DNA of 64,000 nt, from contig JAHBBC010000017.1 in NCBI GenBank assembly GCA_019915015.1, positions 930,001 to 994,000 on the forward strand, read 5' to 3'. Position numbers and translations under genes: made by a program. Under the pieces are notes generated by a model. That model was not told where the DNA came from and ran no database searches. It saw nothing but the letters and a program-made list of their open reading frames with translations. This document shows, piece by piece, positions 1 through 64,000 of the stretch. The DNA comes from Auriscalpium vulgare. Lineage: Eukaryota > Basidiomycota > Agaricomycetes > Russulales > Auriscalpiaceae. How positions within the stretch are numbered: the stretch's first letter is position 1; each line of letters begins with the position of its first letter.

Positions 1-892
1 ACTTGTGCTCGGAGCGATGAGGGGGGAACGTAACTTGCATTTCGCAGAGTATCCGACGACTATTTATACGTTGCGACGAGTACAGTGCGTGTCCGATCGA
101 ATAAGTACGGAAACATCGGAAAGACAAAAGAAAAGATAGCGGTGTCGTATCAAATGGTGCGGACAATGTGCGAGAGTCATGCGACGGTCAGACGACGAGG
201 AACGAGGCGGGGTACGATGTCGAGCGAACGATCAGCGCTGTCAAGGGACAAAGGAAACGGTGCGGGAAACAATCCGCTCTGTCGTCGACTGTGGGAAACA
301 GCGTCGGGGAGCGCAGGAATCGACAAGGAGCGCCATATCGAGCGCGATAACGGTGGTCCGATGATGTGGGCACAAGGCTGCGTCGTCCGATTGCAAACGT
401 TCGGAGTGCCACACTCCCGACGCGCGTCGCGACTGGGTCACGTGTCGATCGCAAGTCGCGTCGTGACTGCGGGGGCGTAGCGCGGGTCGTAAGGCGCTAG
501 GGCGCATCGGAGGGAAGCGGGCGAGTGGGTAGCGCTGAACCGGAGGACGTCGGGGTAGTCGGACTCGTGTGGCGGACAATGGGCGAGCGGACAATGGGCG
601 ACTGAGGCGGTACTCAGATGGCGTGAGAGCTCCGGGGCTGCGTAGCGCCGAGCGTGGCTGTCGTGCGACCAGGCTGTACGAGTCTGATGGAAATCTGATG
701 CGTCGTGACGGGCGTGGGAAATGCTGTGCTGGCGAGCGTGTGGCGACTGGGGGCGCGTGGTGCGAGCAGCGTGGGAGTCGGCGGGGCGTTCCGATCGTGG
801 CGCAGGAAGGCCGAGGTCACGTGACCGAGGACTTGGTCGAAAATGCGAAAAGACAGTCGAGATCCCCTCCCAGCGCGGGACGGGGCTTATCA
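1..892 (-). repeat. gypsy2 3' LTR (partial, window edge)
   Basis: Collinear with 25329-26220 at constant offset 25328. In minus-strand orientation the LTR begins TGATAAGCC at 892 and continues past position 1. Short ORFs across it on both strands recur in the other copy only because the DNA is repeated; none resembles a protein family. The U3-sized part (892 to about 69) precedes a TATA box. Confidence 0.9.
61..68 (-). promoter_or_regulatory. TATA box of gypsy2 LTR
   Basis: Minus strand reads TATAAATA, about 825 bp from the LTR 5' end. The same site is at 25389-25396 in the right (5') LTR, where it would drive gag-pol. It places R/U5 to the left of about 25360, which implies that the LTR extends beyond 25329 toward gag. 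Confidence 0.6.
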
Positions 893-934
893 CCTCCTCC
901 TCACTGAGAACCTGACCGTCCACGGTCAGTGCGA
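893..934 (-). other. gypsy2 polypurine tract with short inverted repeat; 41-bp copy lies inside pol
   Basis: On the minus strand a GAGGAGGAGG-type purine run directly abuts the 3' LTR, as expected for the plus-strand primer. Just upstream is a hairpin-capable TGACCGT/ACGGTCA inverted repeat. The whole block matches 19883-19923 inside the gypsy2 pol ORF with about four mismatches. Confidence 0.7.
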
Positions 935-1401
935 CGAGACGCTAGGGTTATGCGGGCGATGGTCGGAAGGGGAATCGAACGGCGGGGACGTCGGAGGCGA
1001 ATAACTGCGTCGATCGGAATTGGAAGACTGCGGCGGGCAAAGTCGGCGAATAATTCGAAAGTCGGGGGCGATCGTGTGAGCGTAGAGGGTCGTCGGAGGA
1101 AGAGTCTATACTGGATGAAGACGTTGGCGCCGTGGTGATGTCATGGGCTAGGCGCGACGCGTCATGCTTCCCGGACGGTATACCTGGATGCCAAAGGCGA
1201 TCGGAGTCGAGGCTGGGCGCTGGAGGCGAGACCTGGCCGTAGTCGGACAATGGTGGGAACGCTAGGGAGCGATCGAAAATTCGTCGAAGTCGATCGATTG
1301 GCGTGGTCGCCTTGAGGAGGGCCGAATCGCTTAAAAGGCGGTATGCGATCGCTAGTCGGAAGCAACTCTCCACGTCCCTCTCTTCTGGCGCTCCTTCAAA
1401 C
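935..1401. other. Spacer between 3' LTR and antisense gene
   Basis: No recognisable coding motif. This 467-bp stretch would contain the promoter and 5' UTR of the antisense gene starting at 1402. I see no convincing TATA box. Confidence 0.4.
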
Positions 1402-3091
1402 ATGTCGACCCCTACTCCCCGCCGCCTCTCTGACGACAGCGTCGTCCGCCAAGTCGAACGCCAATTCCTCAAGTGGTCCGAGGATGCAACTCCGGCTGCG
1501 CAACTCGAGTGGGCTCGTCGGATGGCGAAAGCTCTGGTAAGTCGTTGTCTGACTCCGTTCTTGACCAATCGGCTGACGTGCGATCCCTAGAACATCGGCT
1601 ATGAGTATCCAAATGCCGAGCCGCGCATCCTCCCTGTCCTCAACAAGTTCCAGGCGGTCTTCCGGACGCACGGCACGCCTGAGTGGACCGCCCTCGCCCC
1701 GCACTGGCTGTATCCGGAGGAAGAGTTCGAGTCGGGGGAAGAGTCGGAGGTACGTTTGCGTCCGTTCGTCGTCGACTACTCGCTGACTGCGCTGTTTGCC
1801 CAGGAGGATGAGGACGCGTTCTTCGATCGCCTCCTCGCTAGCGATGACGACGCGCCGGCCGCCTCTGTCGCTTCTCCATCGCCGACGCCACTTCCTGTTC
1901 CTCCACCTGCGCAGCCGACTGCCGACCGCGCTATGTCTTTGGCGCCGATCGAGGTCGCGGAGGCTCCCGCGACGGAGCCTCTTGTGGCGGGAGATCGTGA
2001 CGAGGACAACCGCGACGAGCTGGACGACGGCCCTCAAGACGCTGGGGAACAGGTCTCCGCTCGGAAGCGCAGAGGCGAGTCGGACACGACTTTGGCGATC
2101 CGCCTCCGATTTGAGAAGGCGCGCGCCAACGACCTCGTGCTTCGCATCGGGCGCGGGGAGTTTGATTTCAAGGGTACGCCGGTAAGTTGTGATCGCTGGG
2201 CTTCTCCTATCGCTCGCTGATCACTCCGTAGGCCTGCGATTACTGCGCGAAGACGGGCTCGGACGGCCGCATCGACTGTCGCTACAGGGCGACCCTCAAG
2301 CCGTCGGGATGGACCGTCGAATGCGAGAAGTGCCGGGAGGCGAAGAAGGGGTGTCGATGGGACGAAGGCAACGTACATGGTAAGTCGCCTCTCCATCCTA
2401 TTTTCGTCCGCTTGCTAACTCTTCTGTCCAGTCTTGTCGCGCACTCAGCGAGAGGCCGCGGCCGCGGCAGAGGCTACTGCGCCTGCCGATCCAGCCGTGG
2501 GTCAGAAGCGACCGGCTGAGTCGTCGCCCAATCGCGGCGATCCATCTTTCAAGGCTCCGAAGATGGCGCACAAGACACCGCGCCAAGAGACGAGGGCACT
2601 GGCCCAAGGTGCGTGTCCGCTTTCCGCTTCTTATTCACTCGCTGACTTCGTCTTGAATCCCTTTTAGCCGCGTCGCGCCAGTTCGTAGGCAGACCACCGC
2701 CTCCTGCCGCGCCGACCATCCCCGCGCCGATCGACATGGAAGTCGATGCTACGCAAGAAGCCGGCAAATCGCAGCCTGTCCAAGATGCGCCGCAAGCCGC
2801 GCTGCCCGAGTCGCAGACGCAACGGACGGTGCCAGGTGAGAGCAATCCGCTCTTCTTGACGAGTCCCGACGCGACGACTGACGCGCCGCGCTCAGGATCG
2901 GAACGCGCAGGATCGTGGGCGCAGGAAGCCGCAGAGTGGCGCACGCCCTCTGTTGATGTGTTCGCTGGCCCCGAAGAACCCGTCGCTGGTGAGTAACGTG
3001 TTCGACTCTGGGGGAGCTGCGCTGACTCTTGACTAGGTCCCTCCGCACCGGCTACCGCACGTCCGACCGCCAGCAAGGGCAAGGGCAAAGG
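1402..3091 (+). pseudogene. Antisense accessory gene of gypsy2, 5' part (Cys-cluster protein), split by chromovirus copy 1
   Basis: Start ATG at 1402 (MSTPTPRR...). Apparent exons are 1402-1536, 1591-1749, 1804-2181, 2232-2379, 2432-2608, 2668-2835, about 2896-2989 and 3037-3091, joined by GT-AG introns of 50-60 nt. Exon 4 encodes a six-cysteine cluster (CDYC, then Cys, then CEKC...C) rich in Lys/Arg, resembling the zinc-binding clusters of fungal DNA-binding proteins. Flanking exons are Pro/Ala/acidic-rich, with a Lys/Arg patch in exon 5. The frame is cut at 3091 by an LTR element and resumes at 17746. The gene lies opposite to gag-pol but inside the LTRs, so it looks like cargo of gypsy2. 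I do not recognise the family; nucleic-acid binding is inferred from the Cys cluster only. Confidence 0.7.
3087..3091. repeat. Target-site duplication AAAGG (left) of chromovirus copy 1
   Basis: AAAGG precedes the 5' LTR here and follows the 3' LTR at 17741-17745. Removing the element plus one copy rejoins the antisense gene in frame through a Gly-Lys run. Confidence 0.92.
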
Positions 3092-3704
3092 TGTGACGGG
3101 AGAAAGAGGCCCGGAGGTAACGCGGGCAGAAGGTCATCAGTCTCGACGCAGGACGCTATTAGATTACTGTACAATAGATTAGATTAGTCGGAGTTTGAAG
3201 ATGTCTGTAAGTATATAAGTCGTGTACTGACAGCATCGTGCATCAACAATACAACGTGTTTCTTTTTCTTTCTCTTTTTCTCGTCTCGTCCTCTTCTTCG
3301 ATTCTCTTCAAGTCTCCCTCAAGTATAGTAGTTGCTAGTCGACTACGAGAATCGACGACGCGACGACGCGACGAGTCACGAGCACGTGAGGCTTCTCGAG
3401 CGCCAACAGCGCGCCCACAGAACCACACACGCGCGACGCACTTGGGCCGTCGGCGCCTCGCCCTTCTCTCTCTCGAGCCAGTCACCAGGAGGAAGCCTCC
3501 TAACGACTGAGCTCCCGCTCGGGCCTTGTGCCTACGGGCGTGATCACTTCTCCTTGCCCTCCACTTCTTCCGTGCTACGGAGGAGGTCTGTCAACACGGG
3601 GAAGCCCCGTACCGACAGGACAACACACCTTTGGTTCCTCCCTGGGCTCGTCTCTCGCCCGTCCTACGCCCGAATCTCGAGACTCACCTATCAGAGGCGT
3701 CTCA
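3092..3704 (+). repeat. 5' LTR of chromovirus copy 1
   Basis: 613 bp, TG...CA ends, nearly identical to 17121-17740. A TATATAAG box at 3212-3219 is a likely promoter. A TGG at 3709, four bases past the LTR, could start the primer-binding site, but I cannot match it to a tRNA. Confidence 0.93.
3212..3219 (+). promoter_or_regulatory. TATA box of chromovirus copy 1 LTR
   Basis: TATATAAG about 120 bp into the LTR, repeated at 17241-17248 in the 3' LTR. Position and strand fit transcription of gag-pol. Confidence 0.55.
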
Positions 3705-3776
3705 AAGGTGGACATATCCGGAACGTAGGACACGAAGACCGGTCCTGAGGAACTTTCTTCGCAAGTCGGGAACAGT

Positions 3777-6718
3777 ATGCCGCCGCCTAGCCCAAGTCAT
3801 TTACAGACTCCCTCCAGAGCGGCTACATTGGATTATTCTTTCACTCCCAGGCGCGCTGGAGAAGTGAAAGCCCAGTCGCGACATTTGCCAGCAGCCCCTC
3901 AGTCAGAGGAAGACATTACTTTGGACAATGCGTCTCGTGCGGAAATTGCGGACAGCATTTACGCGAAATTTCGCACTTCTCCCGACGACTACGAACCATC
4001 TCTAGAAGCACGAGTGGAGGCTTTGATCAGTGCTCCGCTGTCACAACGATATATTCTACGAGATGGACCTCTATTACCCGTAGGATCGGAGCAATATTCG
4101 TTGAAATCTCATGCGTTGTGGCCTGCTATTGGAGTAGCCGCAGAGCTTCAGGATTTAATTTCACAACTCTATGCGCTCCTGGATCCCCAAGGTCGAGCTT
4201 TGTCATTGACTATAACAATCATCTAATTGTTGCGCTGCGAGGATCCCGTACATTGAACGAGCTCGACTTAGCCTGGGAAATCCTCGTACACCGGCTTTCC
4301 TTAGCTGTCAAACACTTGGAGAAAGCTAGAGAGGAAATAGTAGGGTCGGTCAGAATCGCTTCGCCAGCCACAACCACGCAATCCGAGACAGTGCGACTCC
4401 ACGGACTAAGTACTCTTAACGTTCTCAAAGAGTATTTACAGCGGCCTGCTCTGAGAGAGCGTATGGATCAATTCATCATGGATTTACTACGGACAAACGC
4501 ACAAGCTCTACCTCACGAAGTCTGGCCTCTCCCAGACAATTTCCTCGATGAAGTCATAGCGGCCGAATCGCAGCCGCCTCCAAGAACTCTAGCGCCCTCT
4601 CCTCGACAGAATACTCTTATAACCCCACCTCGTATACGAGATGAGCCCGAGGAAGCCTCGGGACAGGGAAACAAGGGTAAAGGAAGAGAGGACGAGACTA
4701 TCATCGGAGAGCAACATACTCGGTACGAAAGCTTTGCGACAGGAGCCTCAAGTCGGCCTCGTTCTTCTCTACCTGCGCAGTTAACTCTTCAAAATGTGGA
4801 GCATCCGCCTTTTCGAAAAGCTGGAGATTTCTTTGAACGGTTCAATAAACCATCGGCTACGTACGTGTCACAGGTGTTACCGTATACGCCAGTACGCACG
4901 GCCACTCAGGTTTCTATGGCCAGAGGTGACGTCACCCAAGGATTGGGGCTTCCCGGGGATATACCGGGAGCAGACCCGCTCCCTTCAGAACCGGAAAATG
5001 TCGCCGAGCAGATTCAAGTGCAGAGAACACCCGAGGCAGATACTTCCTCCAAAGAAGTAGCGACGTACCTCGCTCCATCGATGTACAACGCGGAAACAGG
5101 AAGCGTCTCGGCTATGCCATACAAACGCAATCTCTACGCTCAACCTCCGCTTCAGCCGGCCTTCTCCTTAGATGCCATGGGCGTAAAGACGCAGCCTATC
5201 ACCCAAGGCTTACCGGACCGTCAAACGCCTCCACACCTTCGAAGCGCGAATTTAAATAATTTCGCGACTCAACCTACACGCGTTGAGCGCACGGTGAACT
5301 TCGAGGAACGTGTACCTTGGGACAAGCGTATGGCTAGAGACAATGGTGACGAATTCCCGACCGGGCCTTCCAGTTCTTTACCTCTCCTCAAAGGAGAATG
5401 GCCCCGGAGCTCACCGTCGAAACCCAATCAGCAGAATCTTACTCCACCATGGGGCAGTAATTTCCCATTCGCGCCTCGCCGGAACACCCTTGTAACCGGT
5501 TTTCCCTCTAAACCTGATCCTCTTCCTGAAGATCCATCAGCCGGGTACTCGAACCACGGAGACTCGGCTGAACCAGCTGGCGGAGGAGTTCCTGGAGGAA
5601 GACCCCCGGGATGGCCTCCTTCACTAGGAGGAGCAGGAGGATCGGGAGGTGGACCCCCTGGAGGTCCCCCAGGATTTCCGGGCGGAGGGCCGCCCGGCGG
5701 ATATCCTGGAATGCCTGGAGGTGGCGGAGGACCACCTGGAGGAGGGTTGCCTGGAAATTTTCCAGGATATCCTGGAGGAATGCCTCCGGGTGGACCCTAT
5801 GGACCGCCTGGAGGTGGAGGACCACCTGGAGGGCCACCCGGTGGAGGCGGAGGGCCGATGGCTATGGACGCAGTTAAAAGACAACTCGCGGGTGAAGCGG
5901 TGGTGGATCCAGGCGTCACGGCGCATGAAAATCTACATGATATCCAATCACTTGAATTGGCTGAACGGACTCAAATCCGTATTTCTAGGACGTCAATGGC
6001 AGCTGGAACGGAACATGGAATTCATGGAGATGTTCTTCCGCCAGAAGGGACATGAGCGCGAAATGCCCGAGGATTACCTTCAGAGGCGCATCATGTACGC
6101 TCGCGCTCTACTGAACACGGATAACGGAGGACCCGAAGAAGCTCAGATCGTCCTTCGCAACGTACCATCTAGTTGGATGACGACATTGAATGTGCCGTTA
6201 CCATTAAGCACGGACGATCTTACTCGAAGGGCTCAGGATAATGCCTTGGCTCTGATTGCAGCTTCACGCAATTCCAGCGATTTAGTATCGAAAGAAGAGA
6301 TACCACAGTTAGTCCGACAAGCGATGCGTGAAGAGAATGCCAGGCCCTTCCGTCCTAGAGCATTCCGCGGGCGTAATGATAGAGGACAAGCGTCTGTCCA
6401 TCTAGCATCCGGGAATGGGGATGAAGTTGAAGAAACAATTTCCCGATCGTTAACGAAGATGACGAAGAGATTCTAAGTGCCCCGGATCAGGTTGACCCTG
6501 CTGTATCAGCGCAGGTATTTGCTACGCTAGTTAAACGGCAGAGGGCCCCTCCGAAAGGAGGTTATCCTTTTCCTAAAGCTGATGGCACGAAGTCCCTCGT
6601 CAAACCACCTCCTTCACCGTGCAAACTTTGTGGGAGTAAACATCATTGGGACCGAGAATGTCCTCACTGGCCGACTTACGTCAAGAAGAAGGAGGTGAAT
6701 CTTTTGAGCGCGGGGTAA
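3777..6718 (+). pseudogene. gag of chromovirus copy 1, frameshifted
   Basis: Starts at ATG 3777 (MPPPSPSHLQ). The reading shifts frame near 4200, again somewhere in about 5880-6010, and back near 6436, ending at TAA 6716-6718. Visible parts in order: an N-terminal helical-looking region; a long Pro/Ser-rich stretch; a Gly-Pro-rich low-complexity tract (5580-5860, GGPPGG-type repeats); a capsid-like segment with FLGRQWQLERN and FRQKGHE (~5970-6100) typical of Agaricomycete gypsy Gag; and a CCHC zinc knuckle (C-x2-C-x4-H-x4-C) at about 6620-6661. The last segment is in the same frame as pol and separated from it by one stop codon. The capsid region before 5970 looks shortened. As it stands it cannot make a full Gag. 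Confidence 0.8.
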
Positions 6719-6748
6719 GAGTCTGATAGATCTCCGGAGGATGAACTC

Positions 6749-9700
6749 ATGTATAATACTTTGTTTGAAGCGTACCTAATGGAAGCTATTTCTTCCGCTT
6801 ATATCGTGTCTCATGAGAGCGAATGGTCGGAAGCCGATCGTGAAGCGATAGAGAGTAATTCCATTGAGAACAAGCAGGGAATTCCGTCCGCACGAGAAGT
6901 GCTGACAGCACGTACTCGAGGAAGCCTCGAGAAAATCGAGCGGACACCCTCGCCTTCAGTAGAGGAAGTGGAAGACGAGTATTACACTCAATTAAGGCTC
7001 CAAGGTCGATCAAGTCCAAGCGACGGCAGTCTCATGGAACGAATTGAGGTGTTACAAGCCGAGACGCCTGAGATGGAGATCATCAAATTAAAGAGGAAGC
7101 GCACTTCTATCCCCGGAATGTCAGCAGTAGGCGTGTCAGTGGTGTCCATGAGGGGACGAATTATGATCCCCTCTGGACCATTGTACGATTTACGATTAGA
7201 TTCATGCGCAGACATTTCTCTTCTCTCCAAATCAACTTATGATCGACTAGTCAATCCGCCAGCCCTGAGACAGGGGTTAAAGCTGAAGCTCGTGCAATTG
7301 ACCGCCAAGGAGGCTTCCCTGCATGGATACGTGATGTTGCCCATTTTCGTACACACGGTTGATGGAAGAGAACTACAGCTAGAAGTCGAAGCATACGTAG
7401 TATCGAACATGTCGGTGCCTATTCTACTCGGAGAGGACTTCCATCAAGCTTACGAGTTGGCCGTCGAACGAAACTTGGAATCAGGAACTCGAGTGTATTT
7501 TGAAGGACGAAAATACGAGGTTCTAGCGGAAAGAGTTCAAGAGTCAAATGGGAAGGAAGCTCGGATAGCTAAAAGGGTATTGGGGGCCCCACTAGCACGA
7601 TTCATTCTCGCTAAGGCTCATCGTCGGAACAAGGCGAAGCGCAGAGCCTTGAGAAAGGACGCGGAAGGTCCGCGAAACGTGCGGGTGTCCAGTGACATCA
7701 AAATTCCCCCACATTCAGTGAAGCGCGTACCAGTCTCTGCTAGTTTCACGGACGAGCGCACTTGGATGGTGGAGAAATCTATGGTAGCCTCGTCCAAAGC
7801 TCCCGTCTTTGTAGTTCCCAACACTCGTTTGAACCAATCGTCTCCGTACATCCCGGTAGCGAATACGTCAGCGCACCCTAAGATGCTGCGGAAAGGAGAA
7901 GTCGTAGGACATCTGGTCGACCCTGCTAAATTCCTGGATGCCCCCGGGAGTGTCGAGAATTCGGAAGCTTTAGCAAATCACGCAAGCGTCCTCAAGCAGT
8001 TAGTACACGCGAACTTAAACTTGCAATCTGAAGTAAGAGATGCGGAAGTCAGGGTTGCTCCCGAAAGGCCGACGGAAGCCGTCGAGCCAGAACCTCAGGA
8101 AGAGGAGATTTGGGGGCCCAAAACTGCTGAAGTGCCCGATCCAACCATATGGCCATCTCAAGACATGGAAGAGCTCCTCGATGTAGGGCAACTTCCGGAG
8201 GAGCTGAGAGAACGAGCTTGGGAAATGCTGCGACGCAGACAACGAGCATTTGGATTTGATGGAAGATTGGGAAAGCACCAATCGAGGGTACACATTCGTA
8301 CCGAGGACGGACAAGTGCCTATAGCCGTGCCCATGTACGGGAGCTCTCCGGCCAAACGAATGGTTATTGAAGAGCAACTTAATGTGTGGTTTGAGCAAGG
8401 GGTCATTGAACCATCCGTTAGCCCTTGGAGCGCTCCGGTCGTCATCGTCTACCGAAATAACAAGCCAAGATTTTGTGTAGACTACCGGAAGCTCAACGCA
8501 GCCACTGTCCCAGACGAATTTCCTATTCCACGCCAGTCTGAGATTCTTTCTTCACTCTCAGGATCTCAAGTCTTGTCATCTCTGGACGCTCTAGCCGGAT
8601 TCACTCAGTTAGAGATGGCCCCGGAGGATGTAGAGAAAACTGCCTTTCGCACGCACAAAGGGCTCTTCCAGTTTTTGAGGATGCCCTTCGGACTACGTAA
8701 CGGCCCTTCGATCTTCCAACGCGTCATGCAAGAGATCTTGTCCCCGTACCTCTGGTTGTTTTGTCTGGTCTACATAGACGACATAGTGGTTTATTCGAGG
8801 AGCTATGAAGAACACATTGAACATTTGGACAAAGTACTCGGAGCCATTGAGAAATCAGGAATTACATTATCTCCAAAGAAATGTCATCTTTTCTATAGTT
8901 CCATCATTCTACTCGGACACAAAGTCTCTCGGCTGGGTTTGTCGACGCACAAACAAAAGGTGGAAGCCATCTTGAAGATGCCGAGGCCCGTTAAGGTGGC
9001 TGAATTACGCACATTCCTGGGAATGGCCGTGTACTTTTCGGCATTCATACCACACTACGCTACACTCGCAACCCCTCTGTTCTCGCTGACTCGTAAGGGT
9101 GCTGCGTGGAATTGGCGTGCGGAACACGAAAGAGCCTTTGAAGAGATCAAGAAAGCTCTATCGCGTGCTCCAGTACTAGCGCATCCGGAGATGGGGAAGC
9201 CCTATCGGTTGTATACGGATGCTTCCGGAGACGGTCTAGGAGTTACTTTGCAACAAGTGCAAATAATGGCCTTGAAAGATCTGAAAGGAACGAGGACTTA
9301 TGAGCGTGTCCGTCGGGCATACGAGTCGGGGAAGCCGGTTCCCAAGCTCACGACCACTTTATCGAGCAAGATTATTGACTGTGATTACGAGAGCTCCTGG
9401 GGAAGCTCTTTCGAGGATACGACCGTACAAGTCGAAAGGGTAGTAGGATATTGGAGTCGAACTTTCAAACCAGCGGAAAGGAATTATTCTGCAACGGAGA
9501 GGGAGGCTCTAGCCGCTAAAGAAGGGCTCGTAAAATTCCAGCCGTTCATCGAAGGCGAACGTATCTTACTCGTCACTGATCACGCGGCTCTTCAATGGGC
9601 AAAGACGTATGAAAACAATAATCAACGACTGGGAGCTTGGGGAACTGTCTTCTCGGCTTACGCTCCGGGCCTGGAGATCATTCATCGTCCGGGTAGGGTA

Positions 9701-11638
9701 CACTCCAATGTAGATCCCATCTCTCGCTTGCTCGAAGGCGTGCCCAGTTATGTAACTCCTAACGACGAAGACTCACCCGCTCTAACGCTCGCCAAGCTGT
9801 CCGAGTCTCCTCTGAGGGGCAACTCCGTAGGAGAATTAGAGAAGTCCGTACAATTGGTATTAACGGACTGGAATGACGGCTTGTTTAATCCGCCACATCA
9901 TTGTTTCCAAGTTACGACGCGTTCCTACAAGACGGCTAGTAAGAACCTAGATTCGGAACGCGCGAGGAAGGACTACATCTCGGGGGAGCCATCGTTGGAA
10001 GCCGACACAGGAGAGATCAGGGCGTCTGACCTGTCAGAGCATATCGATCTGTACGACAAGCAGCGAGCCTGGGAAGCCGCAAATCCCCCTCCTACTATTC
10101 ATGTCCACATGGATAAGAGTTATTTGCAATCCTTTCTGCAAGGATATAAAGCGGATGCCGCTTTCAAGCAGAGATGGGAAAGTACTAGTACTTCTCCGGA
10201 TTCTTGGGATGCGGGACAGCGATATTTCAAGGACGAGAAAGGACTGCTATACTTTAGAGATGCGGATTTCCAACCCCGGCTTTGTGTTCCCAAATCCCTG
10301 CGAGCCAGTCTGCTCCTTCAAGCTCATGAATCTCCATTCGAATCGGCTCATGCCGGCGCAGAGAAGCTATGGCAGCTCATGAGCGGAAAATTCTTTTGGC
10401 CTTCAATGAAGAAAGACGTACAACGGTTCTGTGACACCTGCGATGTATGCCAGAAAATCAAGCACAGGAACTTTACTAAGTTCGGCCGTTTGATTCCGAA
10501 TCCAGTTCCGCGACGCCCCTACGAATCTGTATCGCTGGATTTAGTGACTGGCCTACCTTGGTCGCTAGAGTTCAATGCTGTCCTGGTTACAGTCGATCGA
10601 ATGTCAAAACATGCGCAGTTTATCCCTACTACGACTGGCCTAACAGCCGAAGGATTCGCGAAGCTTTTTGTCAATCATGTCATCTGCAGGTTCGGCGTGC
10701 CCGATAACATAGTTTCCGATCGTGATCCTAGGTGGACTTCTGACTTCTGGAAAGGGGTGTCGAAAGCGCTCAAAACTAGAATGTCTCTATCATCCTCGCA
10801 TCATCCTCAGCACGATGGACAGACGGAAATCGTAAATCAGAAGCTGGAGATCATGCTACGCGCCTATGTCGCTACGGACAAGACGAGTTGGGCCGAATGG
10901 TTGCCGCTGCTTGAACACGCTTATAATAATCTTCCCCATTCGTCCACGGGGATGAGTCCTCATTTCGTACTCTATGGGTTCCAACCCAAATCCAGCTTAG
11001 ATTTTGCGCAGGCAGAAGGAGCGGAAGCCGCTCCGCAGGACGCGTTATTGAATGACCGATCCGATGATTTCATGCGACTCATGCAATACCATAGGGAAAG
11101 CGCGAGGATGGCTCTCGCGCGAGCTCAGTTGAAACAGAGCGAATCCTACAACAAGGGTAGACGAGAGTTAGAATTCAAGGTCGGAGACCAAGTCCTGGTG
11201 AATCCTCATTCTTTGGAATGGTTGGAAAGTAAAGGGGAAGGGAGCAAGCTAGTACAGCGTGCAGTTGGTCCATTCGAAGTTCAGGAGCGTATTAACCCCA
11301 AAGTCTACCGTCTCCGACTTCCCGACAATTACCCTGGCTCCAATGTCCTTAATCTCGAACATTTGCGTCTGTACAGACCATCAGATCCCGAATTCGGGCA
11401 TCGCACTGTGTTACCAGACACCCGTTTAGACAAGCCAGCTTCTGAAGAATATCATGTCGATAAGATTGTCGGTCATCGTTACGATAAGCGCAGGAAGCAG
11501 ATGCTCTACCTCATTCGTTGGGAGGGGTATTCGCCGCTATACGACTCATGGGCAACCGCCACGGATTTACGGAACGCACCCCAACGATTATTCTCTTACC
11601 GACGGGACGCGGGCTTGGCAGGTCCTGCTAAACGATGA
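6749..11638 (+). CDS. pol: pol polyprotein of chromovirus copy 1 (PR-RT-RNase H-IN-chromodomain)
   Basis: 1629 codons, uninterrupted. Domains by approximate residue: retropepsin-like protease with DSCAD near 150 and ILLGED near 225; reverse transcriptase with FCVDYRKLNA near 575 and catalytic YIDD near 675; RNase H with YTDASGDG near 820; integrase HHCC zinc finger near 1190-1240 ending CDVCQ; integrase catalytic core with Asp in SLDLVTG (~1262), Asp in SDRDPRW (~1323) and Glu in GQTEIVNQ (~1355); and a chromodomain near 1565-1620 (WEGYSPLYDSW). It copies element RNA into DNA and inserts it; chromodomains of this class are known to bias integration toward marked chromatin. The in-frame stop before 6749 raises the possibility of Gag-Pol made by stop suppression. 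It looks catalytically intact. Confidence 0.95.
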   Translation: MYNTLFEAYLMEAISSAYIVSHESEWSEADREAIESNSIENKQGIPSAREVLTARTRGSLEKIERTPSPSVEEVEDEYYTQLRLQGRSSPSDGSLMERIEVLQAETPEMEIIKLKRKRTSIPGMSAVGVSVVSMRGRIMIPSGPLYDLRLDSCADISLLSKSTYDRLVNPPALRQGLKLKLVQLTAKEASLHGYVMLPIFVHTVDGRELQLEVEAYVVSNMSVPILLGEDFHQAYELAVERNLESGTRVYFEGRKYEVLAERVQESNGKEARIAKRVLGAPLARFILAKAHRRNKAKRRALRKDAEGPRNVRVSSDIKIPPHSVKRVPVSASFTDERTWMVEKSMVASSKAPVFVVPNTRLNQSSPYIPVANTSAHPKMLRKGEVVGHLVDPAKFLDAPGSVENSEALANHASVLKQLVHANLNLQSEVRDAEVRVAPERPTEAVEPEPQEEEIWGPKTAEVPDPTIWPSQDMEELLDVGQLPEELRERAWEMLRRRQRAFGFDGRLGKHQSRVHIRTEDGQVPIAVPMYGSSPAKRMVIEEQLNVWFEQGVIEPSVSPWSAPVVIVYRNNKPRFCVDYRKLNAATVPDEFPIPRQSEILSSLSGSQVLSSLDALAGFTQLEMAPEDVEKTAFRTHKGLFQFLRMPFGLRNGPSIFQRVMQEILSPYLWLFCLVYIDDIVVYSRSYEEHIEHLDKVLGAIEKSGITLSPKKCHLFYSSIILLGHKVSRLGLSTHKQKVEAILKMPRPVKVAELRTFLGMAVYFSAFIPHYATLATPLFSLTRKGAAWNWRAEHERAFEEIKKALSRAPVLAHPEMGKPYRLYTDASGDGLGVTLQQVQIMALKDLKGTRTYERVRRAYESGKPVPKLTTTLSSKIIDCDYESSWGSSFEDTTVQVERVVGYWSRTFKPAERNYSATEREALAAKEGLVKFQPFIEGERILLVTDHAALQWAKTYENNNQRLGAWGTVFSAYAPGLEIIHRPGRVHSNVDPISRLLEGVPSYVTPNDEDSPALTLAKLSESPLRGNSVGELEKSVQLVLTDWNDGLFNPPHHCFQVTTRSYKTASKNLDSERARKDYISGEPSLEADTGEIRASDLSEHIDLYDKQRAWEAANPPPTIHVHMDKSYLQSFLQGYKADAAFKQRWESTSTSPDSWDAGQRYFKDEKGLLYFRDADFQPRLCVPKSLRASLLLQAHESPFESAHAGAEKLWQLMSGKFFWPSMKKDVQRFCDTCDVCQKIKHRNFTKFGRLIPNPVPRRPYESVSLDLVTGLPWSLEFNAVLVTVDRMSKHAQFIPTTTGLTAEGFAKLFVNHVICRFGVPDNIVSDRDPRWTSDFWKGVSKALKTRMSLSSSHHPQHDGQTEIVNQKLEIMLRAYVATDKTSWAEWLPLLEHAYNNLPHSSTGMSPHFVLYGFQPKSSLDFAQAEGAEAAPQDALLNDRSDDFMRLMQYHRESARMALARAQLKQSESYNKGRRELEFKVGDQVLVNPHSLEWLESKGEGSKLVQRAVGPFEVQERINPKVYRLRLPDNYPGSNVLNLEHLRLYRPSDPEFGHRTVLPDTRLDKPASEEYHVDKIVGHRYDKRRKQMLYLIRWEGYSPLYDSWATATDLRNAPQRLFSYRRDAGLAGPAKR

Positions 11639-11870
11639 AGCAGGATCGCCTCCATGTATATAATTTCTTCTGATTTTATTTCTTGATGTACTATTCATCG
11701 CTAAGAGCACCGCCTTTTAATTCTATCTTACTTATTCTACGCGACGCGACTGCAGCACGTGACCCCGCCGGGCGCCACCGCCTCGAGGCGCGCTTAGACG
11801 GAGAACGGACGACTCGAGTCCCTCTTCTTTGTCTCGAACCATCACCTCGCCTCTACCCCGTCAAACGCAA

Positions 11871-14800
11871 ATGTCGTCGTGGGCACAACCATCGTATGGT
11901 TGGGGAGCGGAAGCCGCTCCCACGCCCCCGCCGGCAGGGAAACTGCGAGACATTGCGCGTTGACGGTGCGCCGGAGACCCCAAAGCAGTTTACGATGAAT
12001 CGGTCAAGCCATACAGCATAGTGACGTCCGGAGGATATCTCGCCGAAGTATACACGTCTTCAGTTCCAGGAGTTCAATGGGTGGGATTCGGAATGGATCC
12101 AACGCCGTGCGGACGCTCGCCGGTGCCCTTACCTTCACGAACTGCTTTACACGCGACTCCCCCATTTCGTTATCGATCGGACGGTCCAGACATTCCCATC
12201 GAATGGTGGGATTACAAACGACCTTGGCTGGCTTATCGCCCGCTGCCCAACGATAGCACTAACGACGAGTGGGTGTATAACGATGAAGCGGACGGGAACG
12301 GCTTCGTACGTGTCGGCAACGACCGGTATCAATGCGCTCCGAAGGCCTTATCGTGGTTAACGGAGTACACAGGCCATATGATGCAGATCGGAGAGGCCAT
12401 GCAGAAGTACTTGGGTTACGATGCGGCTCCACTACGTATCCCTGCCATGACCCGAGAGCCAGCGGTTAAAGGCGACCTCAAGAAACAACTCTCGATCATT
12501 CGTCGTTCTATGCACGAGTGGATGGCTTTCGTGGTATTTCTCGCAACTCATGCGGGTCATGGCTGGGAAGCAATCCCTCTCCCCGTAGCTGGTTGGACCA
12601 TTACGATCATCATTTGGCTTTCAGGAGAGCGCGTGGGCACCCTCATAGACTTTCATCTCCCTCGAATCACCTGGCCGAATGTTCAAGAACTCTACCTTCA
12701 TGGCGCGAACCCTCGGTATCTGTGGCACTTCGGGTTGGAGAAACCTGAGTTGGAAGTGCTCAACCCTCGCAATCTGGGTGCGCGAGAAATCGGAGCGGTA
12801 ACACGTGAACGAGACAAACGCTTGCGCAAGTGGGAGAAAAACACCGAGAACTTGAAGCATAGGACAAACGAACTGCTCCGCAAAGACCGTATTCGAAAAG
12901 TCAGTGAAGTCCGTCGCTGGCACGAACAGATGGATTCGGACGACCCCTCCACGAGGCGGTACATCGCAGCCAAGCACGTGAAGGATGGCGAGTACATGGG
13001 ATGTGCGGTTCGGTTGAATCATCCTGAACCTGGGGACGGTACCGTGTTCGTCGACATAACCGACTTCCGTGCGACCAAGGAGCTGCCGGGCGAATGGGAG
13101 ATGCTCCCGCTTCCCGCCTATGACCAGGACGAAGAAGACGATTTCATCGAGTCTATATACGGGAAGAACATCGGTCCCATGAGGCCGCCGGCCGATCCTC
13201 CAACCCCTTCAACTGCCGAGCCGCGCGCCTCATCGCCATCCGGGAAAGGGAAGCAGAGAGCACACGTCGACCCATCATCCCCACTCCGCGAAAGCGACGC
13301 GGATGTTGAACATCAGCTGCATCAAGAAGAGGCCGACGTTCAAACCGCCATTCGTGTCTCTCTCCAAACTCTCCATCACGGGCCTGGAGAAAGTTCGTCG
13401 CAACATGCCTCATCGGACGTGGTTATGGAGGACAGAACTGGACAGTCCGGTTCTGCGAAGAAGGATAGCTCTTCTTCATCCTCCCGCGGACCAACCACGC
13501 CCATCGAGACACGCGGACGTAAAAGACCTCGAGAGGACAGCTCTCTCGAGGGTGGATCGAGCGCTCGATCTCTTCTTGATCGTCTGACGGGTCCCACATC
13601 AATGGTTGAGAGTATATCGAGAGAATTTGACACTCCAAAAGTTCCAACGTTGCTGGCTCGCATGTCCCACGGAATTTCTGTTAAGCCCGCATCTTTGTTG
13701 TCGCGGTTGGATACAGTGCCCACGACTTCACTGATGGACAGAATATCCGAGACGCGCGGCGATCGGTCGACGGCCATGGACACCGAGCAGGCGTCCCTGT
13801 AGGTTCATTAAAAATAAGACCGGTAGTTACCAGTCAGTTCATTTCAAGAATAGACCGGTAACGTTATCCATTAAAATGAATTGACGTACAACGACGTATC
13901 AGTCATTAAAAATGCTTCGAGGTGTAAAAATGCTTCGATGCTATTGGCTACGGAAAAATCGGATAAAATCGGCAAAAATGGTGAAAATATTCAGTCGGTG
14001 ATTGTTCCCACGGGCACAGGACCAAAATGAACCATTATAAATGGCTACCGGTAAAACAAATTGGCACCTATAGGGTTCGGAAAAATGGGGAAAAACCTGG
14101 ATAAATTGGCATATATTAGGGACCATCAAATGCCACCCGATTTCGGCTCCCACGCGCCCAAAACGTTCCCACGGTCCCAAAAAATGCCATTTGTTATTAT
14201 TCACGCTGGTATATAATCCTTTCCGTAGGCCCTAGGAAAACCCATTGAGAACAATACAGTACATCTATGATGTGGATTTACATGTAGACCATATATACAG
14301 ACTGTCCAAAGCCCAGTCCATTCAAGTGGGAAGTGGACGGACCCACAAACAAACAGAGTATATGATAAGGAATATTCTGCAGCCATGATCTTGTTTACCT
14401 AAGGTACCCGAATTTGCACGCAAATAGCTCCCAATACTTCAAGACTTATAGTATTTTTTTCATGACCCAAGCCCCCCCTCCTTTCTTCTCAAACACAATT
14501 TCTTTAGTATTTATGCTGTTGTAACAGTATTAATGGACACATTTTGACTACTTTTGTATACATTTGGCATGGTCTGACTGCTGTAGATGCCCAGTCAAAA
14601 TGCAGCTAGTCTCTACCATCATATGGCATATTAACATATTATTGTTTAAAGTCATTGGTAGGCTGCATTCAACATACATATATTCATTATTTATATGTTT
14701 TAGCCCAAAAGAATGGAGTATGCCTAATAGCTCTCCAGGATTTGGTCAGTAAAATCCTGAGATATTTCGGAGGACTCACAGACCATGCCCCACCGGACCC

Positions 14801-17125
14801 TGAAAATATTGAAATCCTACAACAATGTGGTAGATAATACTGTACTTCCACTCTGATACAGCCTCTACTACTAGTACTGTCCTTGTCCCAGATGCATGTA
14901 CAATAGCAAATGTTCTTTTCTTTTTCCACTAAACTATGACTTGTAATATGTGCTTAGTTAAGCATAAGCCTATGCCAACTGAGAACCAGGTCATTCATAT
15001 GTACTTGTACAAGCCTGGGACCATTCTATATCTTGGAAGGTATGTCAGAGTGGAGGTACAGTGATACCTACCACATTGTTGTACACTTTTGATACTTTCA
15101 GGAGTCGGTGGGGCGTGGTCTGTGAGTCCTCTGAAATATCTCAGGATTTTACTGACCAAATCCTGGAGAGCTATTAGGCATACTCCATTCTTTTGGGCTA
15201 AAACATATAAATAATGAATATATGTATGTTGAATGCAGCCTACCAATGACTTTAAACAATAATATGTTAATATGCCATATGATGGTAGAGACTAGCTGCA
15301 TTTTGACTGGGCATCTACAGCAGTCAGACCATGCCAAATGTATACAAAAGTAGTCAAAATGTGTCCATTAATACTGTTACAACAGCATAAATACTAAAGA
15401 AATTGTGTTTGAGAAGAAAGGAGGGGGGGCTTGGGTCATGAAAAAAATACTATAAGTCTTGAAGTATTGGGAGCTATTTGCGTGCAAATTCGGGTACCTT
15501 AGGTAAACAAGATCATGGCTGCAGAATATTCCTTATCATATACTCTGTTTGTTTGTGGGTCCGTCCACTTCCCACTTGAATGGACTGGGCTTTGGACAGT
15601 CTGTATATATGGTCTACATGTAAATCCACATCATAGATGTACTGTATTGTTCTCAATGGGTTTTCCTAGGGCCTACGGAAAGGATTATATACCAGCGTGA
15701 ATAATAACAAATGGCATTTTTTGGGACCGTGGGAACATTTTGGGCGCGTGGGAGCCGAAATCGGGTGGCATTTGATGGTCCCTAATATATGCCAATTTAT
15801 CCAGGTTTTTCCCCATTTTTCCGAACCCTATAGGTGCCAATTTGTTTTACCGGTAGCTATTTATAATGGTTCATTTTGGTCCTGTGCCCGTGGGAACAAT
15901 CACCGACTGAATATTTTCACCATTTTTGCCGATTTTATCCGATTTTTCCGTAGCCAATAGCATCGAAGCATTTTTACACCTCGAAGCATTTTTAATGACT
16001 GATACGTCGTTGTACGTCAATTCATTTCAATGGATAACGTTACCGGTCTATTCTTGAAATGAACTGACCGGTAACTACCGGTCTTATTTTTAATGAGACT
16101 ACATGGACTGGTGCACCGAGCCTGTTTCCCCCGCTCCGGCTAACGTCAGCTTAGAGGAGCAGCCCGTCACTGTTAATACGGAAGTGTACGGGCCATCTTC
16201 ACCGCTGCATGGGGTCGCTACGTTCTCAGCGGCTATCTTACGTCCTTCGGAGACTCCGTTGTCCATCCCGCCCACCACTCCCATCCTTACGGGGCATATT
16301 CACTTGCTGTCGCGCTCGAAACTGCGAGTAGCGATGTGGAGAGATGCCTGCACTGCACCGTGGCCAGACGTGATTGCCTTCATGCTCAGCAAAGGCATTT
16401 CCTTCCGATGGAGCTATCCAAAGAGTCGTTTACCGCGGCCACTCCCAATCCTGCCGGACAGCTGGGCGGCGTACGCGCACGTCAACCTCACCCAAGTTCG
16501 TTGGTGGGAGGCACGCGCCAACATCTGGGACGCGTACCTCGCGACTGTGCGCGACCTCATGACACAGCCTAACGCACGCATGTTCCTCCAAGCGGGTGGC
16601 ATTTCTTGGAGACTCGCCCTTCAATTTGGGCCTCCTAGCCTGTTGGAGGATGCGGGTACGGGGCCTTCGCGGCTAGTAACGGAATATGGCATTGGCGACG
16701 CGACCACCACTCCAGTTCCTAGCTGCTTCGACCGCACGACCCCATCGGAGGTAGATCGGCTGTATGGAGGAAAGAGCGGACGAAGCCTTTGGCCGAGACA
16801 GAAGGACTTCTTGGACAGTCGCGCATGGAACGGTGAATGGTCATGGTCCAACGAAGTCTGGTTCACCACACGTCTGAACAATCTCTCCGCGGCGAAGCAA
16901 GACCTCACCCTCACGCCGACACAGTGGACTAAGGAACTGCGTAATGCCTTGCGCCCAGCTGAACGACGTGCACTGGACGGTGTAGGCTCGGAAGCACATG
17001 CAGAAGGCCAGATCAACGCGGACCCCGACATCGCAGCCCTGGGAATCCTCGACTTGGGCGCGCTGCAGGCCTCTTGGGACAATTCGAGCGAAGCTTCCAA
17101 CGCCGAGACTGGGGGGGCTTTGTGA
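11871..17125 (+). pseudogene. Third ORF of chromovirus copy 1, broken by a nonsense codon and a palindromic insertion
   Basis: ATG at 11871 (MSSWAQPS), supported by the same start in copy 2 at 27154. An in-frame TGA at 11961 replaces CGA of copy 2. The frame then runs to a stop at 13800-13802, which falls at the edge of the palindromic insertion, and coding resumes as 16103-17125. Copy 1 contains a charged, probably coiled region (~12790-12990), a Pro/Ser/acidic disordered region, and four short repeats of the form (S/T)L(L/M)xR(L/M/I) at about 13565-13745. The 3' part is Trp-rich with no family I recognise. The ORF lies between pol and the 3' LTR, like accessory ORFs of other fungal gypsy elements. 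There is no signal peptide or convincing membrane anchor, so I do not call it an envelope. Function unknown. Confidence 0.7.
13805..16096. mobile_element. Palindromic foldback-like element inserted in ORF3
   Basis: A 2.29-kb near-perfect inverted repeat centred at 14950/14951: position x pairs with 29901-x. Ends read TCATTAAAAATAAGACCGG and its complement. Arms are about 1.07 kb (13805-14870 and 15031-16096) around a ~160-bp centre; the outer ~950 bp is almost identical and the inner ~100 bp more diverged. The element is clearly AT-richer than its GC-rich surroundings. ORFs of 60-90 codons occur as mirror pairs but resemble no protein, so it is probably non-autonomous. I see no clear target duplication; outward of the ends TGTAG/CTACA also pair, so the true boundary may be 13798-16103. 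Superfamily not assigned. Confidence 0.85.
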
Positions 17126-17740
17126 CGGGAGAAAGAGGCCCGGAGGTAACGCGGGCAGAAGGTCATCAGTCTCGACGCAGGACGCTATTAGATTACTGTA
17201 CAATAGATTAGATTAGTCGGAGTTTGAAGATGTCTGTAAGTATATAAGTCGTGTACTGACAGCATCGTGCATCAACAATACAACGTGTTTCTTTTTCTTT
17301 CTCTTTTTCTCGTCTCGTCCTCTTCTTCGATTCTCTTCAAGTCTCCCTCAAGTATAGTAGTTGCTAGTCGACTACGAGAATCGACGACGCGACGACGCGA
17401 CGAGTCACGAGCGCGTGAGGCTTCTCGAGCGCCAACAGTGCGCCCACAGAACCACACACGCGCGACGCACTTGGGCCGTCGGCGCCTCGCCTTTCTCTCT
17501 CTCGAGCCAGTCACCAGGAGGAAGCCTCCTAACGACTGAGCTCCCGCTCGGGCCTTGTGCCTACGGGCGTGATCACTTCTCCTCGCCCTCCACTTCTTCC
17601 GTGCTACGGAGGAGGTCTGTCAACACGGGGAAGGGGGAAGCCCCGTACCGACAGGACAACACACCTTTGGTTCCTCCCTGGGCTCGTCTCTCGCCCGTCC
17701 TACGCCCGAATCTCGAGACTCACCTATCAGAGGCGTCTCA
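17121..17740 (+). repeat. 3' LTR of chromovirus copy 1
   Basis: 620 bp, homologous to 3092-3704, with one extra 7-bp G-rich duplication near 17630. It is preceded by a GGGGGGG run (polypurine-tract-like) and followed by target duplication AAAGG at 17741-17745. Confidence 0.93.
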
Positions 17741-17745
17741 AAAGG
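17741..17745. repeat. Target-site duplication AAAGG (right) of chromovirus copy 1
   Basis: Matches 3087-3091 exactly. Confidence 0.92.
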
Positions 17746-18082
17746 CAAGGCGCGCCGACGACACGTCCTACCTCCCGGTCCTCGACCACGCGACTTCATC
17801 GCGTTTCCGTCCTTCGCCTCTCTTCAAGACCTTGTCGCCGGGCCGATCGAGACGGTCTCGGGCGCCAGGACTCCGGGGGGCATCACGCTCATCGTCAAGG
17901 AGGTGCGCAAGACGCGATCGGAGGAACTCGCCAACATGTTCGCACTCCGTGACTCGTTCATCGACGGCTGGTGGCGCGACATCCGGATGATCAACGCGCC
18001 CCTCTGGAGGGCGTACAAGGCGGGGCAGGTGCCGAGGATCATGCGCGAGGAGGACGAGTGGTACGAGGTGTTCGAGGAGTAG
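17746..18082 (+). pseudogene. Antisense accessory gene of gypsy2, 3' part
   Basis: Continues in frame from 3091 once the chromovirus is removed. It encodes a basic segment (KARRRH), then about 100 residues with a Lys/Arg/Glu-rich helix-like stretch, a WWRDIR motif and an acidic end EWYEVFEE, stopping at TAG 18080-18082. Codon use and GC content match the 5' part. The gene is convergent with gypsy2 pol (stop at 18431). No recognised domain. Confidence 0.68.
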
Positions 18083-18430
18083 GCGACGGTCGGTGATGTG
18101 ATGCGGCTTCGTAGATACCTTGTAATTGTAGCGCGACTCGATCTTGTTTAACCTGCGCCTTGACTTTTGAATAGACCTGCTTTCTTGACCGCTCCGACTG
18201 ACTTGATGACGGTGCGGGAGCTTCGACTTGGCTCCGATTATGTGTTGATAAAAGAATGTGGGCGTCCGACTAAGTCGAACTAATGACTTTTGTTTAAGCC
18301 TCAGTAATCCTTCATAGGCTAAGGCCCTTTATCTTGAGTGGGCCTGCGCTACAGCGATACGACGCGAGCGACTTGGTGATGGGGATGGAAAAGGAAAGGA
18401 ATGTCGGAGGGATGATGCGATCGGAACACT
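18083..18430. other. Convergent spacer between antisense gene and gypsy2 pol
   Basis: 348 bp between two facing stop codons. AT-richer, no coding signal. It probably holds the polyadenylation sites of both transcripts. Confidence 0.4.
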
Positions 18431-21400
18431 CTACACTTGGTCGGGGACTTCGTCTTCGTCGTCGGGTGCGTCGAGAAGGGGTGGCTCTTCGCCGTCGTCG
18501 TTGCCGTGTTGCGTCGAGGCTTCTAACTCACGTAGTCGATGAGTGTCTATGTCGACGTCGGACAGGTGGAAGGGAATCTCCTTGCGAGCGAAGTAGGGGA
18601 TGACTCGAAATGCGGCGATCGGACGGTCGAGTACAGAGCCGTCCAACTCCGCGACGATGTATGCTCCTCCCCGATTGCGGGAGACGACGACTAGGGGCCC
18701 TAGGTAGCGCGGGCGCATCTTCCGATTGAGTGACTTCTCGATCGCAGTGTGTCGGATGAGTACTAGAGCGCCTCACTTGAAGTCGAAGTTCTTGATGACG
18801 TGCGAATGTTCCTTCTCGAACTTCCTAGCGTTCGCGAGTCGCTCAGCGTATACGTCCGATCGGAGAGCGGAGACTTGATCATGTCGTTTCTGCAGTGCGA
18901 TTGCCCGTCGCGCGATGAGGTCTGTGGTCGAGAGAAGAGATTCGGGAGGGGGCTGGAGGTACGTCGCTTCAGAGATGTCGAGGGGAATGATCGGGTGACA
19001 TCCGGTGACAGCGAAGTATGGGGAGCAGCCCATGCGCTTCCGAACCGTGATACGTTCCGACCAGAACACCGAGAAAGCGCAGCGCGCCCACTGGGTCTGG
19101 TCACCATTCGCGGCCTTGTAGAGTGCTTGCCGAACGTCATAATGAGCACGTTCGACTATTCCGTTAGCACGAGAGTTGTAGCCTGAGATGCGAATGTGGT
19201 GTATGTGGTATTTCTTCTCAAGATGAACCAGGGCTTTGACAAAAGGACCGCCATTGTCAGTGACGACCTCCGACAGGGAACCCCAGCGACAGAGGATGCT
19301 TTGGAAGATCCAGTCCGCGATCGCGACGGCGTTCTCCTTCTTGAGTAGGGAGAATTCCGGGTAGGTCGTAAGTGAGCAGCGACCTTGGACGATATAGCGG
19401 TATCCTCCTGAGACGGGCATGTGCAGCGTGTCGACGTAGATCTTTGCGAACAAGGGAGCGGGAGTTGCGACGGTCGGAGGGATGAGGATCTGTCGCTTCT
19501 GGCGTTGTTGACAGAGGTGGCATGTGCGAACATACCACATAACGTCCGATTCATAGGACGGCCACCAGAAGTGTTCTCCGACTAGAGATCGAGTAGCAAA
19601 GACTCCGCGATGTCCGACTTTGTCGTGGCAGTCGACTAGGACTTGGATACGGCGCTTGGGGTGGGGGATGAGCTTGTGCGCGCCATCTCCTGAGCGTCGA
19701 TAGAGTCGATTGCCGGTACTGAAGAATCGGAGGGCGTATCGGATGAAAGTCGCAAATTCTTGGTCGGAAAGGTGATCTGGTCGCACGGGATCTTCTAACC
19801 ATTCGCGAACATGGACTAGTCGCTCGTCGGCTTTGATCGCTGCGTCGCTGCGTGGGACTTCGTCGTACGATAGCTCGGGCTCCTCCTCCTCACTGAGATC
19901 TTGACCGTCCGCGGTCAATGCGAACACAGCGTTGAGTCCTGGGGCGGGGAGGGAGGGAGCTTGGTCGGGTTTGACTGTGGAGCTATGCGTGGGGACTGCG
20001 AACAAAAATCCGTACAGGTTGTCGAGCCAATCATCGTAGTCTTCGTCGGGGGGTTCCTCTGGATCGCCTGGTTGTCGGACGCGACGCGACAGTCCGTCGG
20101 GACCATGTGCGATGCCTGGGACGTGTCGAAGGAGGAACTTGAAGACGAGGATGCCTATGATCCAGCGATTGATGCTAGCCGTCGGGACCAAATCGGGGTT
20201 CTTGAGCATTCCTCCGATTGAGCTGGCATCTACTTCGACGATGAAGTTCCGTAGTCCGATGAGGTACATGCGAAGGGCGCGAAGCGATCGGAAGAGTCCA
20301 TAGATCTCGAGCTTGGGCTGGGAGAAGCGTCGTTCGCGATCGTTGAGTGAGATCGATCCAAAACGGCTGTAGTAACGCTTCTTCGGGTTGTTCAGTTCCT
20401 CTTGGGCGAGAATGTAGCCGACTGCGATGTAGGATGTGTCGACTGCGAGGATGACTGGTGCCTGCGACTCGTAATCGATCGCTCGGAGGGCGTCCGACTT
20501 GACTAGCGCGTTCTTGAGGTACTCTTGCGCCTTGTGCTGATCGGGACCGTACTCCCACTCCGTACCCTTCCGTGTGAGCTTGGTGAGAGGCCACGCATGC
20601 TTCGCGAAGTCCTTGATGAATATCCTGCAGACTCCGACTGTGCCAAGGAAAGCGCGAACGTCGGAGAGATCTTTGAGAGGACCCCAGTTCGTGATGGCTG
20701 AGATTGTGGTCGGATCTGCGCGGCGACCTTCCGGAGTGCAGAGGTGTCGGAGGACGGTGAATTCGCGAGCGATGAGGATCGACTTGGGACCGGAGAAGGT
20801 ACCGCCGGAGTAGCGCATGCGCTGGAGGATCCGATTGACGTTGGTGAGGTGCTCCCAGACGAAGCGACGAATGTCCTTGTTTTCCGGGATCATCTCGTAA
20901 GACCCATCGGAAAGTCGATAGTCGGACTTGGGGCCTTTGAGGGGAACATCGTCGATGAAGGGCACTGTGAAGGTCGGGATCTCATCCTGCAAAATGAACG
21001 TGACGTCGTCGTGGAATATGGGGACCGAGTTCGTCCACCCCATCGGAAGGGTGACTAGACGAAGTGCTCCGTAAGGCGTCTGGAAGGTCGTGAAGTTGCG
21101 GGATCGGGGGTCGATGAGTCGCTCGTCGTATCCGACGTAGAGGTCGAGGATGCCACCGCAGGCGCGTCCTCCGAACTGTTCTGCGAGTTGTTCTTGGATC
21201 GGAGGGACGCCAGAGTGTGCGACCGTGACAGCGTTGAGTGGCTCGAGCGAGTGGACTATACGTAGACTCTTGCCATCCTTCTTTGCGACGCAGAACCACT
21301 TCGATCGATAGGAAGAGTTCGAGGGCTCGTAGACACCTGCTGCGATCTTCCGTTTGATCATGGCGCAGACGTCGTTGTAGATGCCCGGGGGTATGGGGAT

Positions 21401-22153
21401 GTTGCGATCGACCCATGGGACGTGTGCGACGACGGGAATCTGGATCGGAGGGAAGTATTCGGGCTTGAAGCTACCGCGTTCGGTGTCGTCCCATGCGAAA
21501 GCCTCGTTCTGCTTTACTATGATGTCGTGCAAGAGGTTGCGCTCGGTCGGGGTGAGGAATTCGTAACTGGGGTTCGCGTCCATCTTGTCGTGATGTTCTT
21601 GTGTGTATCGACCGGTGGGAACGAAGGGCGGGGGATGCGTCGATAATGGTGGCATGGATGCAAGGGGGTCTCCGATGATGTTGCGCTCGATGCGAAACCC
21701 GTCAGGAAGTGTGCCAAGAACGGGTCGGACTTTGTCTGCGACGGGCTTGTACTTCTTCTTGCCAAGAAAGATGTCGACTGGGTCCGGATCGGAAGGCGAA
21801 GGCGACCATGTGGACGAGTTCAAGAAAGTGGTCGGTGGTCGCGGGGAATGTCCAAGATATTGCTGAGTGTCGTCGTCAAGATGTGGGTGTCGATAGCGCG
21901 GTTTCTGAGTCGGAGATGGCTTGCGATCGGACGACGTATACTGGTGACCAAGATTTGATTCGGGAGTCGTACGTGATTTACAAGGCTCTGCGGGACATAT
22001 TTTGTTCAAGAAAGACGGGGCTGCGTACTCTGGCAAATGCGTGCGGGCTTCAGAAGCGGTAACATAGGCAGCTTGAATCGCGGAGGCGTCGGAGGCGTCG
22101 ATTGGGGTATATGCAATGATGCGCGCGTCGTCGCCATCGCCTTCAATGATCAT
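18431..22153 (-). pseudogene. pol: pol of gypsy2 (RT-RNase H-IN), one internal stop
   Basis: Minus-strand frame from 22153 with an in-frame TGA at 18775-18773; homology continues after it in the same frame to TAG at 18431. By approximate residue: reverse transcriptase with WFCVAKKDGKSLRIVHSLEPLN and the variant active site PFIDDV (~398); RNase H with LAVDTSYIAVGY (~567); integrase zinc finger ending CHLCQQR; integrase catalytic Asp in IYVDTLHMP, Asp in TDNGGPF (~968) and Glu in NGIVERAH (~998); and after the stop a C-terminal SH3-like segment (RPRYLGPLVVV). This is the Agaricomycete gypsy lineage with FIDD in RT. gag lies upstream in a different frame (+1); the open frames overlap near 22185-22230, so the original may have been one polyprotein. 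No chromodomain is seen. A polypurine-tract-like block sits in the coding sequence at 19883-19923. Confidence 0.88.
19883..19923 (-). other. Internal polypurine-tract-like block in gypsy2 pol
   Basis: On the minus strand it reads as an imperfect TGACCG...CGGTCA hairpin followed by GTGAGGAGGAGGA. It matches the block beside the 3' LTR (893-934) at about 37 of 41 bases. It lies between RNase H and integrase coding regions and could act as a central polypurine tract. Confidence 0.45.
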
Positions 22154-22181
22154 GGCGATGGCTTCATCTTCACCTAGATCA

Positions 22182-24974
22182 TCAAAGGTGGGAGCCGCTA
22201 TGGCATGCCTTGCGAAACCGGTGATGGCCTCGCGGGAAGGTCGGGATCGTCAAGATGTCGTCGGAGTTCGGGTTGCGGATGGTGACCGTCTGATCCTCGT
22301 CGCGGTAGTTGCGGACGATGCTCTCGGTGAGCACGTCGAAGGGGCGACCGAGGAGAATGTCGTAGGCGACGTCGCGGACAACGTGCACCTGCAGGTAGAG
22401 GGTCATGTTCCCGAACTTGATCGGAACGTTGCGCGCCATGCCCAATGAGCTGGAGACCTGCCAATTGGCGCTCTGAAGTCGGATTTTGACGTTGGGGGAG
22501 TAGGCGAGCTCCAGGAAATGGGCGACCTCCTCGGACATCGCGATGACTTGCGAGCCGGGGTCCAGCAGGCACTCGATCGTGGCGCGACCAGCGACGAGAC
22601 CGTCGATCGATCGGAGAGCGTGCGAGTCGCGAGCGACTGTGAGCATGTCGGGGTCGGGGCACTCGCCGGGGCCGAGATCGTTGAGGTACATCTCAATGGG
22701 GTCGGACATGTACAAGACGCACTCCTTCGATTCGTTCGACCAGAGCTGCTCCTTGGAGGCCTTTCGGGGATCGGGGGCGTAGTTGGAGAAGACGCGCTCC
22801 TCAGCTTGCCTTATCGCGGCGGCCGGTGACACGAGCTCCTCGTCGGGGACTTCCTCCACTGTGACGCGATGATAGTTGGTCGCGACCGGAGCTGCGACCG
22901 GCTCAGCGACTGCGCGACGAGGGGTGACCGCGTCGCGATACTTGGCGCGGACCTCGGGGGCGAGCGACAAAAGCTCCTCCGGCGTGATGACGATCTGGGA
23001 GTCCTTCATAGCGCGAGCGAAGACTTGCTCTGCGATCTCCGATCGGTGGACCGGGGGCAGGTTGCGATAGTTGGGCTCGCGAACCGCCTTGGGAGGGTCG
23101 GCTGGCACTGTCTTGGGCTTCACCGGCGCGTCGGTCGCATCGCGTGCACCTCGAAAGGGATGCGCCGGCGCGGGCGCCGACTGATCGGAGGACTTGGCTG
23201 GTTGATCGGAAGCCGTCGGAGCGGCCGCAGCCTGCTTGGGCTTAGCACGGCGCGTGATCTCCACACCGTCAAAGACTTGCGCGTTGGTTGAGGCAGTCCT
23301 CTCGCCGCGCAGCTGTGTGAGCTCCGCTTCAAGCGTGGCGATGCGATCGGAAGTCGAGAGGGTGAAGACTTGGAGGGGCTCCTCCGGGATTACTCCAACG
23401 AACAGCTGTGCCGCAGCCCCTGGCTGCTCCGCTGCCTTGCGACGATGCCACTCTCTAACCCGATCGCGAAGGAAGTCGCCTGTGATGCGACTGGGCACGA
23501 AGGTACCGTTGGGCAAGGTAACCTTTCCGTCCGCGTTCCGAGCGACTATGCCTGCCCGAATATCTTCTTCGACTGCAGGGCACGCTGAGATGCGATGATC
23601 GGAAGCTCCATCGTACAGGCATCGACCTGCCAGGCGCTGCATGTTCGCGTTGGGGACAGCCGCTGGGGCGACTGCGACTGCCGGAACTGCGACTGCGACT
23701 GGTGCCGCCGCAGCCTGTTGAGTCACGCCTGGGAGTGCGCCTCCCTGCATCAGTGTTCGGACGAACGATGCGATGATGTCCTCGGCCTTAATTGCGGGCG
23801 GAGGGGTCTGCGACTGCGGAACTGGGGCTGGCGGGTTTGCGACGATGGTCGGAGCAGTCGTAGAGGTAGCGGTGGTGGCTCCTCGGATGTCCCTCGAGAC
23901 CGACTGAAGCGCGAAGCGAGCAGCGCTATTGACGTCGGCGACCTCGTAGCTGTCGCCTGGGACCACATCGGGCTTCTTGACTTGCAGTCGCGCCTCGATG
24001 CGCGGCCAAAGGTAGTCGGGGATCCCACGCGGAAAGTCGCTTTTCTGCTGCATGTCGGAGTACCGATGATGCCGGATGGGGAATCCGGAGATCGTAATGA
24101 ACGATCGGTAGTAGGCAGCAAAGTCGTCGAGCGTGACCATGTATGTGCGACGCGTGTCGGAGATGAGCGATTCGAGGTCGGAAGTGGAGTAGGTGCGATC
24201 CTCATCGGCGGTGGGGTAGAGTGCCTTGATCTCGGCCTTGAACACGTCGTACGTGCCCGTGAAGCCTGGCAGAGCCTCGAAACAATTGGCGACCTCGATC
24301 GGGACATAGCGTTGTACCCAATCTTTCTTCTGCTGGTCGGTGAGACCAGACTGTGCCGCAAGCGTCTCGAGGTCGGAAAAGAATCGCCTGATGGATCGCG
24401 GGTTTTCTTCATCACAAACGGGGGCGGTCTTCGAACCGCGGGGGGGCATAGGAGTAGCCATCGGAAGCGGTGCGACGGGGGGTACAGCAGCTATGGTTGT
24501 TGCGGGAGGGGGGATAAAGGCGATCGGAGCTGTGACTGGTCCGACGTTGGGAGTCGGAGAGGGTGGAGTGATCGGAGTCGGAGGGTGCGATGGACGTGAA
24601 GGAGTCGATGGGGTCAAAGGTGTGAGAGCAGGCGACGGTGTTCGGAACCCGCCTGGGATGTGTGGGTGATCGAGTAGCTCGAACGACTCGCTTCCGGAGG
24701 TACTCTGAAGGTGATTGTGAGTCGCGTCCGGGCTGGGGACTTCGTCGAAGAGATCTCCTACGAGCGTGGGGGATCCGGGGATAGCAGGTGGGGGTACGAC
24801 GAAGCTTTGTCGGACTTCGTCGGCGAGAGCGGAGGAACGGGTGTGGCGTCGATTGGAGAATGGGGAAGGCGCTGGCGCTTGCTTCGGAGGAATCCTGACT
24901 GAAACCCTCGCGGTGGGCTCCAAAAGTGATGGACACAACCAGGTAGTAGGGCGGAATGCGTAACGTAGCACCAA
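22182..24974 (-). CDS. gag: gag-protease ORF of gypsy2
   Basis: Open frame of 930 codons. No ATG lies near the upstream stop; the first in-frame ATGs are about residue 170 (MATPMPPRG), where Gag-like sequence starts (IRRFFSDLETLAAQSG), so the Pro/Ser-rich N-terminal stretch may be leader or start at a non-ATG codon. The central part is Gag capsid-like, followed by Ala/Pro linkers and a short Cys/His motif (CLYDGASDHRISACP, ~450) resembling a degenerate zinc knuckle. The C-terminus carries an aspartic protease with LLDPGSQVIAMS near 806 and ILLGRPF near 875. The frame stops at 22182; pol continues in the +1 frame. Gag would form the virus-like particle and the protease would cleave the polyprotein. 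Confidence 0.82.
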   Translation of the reverse strand: MVLRYAFRPTTWLCPSLLEPTARVSVRIPPKQAPAPSPFSNRRHTRSSALADEVRQSFVVPPPAIPGSPTLVGDLFDEVPSPDATHNHLQSTSGSESFELLDHPHIPGGFRTPSPALTPLTPSTPSRPSHPPTPITPPSPTPNVGPVTAPIAFIPPPATTIAAVPPVAPLPMATPMPPRGSKTAPVCDEENPRSIRRFFSDLETLAAQSGLTDQQKKDWVQRYVPIEVANCFEALPGFTGTYDVFKAEIKALYPTADEDRTYSTSDLESLISDTRRTYMVTLDDFAAYYRSFITISGFPIRHHRYSDMQQKSDFPRGIPDYLWPRIEARLQVKKPDVVPGDSYEVADVNSAARFALQSVSRDIRGATTATSTTAPTIVANPPAPVPQSQTPPPAIKAEDIIASFVRTLMQGGALPGVTQQAAAAPVAVAVPAVAVAPAAVPNANMQRLAGRCLYDGASDHRISACPAVEEDIRAGIVARNADGKVTLPNGTFVPSRITGDFLRDRVREWHRRKAAEQPGAAAQLFVGVIPEEPLQVFTLSTSDRIATLEAELTQLRGERTASTNAQVFDGVEITRRAKPKQAAAAPTASDQPAKSSDQSAPAPAHPFRGARDATDAPVKPKTVPADPPKAVREPNYRNLPPVHRSEIAEQVFARAMKDSQIVITPEELLSLAPEVRAKYRDAVTPRRAVAEPVAAPVATNYHRVTVEEVPDEELVSPAAAIRQAEERVFSNYAPDPRKASKEQLWSNESKECVLYMSDPIEMYLNDLGPGECPDPDMLTVARDSHALRSIDGLVAGRATIECLLDPGSQVIAMSEEVAHFLELAYSPNVKIRLQSANWQVSSSLGMARNVPIKFGNMTLYLQVHVVRDVAYDILLGRPFDVLTESIVRNYRDEDQTVTIRNPNSDDILTIPTFPRGHHRFRKACHSGSHL

Positions 24975-26220
24975 TCCCTAGAGCGCTGCAGAGATGTCGG
25001 TGTGTGTGCGAGCGAGCGTCAGGAGTCCCGGAGTAAGCGACGACCGTCTCCGATCAATCGTACTGCGATCCGATCGAGAGCGCAGCAGCGACGAGGCGAT
25101 CGATCGACTCTCCGACCGATCGGAAAGCAAGACTTCGACGTACGATGTCGGAAGACTGCGACGCGACTGCGATCGAGGACTCTGGCAAAGGGGCAACAAC
25201 GATGGAACAAGATGAGAGCGATAAGACGGGAGGCGAGAACAAAGGCTAAGGCGATGACTGAGGCTGAGGCGCGAGAGCAGTCAACCGATGTTGACTGCTA
25301 TACGATACGACGAGAGCGAGAGTGCACGACTTGTGCTCGGAGCGATGAGGGGGGAACGTAACTTGCATTTCGCAGAGTATCCGACGACTATTTATACGTT
25401 GCGACGAGTACAGTGCGTGTCCGATCGAATAAGTACGGAAACATCGGAAAGACAAAAGAAAAGATAGCGGTGTCGTATCAAATGGTGCGGACAATGTGCG
25501 AGAGTCATGCGACGGTCAGACGACGAGGAACGAGGCGGGGTACGATGTCGAGCGAACGATCAGCGCTGTCAAGGGACAAAGGAAACGGTGCGGGAAACGA
25601 TCCGCTCTGTCGTCGACTGTGGGAAACAGCGTCGGGGAGCGCAAGAATCGACAAGGAGCGCCATATCGAGCGCGATAACGGTGGTCCGATGATGTGGGCA
25701 CAAGGCTGCGTCGTCCGATTGCGAACATTCGGAGTGCCACACTCCCGACGCGCGTCGCGACTGGGTCACGTGTCGATCGCAAGTCGCGTCGTGACTGCGG
25801 GGGCGTAGCGCGGGTCGTAAGGCGCTAGGGCGCATCGGAGGGAAGCGGGCAAGTGGGTAGCGCTGAACCGGAGGACATCGGGGGAGTCGGACTCGTGTGG
25901 CGGACAATGGGCGAGCGGACAATGGGCGACTGAGGCGGTACTCGGATGGCGTGAGAGCTCCGGGGCTGCGTAGCGCCGAGCGTGGCTGTCGTGCGACCAG
26001 GCTGTACGAGTCTGATGGAAATCTGATGCGTCGTGACGGGCGTGGGAAATGCTGTGCTGGCGAGCGTGTGGCGACTGGGGGCGCGTGGTGCGAGCAGCGT
26101 GGGAGTCGGCGGGGCGTTCCGATCGTGGCGCAGGAAGGCCGAGGTCACGTGACCGAGGACTTGGTCGAAAATGCGAAAAGACAGTCGAGATCCCCTCCCA
26201 GCGCGGGACGGGGCTTGTCA
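24975..26220 (-). repeat. gypsy2 5' LTR (with leader; inner edge not resolved)
   Basis: 25329-26220 is proven by the match to 1-892. The TATA box at 25389-25396 requires R/U5 to extend left, so the LTR probably reaches close to 24990; 24975-25328 has no coding signal. The outer edge is at 26220 (minus strand TGACAAGCC), where the sequence turns into chromovirus copy 2 pol. The expected 5-bp target duplication would be TCGTC (26221-26225), with its partner outside the window. Confidence 0.8.
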
Positions 26221-26919
26221 TCGTCCACCGGGATGAGCCCTCATTTCGTACTCTATGGGTACCAACCCAAATCCAGCTTGGATTTTGCACAGGCGGAAGG
26301 AGCGGAAGCCGCTCCACAGGACGCTTTGTTGAATGACCGATCCGACGATTTCGTGCGATTAATGCAGTACCATCGGGAAAGCGCAAGGATGGCTCTCGCG
26401 CGAGCTCAGTTGAAACAGAGCGAATCCTACAACAAGGGTCGACGAGAGTTAGAATTTAAGGTCGGAGACCAAGTCTTGGTGAATCCACATTCTTTGGAAT
26501 GGGTGGAAAGCAAAGGAGAAGGCAGCAAGTTAGTACAACGCGCTGTTGGCCCATTCGAGATTCAGGAGCGTATTAACCCCAAGGTCTATCGTCTTCGACT
26601 TCCCGACAATTACCCTGGTTCCAACGTTCTTAATCTCGAACATCTACGTTTATACAGACCATCAGATCCTGAATTCGGGCATCGCACGGTGCTGCCAGAC
26701 ACCCGTTCAGACAAGCCAGCCTCTGAAGAGTATCATGTTGATAAGATAGTCGGCCATCGTTACGACAAGCGCAAGAAGCAAATGCTCTACCTCATTCGCT
26801 GGGAGGGGTATTCGCCGCTATACGACTCATGGGCCACCACCACGGATTTGCGGAACGCACCCCAACGGCTATTCTCTTACAGACGAGACGCGGGCTTGGC
26901 CGGTCCCGCTAAACAGTGA
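26221..26919 (+). pseudogene. pol 3' fragment of chromovirus copy 2 (integrase C-terminus and chromodomain)
   Basis: About 230 codons aligned to residues ~1398-1629 of copy 1 pol, stopping at 26919. It has the integrase C-terminal region (VGDQVLVNPHSLEW) and the chromodomain (WEGYSPLYDSWATT). An open frame upstream through the gypsy2 LTR is a chance extension. Differences from copy 1 are mostly third-position, so this reading frame was under constraint before the breaks. Confidence 0.88.
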
Positions 26920-27153
26920 AGCGGAATCACCTTTTATGTATATAATTTCTTCCAATTTTATTTCTTTCTGTACTATTCATTGTTCAGAGTACTGCCTTTT
27001 TCTTTTATTTTACCTATTTTATGCGACACGACGACAGCACGTGACCCCACTGGGCGCCACCGCCTCGAGGCGCACTTAGACGGAGGACGGACGATGCAGA
27101 ACTCACTTCTTTGTCTTGAACCATCACCTCGCCCCTACTCCGTCAAACGCCAA

Positions 27154-27859
27154 ATGTCGTCGTGGGCACAACCATCGCATGGTTGGGGAGCGGAAGCCGC
27201 TCCCACGCCCCCGCCGGCAGGGAAATTGCGAGACATTGCGCGTCGAAGGCGCGCAGGAGACCCCAAGGCGATTTACGATGAATCAGTCAAGCCATACAAC
27301 ATAGTGACGTCAGGAGGATATCTCGCCGAAGTCTACACGTCTTCAGTTCCAGGAGTTCAATGGGTCGGATTCGGAATGGATCCAACGCCGAGCGGACGCT
27401 CGCCGGTGCCCCTACCTTCACGAACTGCTTTACACGCGACTCCCCCATTTCGTTATCGATCGGATGGACCAGACATCCCCATCGAATGGTGGGATTACAA
27501 ACGTTCTTGGCTCGCTTATCGTCCGTTGCCCAACGATAGTACCAACGACGAGTGGGTGTATAACGATCAAGCGGACGGGAACGGCTTCGTACGTGTAGGC
27601 AATGACCAGTATCAATGCGCTCCAAAGGCCTTATCGTGGTTGACGGAGTATACAGGCCATATGATGCAGATTGGAGAGGCCATGCAGAAGTACTTGGGGT
27701 ACGATGCGGCACCACTACGTATCCCTGCCATGACCCGAGAGCCAGCGGTTAAAGGCGACCTCAAGAAACAACTCTCGATCATTTGTCGTTCTATGCACGA
27801 GTGGATGGCTTTCGTGGTATTTCTCGCAACTCATGCGGGTCATGGCTGGGAAGCAATTC
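27154..27859 (+). pseudogene. ORF3 of chromovirus copy 2, 5' part
   Basis: ATG at 27154 (MSSWAQPSHGWG), homologous to copy 1 ORF3 at 11871 but without the premature stop: CGA here where copy 1 has TGA at 11961. It is interrupted by the copia element at 27859/27860 and continues at 32741. It shows the ancestral start of ORF3 and that the 5' part was translated as one frame. Confidence 0.8.
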
Positions 27860-28009
27860 TGTCTAGAATGTATCTAGCCTCTAAAGCGCTGTGCAAGGAC
27901 TGTCAAGAACGAAGAGAAAAGACAGTCCGAGCACAGGAAGATACTCGACGACGTGATTACGTAATGTGGCTATCGTACGTGCTACTTGACTACGCATTGT
28001 ACTCTAACA
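27860..28009 (-). repeat. 3' LTR of copia element
   Basis: 150 bp, identical by eye to 32586-32735. The minus strand begins TGTTAGAGTAC and ends CTAGACA. Confidence 0.95.
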
Positions 28010-28018
28010 CTCCCCCAC
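28010..28018 (-). other. Polypurine tract of copia element
   Basis: Minus strand GTGGGGGAG directly abuts the 3' LTR, the usual plus-strand priming site. Confidence 0.7.
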
Positions 28019-28049
28019 AATGTGGGAAGTCAAGAAAAACTGAGATAGC

Positions 28050-31000
28050 CTAAACAGTAAGACCAATCATAGAAACCAACTTTAAGACTCTGTCTCTGAT
28101 AAGTGGTTTGGTCAAAATATCTGCAGGCATATCATCTGTACGTAAATGAAGTAATGTGATAGTGCCTTTTGCAACTTCATCTCTCAGCCAAAAGAATCGA
28201 AGGTCTAGATGTTTCATCCTTCCATGATGTTCTGGATTCTTTGCAACAGATAAAGCTGAGAGATTATCAATATGAAGAGTTGAAGGTCTTGTGAAATTAT
28301 AGCCAAATTCTTTAAATAAATTACGCAGCCAAATGATTTCTTGTCCAGCTGATACTGCAGCAACAAACTCAGCTTCTGTAGTGGATAAAGCAACAATTGT
28401 CTGCTGCCTACTACTCCAGCTGATAGCACCTGTTCCCATAGTGATGACATATCCACTAGTAGAACGCCCAGTGTCTGTATTTCCACCATGGTCTGCATCC
28501 ACATAGGTAAGGAACATTTCATCTCTTGGAACCTTTGGAGCAGAATAGCAAATAGTATAATCCAAAGTTCCCTTGAGATAGCGAAAAAGATGTTTCATAG
28601 CTTTCATATGCTCTAACCCAGGATTGCTGGAAAAACGTGCCAACACACCAACAGTGTAAGATATATCTGGTCTTGTTGCTACTGCAAGATATGATACTGA
28701 TCCAACTGCTCGGATATATTCTTGTGCTTTATCCCTTAACTCAGCTATTTCTCCAGCAGTTTGTGGAGACATAGATTTATTGAGTCGAGTTCCAGGATTC
28801 ATAGGAGTAGTAACACTGTCACAGTTCTCAAAGCCAAAACGCTTGAGTATATCCAGTGTGTATTGACGTTGTGACATTGTTAAGGTTCCTGAGCTTCTAT
28901 CTCGCTTAATTTCTACTCCAAGCAGCCATGATGTTGGACCAAGGTCACGTAGTTTCAAAACAGCCTTCAGGTCATCCTTTACTTTTTGTATAGCTGCTTT
29001 TGACTTGGAAACAATAGTCATGTCATCAACAAATACTGGGATAATAATTCTGACACCATCTCTCTGAAAAATCCAAATGCTAGAATCACTTTTGATTCGA
29101 GTGAAACCAAGATTGACTAAAATTTCATTCAGCTTGATATGCCAATTGCGTGATGCTTGCTTGAGACCATATATGGATTTAAGTAAACGCCAATACCATG
29201 AAGGACCCTTTTCTTGAAATCCTTCTGGTTGTCTCATATACACTTCTTCTGCAAGTTCACCATTGAGAAATGCTGATGATATATCTATACTTTCTAGTTC
29301 TAGATTCTCCAATGCTGCTATGGCAAATATTGCACGTAAAGCTGCCCATTTAGGTGTTGGTGCAAAAGTCTCATGCACCTCAAAACCTGGGCGCTGAGCA
29401 AATCCTTGTGCAACTAGCCTTCCTTTGAATCTTTCAATTGAGCCATCTGCATTTCGTTTGATTTTGAATACCCATCTACTGCCAATTGCCTTTCTTCCTG
29501 GAGGAAGTTGAACTAATTCAAATGTGCCATTTTCTATCAATGCTTGAACTTCAGAAGTTGCTGCCTTCCACCAGTGCTCCCTCTCTGGTGAAGGTCTTTC
29601 CATTGCTTCACGTAGAGTCTGTGGTTCATCATCATGGGCAGCTGTCTGATAGGCACATTCCAACAAATCATGTAATGTGAGATATTCTTCATCAGTAGAA
29701 ACTTGATTTGCAAATGCTGTAGTCTCTGCATAATAAATGGCCGCTATTCCAGCAAGCATTGTAGCATCATCAACAGCTTCTAAGTCTTCTACTTCACTAG
29801 GCTCATCATTATTATCAATGACTGGATTAGGATTAATAGGTGGCATTGCACCAAATCGTTCAACTGGTTTCCTTGTCCGTGCAGTGTCTATAATATGTGG
29901 TGAGCTGTCTAATAGCAACTCCAGCTGAGTTCGACGTGGTCTTTTAGCATGAGCTTGAACAGGAATAGGCACAGGTAAGTGGATTTGCTCTTGAGTTGAC
30001 TTTATATCATCATCATCATCATGTTCTCCTATAGAAGGAGTATCGGTATCAAAGAACTGCTCAGGAACAGACTCATCTCCCCCTTGATCTGATACTTCTT
30101 TAGGCTCAGCAAATAATTGGATGGTCTTTGAATTGCCAGGGAATATTCTCTCATCAAAAGTGACATGACTGCTGATAATCTGCCTTTTAGCTATAGGATC
30201 CCAAAATATCCAACCTTTGGTTCCTGCAGGATACCCAATGAAAACACATTTTTGGGTATGGGACTCAAGTGCCTTACGCTTAGCCTTTTGGACATGTACA
30301 TATGCTAGGCAACCAAACACTCGAAGATGTGATATGTCAGGCTTCTGGCCATGCCACATAGTATAGGGCACCTTGTCTTTTAACGCAGATGTTGGTGAAC
30401 GATTATGCATATGTGTATAAGCAAATACAGCGCTCCCCCAGAATGTTGCAGGTAACTTTGCTTCAAAGAGCATTGCAGTGACAGCATCAGCAATAGTGCG
30501 ATTAGCACGTTCTGCAACACCATTCTGATGAGGCTCATTTGGTTCTGTATGTTGCCGCTGTATCCCTCGTTCTGCACAAAAAGCATTAAATTCTTTTCCA
30601 ATATATTCACCACCTTTGTCATCCCGAGTTGTTTGGATTTTTAGTCCCAGTGCATTCTCTGCATATGCCACAAATTCTTTGAATCTCCCAAAAGCTTCAT
30701 CTTTGGAGCGCAATAAAGCAACAACCCAAAAGCGTGATGCATCATCTATAAATGTCATCCAGTAGCGATAACCTTCTGGTGTACGAACTGGCATAGGACC
30801 TTTTAAGTCTGTGTGCACCAATGCTAAAAGTGTTGACCGTCTCGATGCAGTCTTGGGAATGTCATGTCGATGCTGTTTGCCTGCTATGCATGGTTCACAG
30901 ATTGGATCTGGCTGGGAATCTGAATCCCATTTCATGCCTGTCACCAACTCATTGCGATGCATCAGGCGCACGTCAGAGTTATTCAAGTGGCCTAAGCGAT

Positions 31001-32399
31001 GATGCCAAAGTGTTACACTAAAAGGCACAGTGCTGGCTGAATATGTGACCGGCAAATTTTGAATCACAGTATAACCATCCAAATATCCAATATTATGATC
31101 ATTTATAGATCCCCTGAAAGCTATTTGCCCCAAGTATCGAAATTCTATGATTTTGCCATGAATTCGAATGTCATATTTCTTCTCTTTTGCCAGATACAGC
31201 AGAGCAAGCAGATTATTTGCCAGAGCAGGCACATGCAACACTTGTTCAAATATAACAGCATCTTTGTGCTTCCCATTTATCAAAGGTTTGAAATGCACAG
31301 TCCCAAGTCCTGCAGAATACACCACAGAATTATCTGCCAGTCTAATTGGAATCACATGAGGCACATAAGACTGAAACCAGTCACGATGTGATGTCATATG
31401 CCTAGATGCACCTGAATCAGTGTTCCAATTAGTTGAAGGAGGCTGGAGAGTGTTAATGATACTTGCATTCCCTGCAAACTCCTCAATACGAGCAGAGTTG
31501 CCCGCTTGAGTAGTTGCTGGGACTGCAGCAGGAGTTGGGGTAGCGGCTTCATTCGCCTGAGTAGCTTTACGCCTGCGATACTCCTTGGCCTTCTTGGAAG
31601 CGTTGGCCCGTTTCCAGCAGTTTGCCTCCACATGATTGTTCTGGCCGCAGAAATCACATTCCCCAGGTACATCAGCCGCTGCGCGCTGAGCAAGAACGGT
31701 GTCCGTCTCGCCACGTATGACACGCGTCTGGTTGCGATTGAGAAGTGCAGCATGAACGGATATGATGGTGAGGGTAGAGTCACGTGCGAATGAGTCGACG
31801 AGGCTATCGTACTCAGCGGGAAGAGCACGAAGCAGGGAATAGATGTGGAGTTCCTCATCAAAGGTCTTGAGAGAGTAAGGCTCAGGAGTAGGAGGAGAAG
31901 TGGCAGGAGTAGGAGGCTTGGCAGGAGTAGGAGACTTGGAAGCAGCGGGAGTACCGCGCAAAGCTTGAATGTGAATGATAGCCTTCTTGACTCGAGCAAT
32001 AAGGCTGGTAATTGTCTCGTCCTCGGCCATCCGAATGCTGAGGAGAGCATCAAGCGCCGTGAAACGAGTACCCGCAGCCTCCCGGACATGCTCCGACTTC
32101 AAGCGCTCCCACATAACCTTGGGATCCTCCGTCTCCCCATCCAGGAGAGTGACCTGAGAATCCTCTATGCCAAGTCGGATCTCACCGGCTGCACGATCAC
32201 GTCTCTCGTACCACAACCTCAGCTCCTTGGTCTCCTCTGCAGTTGGCTTCAAGACATCGGCTGGTTTAGGCTCTAGATCCCTCCCAACAGTGACTCCCCA
32301 GACCTGCTTCTGCATAAGACGAGCCTTCATGAGTTCTGTCCATTCTCGATAGTTGGTCTCTGAGAGCAGTGGGAAAGGGAGTGCAGCTGGAATGGACAT
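28050..32399 (-). CDS. copia gag-pol polyprotein (Gag-PR-IN-RT-RNase H)
   Basis: Single ORF of 1449 codons from ATG 32399. Order by approximate residue: Gag with a UBN2-like helical region (20-230); CCHC knuckle CDFCGQNNHVEANC (~250); aspartic protease DSGASRHM (~326); pre-integrase LWHHRLGHLN and CIAGKQHRH; integrase Asp in HTDLKGP (~531), Asp in TRDDKGGEY (~593) and Glu in NGVAERAN (~626); reverse transcriptase with DISSAFLNGEL and catalytic FVDDM (~1125); and RNase H with YVDADHGG (~1300) and STTEAEF. The integrase-before-RT order defines Ty1/copia. All expected catalytic residues are visible and there is no frameshift. The Gag part is GC-richer than the rest. Confidence 0.97.
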   Translation of the reverse strand: MSIPAALPFPLLSETNYREWTELMKARLMQKQVWGVTVGRDLEPKPADVLKPTAEETKELRLWYERRDRAAGEIRLGIEDSQVTLLDGETEDPKVMWERLKSEHVREAAGTRFTALDALLSIRMAEDETITSLIARVKKAIIHIQALRGTPAASKSPTPAKPPTPATSPPTPEPYSLKTFDEELHIYSLLRALPAEYDSLVDSFARDSTLTIISVHAALLNRNQTRVIRGETDTVLAQRAAADVPGECDFCGQNNHVEANCWKRANASKKAKEYRRRKATQANEAATPTPAAVPATTQAGNSARIEEFAGNASIINTLQPPSTNWNTDSGASRHMTSHRDWFQSYVPHVIPIRLADNSVVYSAGLGTVHFKPLINGKHKDAVIFEQVLHVPALANNLLALLYLAKEKKYDIRIHGKIIEFRYLGQIAFRGSINDHNIGYLDGYTVIQNLPVTYSASTVPFSVTLWHHRLGHLNNSDVRLMHRNELVTGMKWDSDSQPDPICEPCIAGKQHRHDIPKTASRRSTLLALVHTDLKGPMPVRTPEGYRYWMTFIDDASRFWVVALLRSKDEAFGRFKEFVAYAENALGLKIQTTRDDKGGEYIGKEFNAFCAERGIQRQHTEPNEPHQNGVAERANRTIADAVTAMLFEAKLPATFWGSAVFAYTHMHNRSPTSALKDKVPYTMWHGQKPDISHLRVFGCLAYVHVQKAKRKALESHTQKCVFIGYPAGTKGWIFWDPIAKRQIISSHVTFDERIFPGNSKTIQLFAEPKEVSDQGGDESVPEQFFDTDTPSIGEHDDDDDIKSTQEQIHLPVPIPVQAHAKRPRRTQLELLLDSSPHIIDTARTRKPVERFGAMPPINPNPVIDNNDEPSEVEDLEAVDDATMLAGIAAIYYAETTAFANQVSTDEEYLTLHDLLECAYQTAAHDDEPQTLREAMERPSPEREHWWKAATSEVQALIENGTFELVQLPPGRKAIGSRWVFKIKRNADGSIERFKGRLVAQGFAQRPGFEVHETFAPTPKWAALRAIFAIAALENLELESIDISSAFLNGELAEEVYMRQPEGFQEKGPSWYWRLLKSIYGLKQASRNWHIKLNEILVNLGFTRIKSDSSIWIFQRDGVRIIIPVFVDDMTIVSKSKAAIQKVKDDLKAVLKLRDLGPTSWLLGVEIKRDRSSGTLTMSQRQYTLDILKRFGFENCDSVTTPMNPGTRLNKSMSPQTAGEIAELRDKAQEYIRAVGSVSYLAVATRPDISYTVGVLARFSSNPGLEHMKAMKHLFRYLKGTLDYTICYSAPKVPRDEMFLTYVDADHGGNTDTGRSTSGYVITMGTGAISWSSRQQTIVALSTTEAEFVAAVSAGQEIIWLRNLFKEFGYNFTRPSTLHIDNLSALSVAKNPEHHGRMKHLDLRFFWLRDEVAKGTITLLHLRTDDMPADILTKPLIRDRVLKLVSMIGLTV

Positions 32400-32567
32400 G
32401 GTGACTGATCGAGCAATCGCGAAGGCGGACGTTGTCGTATGAGCGTGTATGAGGTGTCGATGGAATGGGACGGATGAGGGGAATCCAGATCTCGAGTTTC
32501 GAAGGAATAGGATGAGTGGTTCTAGAGATATCGTCCGAAGAGTGCTGCTGCTGTTGAGAGGCTTTAG

Positions 32568-32585
32568 GCTACAGGGCCCATAACC
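32568..32585 (-). other. Candidate primer-binding site of copia element
   Basis: Minus strand GGTTATGGGCCCTGTAGC immediately follows the 5' LTR. Position fits a primer-binding site; I could not match it to a specific tRNA by eye. Confidence 0.45.
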
Positions 32586-32735
32586 TGTCTAGAATGTATC
32601 TAGCCTCTAAAGCGCTGTGCAAGGACTGTCAAGAACGAAGAGAAAAGACAGTCCGAGCACAGGAAGATACTCGACGACGTGATTACGTAATGTGGCTATC
32701 GTACGTGCTACTTGACTACGCATTGTACTCTAACA
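32586..32735 (-). repeat. 5' LTR of copia element
   Basis: 150 bp, identical to 27860-28009; followed by target duplication AATTC at 32736-32740. The leader between this LTR and the ORF start is 186 bp. Confidence 0.95.
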
Positions 32736-32740
32736 AATTC

Positions 32741-33230
32741 CCCTCCCTGTAGCTGGTTGGACCAATACGATCATCATTTGGCTTTCAGGAGAGCGCGTGG
32801 GCACCCTCATAGACTTTCATCTCCCTCGAATCACCTGGCCGAATGTTCGGTATCTGTGGCACTTCGGGTTGGAGAAACCGGAGTTGGCAGTGCTCAACCC
32901 TCGCAATCTAGGTGCGCGAGAAATCGTAGCGGTGACACGCGAACGAGACAAACGCTTGCGCAAGTGGGAGAAAAACACCGAGAACTTGAAGCACAGGACA
33001 AACGAACTGCTCCGCAAAGACCGTATTCGAAAAGTCAGTGAAGTCCGTCGCTGGCACGAACAGATGGATTCGGACGACCCCTCCACGAGGCGGTACATCG
33101 CCGCCAAGCACGTGAAGGATGGCGAGTACATGGGATGTGCGGTTCGGTTGAATCACCCCGAACCTGGGGACGGTACCGTGTTCGTCGACATAACCGACTT
33201 CCGTGCTACCAAGGAGCTGCCGGGCGAATG
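32741..33230 (+). pseudogene. ORF3 of chromovirus copy 2, middle part
   Basis: Continues the frame after the copia insertion (LVG...GERVGTLIDFHLP), matching copy 1 at 12577-13094. A 30-bp deletion removes ten residues relative to copy 1 (NVRYLW against NVQELY...RYLW). The homology stops exactly at 33230, where KDZ-B begins with CAACACTGGGG. A few codons of KDZ-B are read through to a stop at 33267. Confidence 0.85.
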
Positions 33231-33960
33231 CAACACTGGGGAGTATCTTAGTTGCACTATTGCCTAGTACTGTAAGAAAATGGTAGTGCTCTAGCTAGGG
33301 GGCATAGTGCAAGTACATCTTAGTGTATGTGCAGTGTACTATAGTGCTAAAACCTTATGTATATGAACTGTAGTGTTCAGACTGTGTGGGGACCTGTAAC
33401 TGTAGTGTATCATCCGATATCACTGTAGTGTATGCTCAATACTATATTCCCTATACATCAAATTGCAGTGCATATCCTCTTAATACCACCATAGTGTGTC
33501 ACTCGGGTATCTACTACAGTGCAATATAGGAGTAAAGTGTTGGCTACACTACAGTGATCCGTGTGCTTACCAAAGAATACCTTGTTGTTTGAGATACACA
33601 GCAAGGCTCCGTATCAAAGGCGAGACCGTGTATTGCCTTAGCACTAGTAGTAGAAGACCTTGATCAATTTTTGGGCATTTAATCGACTTGGCAGGACAGC
33701 TAAAATGTTCCTCAACAGGCATCCTCAAGGTAAATACACTATAGTGCCACCAACGAGCCTCAAAGATGCTAAGACGAGACACACATAGCCCGAGCACTAT
33801 AGTGACACCAACGAGCCTCAAAGATGCTAAGACAAGACACACATAGCCCGAGCACTATAGTGACACCAACGAGCCTCAAAGATGCTAAGACAAGACACAC
33901 ATAGCCCGAGCACTATAGTGACACCAACGAGCCTCAAAGATGCTAAGACGAGATCCATTA
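33231..33960. repeat. KDZ-B left terminus and subterminal motif array
   Basis: AT-rich region densely packed with the motif ACTRYAGT (CACTATAGTG, ACTGTAGTG, CTACAGTG). Four tandem 58-bp units start at 33737, 33795, 33853 and 33911, each beginning with CACTATAGTG. There is no protein-like ORF. By analogy with other DNA transposons these are likely transposase-binding sites. Confidence 0.7.
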
Positions 33961-34073
33961 TATAGCCTTCGCACAATAGCGGATACAAGCACACAAGAGT
34001 TACAACACCTTCGCTACATGATTACATACAAACGGCGGGGAACTGTGCATGACCGGCAGCGTGCTGAAGCGAC

Positions 34074-34145
34074 CTATGGAGCACCGACATCAACCTCACC
34101 CTCCGACTTGTCGACCTCTGACTCATGCTCGCTCGCCTCCGACTC
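34074..34145 (-). pseudogene. KDZ-B transposase, last C-terminal codons
   Basis: In frame with 54033 onward after removing gypsy3 and one GACTC copy: the acidic tail ESDSES continues as EASEHESEVDKSEG... and ends at TAG 34076-34074. The tail matches in character the acidic Ser/Asp tail of KDZ-A (38743-38850). Confidence 0.75.
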
Positions 34146-34587
34146 TGTTACACTCTAGCCCGTACGCGAGATGCGGGGAGAGGGTATCGGGGTCACGCAC
34201 TAACAACGCCGCAAGGAGTTGTAGTGGTATCGATGCAAGTCTAGATCGACCTGTCTGAGGGCGAGGGTACAAGATGAGAGGAGGTAGCCCTGCGCCGTTC
34301 TAGCACACACTTCAGAGTATCAGAGGGGATCAGATACAAATGAATAGGCTGAAGAGTCGTCGCATGTACATGAGGTTTATATAGTAAAGGGAGTCTTCCG
34401 TATCAGCCAATCAGTACGTGCGGGATATAAGTCCAACAGCTGTTGGGATGCATGCAGGAGGCCTGCAGGCATATCAGTCATGGATCAGTCATCCATCCGT
34501 CACATGATAGAGTAAGGTGTTAGGGAATAAGAGAAAGAAAGTCATATGTCCGTGCCGTTACCAAGCGAGGCAGCGCGGCGTGTAACA
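34146..34587 (-). repeat. 3' LTR of gypsy3
   Basis: 442 bp, identical by eye to 53591-54032. The minus strand carries a TATATAAA box at 34383-34376. A purine-rich AGAGGGTGA (minus, 34588-34596) abuts it as the polypurine tract. Confidence 0.95.
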
Positions 34588-34626
34588 TCACCCTCTGCTA
34601 GAATTGTTGTCGACCGCGACAACACC

Positions 34627-35967
34627 TTAGCATTCGCCGTTCAGGTTGTCGAACTCGCAAAGCATGTTGTCGCCGGCGATACGGTCTTCTTCGTCATCGT
34701 CGTAGTATCGGCTACGGGGAATGGAGTAGGGGTTGCGGGGGCAGCAGCGTTGGATGTGATCCGGGGAGTGACAGATCCAACAGCGTCGGACCTGCTTGCC
34801 TTTCTTGCGTCGTCGTCTCCTTTCTCCTGCCTTGTCTGCTCCTCCGCGTATCCTCTGCGCTACCACACGTGCGCGCGCCATCTTGTAGCTCCGTCGGTCC
34901 AGTCTATGGTCAATGTTCGCGTCTGAAAGTCGTTGACCGGCTTCTCGCCGCATCTCCGTGAACCGCTCCAGCTGTAGCTCTGTTGCGTACATCTGTCGCT
35001 GAAGACCTAGTACTTGGGTCTTCAAGCCATCCAGTTGTTCATCGGCCTCGCAATAGAGGCGGTGGGCGTCCTGATAGCGGCGTATGTCTGCTCGTAGACC
35101 CTCGTCTCCCTCTCGAGCGATCACTTCTTGAGTGTGGACGTTGTCGTCGATGAGGATCTGATGGGTTTCGTCGGGGAGTCGTCCTGTGTCCTCGTCCAGG
35201 GGTTCATAAACTCCTCCCCATGGTCTGGCGAGCAGCGGTCGGCCTTCGTACTGTGTTCCGTATTCCCCGAAGGTTCGGGGGTGTTCTTGAAGTCGCCATG
35301 GGTCCTGTTCTTCAGGCGACGGTGATCGTGGTTCTGGAGATGGGGATGTGTCTCGTGTCCAGCTAGGCGACGGCGAGCATAAGTCAATGGGACGTCCACT
35401 GCTTCCAAGCTCGGGGGATTGTGTTCGTGCTGGTTGATACGGTGGTGATGTCGGCTCCTCCCAAGTACTGACGTCAATAGGGAGTTCGTCACCGGACGGA
35501 ATGGGTAGTGGTTCTGATGATGGGTACTCGAATGATGATTCTGCGTCGTCGTACTCAGATGGAGGGGATTGCTCTCCTGGTGCAGGCGACGATGCACCAT
35601 TTGATAGGATGGGGGGTGCGCTCGGTTCTTCATCGCTAGTTGTTGGCGTGCGGGTATTCGGGATACCTTGAGTGATCTCGATGACCGGATCGGGTACTGT
35701 CAGGGTGTCGAGGACGTGGTCGATGTACTCATTGACGTATGCCATATGAGCTTGCACTACTTGATAGTGTTCGGGGCTAGTCCGATAGTGGTTGATGAAC
35801 GCGATGCGTTCCATGATCGGTTCGTTGTCGTAAACCGTGGCGTCGAACTCTTGGAATACTGCTGGGGTGACTCTTCTGATGGTGACGTTGGAGCCAAGTA
35901 ATCTGATGTGAACGCGGGGTCCGTTGGGGACCGCGTAGTAGTAGCTGTTGACGGAGCGAGTCGACAT
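34627..35967 (-). CDS. Third ORF of gypsy3 with its own zinc knuckle
   Basis: 446 codons, intact, between pol and the 3' LTR. It starts MSTRSVNSYYYAVPNG. N-terminal ~130 residues look globular; the middle (~140-260) is Pro/Ser/acidic and probably disordered; residues ~270-375 look coiled-coil; a Lys/Arg patch is followed by a CCHC knuckle (CWICHSPDHIQRCC, C-x2-C-x4-H-x4-C, near 405-418). Gag of the same element has a separate knuckle. The layout resembles a second Gag-like or RNA-binding protein. The role is unknown; it could be a nucleic-acid chaperone or particle component. It shows no obvious similarity to ORF3 of the other chromovirus. Confidence 0.85.
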   Translation of the reverse strand: MSTRSVNSYYYAVPNGPRVHIRLLGSNVTIRRVTPAVFQEFDATVYDNEPIMERIAFINHYRTSPEHYQVVQAHMAYVNEYIDHVLDTLTVPDPVIEITQGIPNTRTPTTSDEEPSAPPILSNGASSPAPGEQSPPSEYDDAESSFEYPSSEPLPIPSGDELPIDVSTWEEPTSPPYQPARTQSPELGSSGRPIDLCSPSPSWTRDTSPSPEPRSPSPEEQDPWRLQEHPRTFGEYGTQYEGRPLLARPWGGVYEPLDEDTGRLPDETHQILIDDNVHTQEVIAREGDEGLRADIRRYQDAHRLYCEADEQLDGLKTQVLGLQRQMYATELQLERFTEMRREAGQRLSDANIDHRLDRRSYKMARARVVAQRIRGGADKAGERRRRRKKGKQVRRCWICHSPDHIQRCCPRNPYSIPRSRYYDDDEEDRIAGDNMLCEFDNLNGEC

Positions 35968-36112
35968 AATGGCTGAGGAAGTGGGGCGTATTTGAGTAGA
36001 CGGGGGAGTCTGAGGGAATCTACCCTCTGCTAGCGTCGTCTTTATGCTCTTGACGTCTGCTTATCTTGTCCAATAGGGTGTCGTCCGTACTCCGCTCCGC
36101 TATCTCTTCTCC

Positions 36113-37750
36113 TCATTGGTCGGCCCTTTGTTTCCCCAGCTTCTTCAGCATCGTGTCCGTCATGTGGACTGCTGCGGGGTTCTTCTCGTGGAATTCTTCT
36201 ACCAATTCCAGTGCGCTTCCCATGTCTGCTGCTGCGACCCACGAGTTCTCTGACTCGGGGTAGCCCTTCCATTGGACGAAGAACTGTACGTTGTTCCGGT
36301 ACTTTCGCGATTGGAGGATTGTCTCGATCTCCCATTGTTCTTGTCCTTCGTCATTGAGGTCAGGCGGTGGTCGTTCAAAGTTCTTCCCGTACTCTGCAGT
36401 CTCTCTGTACGGCGTTAGGAGATTGACATGGAAAACCGGGTGAAGGCCTCGATCCTTCCATTGCTTCGGGATCTCTAGTTCGTACGTCACTGGCCCTAGT
36501 ACCCGCTTGACCTTGAGGGGTCCGTAGCGTCTTGGTGCCAGTTTTGCCGTCGGATGTGTCGTTTTCAAGTTGGTGGCTTCAAGTAATACCTCATCTCCTT
36601 CCTTCAGAGGTCGAAGGTTGTTTCGGATTCGGTTCGCCACCAGTTGGTCTTTGACTTTTCGCGCCTCTCTCGCTTGCTGTCGTGCTTTGAGGAGGTCTCC
36701 CAGCCTTGCGGCTGCTGTCGGGACATTGGACGTGATCGTTCTCGGCATGATTGCTCGTGGTTGATATCCCATGAGTAACTCGAACGGGGATTTCTTTGTC
36801 GTGGAGTGTGGTCGGATGTTATGCGCGAATTCAGCCATAGGCAGTTGCTTTGCCCAATTGTCTTGCGCGTAGTTGCAGTATGCTCGGAGGTACTGCTCCA
36901 GTTCTTGATTGACCCGCTCCGTTTGTCCGTCCGTCTGGGGGTGGTATGCCGTGCTGATGTTCTGTTCTATGCCCAGGTTTGCGCATAACGCTCGCATTAC
37001 CTTGGACGCGAATTGGGGACCCCTATCGGATATGAATCGTTTCGGAAGTCCGAATCTTCGCCACACATGGATGTATAGGAGTTCTGCCGTCTGTTCTGCC
37101 GTGATGGTTTCATTGCAAGGAATGAAATTTACCCCCTTCGTAAGATCGTGGTCCACCACGACCAAGATAGAGTCGAAACCATCACTAACGGGCAATTTGA
37201 CGATGAAATCGGCAGAGATCGTGTCGTAGGGGTGGGCGTCCGCTGCAGGTCGAATCGGCACAAGTGGCGCTTTTTTGCGATTGGGTAGATTTTTCACCGT
37301 CTGGCAATTGCCACAGCCATTGACGTATGCTGTGACATAGTCCTTCATTCCCGGCCAGTTGAATTCTTCTCGTATAAGGAGAAGAGTTTTGTTGATGCCA
37401 GGGTGTCCAAATGCCGGGTGATCGTGGAATCGCCGTAGTGCGTCTCGTCGACATGCTTCTGGGACAAAAGCTTTGCCTTGGTATAACAAAACTGCCACTT
37501 GCCGTTCTGCATCGTAGTCCGTCGACCAGCCGTTCTTCTTCTTGATACCCATCAGGTATTCCTCGTGGTGGTTGTCGATTGCCTTCTCGATGTCCTCGCG
37601 TAATTGGTCCAGTCCTATGCTGGCCACTCCGCTTGTTTCTGCTGTTCGCACCTGTTGTCGTTGTTCCGGGTCTGTGAATAGTTCTTCGGGAAGAAGGATG
37701 CGATCTTCGTTGTCCTTCTTTCCATCGTCTAGTTCCCAGTTGCGCGACAT
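36113..37750 (-). CDS. pol part 2 of gypsy3 (integrase and chromodomain), separated by KDZ-A
   Basis: 545 codons after the KDZ-A insertion. Integrase zinc finger with HPAFGHPGINKT and CGNCQ; catalytic Asp in SADFIVKLP, Asp in SDRGPQF and Glu in GQTERVNQ; a GPY-like segment (RRYGPLKVKRVLGPVTYEL); and a C-terminal chromodomain (VQWKGYPESENSWV). The upstream half is at 49717-51774. The duplicated CATGTAG supplies the codons at the join, and removing KDZ-A plus one copy restores one continuous frame. No internal stop. Confidence 0.93.
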   Translation of the reverse strand: MSRNWELDDGKKDNEDRILLPEELFTDPEQRQQVRTAETSGVASIGLDQLREDIEKAIDNHHEEYLMGIKKKNGWSTDYDAERQVAVLLYQGKAFVPEACRRDALRRFHDHPAFGHPGINKTLLLIREEFNWPGMKDYVTAYVNGCGNCQTVKNLPNRKKAPLVPIRPAADAHPYDTISADFIVKLPVSDGFDSILVVVDHDLTKGVNFIPCNETITAEQTAELLYIHVWRRFGLPKRFISDRGPQFASKVMRALCANLGIEQNISTAYHPQTDGQTERVNQELEQYLRAYCNYAQDNWAKQLPMAEFAHNIRPHSTTKKSPFELLMGYQPRAIMPRTITSNVPTAAARLGDLLKARQQAREARKVKDQLVANRIRNNLRPLKEGDEVLLEATNLKTTHPTAKLAPRRYGPLKVKRVLGPVTYELEIPKQWKDRGLHPVFHVNLLTPYRETAEYGKNFERPPPDLNDEGQEQWEIETILQSRKYRNNVQFFVQWKGYPESENSWVAAADMGSALELVEEFHEKNPAAVHMTDTMLKKLGKQRADQ

Positions 37751-37754
37751 GTAG
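37748..37754. repeat. Target-site duplication CATGTAG (left) of KDZ-A
   Basis: CATGTAG precedes the KDZ-A terminus here and follows the other end at 49717-49723. It is 7 bp exact (the next base differs, A against C). Confidence 0.85.
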
Positions 37755-38385
37755 CAACACTGGGGAGCACCATAGTTGTACTAAGTACTACAATAGTAGT
37801 GCAGGTATAGTGAAGAAACCAGGAGATGTAGTAAAAGGGGTGCCCAGGCAGTGCCAATGCTACTATAGTAGTAAACCAACAATACTACAGTACTGGGTGC
37901 GAAAACTATAGTGAAGGCATCTTTTCCCTATATTCACTATAGTGTACAAAAGTCATTCTGGCCTGCGGGGCCCCTTTCCCTGTATGTACTGTAGTATTCA
38001 TTTTGCACTACTTTACTATAGTACATACATACATCTTGGCCAGCGGGGCCCTTTTCCCTGTATGTACTGTAGTATTCATTCTGCACTACTTTACTATAGT
38101 ACATACATACATCTTGGCCAGCGGGGCCCTTTCCCCTGTATGTACTGTAGTATTCATTCTGCACTACTTTACTATAGTACATACATACATCTTGGCCAGC
38201 GGGGCCCTTTCCCCTGTATGTACTGTAGTATTCATTCTGCACTACTTTACTATAGTACATACATACATCTTGGCCAGCGGGGCCCTTTTCCCTGTATGTA
38301 CTGTAGTATTCATTCTGCACTACTTAACTATAGTACATACATACATCTTGGCCAGCGCGGCCCTTTTCCCTGTATACTATAGTCA
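37755..38385. repeat. KDZ-A left subterminal region with five 78-bp tandem repeats
   Basis: Units start at 37981, 38059, 38137, 38215 and 38293, plus a partial one at 38371. Each contains TACTGTAGTA and ACTATAGT motifs. Because 78 is a multiple of three, both strands show long repetitive ORFs here; these are translation artefacts. 37755-37980 holds further single copies of the motif. Confidence 0.85.
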
Positions 38386-38742
38386 TCAATTCGTGTCAGT
38401 GTACTCGTGCTAAGTCATCTGTTCCAATTGAAGTCATGGCCCGCAGTTTTTGTTCTTGCGTGCCTTTAGAGTATCACATATGCACCCACACACATGCACA
38501 TACAATAGGTCTGGCTATCAGTTGTCGACGAAGGTGTAAATGCGGAGGTCAGTGCACCCCGCTTGACGTCAAGTCCAGGACCGCCTGTGACATGTATATA
38601 GGAGCCGGGGACTCGATGCTTGCACTCGCTGACCAACACTTCAAGATGTACTATAGTAGATACATCAAGCACAAAAACACGTCAAGTCGCGCCCCACAAG
38701 GAAGTAGCAAGGAGGTACACGCGGTTTCACGATAGCATGTTA
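38386..38742. other. Spacer downstream of KDZ-A transposase
   Basis: About 357 bp, presumably 3' UTR. It holds one more ACTATAGTA motif near 38650 and no coding signal. Confidence 0.35.
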
Positions 38743-41700
38743 TTACGCCCAGCCGTCGTCAAACCCAAAGTCCGACTCATCGGAGTCCGAGTCACCGCCC
38801 GATTGCTCTGAGTCACCGTCGCTCTCGTTCTCCAGCTCGACATCAGCACTCGTCAGACTTGGACCGCTACCGGTAATTGCAGGCGCCTGACTCGGATCAA
38901 CAGCAAGCGGAGTATGCCAGCGAGCCGTCAATCCGTGAGAAGCGAGGGCGGCGGTCCAACCTGACTGGTAGGCGGACGCGATATCGTCGTACATGGCGGC
39001 ATGGCGAGCAGCGTAAGCCTGCAACCCATCACAAACGTCTGCGGGAGCCTCTGGTCGCTGTTGGGCCCGCCCGCGCCACCATTCCGCCTTCTGTTGGAGA
39101 AAGCGCACCGCGCGCGGCATCTCCTCTTGCAGATGCTTTACCTCTTCATCCCAGCGGCGGACTCGAGCCCGCTCCTTCAGCCAGTCAACGCGCAGGCCTA
39201 CAACCGTTTAGCATGGTCGTGATGCAGGGAAGTGAAGACCCTCACCTTCGTGAACTTCGTCCTCCGTCATGTCTTCCCGGCTACCAGGGAGGTCTCGTGC
39301 TTCGTGCGGCACGGCTTTCCAGATCCACGTCTGCACTCGATGACCTTCTCCGACCCGGCGTTCGTCGTCTTTGGGCGCCCGCACATGCTCGGGCTTGAGC
39401 TCTTGAAGACGATGTTTCCAAGGCCCATCTGGCCAAACGACGAGCAGAGCCGCATACGCAGCACCGTACTGCGCCACGTGTTTGTCTATCTTTCCCTTAA
39501 ACCGGAGAATTTGGCTGCGTGCGCGAGTGTTTGACTTTTGCCCAGGGCCATCAACAAATACGTGTTTGTAGTGAATCAGGCCCGCACGAATGCGGAGCTG
39601 GCGACGAAGATTATGGAGCGCATCTTCAGCTTGCGCTAAGCGTAGGCGGCGGTATTTGTCGATGAGGCCGATGGAAAAACCCTGGGCCCAGAACACCTGG
39701 GGAATGGCCGATGGCAGGAGCAGCGGCTCGTCTTCAACCTTGCTGCCCGCATCCGCTGCCGCTGCGGCGGCGGCGGCGGCGGCGGCACCTCCGCGACGAC
39801 GTCAGCGCCCTGGACGCACAGTGGGCGATTCTTCGCTGGCTGTCGGGAGCAAGGGAATGTGGGATGCGTGCGGACTTGCAGTAGGCCCGCCTACCGCCGA
39901 CAAGCCGCCATTGCCGGCAACGGCTGAAGGGCCAGCAGCTGGATCCACGGGGGTCGAAGGTACACGGTCCGCGTCCTCGGTGAGCAGCGTTGTCGTCGAA
40001 GCCGCCAGCAGAGCCGCTACTGCAGGCATGTATATCTGCTGTATGGCCCGCCAAGACCGCAGGCGGCTCTGGAGGGCCATTCGCTTCTCGTGCAAGGCCA
40101 GCTTGCCCGCCGGCGTCTTGCTGTCGCCGTCTTCCGCTTTGACACGAAGTCCACGCCTGGGTGGAAACTGTGAGCAGCGGGCTGCGACGTCATGACGCAC
40201 ATACGTACTGTAGATCATCTAACTCAATCCCCATGCTCAAGAACACACTTGCGGACATCTCGTGCAACGACACGACGCCTCGTGACACCTCCGCGGCTTC
40301 CTCTTCTGCTAGCTCGAGTCGAACATCCAGTAGCGTTGTCACTGGATAGGACATAAGTAAAAACCGCAAATCGTCTTGGCGGGAGACGTACAGTTGCCAG
40401 GCTCACGGTACGGATTTGGCAGAGAGTGGTCCGCATCCCACGCGAGTACTGCTTCCTCCCAGCGAGCCCGAATCACGGCGGGTATCGTCTCGTTGCTCTC
40501 GTCAAGTGCTCTCTTCTGACCTGCCAGCGCAGCCACAGCTTGTTTCAGCGTGCGCGTGAGGAGCTTCCCTGGAACGTGTCGACCGTGCGTCAGTGACATC
40601 CACGCCAGATGCGTTGAATAACTGACCAAGGGTAATACTTTTCCGCCAATTGATAGCCCCAAAAAAGTCGTCGAGGCTCTCACGGCGCGAAGAGGGAGAC
40701 ATCTCACGAGTGCTCAACGCGGCACCGTTTGTGTCGGCCCAACCCGACTCAATACCCTCCCCACACGTCCGTCCCAAACCCTCCGTCTTATTGATATCGA
40801 GATTGTTCTGGCACTTGTCGCCGTGGCCCAGAATGTGGAACTTCGGTATCACGAACACAATGGTGACGTCGTTGAACTTGATACGTAAGCCTTCGGGATA
40901 CTGCTCCATTCGACTCAGGAAGTTGATGGAGAATTGGCACGCGATGTTGTATGACAATACCAACATCTTGACGTCGCCGGCCGTGCGCGCTATAGTCGAA
41001 AGAAGGACATAGTCCATGTTACAGTATCTGACCATAGCAAATATAAGCAATTGTGGAGCAACGGCTTCGGTTGTGTGCACGTACCTTTCACCCCGTTGCA
41101 GGTCGCCGACGCTGCTCTTCCGGTAAAAACAATGCCGCGCGCAAATTACAGCGCCGACTCCGTTAACGGCGAACCGCTTCGCGGCAGGCATGTTCGCGTG
41201 GTCCACTGCAGCGAACGAAGATTCACAGTGCTTCATCTAATTACGTGTCAGCGCTTGTCGCACGAGTCAGATAATGCGGCATACCTCGTCTTGATCGATG
41301 TACGTGCGGATATGCTCCTGATACGCCCCATTCTCCACAAAATACGACCAGCCCGGTGCCATGTCAATGTCTTTCAAGCCACGATTTTTCGACTTGAGCT
41401 TGAAATTGGCGTCTATGGCAAGCATCACCGCGTACTTCCATCTACGTTGTGTAAGCGACCGACTAAGACTGCGAGAAGTATGACTTACGCTTCGCTTTTT
41501 GGCGCATCGCGCCAGCCCTCGGGCAAGTTGACGCCAGGATGAGGACATGCAGGACATTCCACTACAAGCTCGCCCACTTCAGTGGCGGCGATACCTCCGG
41601 GATGGTGTGCACGGCCGCCTCGCTTGGCAATACGGATATTGCGGAAACAGCGCATAATGCGAATGAAATCCTTGTAATGGTCCTGTTGTAGAAGAGCTCC

Positions 41701-42753
41701 ATCACATGTCGCAAATGAGGCCAGAGAGACGTGCGTACCTTGGGTGTACGTAGCCCCGTGTTGTCCGTGATTCTCACAAGTCCGTGCCAGAAGTCGTACG
41801 CATTCATTTTGCCTTGAAGCGTCAACGCGTGGAACAGTTCGCACGTCCTCAACGTAACCACGGTTCTGGGCCGCTTCACTGTGGCCGGCCACCAGCGTGC
41901 ACGCAGGAGTTGTACGTATGTTGGGGTGCTTCCGCAGTCGCAGTACTTGATGATGACCTTGTGGATGCCGCTAGTGTCGATGACCGTAAGTGTTGTAGTC
42001 GTCGGCCGGGGATTGGGACACTCCAAACCGTCGTGGCCAAGCTGAACGGTCTGACCGGCCTCGAGGAGTGAATACTGTGTGAAATGGCTGCCGGTCCACC
42101 GCTAAGAAGGCAAATGAGCGCAATGTCTAGTCCAAATGAAAGAAGACGCACCTGCACGCGATGGAGAGGACTGCGTGTGTGGTGGGCACAGAGGCAAGCG
42201 TTGCACAACAACGTTGAGCCAAAGCACTCAAGACAGCGCGACGTCCACCGCTCGTTGCATTTGGCGGTGCAGCACTTCTCCAAGTCGCGCAAGCTGCCGC
42301 GACCGTCGAGTCGAACCATCTCATCGAGAAACGAGTCACGCAAGGGGAGCCATTCCCTGAGTAGCTCGACCTGCCGACCATACATTAGGGACATAGCGCT
42401 CATCTCAGACGGAGAGATGGACATACGCGGTTCTTCTTGTGCCCGCCACGTCGACGGCGCTTATTTGGAATTTCGTCGAGCATGTCCGCAATATAAACTT
42501 CAGCGTGGAGAAACTCGGGCGCGGGATCGTCGGACAAGGGTAGCGCTCCGGTCTCGAGCTGAGGAGAGGGAGGATGAGAGGCCTGGGCTTCATGGTGACG
42601 AATGGACTGGTTCGGTCTTCCTCTGGCATGGACAACAACATTTGCGTGACGTGTCACTGTCGGACCGGGGGTAGGCGTACTAGAGCCAGAGAGCATGGGA
42701 GAGATGACAACGTCATTGGCTTTGCCGCCTTTGCGCTTTCGATTTCGTCGCAT
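38743..42753 (-). pseudogene. KDZ-A transposase (CxC2 + KDZ catalytic domain), likely inactive
   Basis: About nine exons from ATG 42753 (MRRNRKRKGGK, nuclear-localisation-like) to the stop at 38743, with an intron pattern parallel to KDZ-B. In order: CxC2 cysteine cluster (CCTAKC, CLEC, CNAC...H, then QLGHDGLECPNP, ~42380-41980); CPACPHPG; DDE/RNase H-fold core with the first Asp in AIDANFKLK (~41410); LSYNIACQ (40946-40948), where KDZ-B has SYDIACQ; GRTCGEGIESGWA with the Glu (~40760); then a charged helical C-terminus and an acidic Ser/Asp tail. Two defects: the second expected catalytic Asp is Asn (AAC), and TGA at 39804-39802 interrupts the frame after the core, where KDZ-B reads through. 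KDZ proteins are DDE-type DNA transposases. The protein probably binds DNA but cannot catalyse. Exon ends are approximate. Confidence 0.82.
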
Positions 42754-42980
42754 TCTAAGGCAGGGCGAGGTGTAACCGGTGATAGCGCGAGACGGCCGAG
42801 ACGGGACCAAACAGACCACGTGCGCTCGCAAATTCCTCGGGGCTTTACAAAGGCTACTATACAAAGTGGGACCGTCGAGCGTACAGTAAGTACGATACCT
42901 CGGAGTATAATTACGCAGTTACAGATGTCTACTGAGCTCGGACGCACACCTATAACGGGGGCAAGAGAAGGGCGAGGTGC

Positions 42981-43772
42981 TCAGAAACCATAGATCTTGC
43001 GAAACTCGGCCTTTTTGACCCTATACAGATGTTAAACAGAGAGTGATTGGTTGACGAGAGAGCTTACCGGCATCCATTGAAGATGAACTGGAGCTTGTGG
43101 CCCATTTCTTCAACGTATTCGAGCCCTTGGCTGTACAGCTCCGCCTCCTGATGGAGGGCGGCTATGATACGACGGTGCGTGTGGATGGCGATGTCTTGAG
43201 CCTTCAGAACGTCCAATGGTTGAGCGATTCTGGCCCTCGCATCAGCCAGGTGGTGATTCAGGTGAGCCTTGACGTATTCGACGTATAAGGGTGCCCAGTT
43301 GTCGTCCTCGCTGTTTTTCTGAGCCTCCTCCTGGAGTCGCAAGCAGTACTCCCAGACGTCGTACTCGTCCATGCGCATGAAGAGCGTCCGCTCCGGATCA
43401 GGATCGCTGTTTGCATACGCCAGCGTGAACACACCGGTCCTGTGCCCCGGGATCCCGTCAGCTAGGCAGAGGACATCACAGGAAGTGTACGCACGGCAGG
43501 GCTTGTTCTCTTTCTACGACCTTCTTCTTTTGCACGCCGGCCTTCTTTGACATCTTGCGTCGACCAGCTGCACGCTTGACTGCGGCGTACTTGCGCTGCC
43601 AGTCACGCTTCTGGTCCGCGGACAGCTGGTCGCTGTGTCTGTGAGCCAATTCAGCCGGCCGCTCAGCATAGATGAGCGAGCACACATACTTCTCGTAGTA
43701 CGGAAAGCGGCCATCGATACCCTGAACAGGCACAGAGGGTGTAGCTGTAGATGGAGGAACTGTGTTGGACAT
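42981..43772 (-). CDS. KDZ cassette gene 2 (A copy), small protein of unknown function
   Basis: Three exons inferred by comparison with KDZ-B gene 2. Exon 1 runs from ATG 43772 (MSNTVPPSTATPS) and holds a basic stretch (KRAAGRRKMSKKAG). An intron of about 56 nt ends near 43445. Exon 2 contains DPERTLFMRMDEYDV and a helical region with HTHRRIIAALHQEAE. A last short exon ends KKAEFRKIYGF, stop at 42983-42981. The B copy shares DPERT..M.MDED.V, the RRIIA segment, the HGCR/NGCR splice position and the final YGF. Position between transposase and gene 3 is the same in both elements. No recognised domain; a role in transposition is only inferred from conserved linkage. Confidence 0.68.
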
Positions 43773-44488
43773 GTTTCGGAGGGGAGTAAACAGTGCGAGA
43801 TGTGAAATGACAGTGGTGAGTGCTGAAGACGCGAAGCTGAACTGGGCTCGCACACCGCCGATGCAAACCCGATTGGCACTCACCTCACTTGCTGCACCGT
43901 CAGGATGACGCATTTCCAGCAAACTATGCCAAAAGTTTAGGGCACACATTTTACACAGCTCTGTATATTTGTAGAATACTCTATGTGGACTGTCCATAGT
44001 AAAGTCACCGACAAGAAGTTTGCGGGTTATTCCCACGCTGCTCTTGCCTGTGATTCCGCTATCAGCTCTGATTCATCTGCACCATCCACCATAGTTGATC
44101 CTTGTAATCTTGTAATGAAATGCTTTCGAGGCTTCAAAGGCATTCACGCGTTCGTTTGAGTTAAGGCCAACACGCCCGCATGGGCTTATGCATTTTTCGA
44201 CTACGCAAAATCAACTACAACGATGCCAACAACAGACACAGATACTCGAGCACAACGTCCAACACAACCGTGCACTGTCCGACACTAAAGCGTAACGAGA
44301 CAAAGACTAAAGAAAGGACTGACACAAAATTTACAGTATATGCAGTCCGAACGAGACGAGTCAAGAATTGCGCGCACAGTATGTAACAAGACGGCTTGGG
44401 GCAGAACGGATCATCAACACAGCACAGATAAATAAACACGCCTAGGCGTCAAGAAAATGATGGTGGGACGGGGTGCGAGACAAAGCGC
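43773..44488. other. Intergenic region, gene 2 promoter side
   Basis: 716 bp between gene 3 stop and gene 2 start. AT-richer; ORFs here are short and not conserved with the corresponding 59177-59906 region of KDZ-B. It should hold the gene 3 3' UTR and the gene 2 promoter. Confidence 0.4.
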
Positions 44489-46132
44489 TCAGGCCTGGCT
44501 CTCAATGAACCACTGGACGGCGGCGTCGCGAGTGGAGAACTCGGCAAAGAAGGGTCCAGGGAAGTCGACAATGAAGGGAATGATGTTCGTGCTGTGGGAA
44601 CGAGATCAAAAAATGATGCCTTGGCAGATTCACACAGCGGACTTACAGAGGCCCGCGAAATACTCCTTGCACATGCCCGCGCACTACTGCAAACCACCCG
44701 TCGTCGCTCGCAGCACTGGGACGCGCAGAGGAGCTGCCGGAGGCTGTGGCTCGGACGGAAGACGATGTGCTGGCATGGGGAGTGCGCCCACCACTGGGAG
44801 GGAAGGCTCGTGCCCCGGTTGGAGCACGAGGACGCATGGAAGTTGGCGCCGCGCCGTGCCGAGCCAGCGATCCACGACGGGGCAGGATGACAGCCGCATT
44901 GAGCGCTGCGGTCTCACACGGGTCCGCTGGGCCTGCCGCGGCGCGCTGGGTGCTCGATGTGGTGACGGAAGAGAGCGATGGCGAGGCGGATGGAGTCGAC
45001 ACGACAGAGAAGCTGCTGACGTCTGATGGGAGGCCTCCAGATGCGAACTCGATTGGCGAGTGTGGGGCCGTGGAGTAGCCGCCATCGTCGTGATCATGGT
45101 CAGCGTCCTCGACAGCAATCGGAGGAAGGACGGCAGCCGCATCCTGGGCAGACTCGTTGAGCATGCCAACATCCATGCTTTGAGGGCTACCTACTGATAG
45201 GTTGGTGCGGACCAGGATACGGAATGCGCCTTCACCATGAGCAGGGTTGGGATTGCGCGCAAGGGACACCGTCATCACGATGGGCTCCTCGCTTGAAGCA
45301 GCGGAGGAGCCAGGCACGCGGCGCCCGCTGAGAAAATCGAGCATGTCGTCCACGTTCAGCTGACACATTTGCTCTTCAAGCTCGTCCAGGTCTTGTTCAT
45401 TGTACGTCCCAGGCTGGGGCCGCGGGATCCGGAGAGATCCGGCGCTCGTGGTGGAGGCATCGGCCTCGTTGCCGGACGCATTGCGTAAAGAGCTGCCCGG
45501 AGCAACCGCGGCAGAGTGCGACAGCGCAGACGGCGCGGTGGAGGTCAATGGTGCAGGCTGCACGGACTGCACGGAGGAGGTCTCCTGCGCGGGCTGCACA
45601 GGCTGGGTCGGCGGCGTGGGCTGCGTGGAGGAGGTCGATGGCGCGGGCTGCGCAGCAGGGGCGATAGGAGGGGCGGCGCCATAAGGCGGCGGCTGGATGG
45701 TAAGAGGCTCGGACGGTTGATCGTCTATGTCCGAGGGAAGAGAGCCGTCGTCCGGGTCCTCGAAATGGAAGACAAGGCTGTTGGGGTGCTCATCGACCGG
45801 AGCTGGGAGAGCCTCCATCGCCGCATGGTACGCGGCCACAGCGTCGTCATAATCATGGTACCCTCTGAATTGCGCGCCAGGAAAGCCGGTCACTAGCGGC
45901 GAGGCCATGAGCCTAGGGGACAGGTTTAGAGGAGTTGTCGTCATCTATGGACTGTGAAGCTCACCAGTCATCAAACATGCCCGCTTGCGTGCCTCTAGCA
46001 ACAACGTAGAAGCGGTACGGGCGGCGACTGCGAGGGTTCGAGAGGAAAGCGTGGGGAACGGGTGGACCAGAGGCTGTGATTTCATGTTAACGAGACTTAC
46101 ACACTCGTGCACAGATGCTTACATTGAGACAT
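44489..46132 (-). CDS. KDZ cassette gene 3 (A copy): protein with two RNase H1-N/viroplasmin-like domains
   Basis: Four exons inferred: ATG 46132 (MSQ), a 49-nt intron, an exon with RPYRFYVVARGTQAGMFDDW, an intron, a long exon from about 45930 to 44650, an intron, and a last exon ending at TGA 44491-44489. Domain 1 (YVVARGTQAGMFDDW then VTGFPGAQFRGYHDY.DAVAAY) and domain 2 (WFAVVRGHVQGVFRG, continuing across the intron to FPGPFFAEFSTRDAAVQWF) both match the pattern of the small RNA-DNA-hybrid-binding domain of RNase H1 and caulimovirus viroplasmin: aromatic-AV-x2-G-x3-G-hydrophobic-F, then GFPGAxF+xF.T..EA. The middle ~380 residues are Pro/Ser/Thr/Ala-rich and probably disordered. No RNase H catalytic domain is present. 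The B copy has the same architecture. Likely a nucleic-acid-binding accessory of the transposon. Confidence 0.75.
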
Positions 46133-46466
46133 TTTTAGCGGGTGCGATGGACGGATGAAGTGACAGCGAGGATGGTGAGGCGAGCGAGTGGTGGGAGAAG
46201 AAGAGAGAGAAAGCACACGCACGCCAAGGAGCGTGCGTGGTGGTTTTGATGAGGATCGGCATCCTCCATCGTGCGCGACCCACGCCACAGGATCTTCCCG
46301 CTCCCCGCAGAGAATTTGTGCTGTGAGGCCAAGAAATACGTTAGTGAGTAATAGTTGTCAGGACGTACGCTGTTCGGGAGGGGAGAATGATGGATGTAAT
46401 TGCGTCTTGATTTCTCGCACCCACTCGCACCCACTCGCGCACTCGCCCCAAATCGCCCACTCGATC
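46133..46466. promoter_or_regulatory. Divergent promoter between genes 3 and 4 of KDZ-A
   Basis: 334 bp between the start codons of gene 3 (-) and gene 4 (+). The B copy has 444 bp in the same arrangement (61348-61791). The side next to gene 4 is rich in CACTCGC-type repeats. No clear TATA box on either strand. Confidence 0.5.
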
Positions 46467-49064
46467 ATGAAGCAAAAACAAAATCGCAAAACCCCTCACA
46501 AATCCGCGTCAGGCGCGGCACCAAAGGCCCACAAAAAAATGTGGACTACGCTGGAGCAGCTCCACTTCCTCTGGGAGAGGCTCCCTACCTTTCGCGAGCA
46601 TCAGGCAACGCAGACGACACTCCAATTCTGGGAGCCTCTCTTTCACCAGTGGCTTGAGCAGTGGCCCGAAACCGAGAACCCGGATTGCAACGCAGGAGCA
46701 TCTGGGCCACCGGCTTTCCGCGTGGTACGTGGTTTTCGTTGACGGTGCTGAACCTTATACTGAGGTAATTGGTTAGCGCCTGAAGCAATGGTATAACAAT
46801 AAGAGCCGTACCGTGAACTCCGGCGGCAACGGCGGCAAAAAGGTGCTGGATCTATCGGGGAAAGGGTATCGTCGACTCGCGCCGTACCAAACCTACCAGA
46901 CGCTGTACTGGACCTCTAAGCTGCAGGCCATCATCGACCCCGAGTGGAAAACGTACCTTGATACGACGCCCGGGGTTACCGCCAGCGATGCCTTGGCCTT
47001 TCGCAACAGGCGCTGTCGTGAACTTCTACTGGAGGAAACAGACGATGTGCGCGAAGAGGTAGCGCAGGCTTTCGATGACGGAGTTGGCCAAGACGTCGAG
47101 GATGACGTCGTGAGCACTATCAAGGCAAAGGAGTACCAAGAGTGAGTAGTTTCTTCATCGGACATGCGAGCTACACACTCACATAGTCTTTTCAGGGCTA
47201 TTGACGCACTCGGGCGCACGCTAGCAATCGCGGTGAAGGAAATAGCGCGAGCCACTGGATGGGCGGCAACAATCCTCGTCGGGGGGCCGAGTCCTGCCGA
47301 AGGTGGGAAGATCTTGTCGTATTCGTAAGTCTGCTGCGCGCCGCGCGTTGTGAGTCCGTCTTCTAACTCTGCGTCTAGCTATAGTACTGCAACTGCAAGT
47401 GGCCGCGACTTCAAGTCCCACAACTCTGACTTCGAGGAAGGTGTCGAGAAGCCATTCGTTGCGTACCTGCACGACATATTTCGTGAGTTCACTCCCTTCT
47501 TTGTTCTTGCTGGCAGCTGAGTCATCACCTCTCAGCTCGCGATATTCGCGACGCCCGCGTACTCTCAGAGTCTGCGGCATCTGGTACCCAACCATCTTCA
47601 TTGAACGCTACTCCCGGTCCTTCAGCCACGTCCATTGCAACCGTAGAGCATCCTGCTGCGGCGCCCGTACCTTTTTCCAACGGCGACAACATCAGCACCG
47701 ACGACGCACCCACTTCCAGCACCTCGCGCGAATCCCAGGGGCCGCCGGCGCAGGAGACAACCACGCCCGCTCAGGAGACGACCACGCCCGCTCAGGAGAC
47801 AACCACGCCTGCTCGAAAGGGTACCAAATATGAGCAAGATCGCGAAGACAGGATCGCGGAGCATAAGCGCATGCTAGAGGGGCTGAAGTTGCTTGGAGGG
47901 GGAAGCAAGCTTGCAGCAGAGCTGAATGCCACCCTGAAGCCTCCAGTCAAGCGGGTTAGGACGAAGGTGGTTGTACCGCCGGGCGACCGCCGTGCTTCAT
48001 TGAGAGGGCAACATGCCGGGATGTACGTGCCCGTCGTATTCTTTCTAGACCATGCGCTTACATGATGATCACAGGGACAAAGATGACTTCGAGGACGCCA
48101 TACAAGCGGAGTTGGACGGCGACCCTGAAGCGGAGGCGGAGGAAGAAGCGGGCGAGGAGGAAGGCATAGAGTGCGACGTGCCCTCACGCACTGTCACCTC
48201 TCCCAACGCGCGCACCCTCACAGCACCCCAACCGACGCCTGCCAACACCACCGTGACTACCGCCGCATCTCCTGCCGGTGCTGTGTTGCCCTCCGCTGGC
48301 GGCGCTGTGCAAGGCGACAGCGCCGTGCCACCCGCCGCCATATCCCACCACGACAATGTCATGCACGTGCCGGAAGTCATTTCCGAAGAGATGACGACCA
48401 TCCACATATATTTGGAGTCAGCTATCCGGGAGCCTGAGTGGTCAAGAAGCGTGCGCACGTGGCGTACCATTGAGGGGAAGCTAGGCATTGTCAACGCCAA
48501 GGTATGTCTGTCGTCTGGCTCATGTTGGCGATATTTTATCTGACACGTATCCCTCAGGACAAGATGCATTGGCTCAACTCAGAAAAGAATGTGCGCCCCA
48601 AAGAAGTTGGCGAGTGGTTCAAGGACAAGCGCCAGCTCGATAGGCCGCCCATCATCACCAACGTTGCAAAATTCGCGAAGAGCTGGCGGGTGTGGTGGCG
48701 GGCGATGCAGCCTGCTTGGCGCCGCGGTGACAATTGGCCATTCCAGCGCCGCGTGGTGGACGAGGAGCAGTGGGTGGATTTGCGAAAAGGCGGCAGGAAC
48801 GGGCTCGTAATGGTTCTAATCACAATCATATGGTGGACGGCGGCTGCCCACACTCCCTCTGACATGCGCGAGGTCATTTCTGCTCTGGAGGATGTCGACT
48901 GGGTCCTGGGCCAAGTGCTCAACAGCATGGTTGGCGGGAAGAAGCGCGCGGTGCCGGAGGACGCCGGGCCTGGTGAGGAGGAGCCCGCTGCAAAACGGTG
49001 TGTGATCTGTCCTTCATGTACGCTGAACGAACTGATGCCTGTGATTCTCAGTGTCAAGGCCTAG
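46467..49064 (+). CDS. KDZ cassette gene 4 (A copy), unknown function
   Basis: ATG 46467 (MKQKQNRK); at least eight exons with introns of about 50 nt, stop at 49064. Exon 1 carries KMWTTLEQL.FLWE and FWEPLFHQWLEQWPE; exon 2 has RLKQWYNN, RLAPYQTYQTLYWTSKLQAII and FRNRRCRELL; then AIDALGRTLAIAVKEIARATGWAATILVGG split by an intron, and EEGVEKPFVAYLHDIF. The middle has ETTTPAQ tandem repeats (47750-47815) and an acidic run. The C-terminal exons (48490-49000) are Trp-rich (SWRVWWRAMQPAWRRGDNWPFQRR) and include a short hydrophobic stretch (VMVLITIIWW). It is transcribed away from gene 3. All N-terminal motifs recur in the B copy in the same order with the same intron positions, so the gene is under constraint. 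No known domain recognised. Confidence 0.72.
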
Positions 49065-49160
49065 GCCGGGCAGCAAAAACGCAAGGTAATTGTATATATC
49101 AAATATATTGGCCCGAAATTCTTTTTGTCGTCGCGGTATTGCGCTCCCCGGTTCGACGGC

Positions 49161-49182
49161 GCGGCGGCGGCGCCGCCGCCGC
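49161..49182. repeat. 22-bp perfect GC palindrome after gene 4
   Basis: A run of GCG/GGC then GCC/CGC trinucleotides, exactly self-complementary over 22 bp with no loop, about 100 bp past the gene 4 stop. It could form a very stable hairpin in RNA or a cruciform in DNA. Confidence 0.6.
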
Positions 49183-49289
49183 CTGTTTCTTGTCGGCTCC
49201 GATTCCCACTTTCTTGTCCCTTACCATGCTTTATGCCTGCCCCGATGCTGTCCCGGGCGCATCCCTGCTGTAGTGTAGAATTGACGATA

Positions 49290-49716
49290 AATCTAATATT
49301 TATGTGTGAGTACTACAGTAAAGGCCGGGTCTACTGTAGTGAAATGAGCCGGTGCACTGTAGTAAACTACGAGTGCGCTGCGGCTGCCGGGTCTACTGAT
49401 GTGTGAGTACTATAGTAAAGGCCGGGTCTACTGTAGTGAAACGAGCCGGTGCACTGTAGTAAACTACGAGTGCACTACGGCTGCCAGGTCTACTGTAGTG
49501 AATAGAGTGTTTGCACTATAGTGCACTGGAGTTGACAATGGCCAAATGTGCACTATAGTAAATACATGCTGGCTGCCAGCTAGACATTCAGATTGACTAC
49601 TATAGTGATAGCTGGTACTACTACAGTAGACACAACATCAACTACGTGCCAGCCTTTTGCACTACGGGTGCACTACCACTGTAGGAGTTAGTTAACTATG
49701 GGGAGGCCTACGGCTC
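49290..49716. repeat. KDZ-A right subterminal motif array
   Basis: Two tandem 97-bp units (49305-49401 and 49402-49498) and further single motifs, including GCACTATAGTGCAC and CTACTACAGTAG. The ACTRYAGT core recurs about a dozen times, as at the left end. The element terminates at 49716 before CATGTAG. Confidence 0.75.
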
Positions 49717-51774
49717 CATGTAGTCGGCAACGCCGTTGGTTTTGCCCGGAATATGAACGAGGTGTAGATCGTACTGCATCAGTTCTTCGGCCCATCGGGC
49801 TTGTCTTCTGTTCAGCTTGTGTGCCTTCTTGAAATACGTCAGATTCTTGTGATCTGTGCGTATCGTCACCGTGTGTTGTGCGTCTTGGAGATGATGTCTC
49901 CATGTCTCGAGGGCTCGCATCACCGCCAGGAGTTCACGATCATAGATGTCGTAGTTCCGTTCTTCTGGCGAGAAAGAGTGCGAGTCGAATGCGCATGGAT
50001 GGAGTCGTCCCTGGTCATCCTTCTGTTGTAGTACCGCTCCGGAGGCAAAGCCTGACCCGTCCGTGTCCACGATAAAGGGCTTCGTTTGATCTGCCTGTAC
50101 CAGGACTGGGGCTGTGGTAAAGCGTCGTTTGAGATTATTAAACGCTCGTTCGCAGTCCGTGGTCCAAACGAATTCGTGTCCCTTTTTTGTGAGGTCATTC
50201 AGTGGCCTTGATATGTGTCCGAAGTCCTGGATGAACCGGCGGTAGAAGTTGGCGAAACCAAGGAATCCACGGACTTGTTTCACCGTGGTTGGTCGAGCCC
50301 ATTCTTCAATACCGCGGATCTTGATAGGGTCCATGCGCGTATGTCCGTTTCCGATAATCATTCCGAGGTAATCGATTTCGTCTTGCTCGAAAGCGCACTT
50401 CTCCGGCTTCAGGAAGAGGTCATTATCCTGAAGTCGTTGGAGAACTTGTGTCACCAGTCGTCGATGTTCTTCAAGATCCTTTGTTGCGATAAGGATATCG
50501 TCCATGTATATGATGACTTTTCCTGTGGCAAGCAGATCTTTGAACAGCTCGTTCATCATTGTTTGGAAGGTTGCCGGTGAATTCGTGAGCCCAAAGAACA
50601 TAACCAAGGGTTCGAATAGTCCCTGGTTTGTTTTGAATGCGGCCTTCCATTCGTCGCCTTCCTTGATCCGAATATTGTTGTACCCCCACCGTACGTCGAA
50701 CTTCGTGAAGATCTTGGCATCCTTGATGCGGTCGATAAGTTCGGGAATCAGAGGAAGGGGGTAGTGATTCTTGATCGTTTTGTCGTTGAGCTGTCTGTAG
50801 TCTTGTACCGGACGGAGTTTGCCATCTTTCTTCTTTACGAAGAAGAAAGGGGATGCGTATGGTGAATTTGATGGACGAATGTATCCCTTCTTGACGTGTT
50901 CTTCAAGCATTTTGTTCAATGCCTCTTGTTCTATTGCTGTCAAGGGATACACTTTGCAGTCCATCGTCTTCGGAGCGTCGTCTTTCAGTTCTATTCCGTG
51001 ATCCCAAGGTCGTTCTGCGGGAAATCGTTGTGCTTCTTCCTCTGAGAACACCTTGTGGAACGGTCGATACTGCTCCGGTACCATTTCTTCAAATGTCTTG
51101 GCCGTCTTGTCCGCTGCTTGTTCCGCCATCTGTTGCGCCGGGGTTGTTCGTCTGAGGGTCTCTTCTGTGCATTCTGTCCTTCCGTACCCTGGGTTCCAGT
51201 AGATTTCGTCGTTATTTTCGACATCAATTGTGTCGAGTCCTTGTTCGGCGAAATATCCTCGTAAGAATTCTTCCGCTCCTTGTTCTGTCTGCGCCTTTGT
51301 CTCCATTCGGTGTACAAAGGCTTCCTTCATCCGCTGGATGCGCTGTCGTCGTCCAGCCTTCTTTTCGATCATCTTGATCGCAATAGACCGCCAGTTGGAG
51401 GTCTTCATCTGGCAAATCGGCGGGCATCGCTCGAATTGCATTGTTCCTTGATTCCAGTCGATGTGTGGGTTGTTCTTCTGCAACCATGGAAGACCAAGGA
51501 TAATGTTCTCTTGCCCGAGTTCCGTGATCAGGAATCGTGCTCGTCCTTGATGTTCATCCATGGAGTAGTCCATCTCGACGTACTTCGTGACTACGCCCAT
51601 TTTGTTGGGCGTTCCGTCCGCATTTCTGACCGTGATCGGTTGCGGAAGTCCTTGAGCAGGGATCTTATAGCGGTCTACCAGCTTCTGATGCAAGAAGTTT
51701 GCGGTAGCACCACTATCGATCAACGCTGCTATCTCGGCTCTTTGTTCGCTCTGCAGTTGAATAGAAAAACGCAT
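49717..51774 (-). CDS. pol part 1 of gypsy3 (protease, RT, RNase H), separated by KDZ-A
   Basis: From ATG 51774 to the KDZ-A junction, ~686 codons with no stop. Protease motif LIDSGATANF (~18) and IILGLPWL; reverse transcriptase with VQDYRQLNDKT, FTKFDVRWGYNNIRI and catalytic YMDD (~421); RNase H with VDTDGSGFASGAVL (~568), NYDIYDRELLAV and RTDHKNL; connection region ending PGKTNGVADYM at the insertion point. Part 2 (37750-36113) follows in frame. gag ends 75 bp upstream in another frame. It encodes the enzymes that copy element RNA into DNA. Confidence 0.94.
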
Positions 51775-51848
51775 GGAATTTGACTGATTTCCGCGTACAA
51801 ATACAGAGCGATGGAATATGGCCCTCGTCCAAGCCGTCAGGTTTGGGC

Positions 51849-53555
51849 CTAAGCAAAATCCTGTTTCATGGATTCTTCGTAGAACTCTTCTTGTTCTTCG
51901 TCCTTCATGTTGTTGAACATTGCTACAAGGGTTCGGACGTCTAGCTTCGCGTCGTCGGACGATGAAGCGTATGTCGGGGGTTTCTCTTCTTTGTCCTTGT
52001 CTTTGGCTTCCTCCGTCTTGGCTTCTCTAGCTTTCTGGAATCGGCTGCGCCAATTGGTGGATGCCGAGGACGTCTTTTCCTTCTGCTTCCCTTTGTCGTT
52101 CGTCGCTTCAGGGCACTTTCCGATAAGGTGGCCCTTCTGCTTGCATTGGAAGCAACGTCCTTCGGCCATGAGCTTCTTCCTTTCGTCGGGGCTAAGGAAA
52201 ACTCGTCGATTGTATGCCGAGGGAACGTTGTCGGGAGATGTGTCCATGGCGTCAGGATCGCGTTTCTTGCGATAGTCGCTCGAGCTCGAGTTGCTCTTCT
52301 TGTTCTGCCCTCCTTTGGGGTAGTGTCCTTCCTTCTTGTAGAAGGTCTCGCGGTCCATATTTTCGGCCTCTAGGGCACAATGGAACCATCCTGTCTCCGG
52401 GATCTCCGTGCCTCGCGCATCTTTGGATAGGCCTAGTGTCTCTGGCATCTTCTTCTCTCGGCTGAGCACCGATCGATAAAGCGCGTGGTTCAGACCGCGC
52501 TTGAAGAATTCCAGGGTGGACATGGAATCGCTTAGGCCTGCCATGCGTTGGAGTCCTTTGAAGGTCGTGATATAGGTGTCGACCTCCCAAGCGTTCTGCT
52601 TGAGTTCTTGAAGTTCGCGGAATGCGGTCTCCTTCGGCTTCTGCGCGCCTCTCTCTTGCTCCAGTATTTCAAGGAGTTTCTCTGTCGATATTACCGCTGA
52701 TGAGGTTCTGAGCACCGCTTCTTCCTGCATCGTCTCCTTCCAGTTGTCCATGTCTGCTCCGGTGAGAAGGGTGAAGAGTAAGCCGTTTCTCTTCTTGTCG
52801 TTATCGTAGATGACATCGTTGATGGATGCGTAGATCATGAAGCTGTTCTTGAACGCTCTGAACTTGCTTCGAGCTCCATCATACTTGTCCGGCTTCTGTC
52901 CGATCTCTTTGGTTGACATTGCGGCTGCTGGGTTCTGATAGAATGCGTGGGGTGCTGGGGGTGTAGGAGGTCTCGATGGTGGAAGCGGTGGTGTCAATGG
53001 ACGGAGTGGGGATGATCGTGGAGGCGGAGAGGGATATGTCGATGGTGGTTCAATGGGTCTCTCTGATTTCACCGAAGGTGATGATTCGATTGGATCGTAT
53101 ACCTCGCGGTATGTTTGATCAAAGCTTTGTTCCGGTGGTGGATACTGGGGTAGTTCCGACGGATCGACTTCAATATCCTGATAGGATAATACTGGTGCGA
53201 CTGCTTCCCCTTTCGACGTCCCTGCTTGGGTACCGAGGGTCTGCGCGACTTGTGATGAATCGTGTCCAGGGAGTTCTGGATGTCCTGGATAATCGTAGGG
53301 AAATGGCCTGTCCTGGCTCACTATCCTAGTCCTGATAGTCTTTGGTGGGTCTGGAGCGTCAGGGCTCTCGAATTGTTGCCACCCTTCTCCGAGGTTGTAG
53401 AACCAACCAAGTCGAGTTGGTACTACTTTGAGTGTTCGGTTTTCGTCTCTTTTGAAGTAGTGTCCTAGGTGTTCGTTGTAGTCGATCTTCTCTGGGTATG
53501 AATACCAGTCTGAGGAGAATCGCTCTTCTCCTTTGATTTTCTTGAAGATCGCCAC
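51849..53555 (-). CDS. gag: gag of gypsy3
   Basis: 568 codons, intact, ATG 53555 (MAIFKKIKGEERF). Residues 1-100 include Trp/Tyr-rich segments; ~140-210 are Pro-rich; a capsid-type Gag domain runs ~215-420 (FRAFKNSFMIYA, ...FFKRGLNHALY); a CCHC zinc knuckle CFQCKQKGHLIGKC lies near 465-480; the C-terminus is Lys/Glu-rich and acidic. It would package element RNA into particles. The ORF begins 36 bp inside the 5' LTR edge, so the leader is very short. Confidence 0.92.
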   Translation of the reverse strand: MAIFKKIKGEERFSSDWYSYPEKIDYNEHLGHYFKRDENRTLKVVPTRLGWFYNLGEGWQQFESPDAPDPPKTIRTRIVSQDRPFPYDYPGHPELPGHDSSQVAQTLGTQAGTSKGEAVAPVLSYQDIEVDPSELPQYPPPEQSFDQTYREVYDPIESSPSVKSERPIEPPSTYPSPPPRSSPLRPLTPPLPPSRPPTPPAPHAFYQNPAAAMSTKEIGQKPDKYDGARSKFRAFKNSFMIYASINDVIYDNDKKRNGLLFTLLTGADMDNWKETMQEEAVLRTSSAVISTEKLLEILEQERGAQKPKETAFRELQELKQNAWEVDTYITTFKGLQRMAGLSDSMSTLEFFKRGLNHALYRSVLSREKKMPETLGLSKDARGTEIPETGWFHCALEAENMDRETFYKKEGHYPKGGQNKKSNSSSSDYRKKRDPDAMDTSPDNVPSAYNRRVFLSPDERKKLMAEGRCFQCKQKGHLIGKCPEATNDKGKQKEKTSSASTNWRSRFQKAREAKTEEAKDKDKEEKPPTYASSSDDAKLDVRTLVAMFNNMKDEEQEEFYEESMKQDFA

Positions 53556-53590
53556 TGCGTCGATGTAGACTTTGGGAGAGCCTATTCAGA

Positions 53591-54032
53591 TGTTACACTC
53601 TAGCCCGTACGCGAGATGCGGGGAGAGGGTATCGGGGTCACGCACTAACAACGCCGCAAGGAGTTGTAGTGGTATCGATGCAAGTCTAGATCGACCTGTC
53701 TGAGGGCGAGGGTACAAGATGAGAGGAGGTAGCCCTGCGCCGTTCTAGCACACACTTCAGAGTATCAGAGGGGATCAGATACAAATGAATAGGCTGAAGA
53801 GTCGTCGCATGTACATGAGGTTTATATAGTAAAGGGAGTCTTCCGTATCAGCCAATCAGTACGTGCGGGATATAAGTCCAACAGCTGTTGGGATGCATGC
53901 AGGAGGCCTGCAGGCATATCAGTCATGGATCAGTCATCCATCCGTCACATGATAGAGTAAGGTGTTAGGGAATAAGAGAAAGAAAGTCATATGTCCGTGC
54001 CGTTACCAAGCGAGGCAGCGCGGCGTGTAACA
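53591..54032 (-). repeat. 5' LTR of gypsy3
   Basis: 442 bp, identical by eye to 34146-34587, TATA box at 53828-53821 on the minus strand. GACTC target duplication follows at 54033-54037. Confidence 0.95.
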
Positions 54033-57000
54033 GACTCTGAGTCACTCTCTGCGATGCCGCCCACAATCGAAGCAGTAGCCATAGCCGCAAATGTCTCCAC
54101 CCCAGGCTGCGTGCTCCGCGACGGCCATTCTATGGACAGGCCGTGAGTAGACGCGACTTTCGACCATATGTCTTGGAACGAGGTTGCAAGTCCCTCAAAA
54201 ACAGCGGATTGTCGAGCTGCGTAAGCAACGAGACCGTCCCGGAGATCGTCGGTGACCTCTGTGCGCACTGACGCTCGCTGCGACCACCAATTGGCTTTCC
54301 AGAGCAGAAAGCGGACGGAACGAGGCATCTCCAGCAGGAGATGTTGTACCTCTTCGTCCCACCGACGGACGCGCGCCCGGGCCCGCACCCAATCTATGCG
54401 TATACCTAAAGACTGGTTAGACAGGACAACACGGTCCGTAAAACGGAGGCGACTCACTTTCGTGGACCTCGTCCTCGGTCAACTCCTTCGTAGCTGCCCC
54501 CGGGATGTCTTGCGCGACGTGTGAGATTGTGCGCCAGATCCACGGAATTTCTCTGCGCCCTTCGCCTGGCTTGGGCTTTTCGTCTTCAGGGCGCGGCCCG
54601 ACAACGTCCTCACTCTTGAGCTTCAGGAGTCGGAGTCGCCAGTCACCCTCGGGATCCAGCACGCACAGAGCGTCGTAAGCCGCCCGATACTGCTCTGCGT
54701 ACTTGTCGATCCGCTCCTTTAGTCGGCTGATTTGCCCCCGCGCACGCGTGTTGGCCACTTGTCCAGGGCCGTCGACGAACACCTTTTTGTAGTGGATCAT
54801 GCCCAGGCGGAGCCGGAGCTGGCGACGAAGGCTGTGGAGTGCGTCCTCTGCTTGAGCAACGCGGAGTCGTATGTTCTTCGCGATGAGGCCATTGTTGAGA
54901 CCCACGGCCCACATTGATCGCGGCACCGCCGTCGGCAACCACAGTGGCTCGTCCTCGGCCTTCGGTCCACTACTGGGTGGTGACGCGGCCCCACGGCGGC
55001 GTTTGCGTGTTGGGCGCCTCGCAGTCGACGATGCGGCATCAGCTGCGGGTGTCACAACAGCTGGTGTGGAGGGAATTGGCGTGGCAGCGGATGGGTATTC
55101 GGAGGGCGGCAGGACAGAGGAAGCCTCAGCAGTGGGCGCGACTTCCGCTAACGGCGCTGTCGGCGATGGAGCGGTGATTGTTTGCACAGCGGCGGCGGCC
55201 GCGAGCGCAGCGACAGCCGGCATGTAGATTTGCTGAATGACCCGCCAGTTGGTGATGCGATACATCAACGCGTTTCGCTTTTGTTGAAGCGCAGCCTTGC
55301 CAGCAGGTGTCTTGGACTCGTCGTTTTTGGCGCTCACGCGAAGCATGCGCCTGTGCTAATGATGAGTCGACATGCAAATTCCGTGGTAAAGGGCACGTAC
55401 TGTTGATCTTCTATGTCTAGTCCGGCATTGAGGAACACACTTGCAGACATCTGGTGCAGCGAGACGACGCCTCGCTGCATGTCCGCGGCTTCCTCTCGAG
55501 CCAACTCCAGGCGGATGTCCGCAAGTGTCGTCTCTACGAACCCGTCAGTCCTGGTAAACCATGGTTCACCGGCGGGTGGGCATACCTATGACTGGTTCTT
55601 TGTATGGGTTCCGCCTGCTACGATCGTGATCCCATGCTACAACGTCTGCTACCCACCGCTCCCGGATGTCGGCCGGAATGTTGAGATTTGCGTTTTCTAG
55701 GATGTCCGTGTGCGTCTTGAGCGCAAGCACGGCCTCGTGTAAGTTTTTCGCCAGTAGTTTACCTATAAACAAGCAATAAGTCGTCAGTTTTCGCAGAGAA
55801 GGGAAAGACTCACCGAGCCCGATAGTCTTTCTCCAGTTGATGGACCCAAACAAATTGTCTAGGGCCTCTCGACGAGAGGCCGGCGACATCTCCCGCGTAC
55901 TCAGCGCTAAGCCGTTTGTGTCGGCCCAACCTGATTCAATGCCTTCGCCACATGTCCGTCCTGATCCCTCCTCGTTGTTGAAATCGAATTTGGACCGGCA
56001 CTCTGTGTCGTGCGCGAGCAGGTGGAACTTCGGCACAAGAAATGAAACTTTGATGTCGTCCCAATTGATCCTGATGGCTTCCGGGTACTGCAGCATGTGA
56101 TGCGCAAAGTTGACTGAGAATTGACATGCAATGTCGTAAGAGATGACGATGCTCCTGTATTCTGATGCCGTTTTCGCCAGGGAAGCGAGCACCATATAGT
56201 CCATGTTGCAATACCTTGAATGCTATTAGAACATCGAGGGCCTCCCATTGAAAAAGACACGCACCGTTCGCCCTTTTGTAGATCTCCTACGCCGGATCGT
56301 CGATAGAAGCAATGCCTGGCGCATATCACGGCGCCGACACCATTGACCGCGAAGCGTTTGTGCGTGGGCATGTTTGCGTGATCAACGGCCGCAAACGAGG
56401 ACGCGCAGTGCTTCATCTAGCTCGAGTCCATCAGCATGGATGACGTCTGAGGCAAGGGAAGCATACACACCTCTTCTTCATCAACGTACTTGTCGATATG
56501 CCGCTGATATGCCTTGTTTTCCACAAAATATGACCATCCGGGGGCGAGCTCGACGTCGTCGAAGCCGCGAGCCTTGAGCTTCAGCTTGAAGTTGGCATCA
56601 ACCGCCAAGAAAGTTGCATATTTCCACCTGCCAAGCATGAGACAGATTGTCTTCGATCGAGGGACAAAACACGTACTGTTCACTTTCAGGGACGTCTTTC
56701 CAACCATCGAGGAGGTTGCGACCCGGCTGGGGACAAGCTGGACAGTCGACAACCAGCTCGCCGACCTCTGTTGCTGCCATGCCAGCCGGATCATGCCCAC
56801 GGCCACCTCGCTTGCCCATCCGAATATTGCGGTAGCACCTCATCACGCGAGTGAAATCTTTGTAGTGATCCTGCAACAATGACATCAGAGACGTGCTCGA
56901 ATGAACTGTAGTGAGTAACGTACCTTTACTCGGGTAAGCCCGCTTCCGTCCGTCACTCGCGAGATGCCGAGCCAAAAATCATACGCGTTGACCTTTCCTT

Positions 57001-57977
57001 GGATGTTGAGCGCATGGAAGAGCTCACACGCGCGGAAGGTGACCACGGTCCGCGGGCGAACGAGAGTTGCGGGCCACCAGCGCATTCGGAGGAGCTGGAC
57101 GTAGCTATGGGCTGTTTGAACATTACCGCAGTCGCAGAACCGAACTCGAATGGTGTGCACGCCGCTGACGTCGATGACAGTCAGGTCTGTCGTGGTGGCT
57201 CGGGGGTTAGGACACGAGAGACTCCCGTGACCAACCTGGATGCACAGGCCGAGCTCCGAGAGTGAACAGCGCTCGAAGAAATGCCCATTCCATCGCTGTC
57301 GTGGATTGTCAGAACCTGTTTGACATACGTATAGGAGAAAATCAATCGCACCTCGACACGATGACACGGTTGATGGCTGTGCGCGTGGAGCGTACATTCT
57401 TCGCATACCATCGCCGTCCCCAAGCAGTCAACGCATCTAATGGTAGCTGGACGGAGCGATGATGTACAAGATCCGCACAGCTGAGTATGTTGCCAATCGC
57501 CTCTCCCGTTGTGCCGAATTGTCTCGTCAAGGAAAACGTCGCGCTTCTCGACCCACTCGTTGAGCAAGTCAACCTAGCGCGGGGTCAGCCACTTGACACC
57601 AACGCCGATGACCTAGAATAACTCACTCTCTTCTTTTTGCGTGTCCGACCGCACCGTCCCTTCCTCCTGCGCGGAGAATTCCACCACATGTCCGGGTTGC
57701 CGATGTCGACGTCCTGATGTTCGAACTCCTGGGACTCCTCGGCAGGCGGTATCGGAGTGTCAGTTCCTTCACCTTGAGCTGCTTCTTGTGTAGACGCTGT
57801 TCCAGGAGCTTCTACGGCGTGATGAACGAGCGAGTGTGTGGGTCTTGACGCTGCCCGGACTTGAATATCCATGTGTCGCGCGGTCGTGACGGCTGCCCTT
57901 TGACGGCTCTGCGGAGGCTTGGGAACTCGCATTGGTGCGATTTCGATGCCATCGATAGCCTTGCGCTTGCGCCCCAT
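54033..57977 (-). pseudogene. KDZ-B transposase (CxC2 + KDZ catalytic domain), tail displaced by gypsy3
   Basis: ATG 57977 (MGRKRKAIDGIE). About nine exons, first intron 57626-57574. In order: basic Arg/Lys run (RRRKGRCGRTRKKKR); CxC2 cluster (LCGSC, CVDC, CEEC...H...CH, then QVGHGSLSCPNP and FCDCG); CPACPQPG; catalytic-core Asp in AVDANFKLK (56597-56599); Asp in SYDIACQ (56133-56135); HLLAHDTEC; GRTCGEGIESGWA with the Glu (~55930); then GSINWRKTIG; a basic region (RKRRRGAAS); a coiled helical C-terminus (LRRQLRLRLG); and an acidic Ser/Asp end cut at 54033. All three presumed DDE residues are present and no internal stop was seen. Only the last ~24 codons (34074-34145) are detached, so a near-full-length protein might still be made with foreign residues at its end. 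Exon ends are approximate. Confidence 0.82.
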
Positions 57978-58273
57978 TTCATAGGCTCAGGCAGTGTGAT
58001 GGGCGATGTGGTGACGAGGACTCGAAGGTACACTTCCCACGCCTGGGTCACCGCAATCACGTGAGCTTCAAACTGCCGCAGCAAAGCCTAAGTACAAAAG
58101 TGAGACAGCCTAACAGTCACGGGAAAATCGTGGTATAGCTAAATAGCTAGCGTGCCGGTAGATACATTGAAAATACAAAGCAGAAAGCGGGAAAACCAAA
58201 GTCAGGGACATGGCCCAACTTGAGCGGCAGCGCGATAGCCTACAAGAAGTACGAATGCGGCGACAACTTGGCC
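57978..58273. other. Transposase promoter region of KDZ-B
   Basis: 296 bp between the gene 2 stop and transposase start, matching the 227-bp gap 42754-42980 in KDZ-A. No strong motif seen. Confidence 0.35.
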
Positions 58274-59176
58274 TCAAAAGCCGTACAGGATCTTGAATTC
58301 CCTCTGTTTGAATCTGCCGGGACATACGTGAGTATCATCAAAGCATCAAGTGCGCATGGACCGATCTGTGAGTACACGCACCTGCATCCGTGAAGGATGA
58401 CTCGCTTGCCGTCGAAGCGCTCGCAGTTGCGCACAAACAGGATCTCGTCGTGAATGCCAGCGATGATTCGACGGAAACCATGCAAAGACCGAAACTGAGC
58501 CAGCGGAACGTCAACAGGCATCATCCGAGCCTGCTTCGCTCTATGCAAATAGTCGTCCCGCATGACCTCCAGGTCTCGAGCGTACACGTCGCGCCAGCTT
58601 GGTGCCTCTCCAGCGCGCGCGGTCTGCTCTCCATTGGGGGCAGTCTGTTCTCCATCGAGGGGGGCCTGCTCATCATCGCATCCGGCTTCCGCTGCATGAG
58701 GTGGGGGGAACGCAGGATTGCGCGGGGTCCCGAACGCAGCATCTTGTGCGGCTTCCTTGAGGGCACGACACTTTTTGAGGACTTCATCTTCGTCCATATA
58801 CATGATCCCAGTACGCTCAGGGTCTCGTTCGCCACTCTTCCATGCTAGGTAAGGGGCGGCGTGTCTGTGAGATAGGTCAGGTTGAAGGGATACGCGCAGA
58901 GCCAAACATAACGCACTGAACAGTTTCATCGGCACCATTGGACGCACGGGCACTACGAAGTCGAAGTTTGTATTCGCTCTTTGACACCTTGCGACGTCCC
59001 AACGCTCTGTGGGTCGCTGCGTATTCGCGCGCGCGGGCCTTATTGCTGCACCACGGCCCTGCGATGAGATGCGCGCTCGACATGAAAGATACGGATACAT
59101 ACCGCTCGGAGTAGGACAAAGCATTGTTGGTTGTGCCTTGCACATGCGCGGATTGACTCGCAGATGGTCGTTCCAT
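58274..59176 (-). CDS. KDZ cassette gene 2 (B copy)
   Basis: Three exons inferred: exon 1 from ATG 59176 (MERPSASQSAHV) with a basic region (RRKVSKSEYKLRLRSAR); exon 2 from about 58870 with DPERTGIMYMDEDEV, an insertion of GEQTA-type repeats absent from the A copy, and HGFRRIIAGIHDEI; an intron ending at CCCGGCAG; and a last exon ending FKILYGF with TGA at 58276-58274. The matching splice position after HGCR and the common YGF ending are the best evidence that this is a real gene. No domain recognised. The splice between exons 1 and 2 is uncertain. Confidence 0.66.
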
Positions 59177-59906
59177 CCGTAGGCAAGGATCGAGGATTGT
59201 GGTTGAGAGTGAGTAGCAGCCGGAAACAGAGCGACGCGCCGCGCCACCACAGCTCTGCGCACGCTCGCTCTACCCGCTGTTGACAGAACTGTGAGCTTGC
59301 ACAGTCTAGTCTTCCGTGATATTTGGCAAGCATATGAGGGCACGCTATTCATGTTGATGAGAATATTTACAGATATTCGGCAGCATGTCTGCCTTACTTA
59401 CAGCCGAAGGAAAAGGTTTTTGGCCTGCATACACTAGACAATACGAAGCCCGCCCATCTGCTCAGTAATAGTCGGGTCGTAGCAGTACTCGCTTGGTTGC
59501 AATATTATTATTTTTCAGGTTTCTAACGGGATTAAGGTGTCAACACGCCTGCGGCGACTATATTGGGTTCAACACAAAGACACGGTGTACTACAAAGTCC
59601 AACAACTCGCTACAGTACTAGTCCGACAACACGACAACAAAAACAACCCCCGCAACAGCTCGTGCGAAACACATAAATATTGAACATCGCACAAGGCTTC
59701 GACGCGCAGGCCGTCGGGCTGCAAGAAGAGGAGCACGAGAACAGGAACACGATATAGAAACAAAGCGCGCGGCACGACAAATGATGAGCGGGAATATGTA
59801 CAGATACGGCAAAGGGAACAGCAGACACGTAGTCAAGATATGGGGCTGATTGTTCATGCGAGATCATATGGACAAATGGCGAGAAGGGAAAGCGGCAGTC
59901 ATTCGC
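59177..59906. other. Intergenic region between genes 2 and 3 of KDZ-B
   Basis: 730 bp with no conserved ORF and an AT-rich patch near 59500. Should include the gene 2 promoter and gene 3 3' UTR. It contains a few scattered CTACAGTA-type motifs. Confidence 0.4.
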
Positions 59907-61347
59907 CTACTCAGACGTCGTGCGCAGAAGGAACCAAGCAAGGGCGGCCGCGTGGGTGCGGAAGCCGCGGAAGGACGCATTGTCAAAACCATTGACAAGG
60001 TTGCGAATGTTAGACCTGTCGATTGCTACGCGTTAGAGTGCATCGACCGCAATGAGTTCAATACGCACATGGGGCCGCGGAAGACGCCGGTCTCAAAGCC
60101 TGCAGCCACAGCATACCACGTGTCCCCGTCGTCTGCGGCGTTGACGGCGGCTGCCGCGATGCGGGCTTGGAGGTAGCTACCAGCGCCAACAAAGCTACCC
60201 TCCGCGGTGCCGACACTGCTCGTGGGAGTGCGTGCTCCGTCGCTGCCACTGTCGACACTCTGCGCGCCACTCCAACTCCCTCTTGGCGCCAAAAGTTGAC
60301 GGCATGGCGAGCCAGGGACCGCAGCCGAGTCGCTCTCCACGTGGGGGAACTTGTAGTCGGGGAAAGGACCGGCGGGACCCATAGAGGCGCTGTCCGAGAG
60401 CGCACTAACGTCCGTGAAGGAGGACAGAGAGATTGACGGCGTTGCTGGTGCGGCGGCCCGGGCCTTGCCCTTGCCAGCGTCGCGCTGGGTGGTGGGGCAC
60501 GTGGAGGCGGCGGTACAGGAATGCGCGGAGGCGTTGGCGGTGTCGAGCGTGGTCAGGACGTCGGGCTCGTCCTGTAGGTAAACAGTGTTAGACATACCAA
60601 AGTAGATGATTTTTGATGGGTGACATACCGGAACATTGTGCTGCACGATCACACGGCACGGGGGCTCGTCGCTCGGCGGGTTCGGGTTCGGGTTGACGAG
60701 AAGGGAAACCTTCATGATTGAGGACTCCTCGGGACCTCCGTCATCACGATGGCGGCCCCTTGCAATTGCGAGCAGGTCCTCAATGTCGACGTCGCGCAGG
60801 GTGCTGGCCAACAACTCCAGCTTGGCCTCAGACGGACTAAGAGCCGACGACACCGTGGGAGCAGACGACGGCGCCAAGGAGGCTGGTGCGACAGGCGTGG
60901 GAGCTGAGGCTGGAGCCGCGTGAGTCGCAGGGGCAGGTGGGCCGGCGTCCTGGTTTGCGAAGTGAAACACGAGACTCTGGGGATGCTCGGAAGGGAAGTC
61001 AACGCGCGACGACATGGCACGGTGGTAGGCGGTGGAGGCCTTGACAAAGTCGTGGTAGCCTTTCATCTGCGCTCCGGGCCATCCTACGGCGAGGGGCGCG
61101 GCGATAAGCCTACAATGTAGCATCAGTGGCGGCTCTCACAAAGGGCGAACGTAAGGACTCACCAGTCAACGAAGACGCCAACCTCAGAGCCCTCGGAGAC
61201 GGCGTAGTACTCAAAGCGACGATTTTTGCCGGCGTGAGGGACATTTTGAGATCCTGCGGGCGGAGGGATACCTGGAGGCCCGTTGGATGGGGTAGCTGGA
61301 GCGGTGTCAGCACTCTTCTGTTTGCAATCAGCTCGTTTACGTACCAT
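59907..61347 (-). CDS. KDZ cassette gene 3 (B copy): two RNase H1-N/viroplasmin-like domains
   Basis: Candidate ATG 61347 (MVRKRADC). The first domain is split by an intron: YYAVSEGSEVGVFVDW, then VGWPGAQMKGYHDFVKASTAYHRAM. A Pro/Ser/Ala-rich middle of about 290 residues follows. The second domain is WYAVAAGFETGVFRGPM, then after an intron with CAG acceptor FDNASFRGFRTHAAALAWFL, ending at TAG 59909-59907. The three conserved blocks match the A copy while the middle is diverged, which points to selection on the two domains. No RNase H catalytic part. RNA-DNA hybrid or double-stranded nucleic-acid binding is inferred from the fold pattern. Confidence 0.75.
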
Positions 61348-61791
61348 TTGAACTCATTTTTTGGTGCTGAACACGACGGCGGCAGGGCAAGAAGGCAAGA
61401 AGATGAGCGGTAGATAAAAGCGACAAGCTGGGGGAACGCAGGGATTCGGACGAAGACGCGGGGAACGGGGCGGGGACACGAGAGCTGCAGAGAACAACAA
61501 GGGGAAAACAAGCGATGTGCGGTGTGGTGGTGGTTGGAGGTCAAGGAGCCACGCCACACCGGCCACGCACCTTGGCTGCTTTTGAAGCACCTGCTTCGGG
61601 ATTCTCCAATGGAAAGAGGGCGGTGCGACCGACCGCGCGGCAGCTCGGTCGGCTGACCGACCCGCGCATCCCTGCGCAGATCCACGAGTGCCACCTAGAT
61701 AATACTGCGGGGGAAAAATGAGCGTCGTTCCACTTTTCCCTGCCCAAAGCACTACCCACCAATCCAGGCCTCCGCGCGTTCGCATCTCGCC
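61348..61791. promoter_or_regulatory. Divergent promoter between genes 3 and 4 of KDZ-B
   Basis: 444 bp between diverging start codons, same arrangement as 46133-46466. No clear TATA box. Confidence 0.45.
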
Positions 61792-63172
61792 ATGACCAAA
61801 CGCAAAAATGCCAAAGTCAAAACTGTCGGCGCTCCAGCAAAGGTCAAAGTCAACGCCAAAATGTGGACGACTCTCGAGCAGCTAGAGCTGCTCTGGGAGT
61901 ACTTTCCCGCTTACCAGGAGCACCAGGCGGAGAAAAAGACCGTCGACTTCTGGCCCGTGCTATTTGAAGCATGGCTCCTGCGCTGGCCAGACAGCGAGCA
62001 GGACAAGACGGTGGTCACCGAAGACGGCGAACCCCCAGCCATTCGCGTTGTGAGTTCATTCTCCTGCCTCGGCGCATGGCGAGTGGTGGTCTAATATCGC
62101 GATCAGCGTCTGAAGCAGTGGTACAACAACCATACACGCGGCGCTCACTCACGCAGCGCGTCCGGCGCGCGGGGTGTCATCAACCTTACGGGCAGACTGT
62201 CCCGGCGTCTTGCGCCGTACCAGACTTACCAGACTCTGTACTGGGCATCCAAGCTGCAGGCCATCGTCGAGCCGGAGTGGAAGAAGTTCCTCGAGACGAC
62301 GCCTGGGGAGAAGCCGAGCGGCGCCTTGGCGTTTCGGAACAGGCGGTGCCGGGAACTCCTGGCTGAGGAGACGGATGAGGTGAAGCATGCGGTCGCGGTC
62401 GCATTCGATGACGGTGTCGGGGTCGAGGTTGAGGCGGATGCGCCGACTCTCGATGACGCGAAGCTGAATGACTATCAAAAGTCAGTCCGCAACTCGTTTG
62501 AAATCACCACGGAACATACTCACCTAGGCATTCAGAGCAATTGAAGCCCTCCCGCGGACGCTTGCCATCGCCTTGAAGGAGATCCAGAGGCAGACGGGCT
62601 GGGCGGCGACAATCCTGGTCGGCGGTCCAGCGCCTGCCAAAGACGGCGAATTGCAGTCGTACGCGTAAGTGGGATGCATAAGCGAACGGGTTTTGGTACT
62701 GATTGCTCACTAGGATGCATACGTCGACCGTGAATCGCTGCACATTCAAGACAGAATACAGTGGGTTCGTGTCGAATGTAGAAGAGCCGTTTGTGGCGTA
62801 CCTCAACCGAATCTTTCGTAAGCCGCTTGTCTTTGCGTGTCGCGCGCAAGTCAACTGAACGGTCTATCTAGTAACGACAGCGACAGCAACGGCCTCGACT
62901 CCTCCAGCTCCCCCGCTTGCTTCCTCGTCCACCATCCCTCCGTCGGCTACTTCCCCCGCTCCTGACCTGCCGCACGCTGTACCGGCTGCATCCACCAACG
63001 AGCCGCCGAAGACGGCGTCACCTCCGGCCGCATCTGTCGAGCCCGAAGAGCCCGAAGTGGAGGAGCCCGAGCCCATCCCCGAATGGCGGATTGCTGCGGA
63101 AGAGCGTCAGAAACGCATAATGGCTCACAAGGCCATCCTCGCGGAGCTTGACTTGGCGAACGCTGGCAGCAG
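61792..63172 (+). pseudogene. KDZ cassette gene 4 (B copy), truncated by an LTR element
   Basis: ATG 61792 (MTKRKNAKVK). Exons parallel the A copy: KMWTTLEQLELLWEYFPAYQEHQ and FWPVLFEAWLLRWPD; RLKQWYNN; RLAPYQTYQTLYWASKLQAIV; FRNRRCRELL; AIEALPRTLAIALKEI...GWAATILVGG; EEPFVAYLNRIF; then a Pro/Glu-rich stretch and EERQKRIMAHKAILAEL. Homology stops at 63172, where a 203-bp LTR begins, and the rest should resume beyond the window. Introns of about 50 nt fall at the same places as in the A copy. Confidence 0.72.
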
Positions 63173-63375
63173 TGTAAGAACTAGTTATCTTGAGGTCTTG
63201 CTGTTCACTCTAAAAGAACGGAATCCACGTATATTGAGCGAACTCGGTGGATGCCGTAGGTGTAGGATGGATGTACAAGACAAGAAGATGCCTTCCCATA
63301 AAGGGAAGGCGCGACTACAACTACGGCTCGTGTAAACAATAACAAATAACGCCCGCAACGCGTGCCCGCGTTACA
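63173..63375 (-). repeat. Candidate 3' LTR of the terminal element
   Basis: 203 bp beginning TGTAAGAAC and ending GCGTTACA, short inverted TGTAA/TTACA ends. A partner copy is not in the window, so the boundaries rest on the ends, the adjacent purine tract and the break in gene 4. Confidence 0.65.
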
Positions 63376-63391
63376 CCCTCCCCCTCTGGAC
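63376..63391 (-). other. Polypurine tract of the terminal element
   Basis: Minus strand CCAGAGGGGGAGGG directly before the 3' LTR. Confidence 0.6.
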
Positions 63392-63411
63392 CGAACTACG
63401 GTCCATATGGT

Positions 63412-63993
63412 TCACTCCGATGCATCCATGGGACTCACTGACCGAGATGGGGGCAACGGTTGCGTCACTGGGTCGATTGCGTCGGCGGAGGTAGTAATGT
63501 TATTCACAGTGACTCCCTGCACGTCTTCAGCGATCGACGGTGGCGAGGCTACCGTCTCGGACGCACCTAAGCTGTTATTCACAACGAAGTCGTCGTCCGC
63601 CCAAAATCTCGAGGCTGGAGGTAGCAGTCCAGCGGCCTCGTCCGCGATGGGGACGGAGTGCGGAGTCGGAGGGACATAGTGATCAGGGAAGTCGGGAGAT
63701 ATGGTACCAGAGGGACGCGTGATGACGGGCCCCTCAGGCGTAGGTGGGCGATCAGGGTGTGGCACGGTGCGAAAATCTATAGACATATTAGTGTATAGAT
63801 TGCGCGGCGGTCCGGATGAGTGGCCGGCGTGAACGGGCGGATAGTGCTTGTTCATGGCAGCAAGAGTGGGGTCGGATTTCCACTCGGCGGTGGATGAAGG
63901 GTGTCGCCCCTCGATGATGTTACGGCGCATGGCGGCGTACTCTTCGAATTCCGTGATAGGCATGGAGCGGGGGTGGTACCCATTGCTGGCCAT
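63412..63993 (-). CDS. 3'-most ORF of the terminal LTR element (partial or start near edge)
   Basis: 194 codons from an ATG at 63993 to a stop at 63412; the frame stays open to the window edge, so the true start may lie outside. It is Pro/Ser-rich and acidic (TPEGPVITRPSG, PPTPHSVP) with no motif I recognise. By position it corresponds to the accessory ORF between pol and the 3' LTR seen in the other gypsy elements here. Confidence 0.5.
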   Translation of the reverse strand: MASNGYHPRSMPITEFEEYAAMRRNIIEGRHPSSTAEWKSDPTLAAMNKHYPPVHAGHSSGPPRNLYTNMSIDFRTVPHPDRPPTPEGPVITRPSGTISPDFPDHYVPPTPHSVPIADEAAGLLPPASRFWADDDFVVNNSLGASETVASPPSIAEDVQGVTVNNITTSADAIDPVTQPLPPSRSVSPMDASE

Positions 63994-64000
63994 ATGCCTA

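What the first reader, a model, noticed from the sequence alone, without database searches (positions are those of the whole stretch)
33231..63172. Two KDZ transposons share a conserved four-gene cassette
KDZ-A (37755-49716) and KDZ-B (33231 to beyond 63172) carry the same gene order and orientation: transposase (-), gene 2 (-), gene 3 (-), gene 4 (+). Proteins are clearly diverged yet keep matching motif blocks and intron positions: YGF ending in gene 2, paired domains in gene 3, RLAPYQTYQTLYW in gene 4. Linked conservation across diverged copies suggests that genes 2-4 function with the transposase, making this a multi-component transposon. KDZ transposases with CxC2 domains in mushrooms are known; I do not know of this particular cassette being described.
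Basis: partly seen in the sequence, partly recalled or inferred. Interest (0 to 1): 0.88.

Follow-up and report, generated by a model that had tools for sequence, protein, structure and literature searches.

The report
Four-gene KDZ transposon with hybrid-binding gene
A fungal jumping gene of the KDZ group travels as a 12-kilobase unit that carries, besides its transposase, three further genes kept in the same order in many copies, one of which looks like the RNA-DNA-hybrid-binding part of RNase H1, so these genes probably help the element to move or to escape silencing.

Summary
Confirmed. KDZ-A is an 11,962-bp insertion (37755-49716) in a Ty3-type element with a 7-bp target duplication; the joined empty site (26 bases) occurs 13 times elsewhere. 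KDZ-B has the same ends and a 7-bp duplication; its right end lies 11.5 kb beyond the window. Both encode a CxC2-KDZ transposase plus genes 2 and 3 on the same strand and a divergent gene 4. Gene 3 has two RNase H1 N-terminal (hybrid-binding, PF01693) domains. In the 51.6-Mb genome, 36 of 44 KDZ loci of this clade have gene 2 and/or gene 4 at the stereotyped place and strand, against 0 of 65 other listed KDZ loci; 40 of 45 gene-2 and 36 of 50 gene-4 places lie within 15 kb of a KDZ domain (5.8% of the genome). Unsaturated pairs give dN/dS 0.13-0.26 (gene 2) and 0.09-0.12 (gene 4). TET/JBP, the known KDZ companion, sits with other KDZ loci here. This is a multi-gene, Kyakuja-like KDZ transposon whose extra genes are kept by selection. 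Their roles (end binding, protection of hybrids or transcripts) are inference. Other species could not be searched and Iyer et al. 2014 was not held, so novelty is not certain.

The parts
33224..33230 (.). left target-site duplication of KDZ-B (GCGAATG)
   Evidence: right copy at C17:1005456-1005462 in L036
33231..34145 (.). left end of KDZ-B (CAACACTGGGGAG...), subterminal ACTRYAGT array
34146..53890 (-). Ty3-type LTR retroelement (my reading of its frames) inserted in KDZ-B and itself holding KDZ-A; 300-nt LTR stretches 34146-34445 and 53591-53890 are 100% identical
37748..37754 (.). left target-site duplication of KDZ-A (CATGTAG; right copy 49717-49723)
37755..49716 (.). KDZ-A, complete 11,962-bp element
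   Evidence: joined 26-base empty site at 13 other places, 9 exact
38743..42918 (-). KDZ-A transposase region (CxC2 + KDZ domains); outer limits approximate
   Evidence: CxC2 1.1e-38, KDZ 1.7e-44
42981..43772 (-). gene 2 of KDZ-A, 4 exons, 212 aa, ends in YGF; all-helical model of its main exon
44489..46132 (-). gene 3 of KDZ-A, 4 exons, 495 aa; RNase H1 N-terminal (PF01693) domain near each end
   Evidence: (3.8e-15, 2 stretches)
46467..49064 (+). gene 4 of KDZ-A, 8 exons, 740 aa, divergent orientation
49297..49716 (.). right subterminal repeats and right end of KDZ-A (GGCCTACGGCTC)
53987..58087 (-). KDZ-B transposase region; outer limits approximate
   Evidence: CxC2 6.4e-37, KDZ 1.9e-34
58274..59176 (-). 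gene 2 of KDZ-B, 241 aa
59907..61357 (-). gene 3 of KDZ-B, 412 aa, two PF01693 stretches
   Evidence: 6.5e-16
61792..63172 (+). gene 4 of KDZ-B up to the second nested retroelement; resumes in L036 about C17:1003089
13086..13108 (+). empty-site relative of the KDZ-B target (1 mismatch) in another copy of the target ORF

Best explanation
KDZ-A and KDZ-B are two diverged families of one Kyakuja-like KDZ DNA transposon that carries four genes. Shown: the unit inserts whole with 7-bp duplications; gene order and strand are kept in most loci of the clade; genes 2 and 4 evolve under strong purifying selection; gene 3 has two RNase H1-type hybrid-binding domains. Inferred: selection acts because the genes help the element. 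The CxC2-KDZ transposase cuts ends that have no long inverted repeats but have dense subterminal ACTRYAGT arrays. Gene 4 (helical N-terminus in a weak model, conserved RLKQWYNN motif, divergent promoter) is my candidate for the protein that binds these arrays and assembles the ends, as TnpA does in En/Spm or the Myb-like protein in Harbinger (recalled). Gene 3 would bind RNA-DNA hybrids or double-stranded RNA of the element and shield it from silencing or processing, in the niche that TET/JBP fills in other KDZ elements. Gene 2 would be a structural partner. I put the multi-gene unit at about 0.95, selection for the element's own spread at about 0.75, the gene-4 role at about 0.3 and the gene-3 role at about 0.3.
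For: Exact ends, duplications and empty sites for both copies. KDZ and CxC2 domains. PF01693 twice in gene 3 (stretches counted at E up to 1, whole-protein E 3.8e-15 and 6.5e-16) with alignment of the first domain to solved RNase H1 structures at E 0.002-0.004. Linkage and clade restriction. Divergence of gene 2 and of gene 4 from A tracks that of the transposase (Spearman 0.65 for 29 gene-2 loci without A and its copy; 0.71 for 16 gene-4 loci, 0.69 for 19 when the chimera L037 and two displaced loci are put back). dN/dS gene 4 0.09-0.12, gene 2 0.13-0.26, KDZ exon 0.02-0.11. ACTRYAGT motif 16 times in the left 1000 bp and 11 times in the right 700 bp of A, 0 times in the 10,262 bp between; 10 (915 bp) and 13 (700 bp) in the ends of B.
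Against: No function was tested. The gene-4 model is poor (pTM 0.39) and had no clear PDB match, so DNA binding is not shown. The gene-2 model has no PDB match at E up to 0.001. By eye, the second hybrid-binding domain of gene 3 lacks the tryptophan that the first shares with RNase H1. Eight of 44 clade loci show neither gene 2 nor gene 4 in the stated ranges, and 14 of 50 gene-4 places have no listed KDZ within 15 kb. Two gene-2 hits lie 4.3 kb on the other side of KDZ domains outside the clade (C2:372506, C23:195956), and a local profile saw a gene-2 stretch in L024, also outside it, so the clade restriction is not absolute. Relatedness of copies explains part of the linkage by itself. L037 joins a KDZ-A-like left half to a foreign gene 4, so modules can be swapped. 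Gene 3 has no unsaturated dN/dS pair.
Confidence: 0.72

Rival explanations
1. Passenger cargo: genes 2-4 were captured once by an ancestral KDZ element and hitch-hike; they do nothing for transposition and decay slowly.
For: Copies of one clade share descent, so linkage alone does not prove function; loci with missing genes exist.
Against: Purifying selection on genes 2 and 4 between elements whose dS is 0.3-0.9; open reading frames of all three genes in KDZ-A; order kept while A and B fell to 34-50% identity over all ungapped columns.
Confidence: 0.12
2. Counter-silencing module only: transposition needs the transposase alone, and genes 2-4 protect the element from RNA interference, methylation or R-loop processing, as TET/JBP is thought to do in other transposons.
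For: Gene 3 is built of RNase H1 hybrid-binding domains. Of 17 TET/JBP hits, 6 lie 4.7-4.8 kb from KDZ domains outside the clade; none lies within 5 kb of the 44 clade loci, and one is 11.8 kb from a clade locus. Kojima 2025 (PMC12730594, discussion part 1 read) proposes TET for escape from methylation.
Against: Gives no reason for the subterminal repeat arrays nor for genes 2 and 4; no silencing data.
Confidence: 0.3
3. A second mobile element (genes 2-4) nested in KDZ elements.
For: Gene 4 is on the opposite strand and some gene-4 pieces lie alone.
Against: Stereotyped distance and strand in 29 of 44 loci for both genes, shared outer ends; the empty sites show one insertion. Ends between the genes were not searched for beyond the repeat scan.
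Confidence: 0.03

Closest known systems
Kyakuja elements (KDZ superfamily) with TET/JBP, Kojima 2025 PMC12730594 (abstract, passages, section 18, discussion part 1 and legends read)
   Same: KDZ transposase, 7-bp duplications, 5'-CA start, no terminal inverted repeats, extra gene beside the transposase
   Different: Ends in TC instead of TG; carries genes 2-4 instead of TET/JBP
KDZ1-KDZ3 of Cryptococcus (PMC12810828, passages read)
   Same: KDZ transposase in an element of about 9-11 kb
   Different: CxC1, terminal inverted repeats of 139-241 bp, 4-8 bp duplications; no such cassette in the passages read
RNase H1 (N-terminal hybrid-binding domain, PF01693; 3bsu, 1qhk)
   Same: Domain sequence in gene 3
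   Different: No RNase H catalytic domain found; two domains at the ends of a long low-complexity linker
10.7-kb insert in the Pleurotus helitron helpo1.3 (PMC4289320, passages read)
   Same: Size, a gene with a PF01693 domain, a gene with an RNase H-fold putative transposase, flanking inverted repeats
   Different: Described as captured genes; KDZ is not named in that paper's text; relation not tested here
En/Spm TnpA-TnpD and Harbinger two-protein systems (recalled)
   Same: DNA transposons with a DNA-binding partner beside the transposase
   Different: No sequence relation was tested

Membership tests
KDZ superfamily | KDZ transposase domain PF18758 | tested here: met
   1.7e-44 and 1.9e-34
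KDZ superfamily | cysteine-cluster (CxC) domain associated with KDZ | tested here: met
   CxC2 PF18803 1.1e-38 and 6.4e-37
Kyakuja (as in PMC12730594) | 7-bp target duplications | tested here: met
   CATGTAG and GCGAATG, empty sites
Kyakuja (as in PMC12730594) | 5'-CA...TG-3' termini | tested here: not met
   5'-CA met, 3' end is TC in both elements
Kyakuja (as in PMC12730594) | no terminal inverted repeats | tested here: met
   no inverted pair of 25 bases or more; ends shown side by side
Kyakuja (as in PMC12730594) | transposase groups with Kyakuja in a tree | not tested
   reference sequences not held
TET+ KDZ transposons | TET/JBP gene inside the element | tested here: not met
   none of 17 PF12851 hits of the genome is on C17
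Zisupton | 8-bp target duplications (PMC12730594) | tested here: not met
   7 bp
RNase H1 | hybrid-binding domain | tested here: met
RNase H1 | catalytic RNase H domain | tested here: not met
   only PF01693 reached its cut-off in gene 3 of A and of B
En/Spm-like two-component transposon | accessory protein binds subterminal repeats | not testable with these tools
   repeat arrays present, binding unknown

The most novel reading that the evidence does not exclude
A KDZ clade carries, where other KDZ elements carry the DNA-demethylation gene TET/JBP, a three-gene kit centred on a transposon-encoded protein with two RNA-DNA-hybrid-binding domains: a DNA transposon that brings its own RNase H1-like hybrid-binding protein to protect its transcripts or R-loops or to join its ends, with gene 4 as an end-binding partner.
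Probability: 0.22. Interest if true: 0.82.

Novelty: new variant of a known kind. Interest (0 to 1): 0.62.

Why it matters
KDZ elements are common in mushrooms (in Marasmius oreades KDZ and Plavaka together are about half of the DNA elements; PMC8290104, passages read), and the papers seen here name them by their transposase, at most with TET/JBP. If three further genes are part of the machine, many 'hypothetical proteins' of such genomes may be transposon parts, and the role of hybrid-binding proteins in transposition or silencing can be tested directly. This genome also offers a natural contrast between TET-bearing and cassette-bearing KDZ elements.
Full report
What is there. The window lies at C17:930001-994000 of a 51.6-Mb genome held without a name. 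KDZ-A fills 37755-49716 (11,962 bp). It begins CAACACTGGGGAG, ends GGCCTACGGCTC and is flanked by CATGTAG. It sits in an open frame of a Ty3-type element (my reading) whose LTR stretches (300 nt) are identical. The joined site with one copy of the 7-mer (26 bases) occurs 13 times elsewhere, 9 exact and 4 with one mismatch, against 0 for the reversed control. So the insertion is exact and, since its host element has identical LTRs, young (inference). KDZ-B starts at 33231 with the same 13 bases. It is interrupted by that retroelement and by another from 63173, and ends at C17:1005455 with GGCCCTACGGCTC, flanked by GCGAATG. A relative of its empty site is at 13086-13108 of the window with one mismatch. 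Neither element has a long terminal inverted repeat. The motif ACTRYAGT occurs 16 times in the left 1000 bp and 11 times in the right 700 bp of A, 0 times in the 10,262 bp between, and 10 and 13 times in the two ends of B; shuffled ends of A gave 0.06 and 0.04 on average.

Genes. The transposases have CxC2 (1.1e-38, 6.4e-37) and KDZ (1.7e-44, 1.9e-34) domains. Models by eye, without transcripts: gene 2 has 212/241 aa and ends in YGF; gene 3 has 495/412 aa; gene 4 has 740 aa in A, with 388 aa readable in B before the second retroelement. Intron phases agree in the 10 comparable introns, and 7 of 10 fall in the same alignment column (one extra intron predicted in gene 3 of B). Gene 3 has PF01693, the RNase H1 N-terminal domain, in two stretches: whole-protein E 3.8e-15 in A and 6.5e-16 in B, 56.3 and 58.7 bits, cut-off 21 (stretches counted at E up to 1). 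The first domain aligns with solved RNase H1 chains (3bsu, 1qhk, 6vrd; human and yeast by recall) at E 0.002-0.004. Each of the two domains is split by a phase-2 intron, which hints at an internal duplication (inference). The main exon of gene 2 folds as a helical protein (mean pLDDT 78) without a PDB match at E up to 0.001. The gene-4 N-terminus is helical but the model is poor (pLDDT 65, pTM 0.39).

Linkage in the genome. Searches used gene 2, gene 3, gene 4 and KDZ. The lists are lower bounds: one search scored 60 of 175 candidates, one search scored 150 of 204 and did not list all. I merged hits into places: of 76, 20 and 47 rows I entered 69, 14 and 41, the rest being further exons; of 120 rows I entered 80 and dropped 40 that I took as second pieces. 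KDZ-B's own gene 2, which neither search returned, was added by hand. Within 15 kb of a listed KDZ domain lie 40 of 45 gene-2, 12 of 14 gene-3 and 36 of 50 gene-4 places; such stretches are 5.8% of the genome, binomial p 4e-44, 1e-13 and 2e-33. This takes places as independent, which copies of one element are not. Within 15 kb of a KDZ domain of the clade itself lie 38, 12 and 36. The 80 KDZ places fall, by score against the KDZ-A exon, into 44 above 130 bits (lowest 133.8), 10 at 100-112 and 26 lower; I set the cut after seeing the list. Gene 2 on the same strand 1.5-4.5 kb upstream is found in 33 of 44, gene 4 on the other strand 4-11 kb upstream in 32, both in 29, either in 36, and gene 3 (by the A query alone) in 10. 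None of the 36 others, and none of 29 further KDZ clusters, has gene 2 or gene 4 there (Fisher 4e-15 for 36/44 against 0/36). Against a strict rule: two of those 29 (C2:372506, C23:195956) have a gene-2 hit 4.3 kb on the other side, three of the 36 have hits within 15 kb in another arrangement, and a local profile saw gene 2 in L024. The queries come from the clade, so distant forms elsewhere can be missed. In the first tally 28 of 30 gene-4 places near KDZ had the expected strand. Of the 8 clade loci without either gene, 2 have gene 2 further away (C10:370870, C2:2145116). Of 14 gene-4 places without KDZ, one is KDZ-B's own remainder and four have gene 2 or gene 3 beside them (C19:257709, C19:538437, C4:14428, C8:1402260); the other 9 are unexplained.

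Selection. Between A and B, dN/dS is 0.18-0.19 (KDZ exon), 0.26-0.34 (gene 2), 0.18-0.30 (gene 3) and 0.19-0.33 (gene 4), but dS is 1.5-3.2 or undefined. In closer elements dS is usable. Three related elements (L018; C10:360-371 kb; C26:184-189 kb) give gene 4 exon 2 0.09-0.12 with dS 0.5-0.9, gene 2 exon 3 0.23-0.26 with dS 0.30-0.35, and KDZ 0.02-0.05. The pair C2:3091-3098/C4:736-744 gives 0.10-0.11, 0.13-0.14 and 0.10-0.11; its KDZ stretch was read across what may be an intron. No such pair was at hand for gene 3. Divergence from A of gene 2 and of gene 4 tracks that of KDZ: Spearman 0.72 in 31 gene-2 loci, 0.65 without A and its copy in 29; 0.71 in 16 gene-4 loci, from which I had left out A, the chimera L037 and displaced loci; 0.69 in 19 with L037 and two displaced loci put back.

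Relation to TET. Of 17 PF12851 hits (11 over the cut-off), 6 lie 4.7-4.8 kb from a KDZ domain, all of them outside the clade (23-54 bits to the KDZ-A exon). One is 14.3 kb from another such KDZ, one is 11.8 kb from a clade locus (C10:99323), and 9 have no listed KDZ within 15 kb. So close TET-KDZ pairs and the cassette belong to different KDZ groups here. A further KDZ lineage (L016) has a PF01693 gene at the gene-3 place and a different divergent frame, so the hybrid-binding gene may be the older companion (inference).

How it works. Shown: one unit, mostly one clade, selection on genes 2 and 4, hybrid-binding domains in gene 3. Inferred: the transposase acts on ends with many short sites. 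Such ends can need an extra DNA-binding protein (En/Spm, Harbinger: recalled), for which gene 4 is the candidate. Gene 3 may bind RNA-DNA hybrids or dsRNA and guard the element against silencing. The rival that all three genes are counter-silencing only cannot be excluded.

Novelty. Searches of the held library for KDZ/Kyakuja, CxC2, viroplasmin with fungi or mushrooms, RNase H1 N-terminal or hybrid-binding domain with transposons, and KDZ with accessory terms listed no report of this cassette that I could recognise; of the listed papers I saw passages of six and sections of one of these (PMC12730594). Iyer et al. 2014, the founding KDZ paper, is not held, so it may be mentioned there. A possible overlooked relative is the 10.7-kb insert of Pleurotus helpo1.3 with a PF01693 gene and a putative RNase H-fold transposase (PMC4289320, passages). 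Kojima 2025 notes fixed gene order in TET+ IS3EU elements with an alpha-kinase gene (PMC12730594), so multi-gene fungal DNA transposons as such are known. Verdict: a new variant of a known kind.

Noticed in passing
L037 (C2:2063507-2072500): A copy 98.9% identical to KDZ-A from 39991 to 44817 stops inside gene 3; the rest has a different gene 4, whose exon 2 is 99% identical in protein to that at C2:3097707. It looks like a chimera of two KDZ lineages.
   Followed up: partly
genome-wide: The left-end 13-mer CAACACTGGGGAG occurs 56 times (reversed control 0), mostly without a KDZ domain of the clade nearby: probably non-autonomous derivatives or fragments.
   Followed up: partly
L016 (C1:2149886-2159836): Another KDZ lineage with a PF01693 gene at the gene-3 place and an unidentified divergent 595-aa frame in the gene-4 place.
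   Followed up: partly
37876-38453, 33737-33953, 49297-49490: Tandem arrays of 78, 58 and 97 bp in the ends of KDZ-A and KDZ-B that repeat ACTRYAGT-like motifs.
   Followed up: no
11964-13802, 26920-28053, 32734-33267: Three copies of an unidentified ORF near retroelements; the last one was hit by KDZ-B.
   Followed up: partly
28050-32588: Long open frame of a Ty1/copia-like element (my reading), 1512 aa.
   Followed up: no
63168-63172 and L036 589-593: The second nested retroelement in KDZ-B appears to have a 5-bp duplication AGCAG.
   Followed up: no
C4:550835, C4:599962, C4:626737: Three gene-4 C-terminal pieces with the same score and no listed KDZ within 15 kb.
   Followed up: no
C2:372506 and C23:195956: Two KDZ loci outside the clade with a weak gene-2 hit 4.3 kb on the downstream side, same strand.
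   Followed up: no
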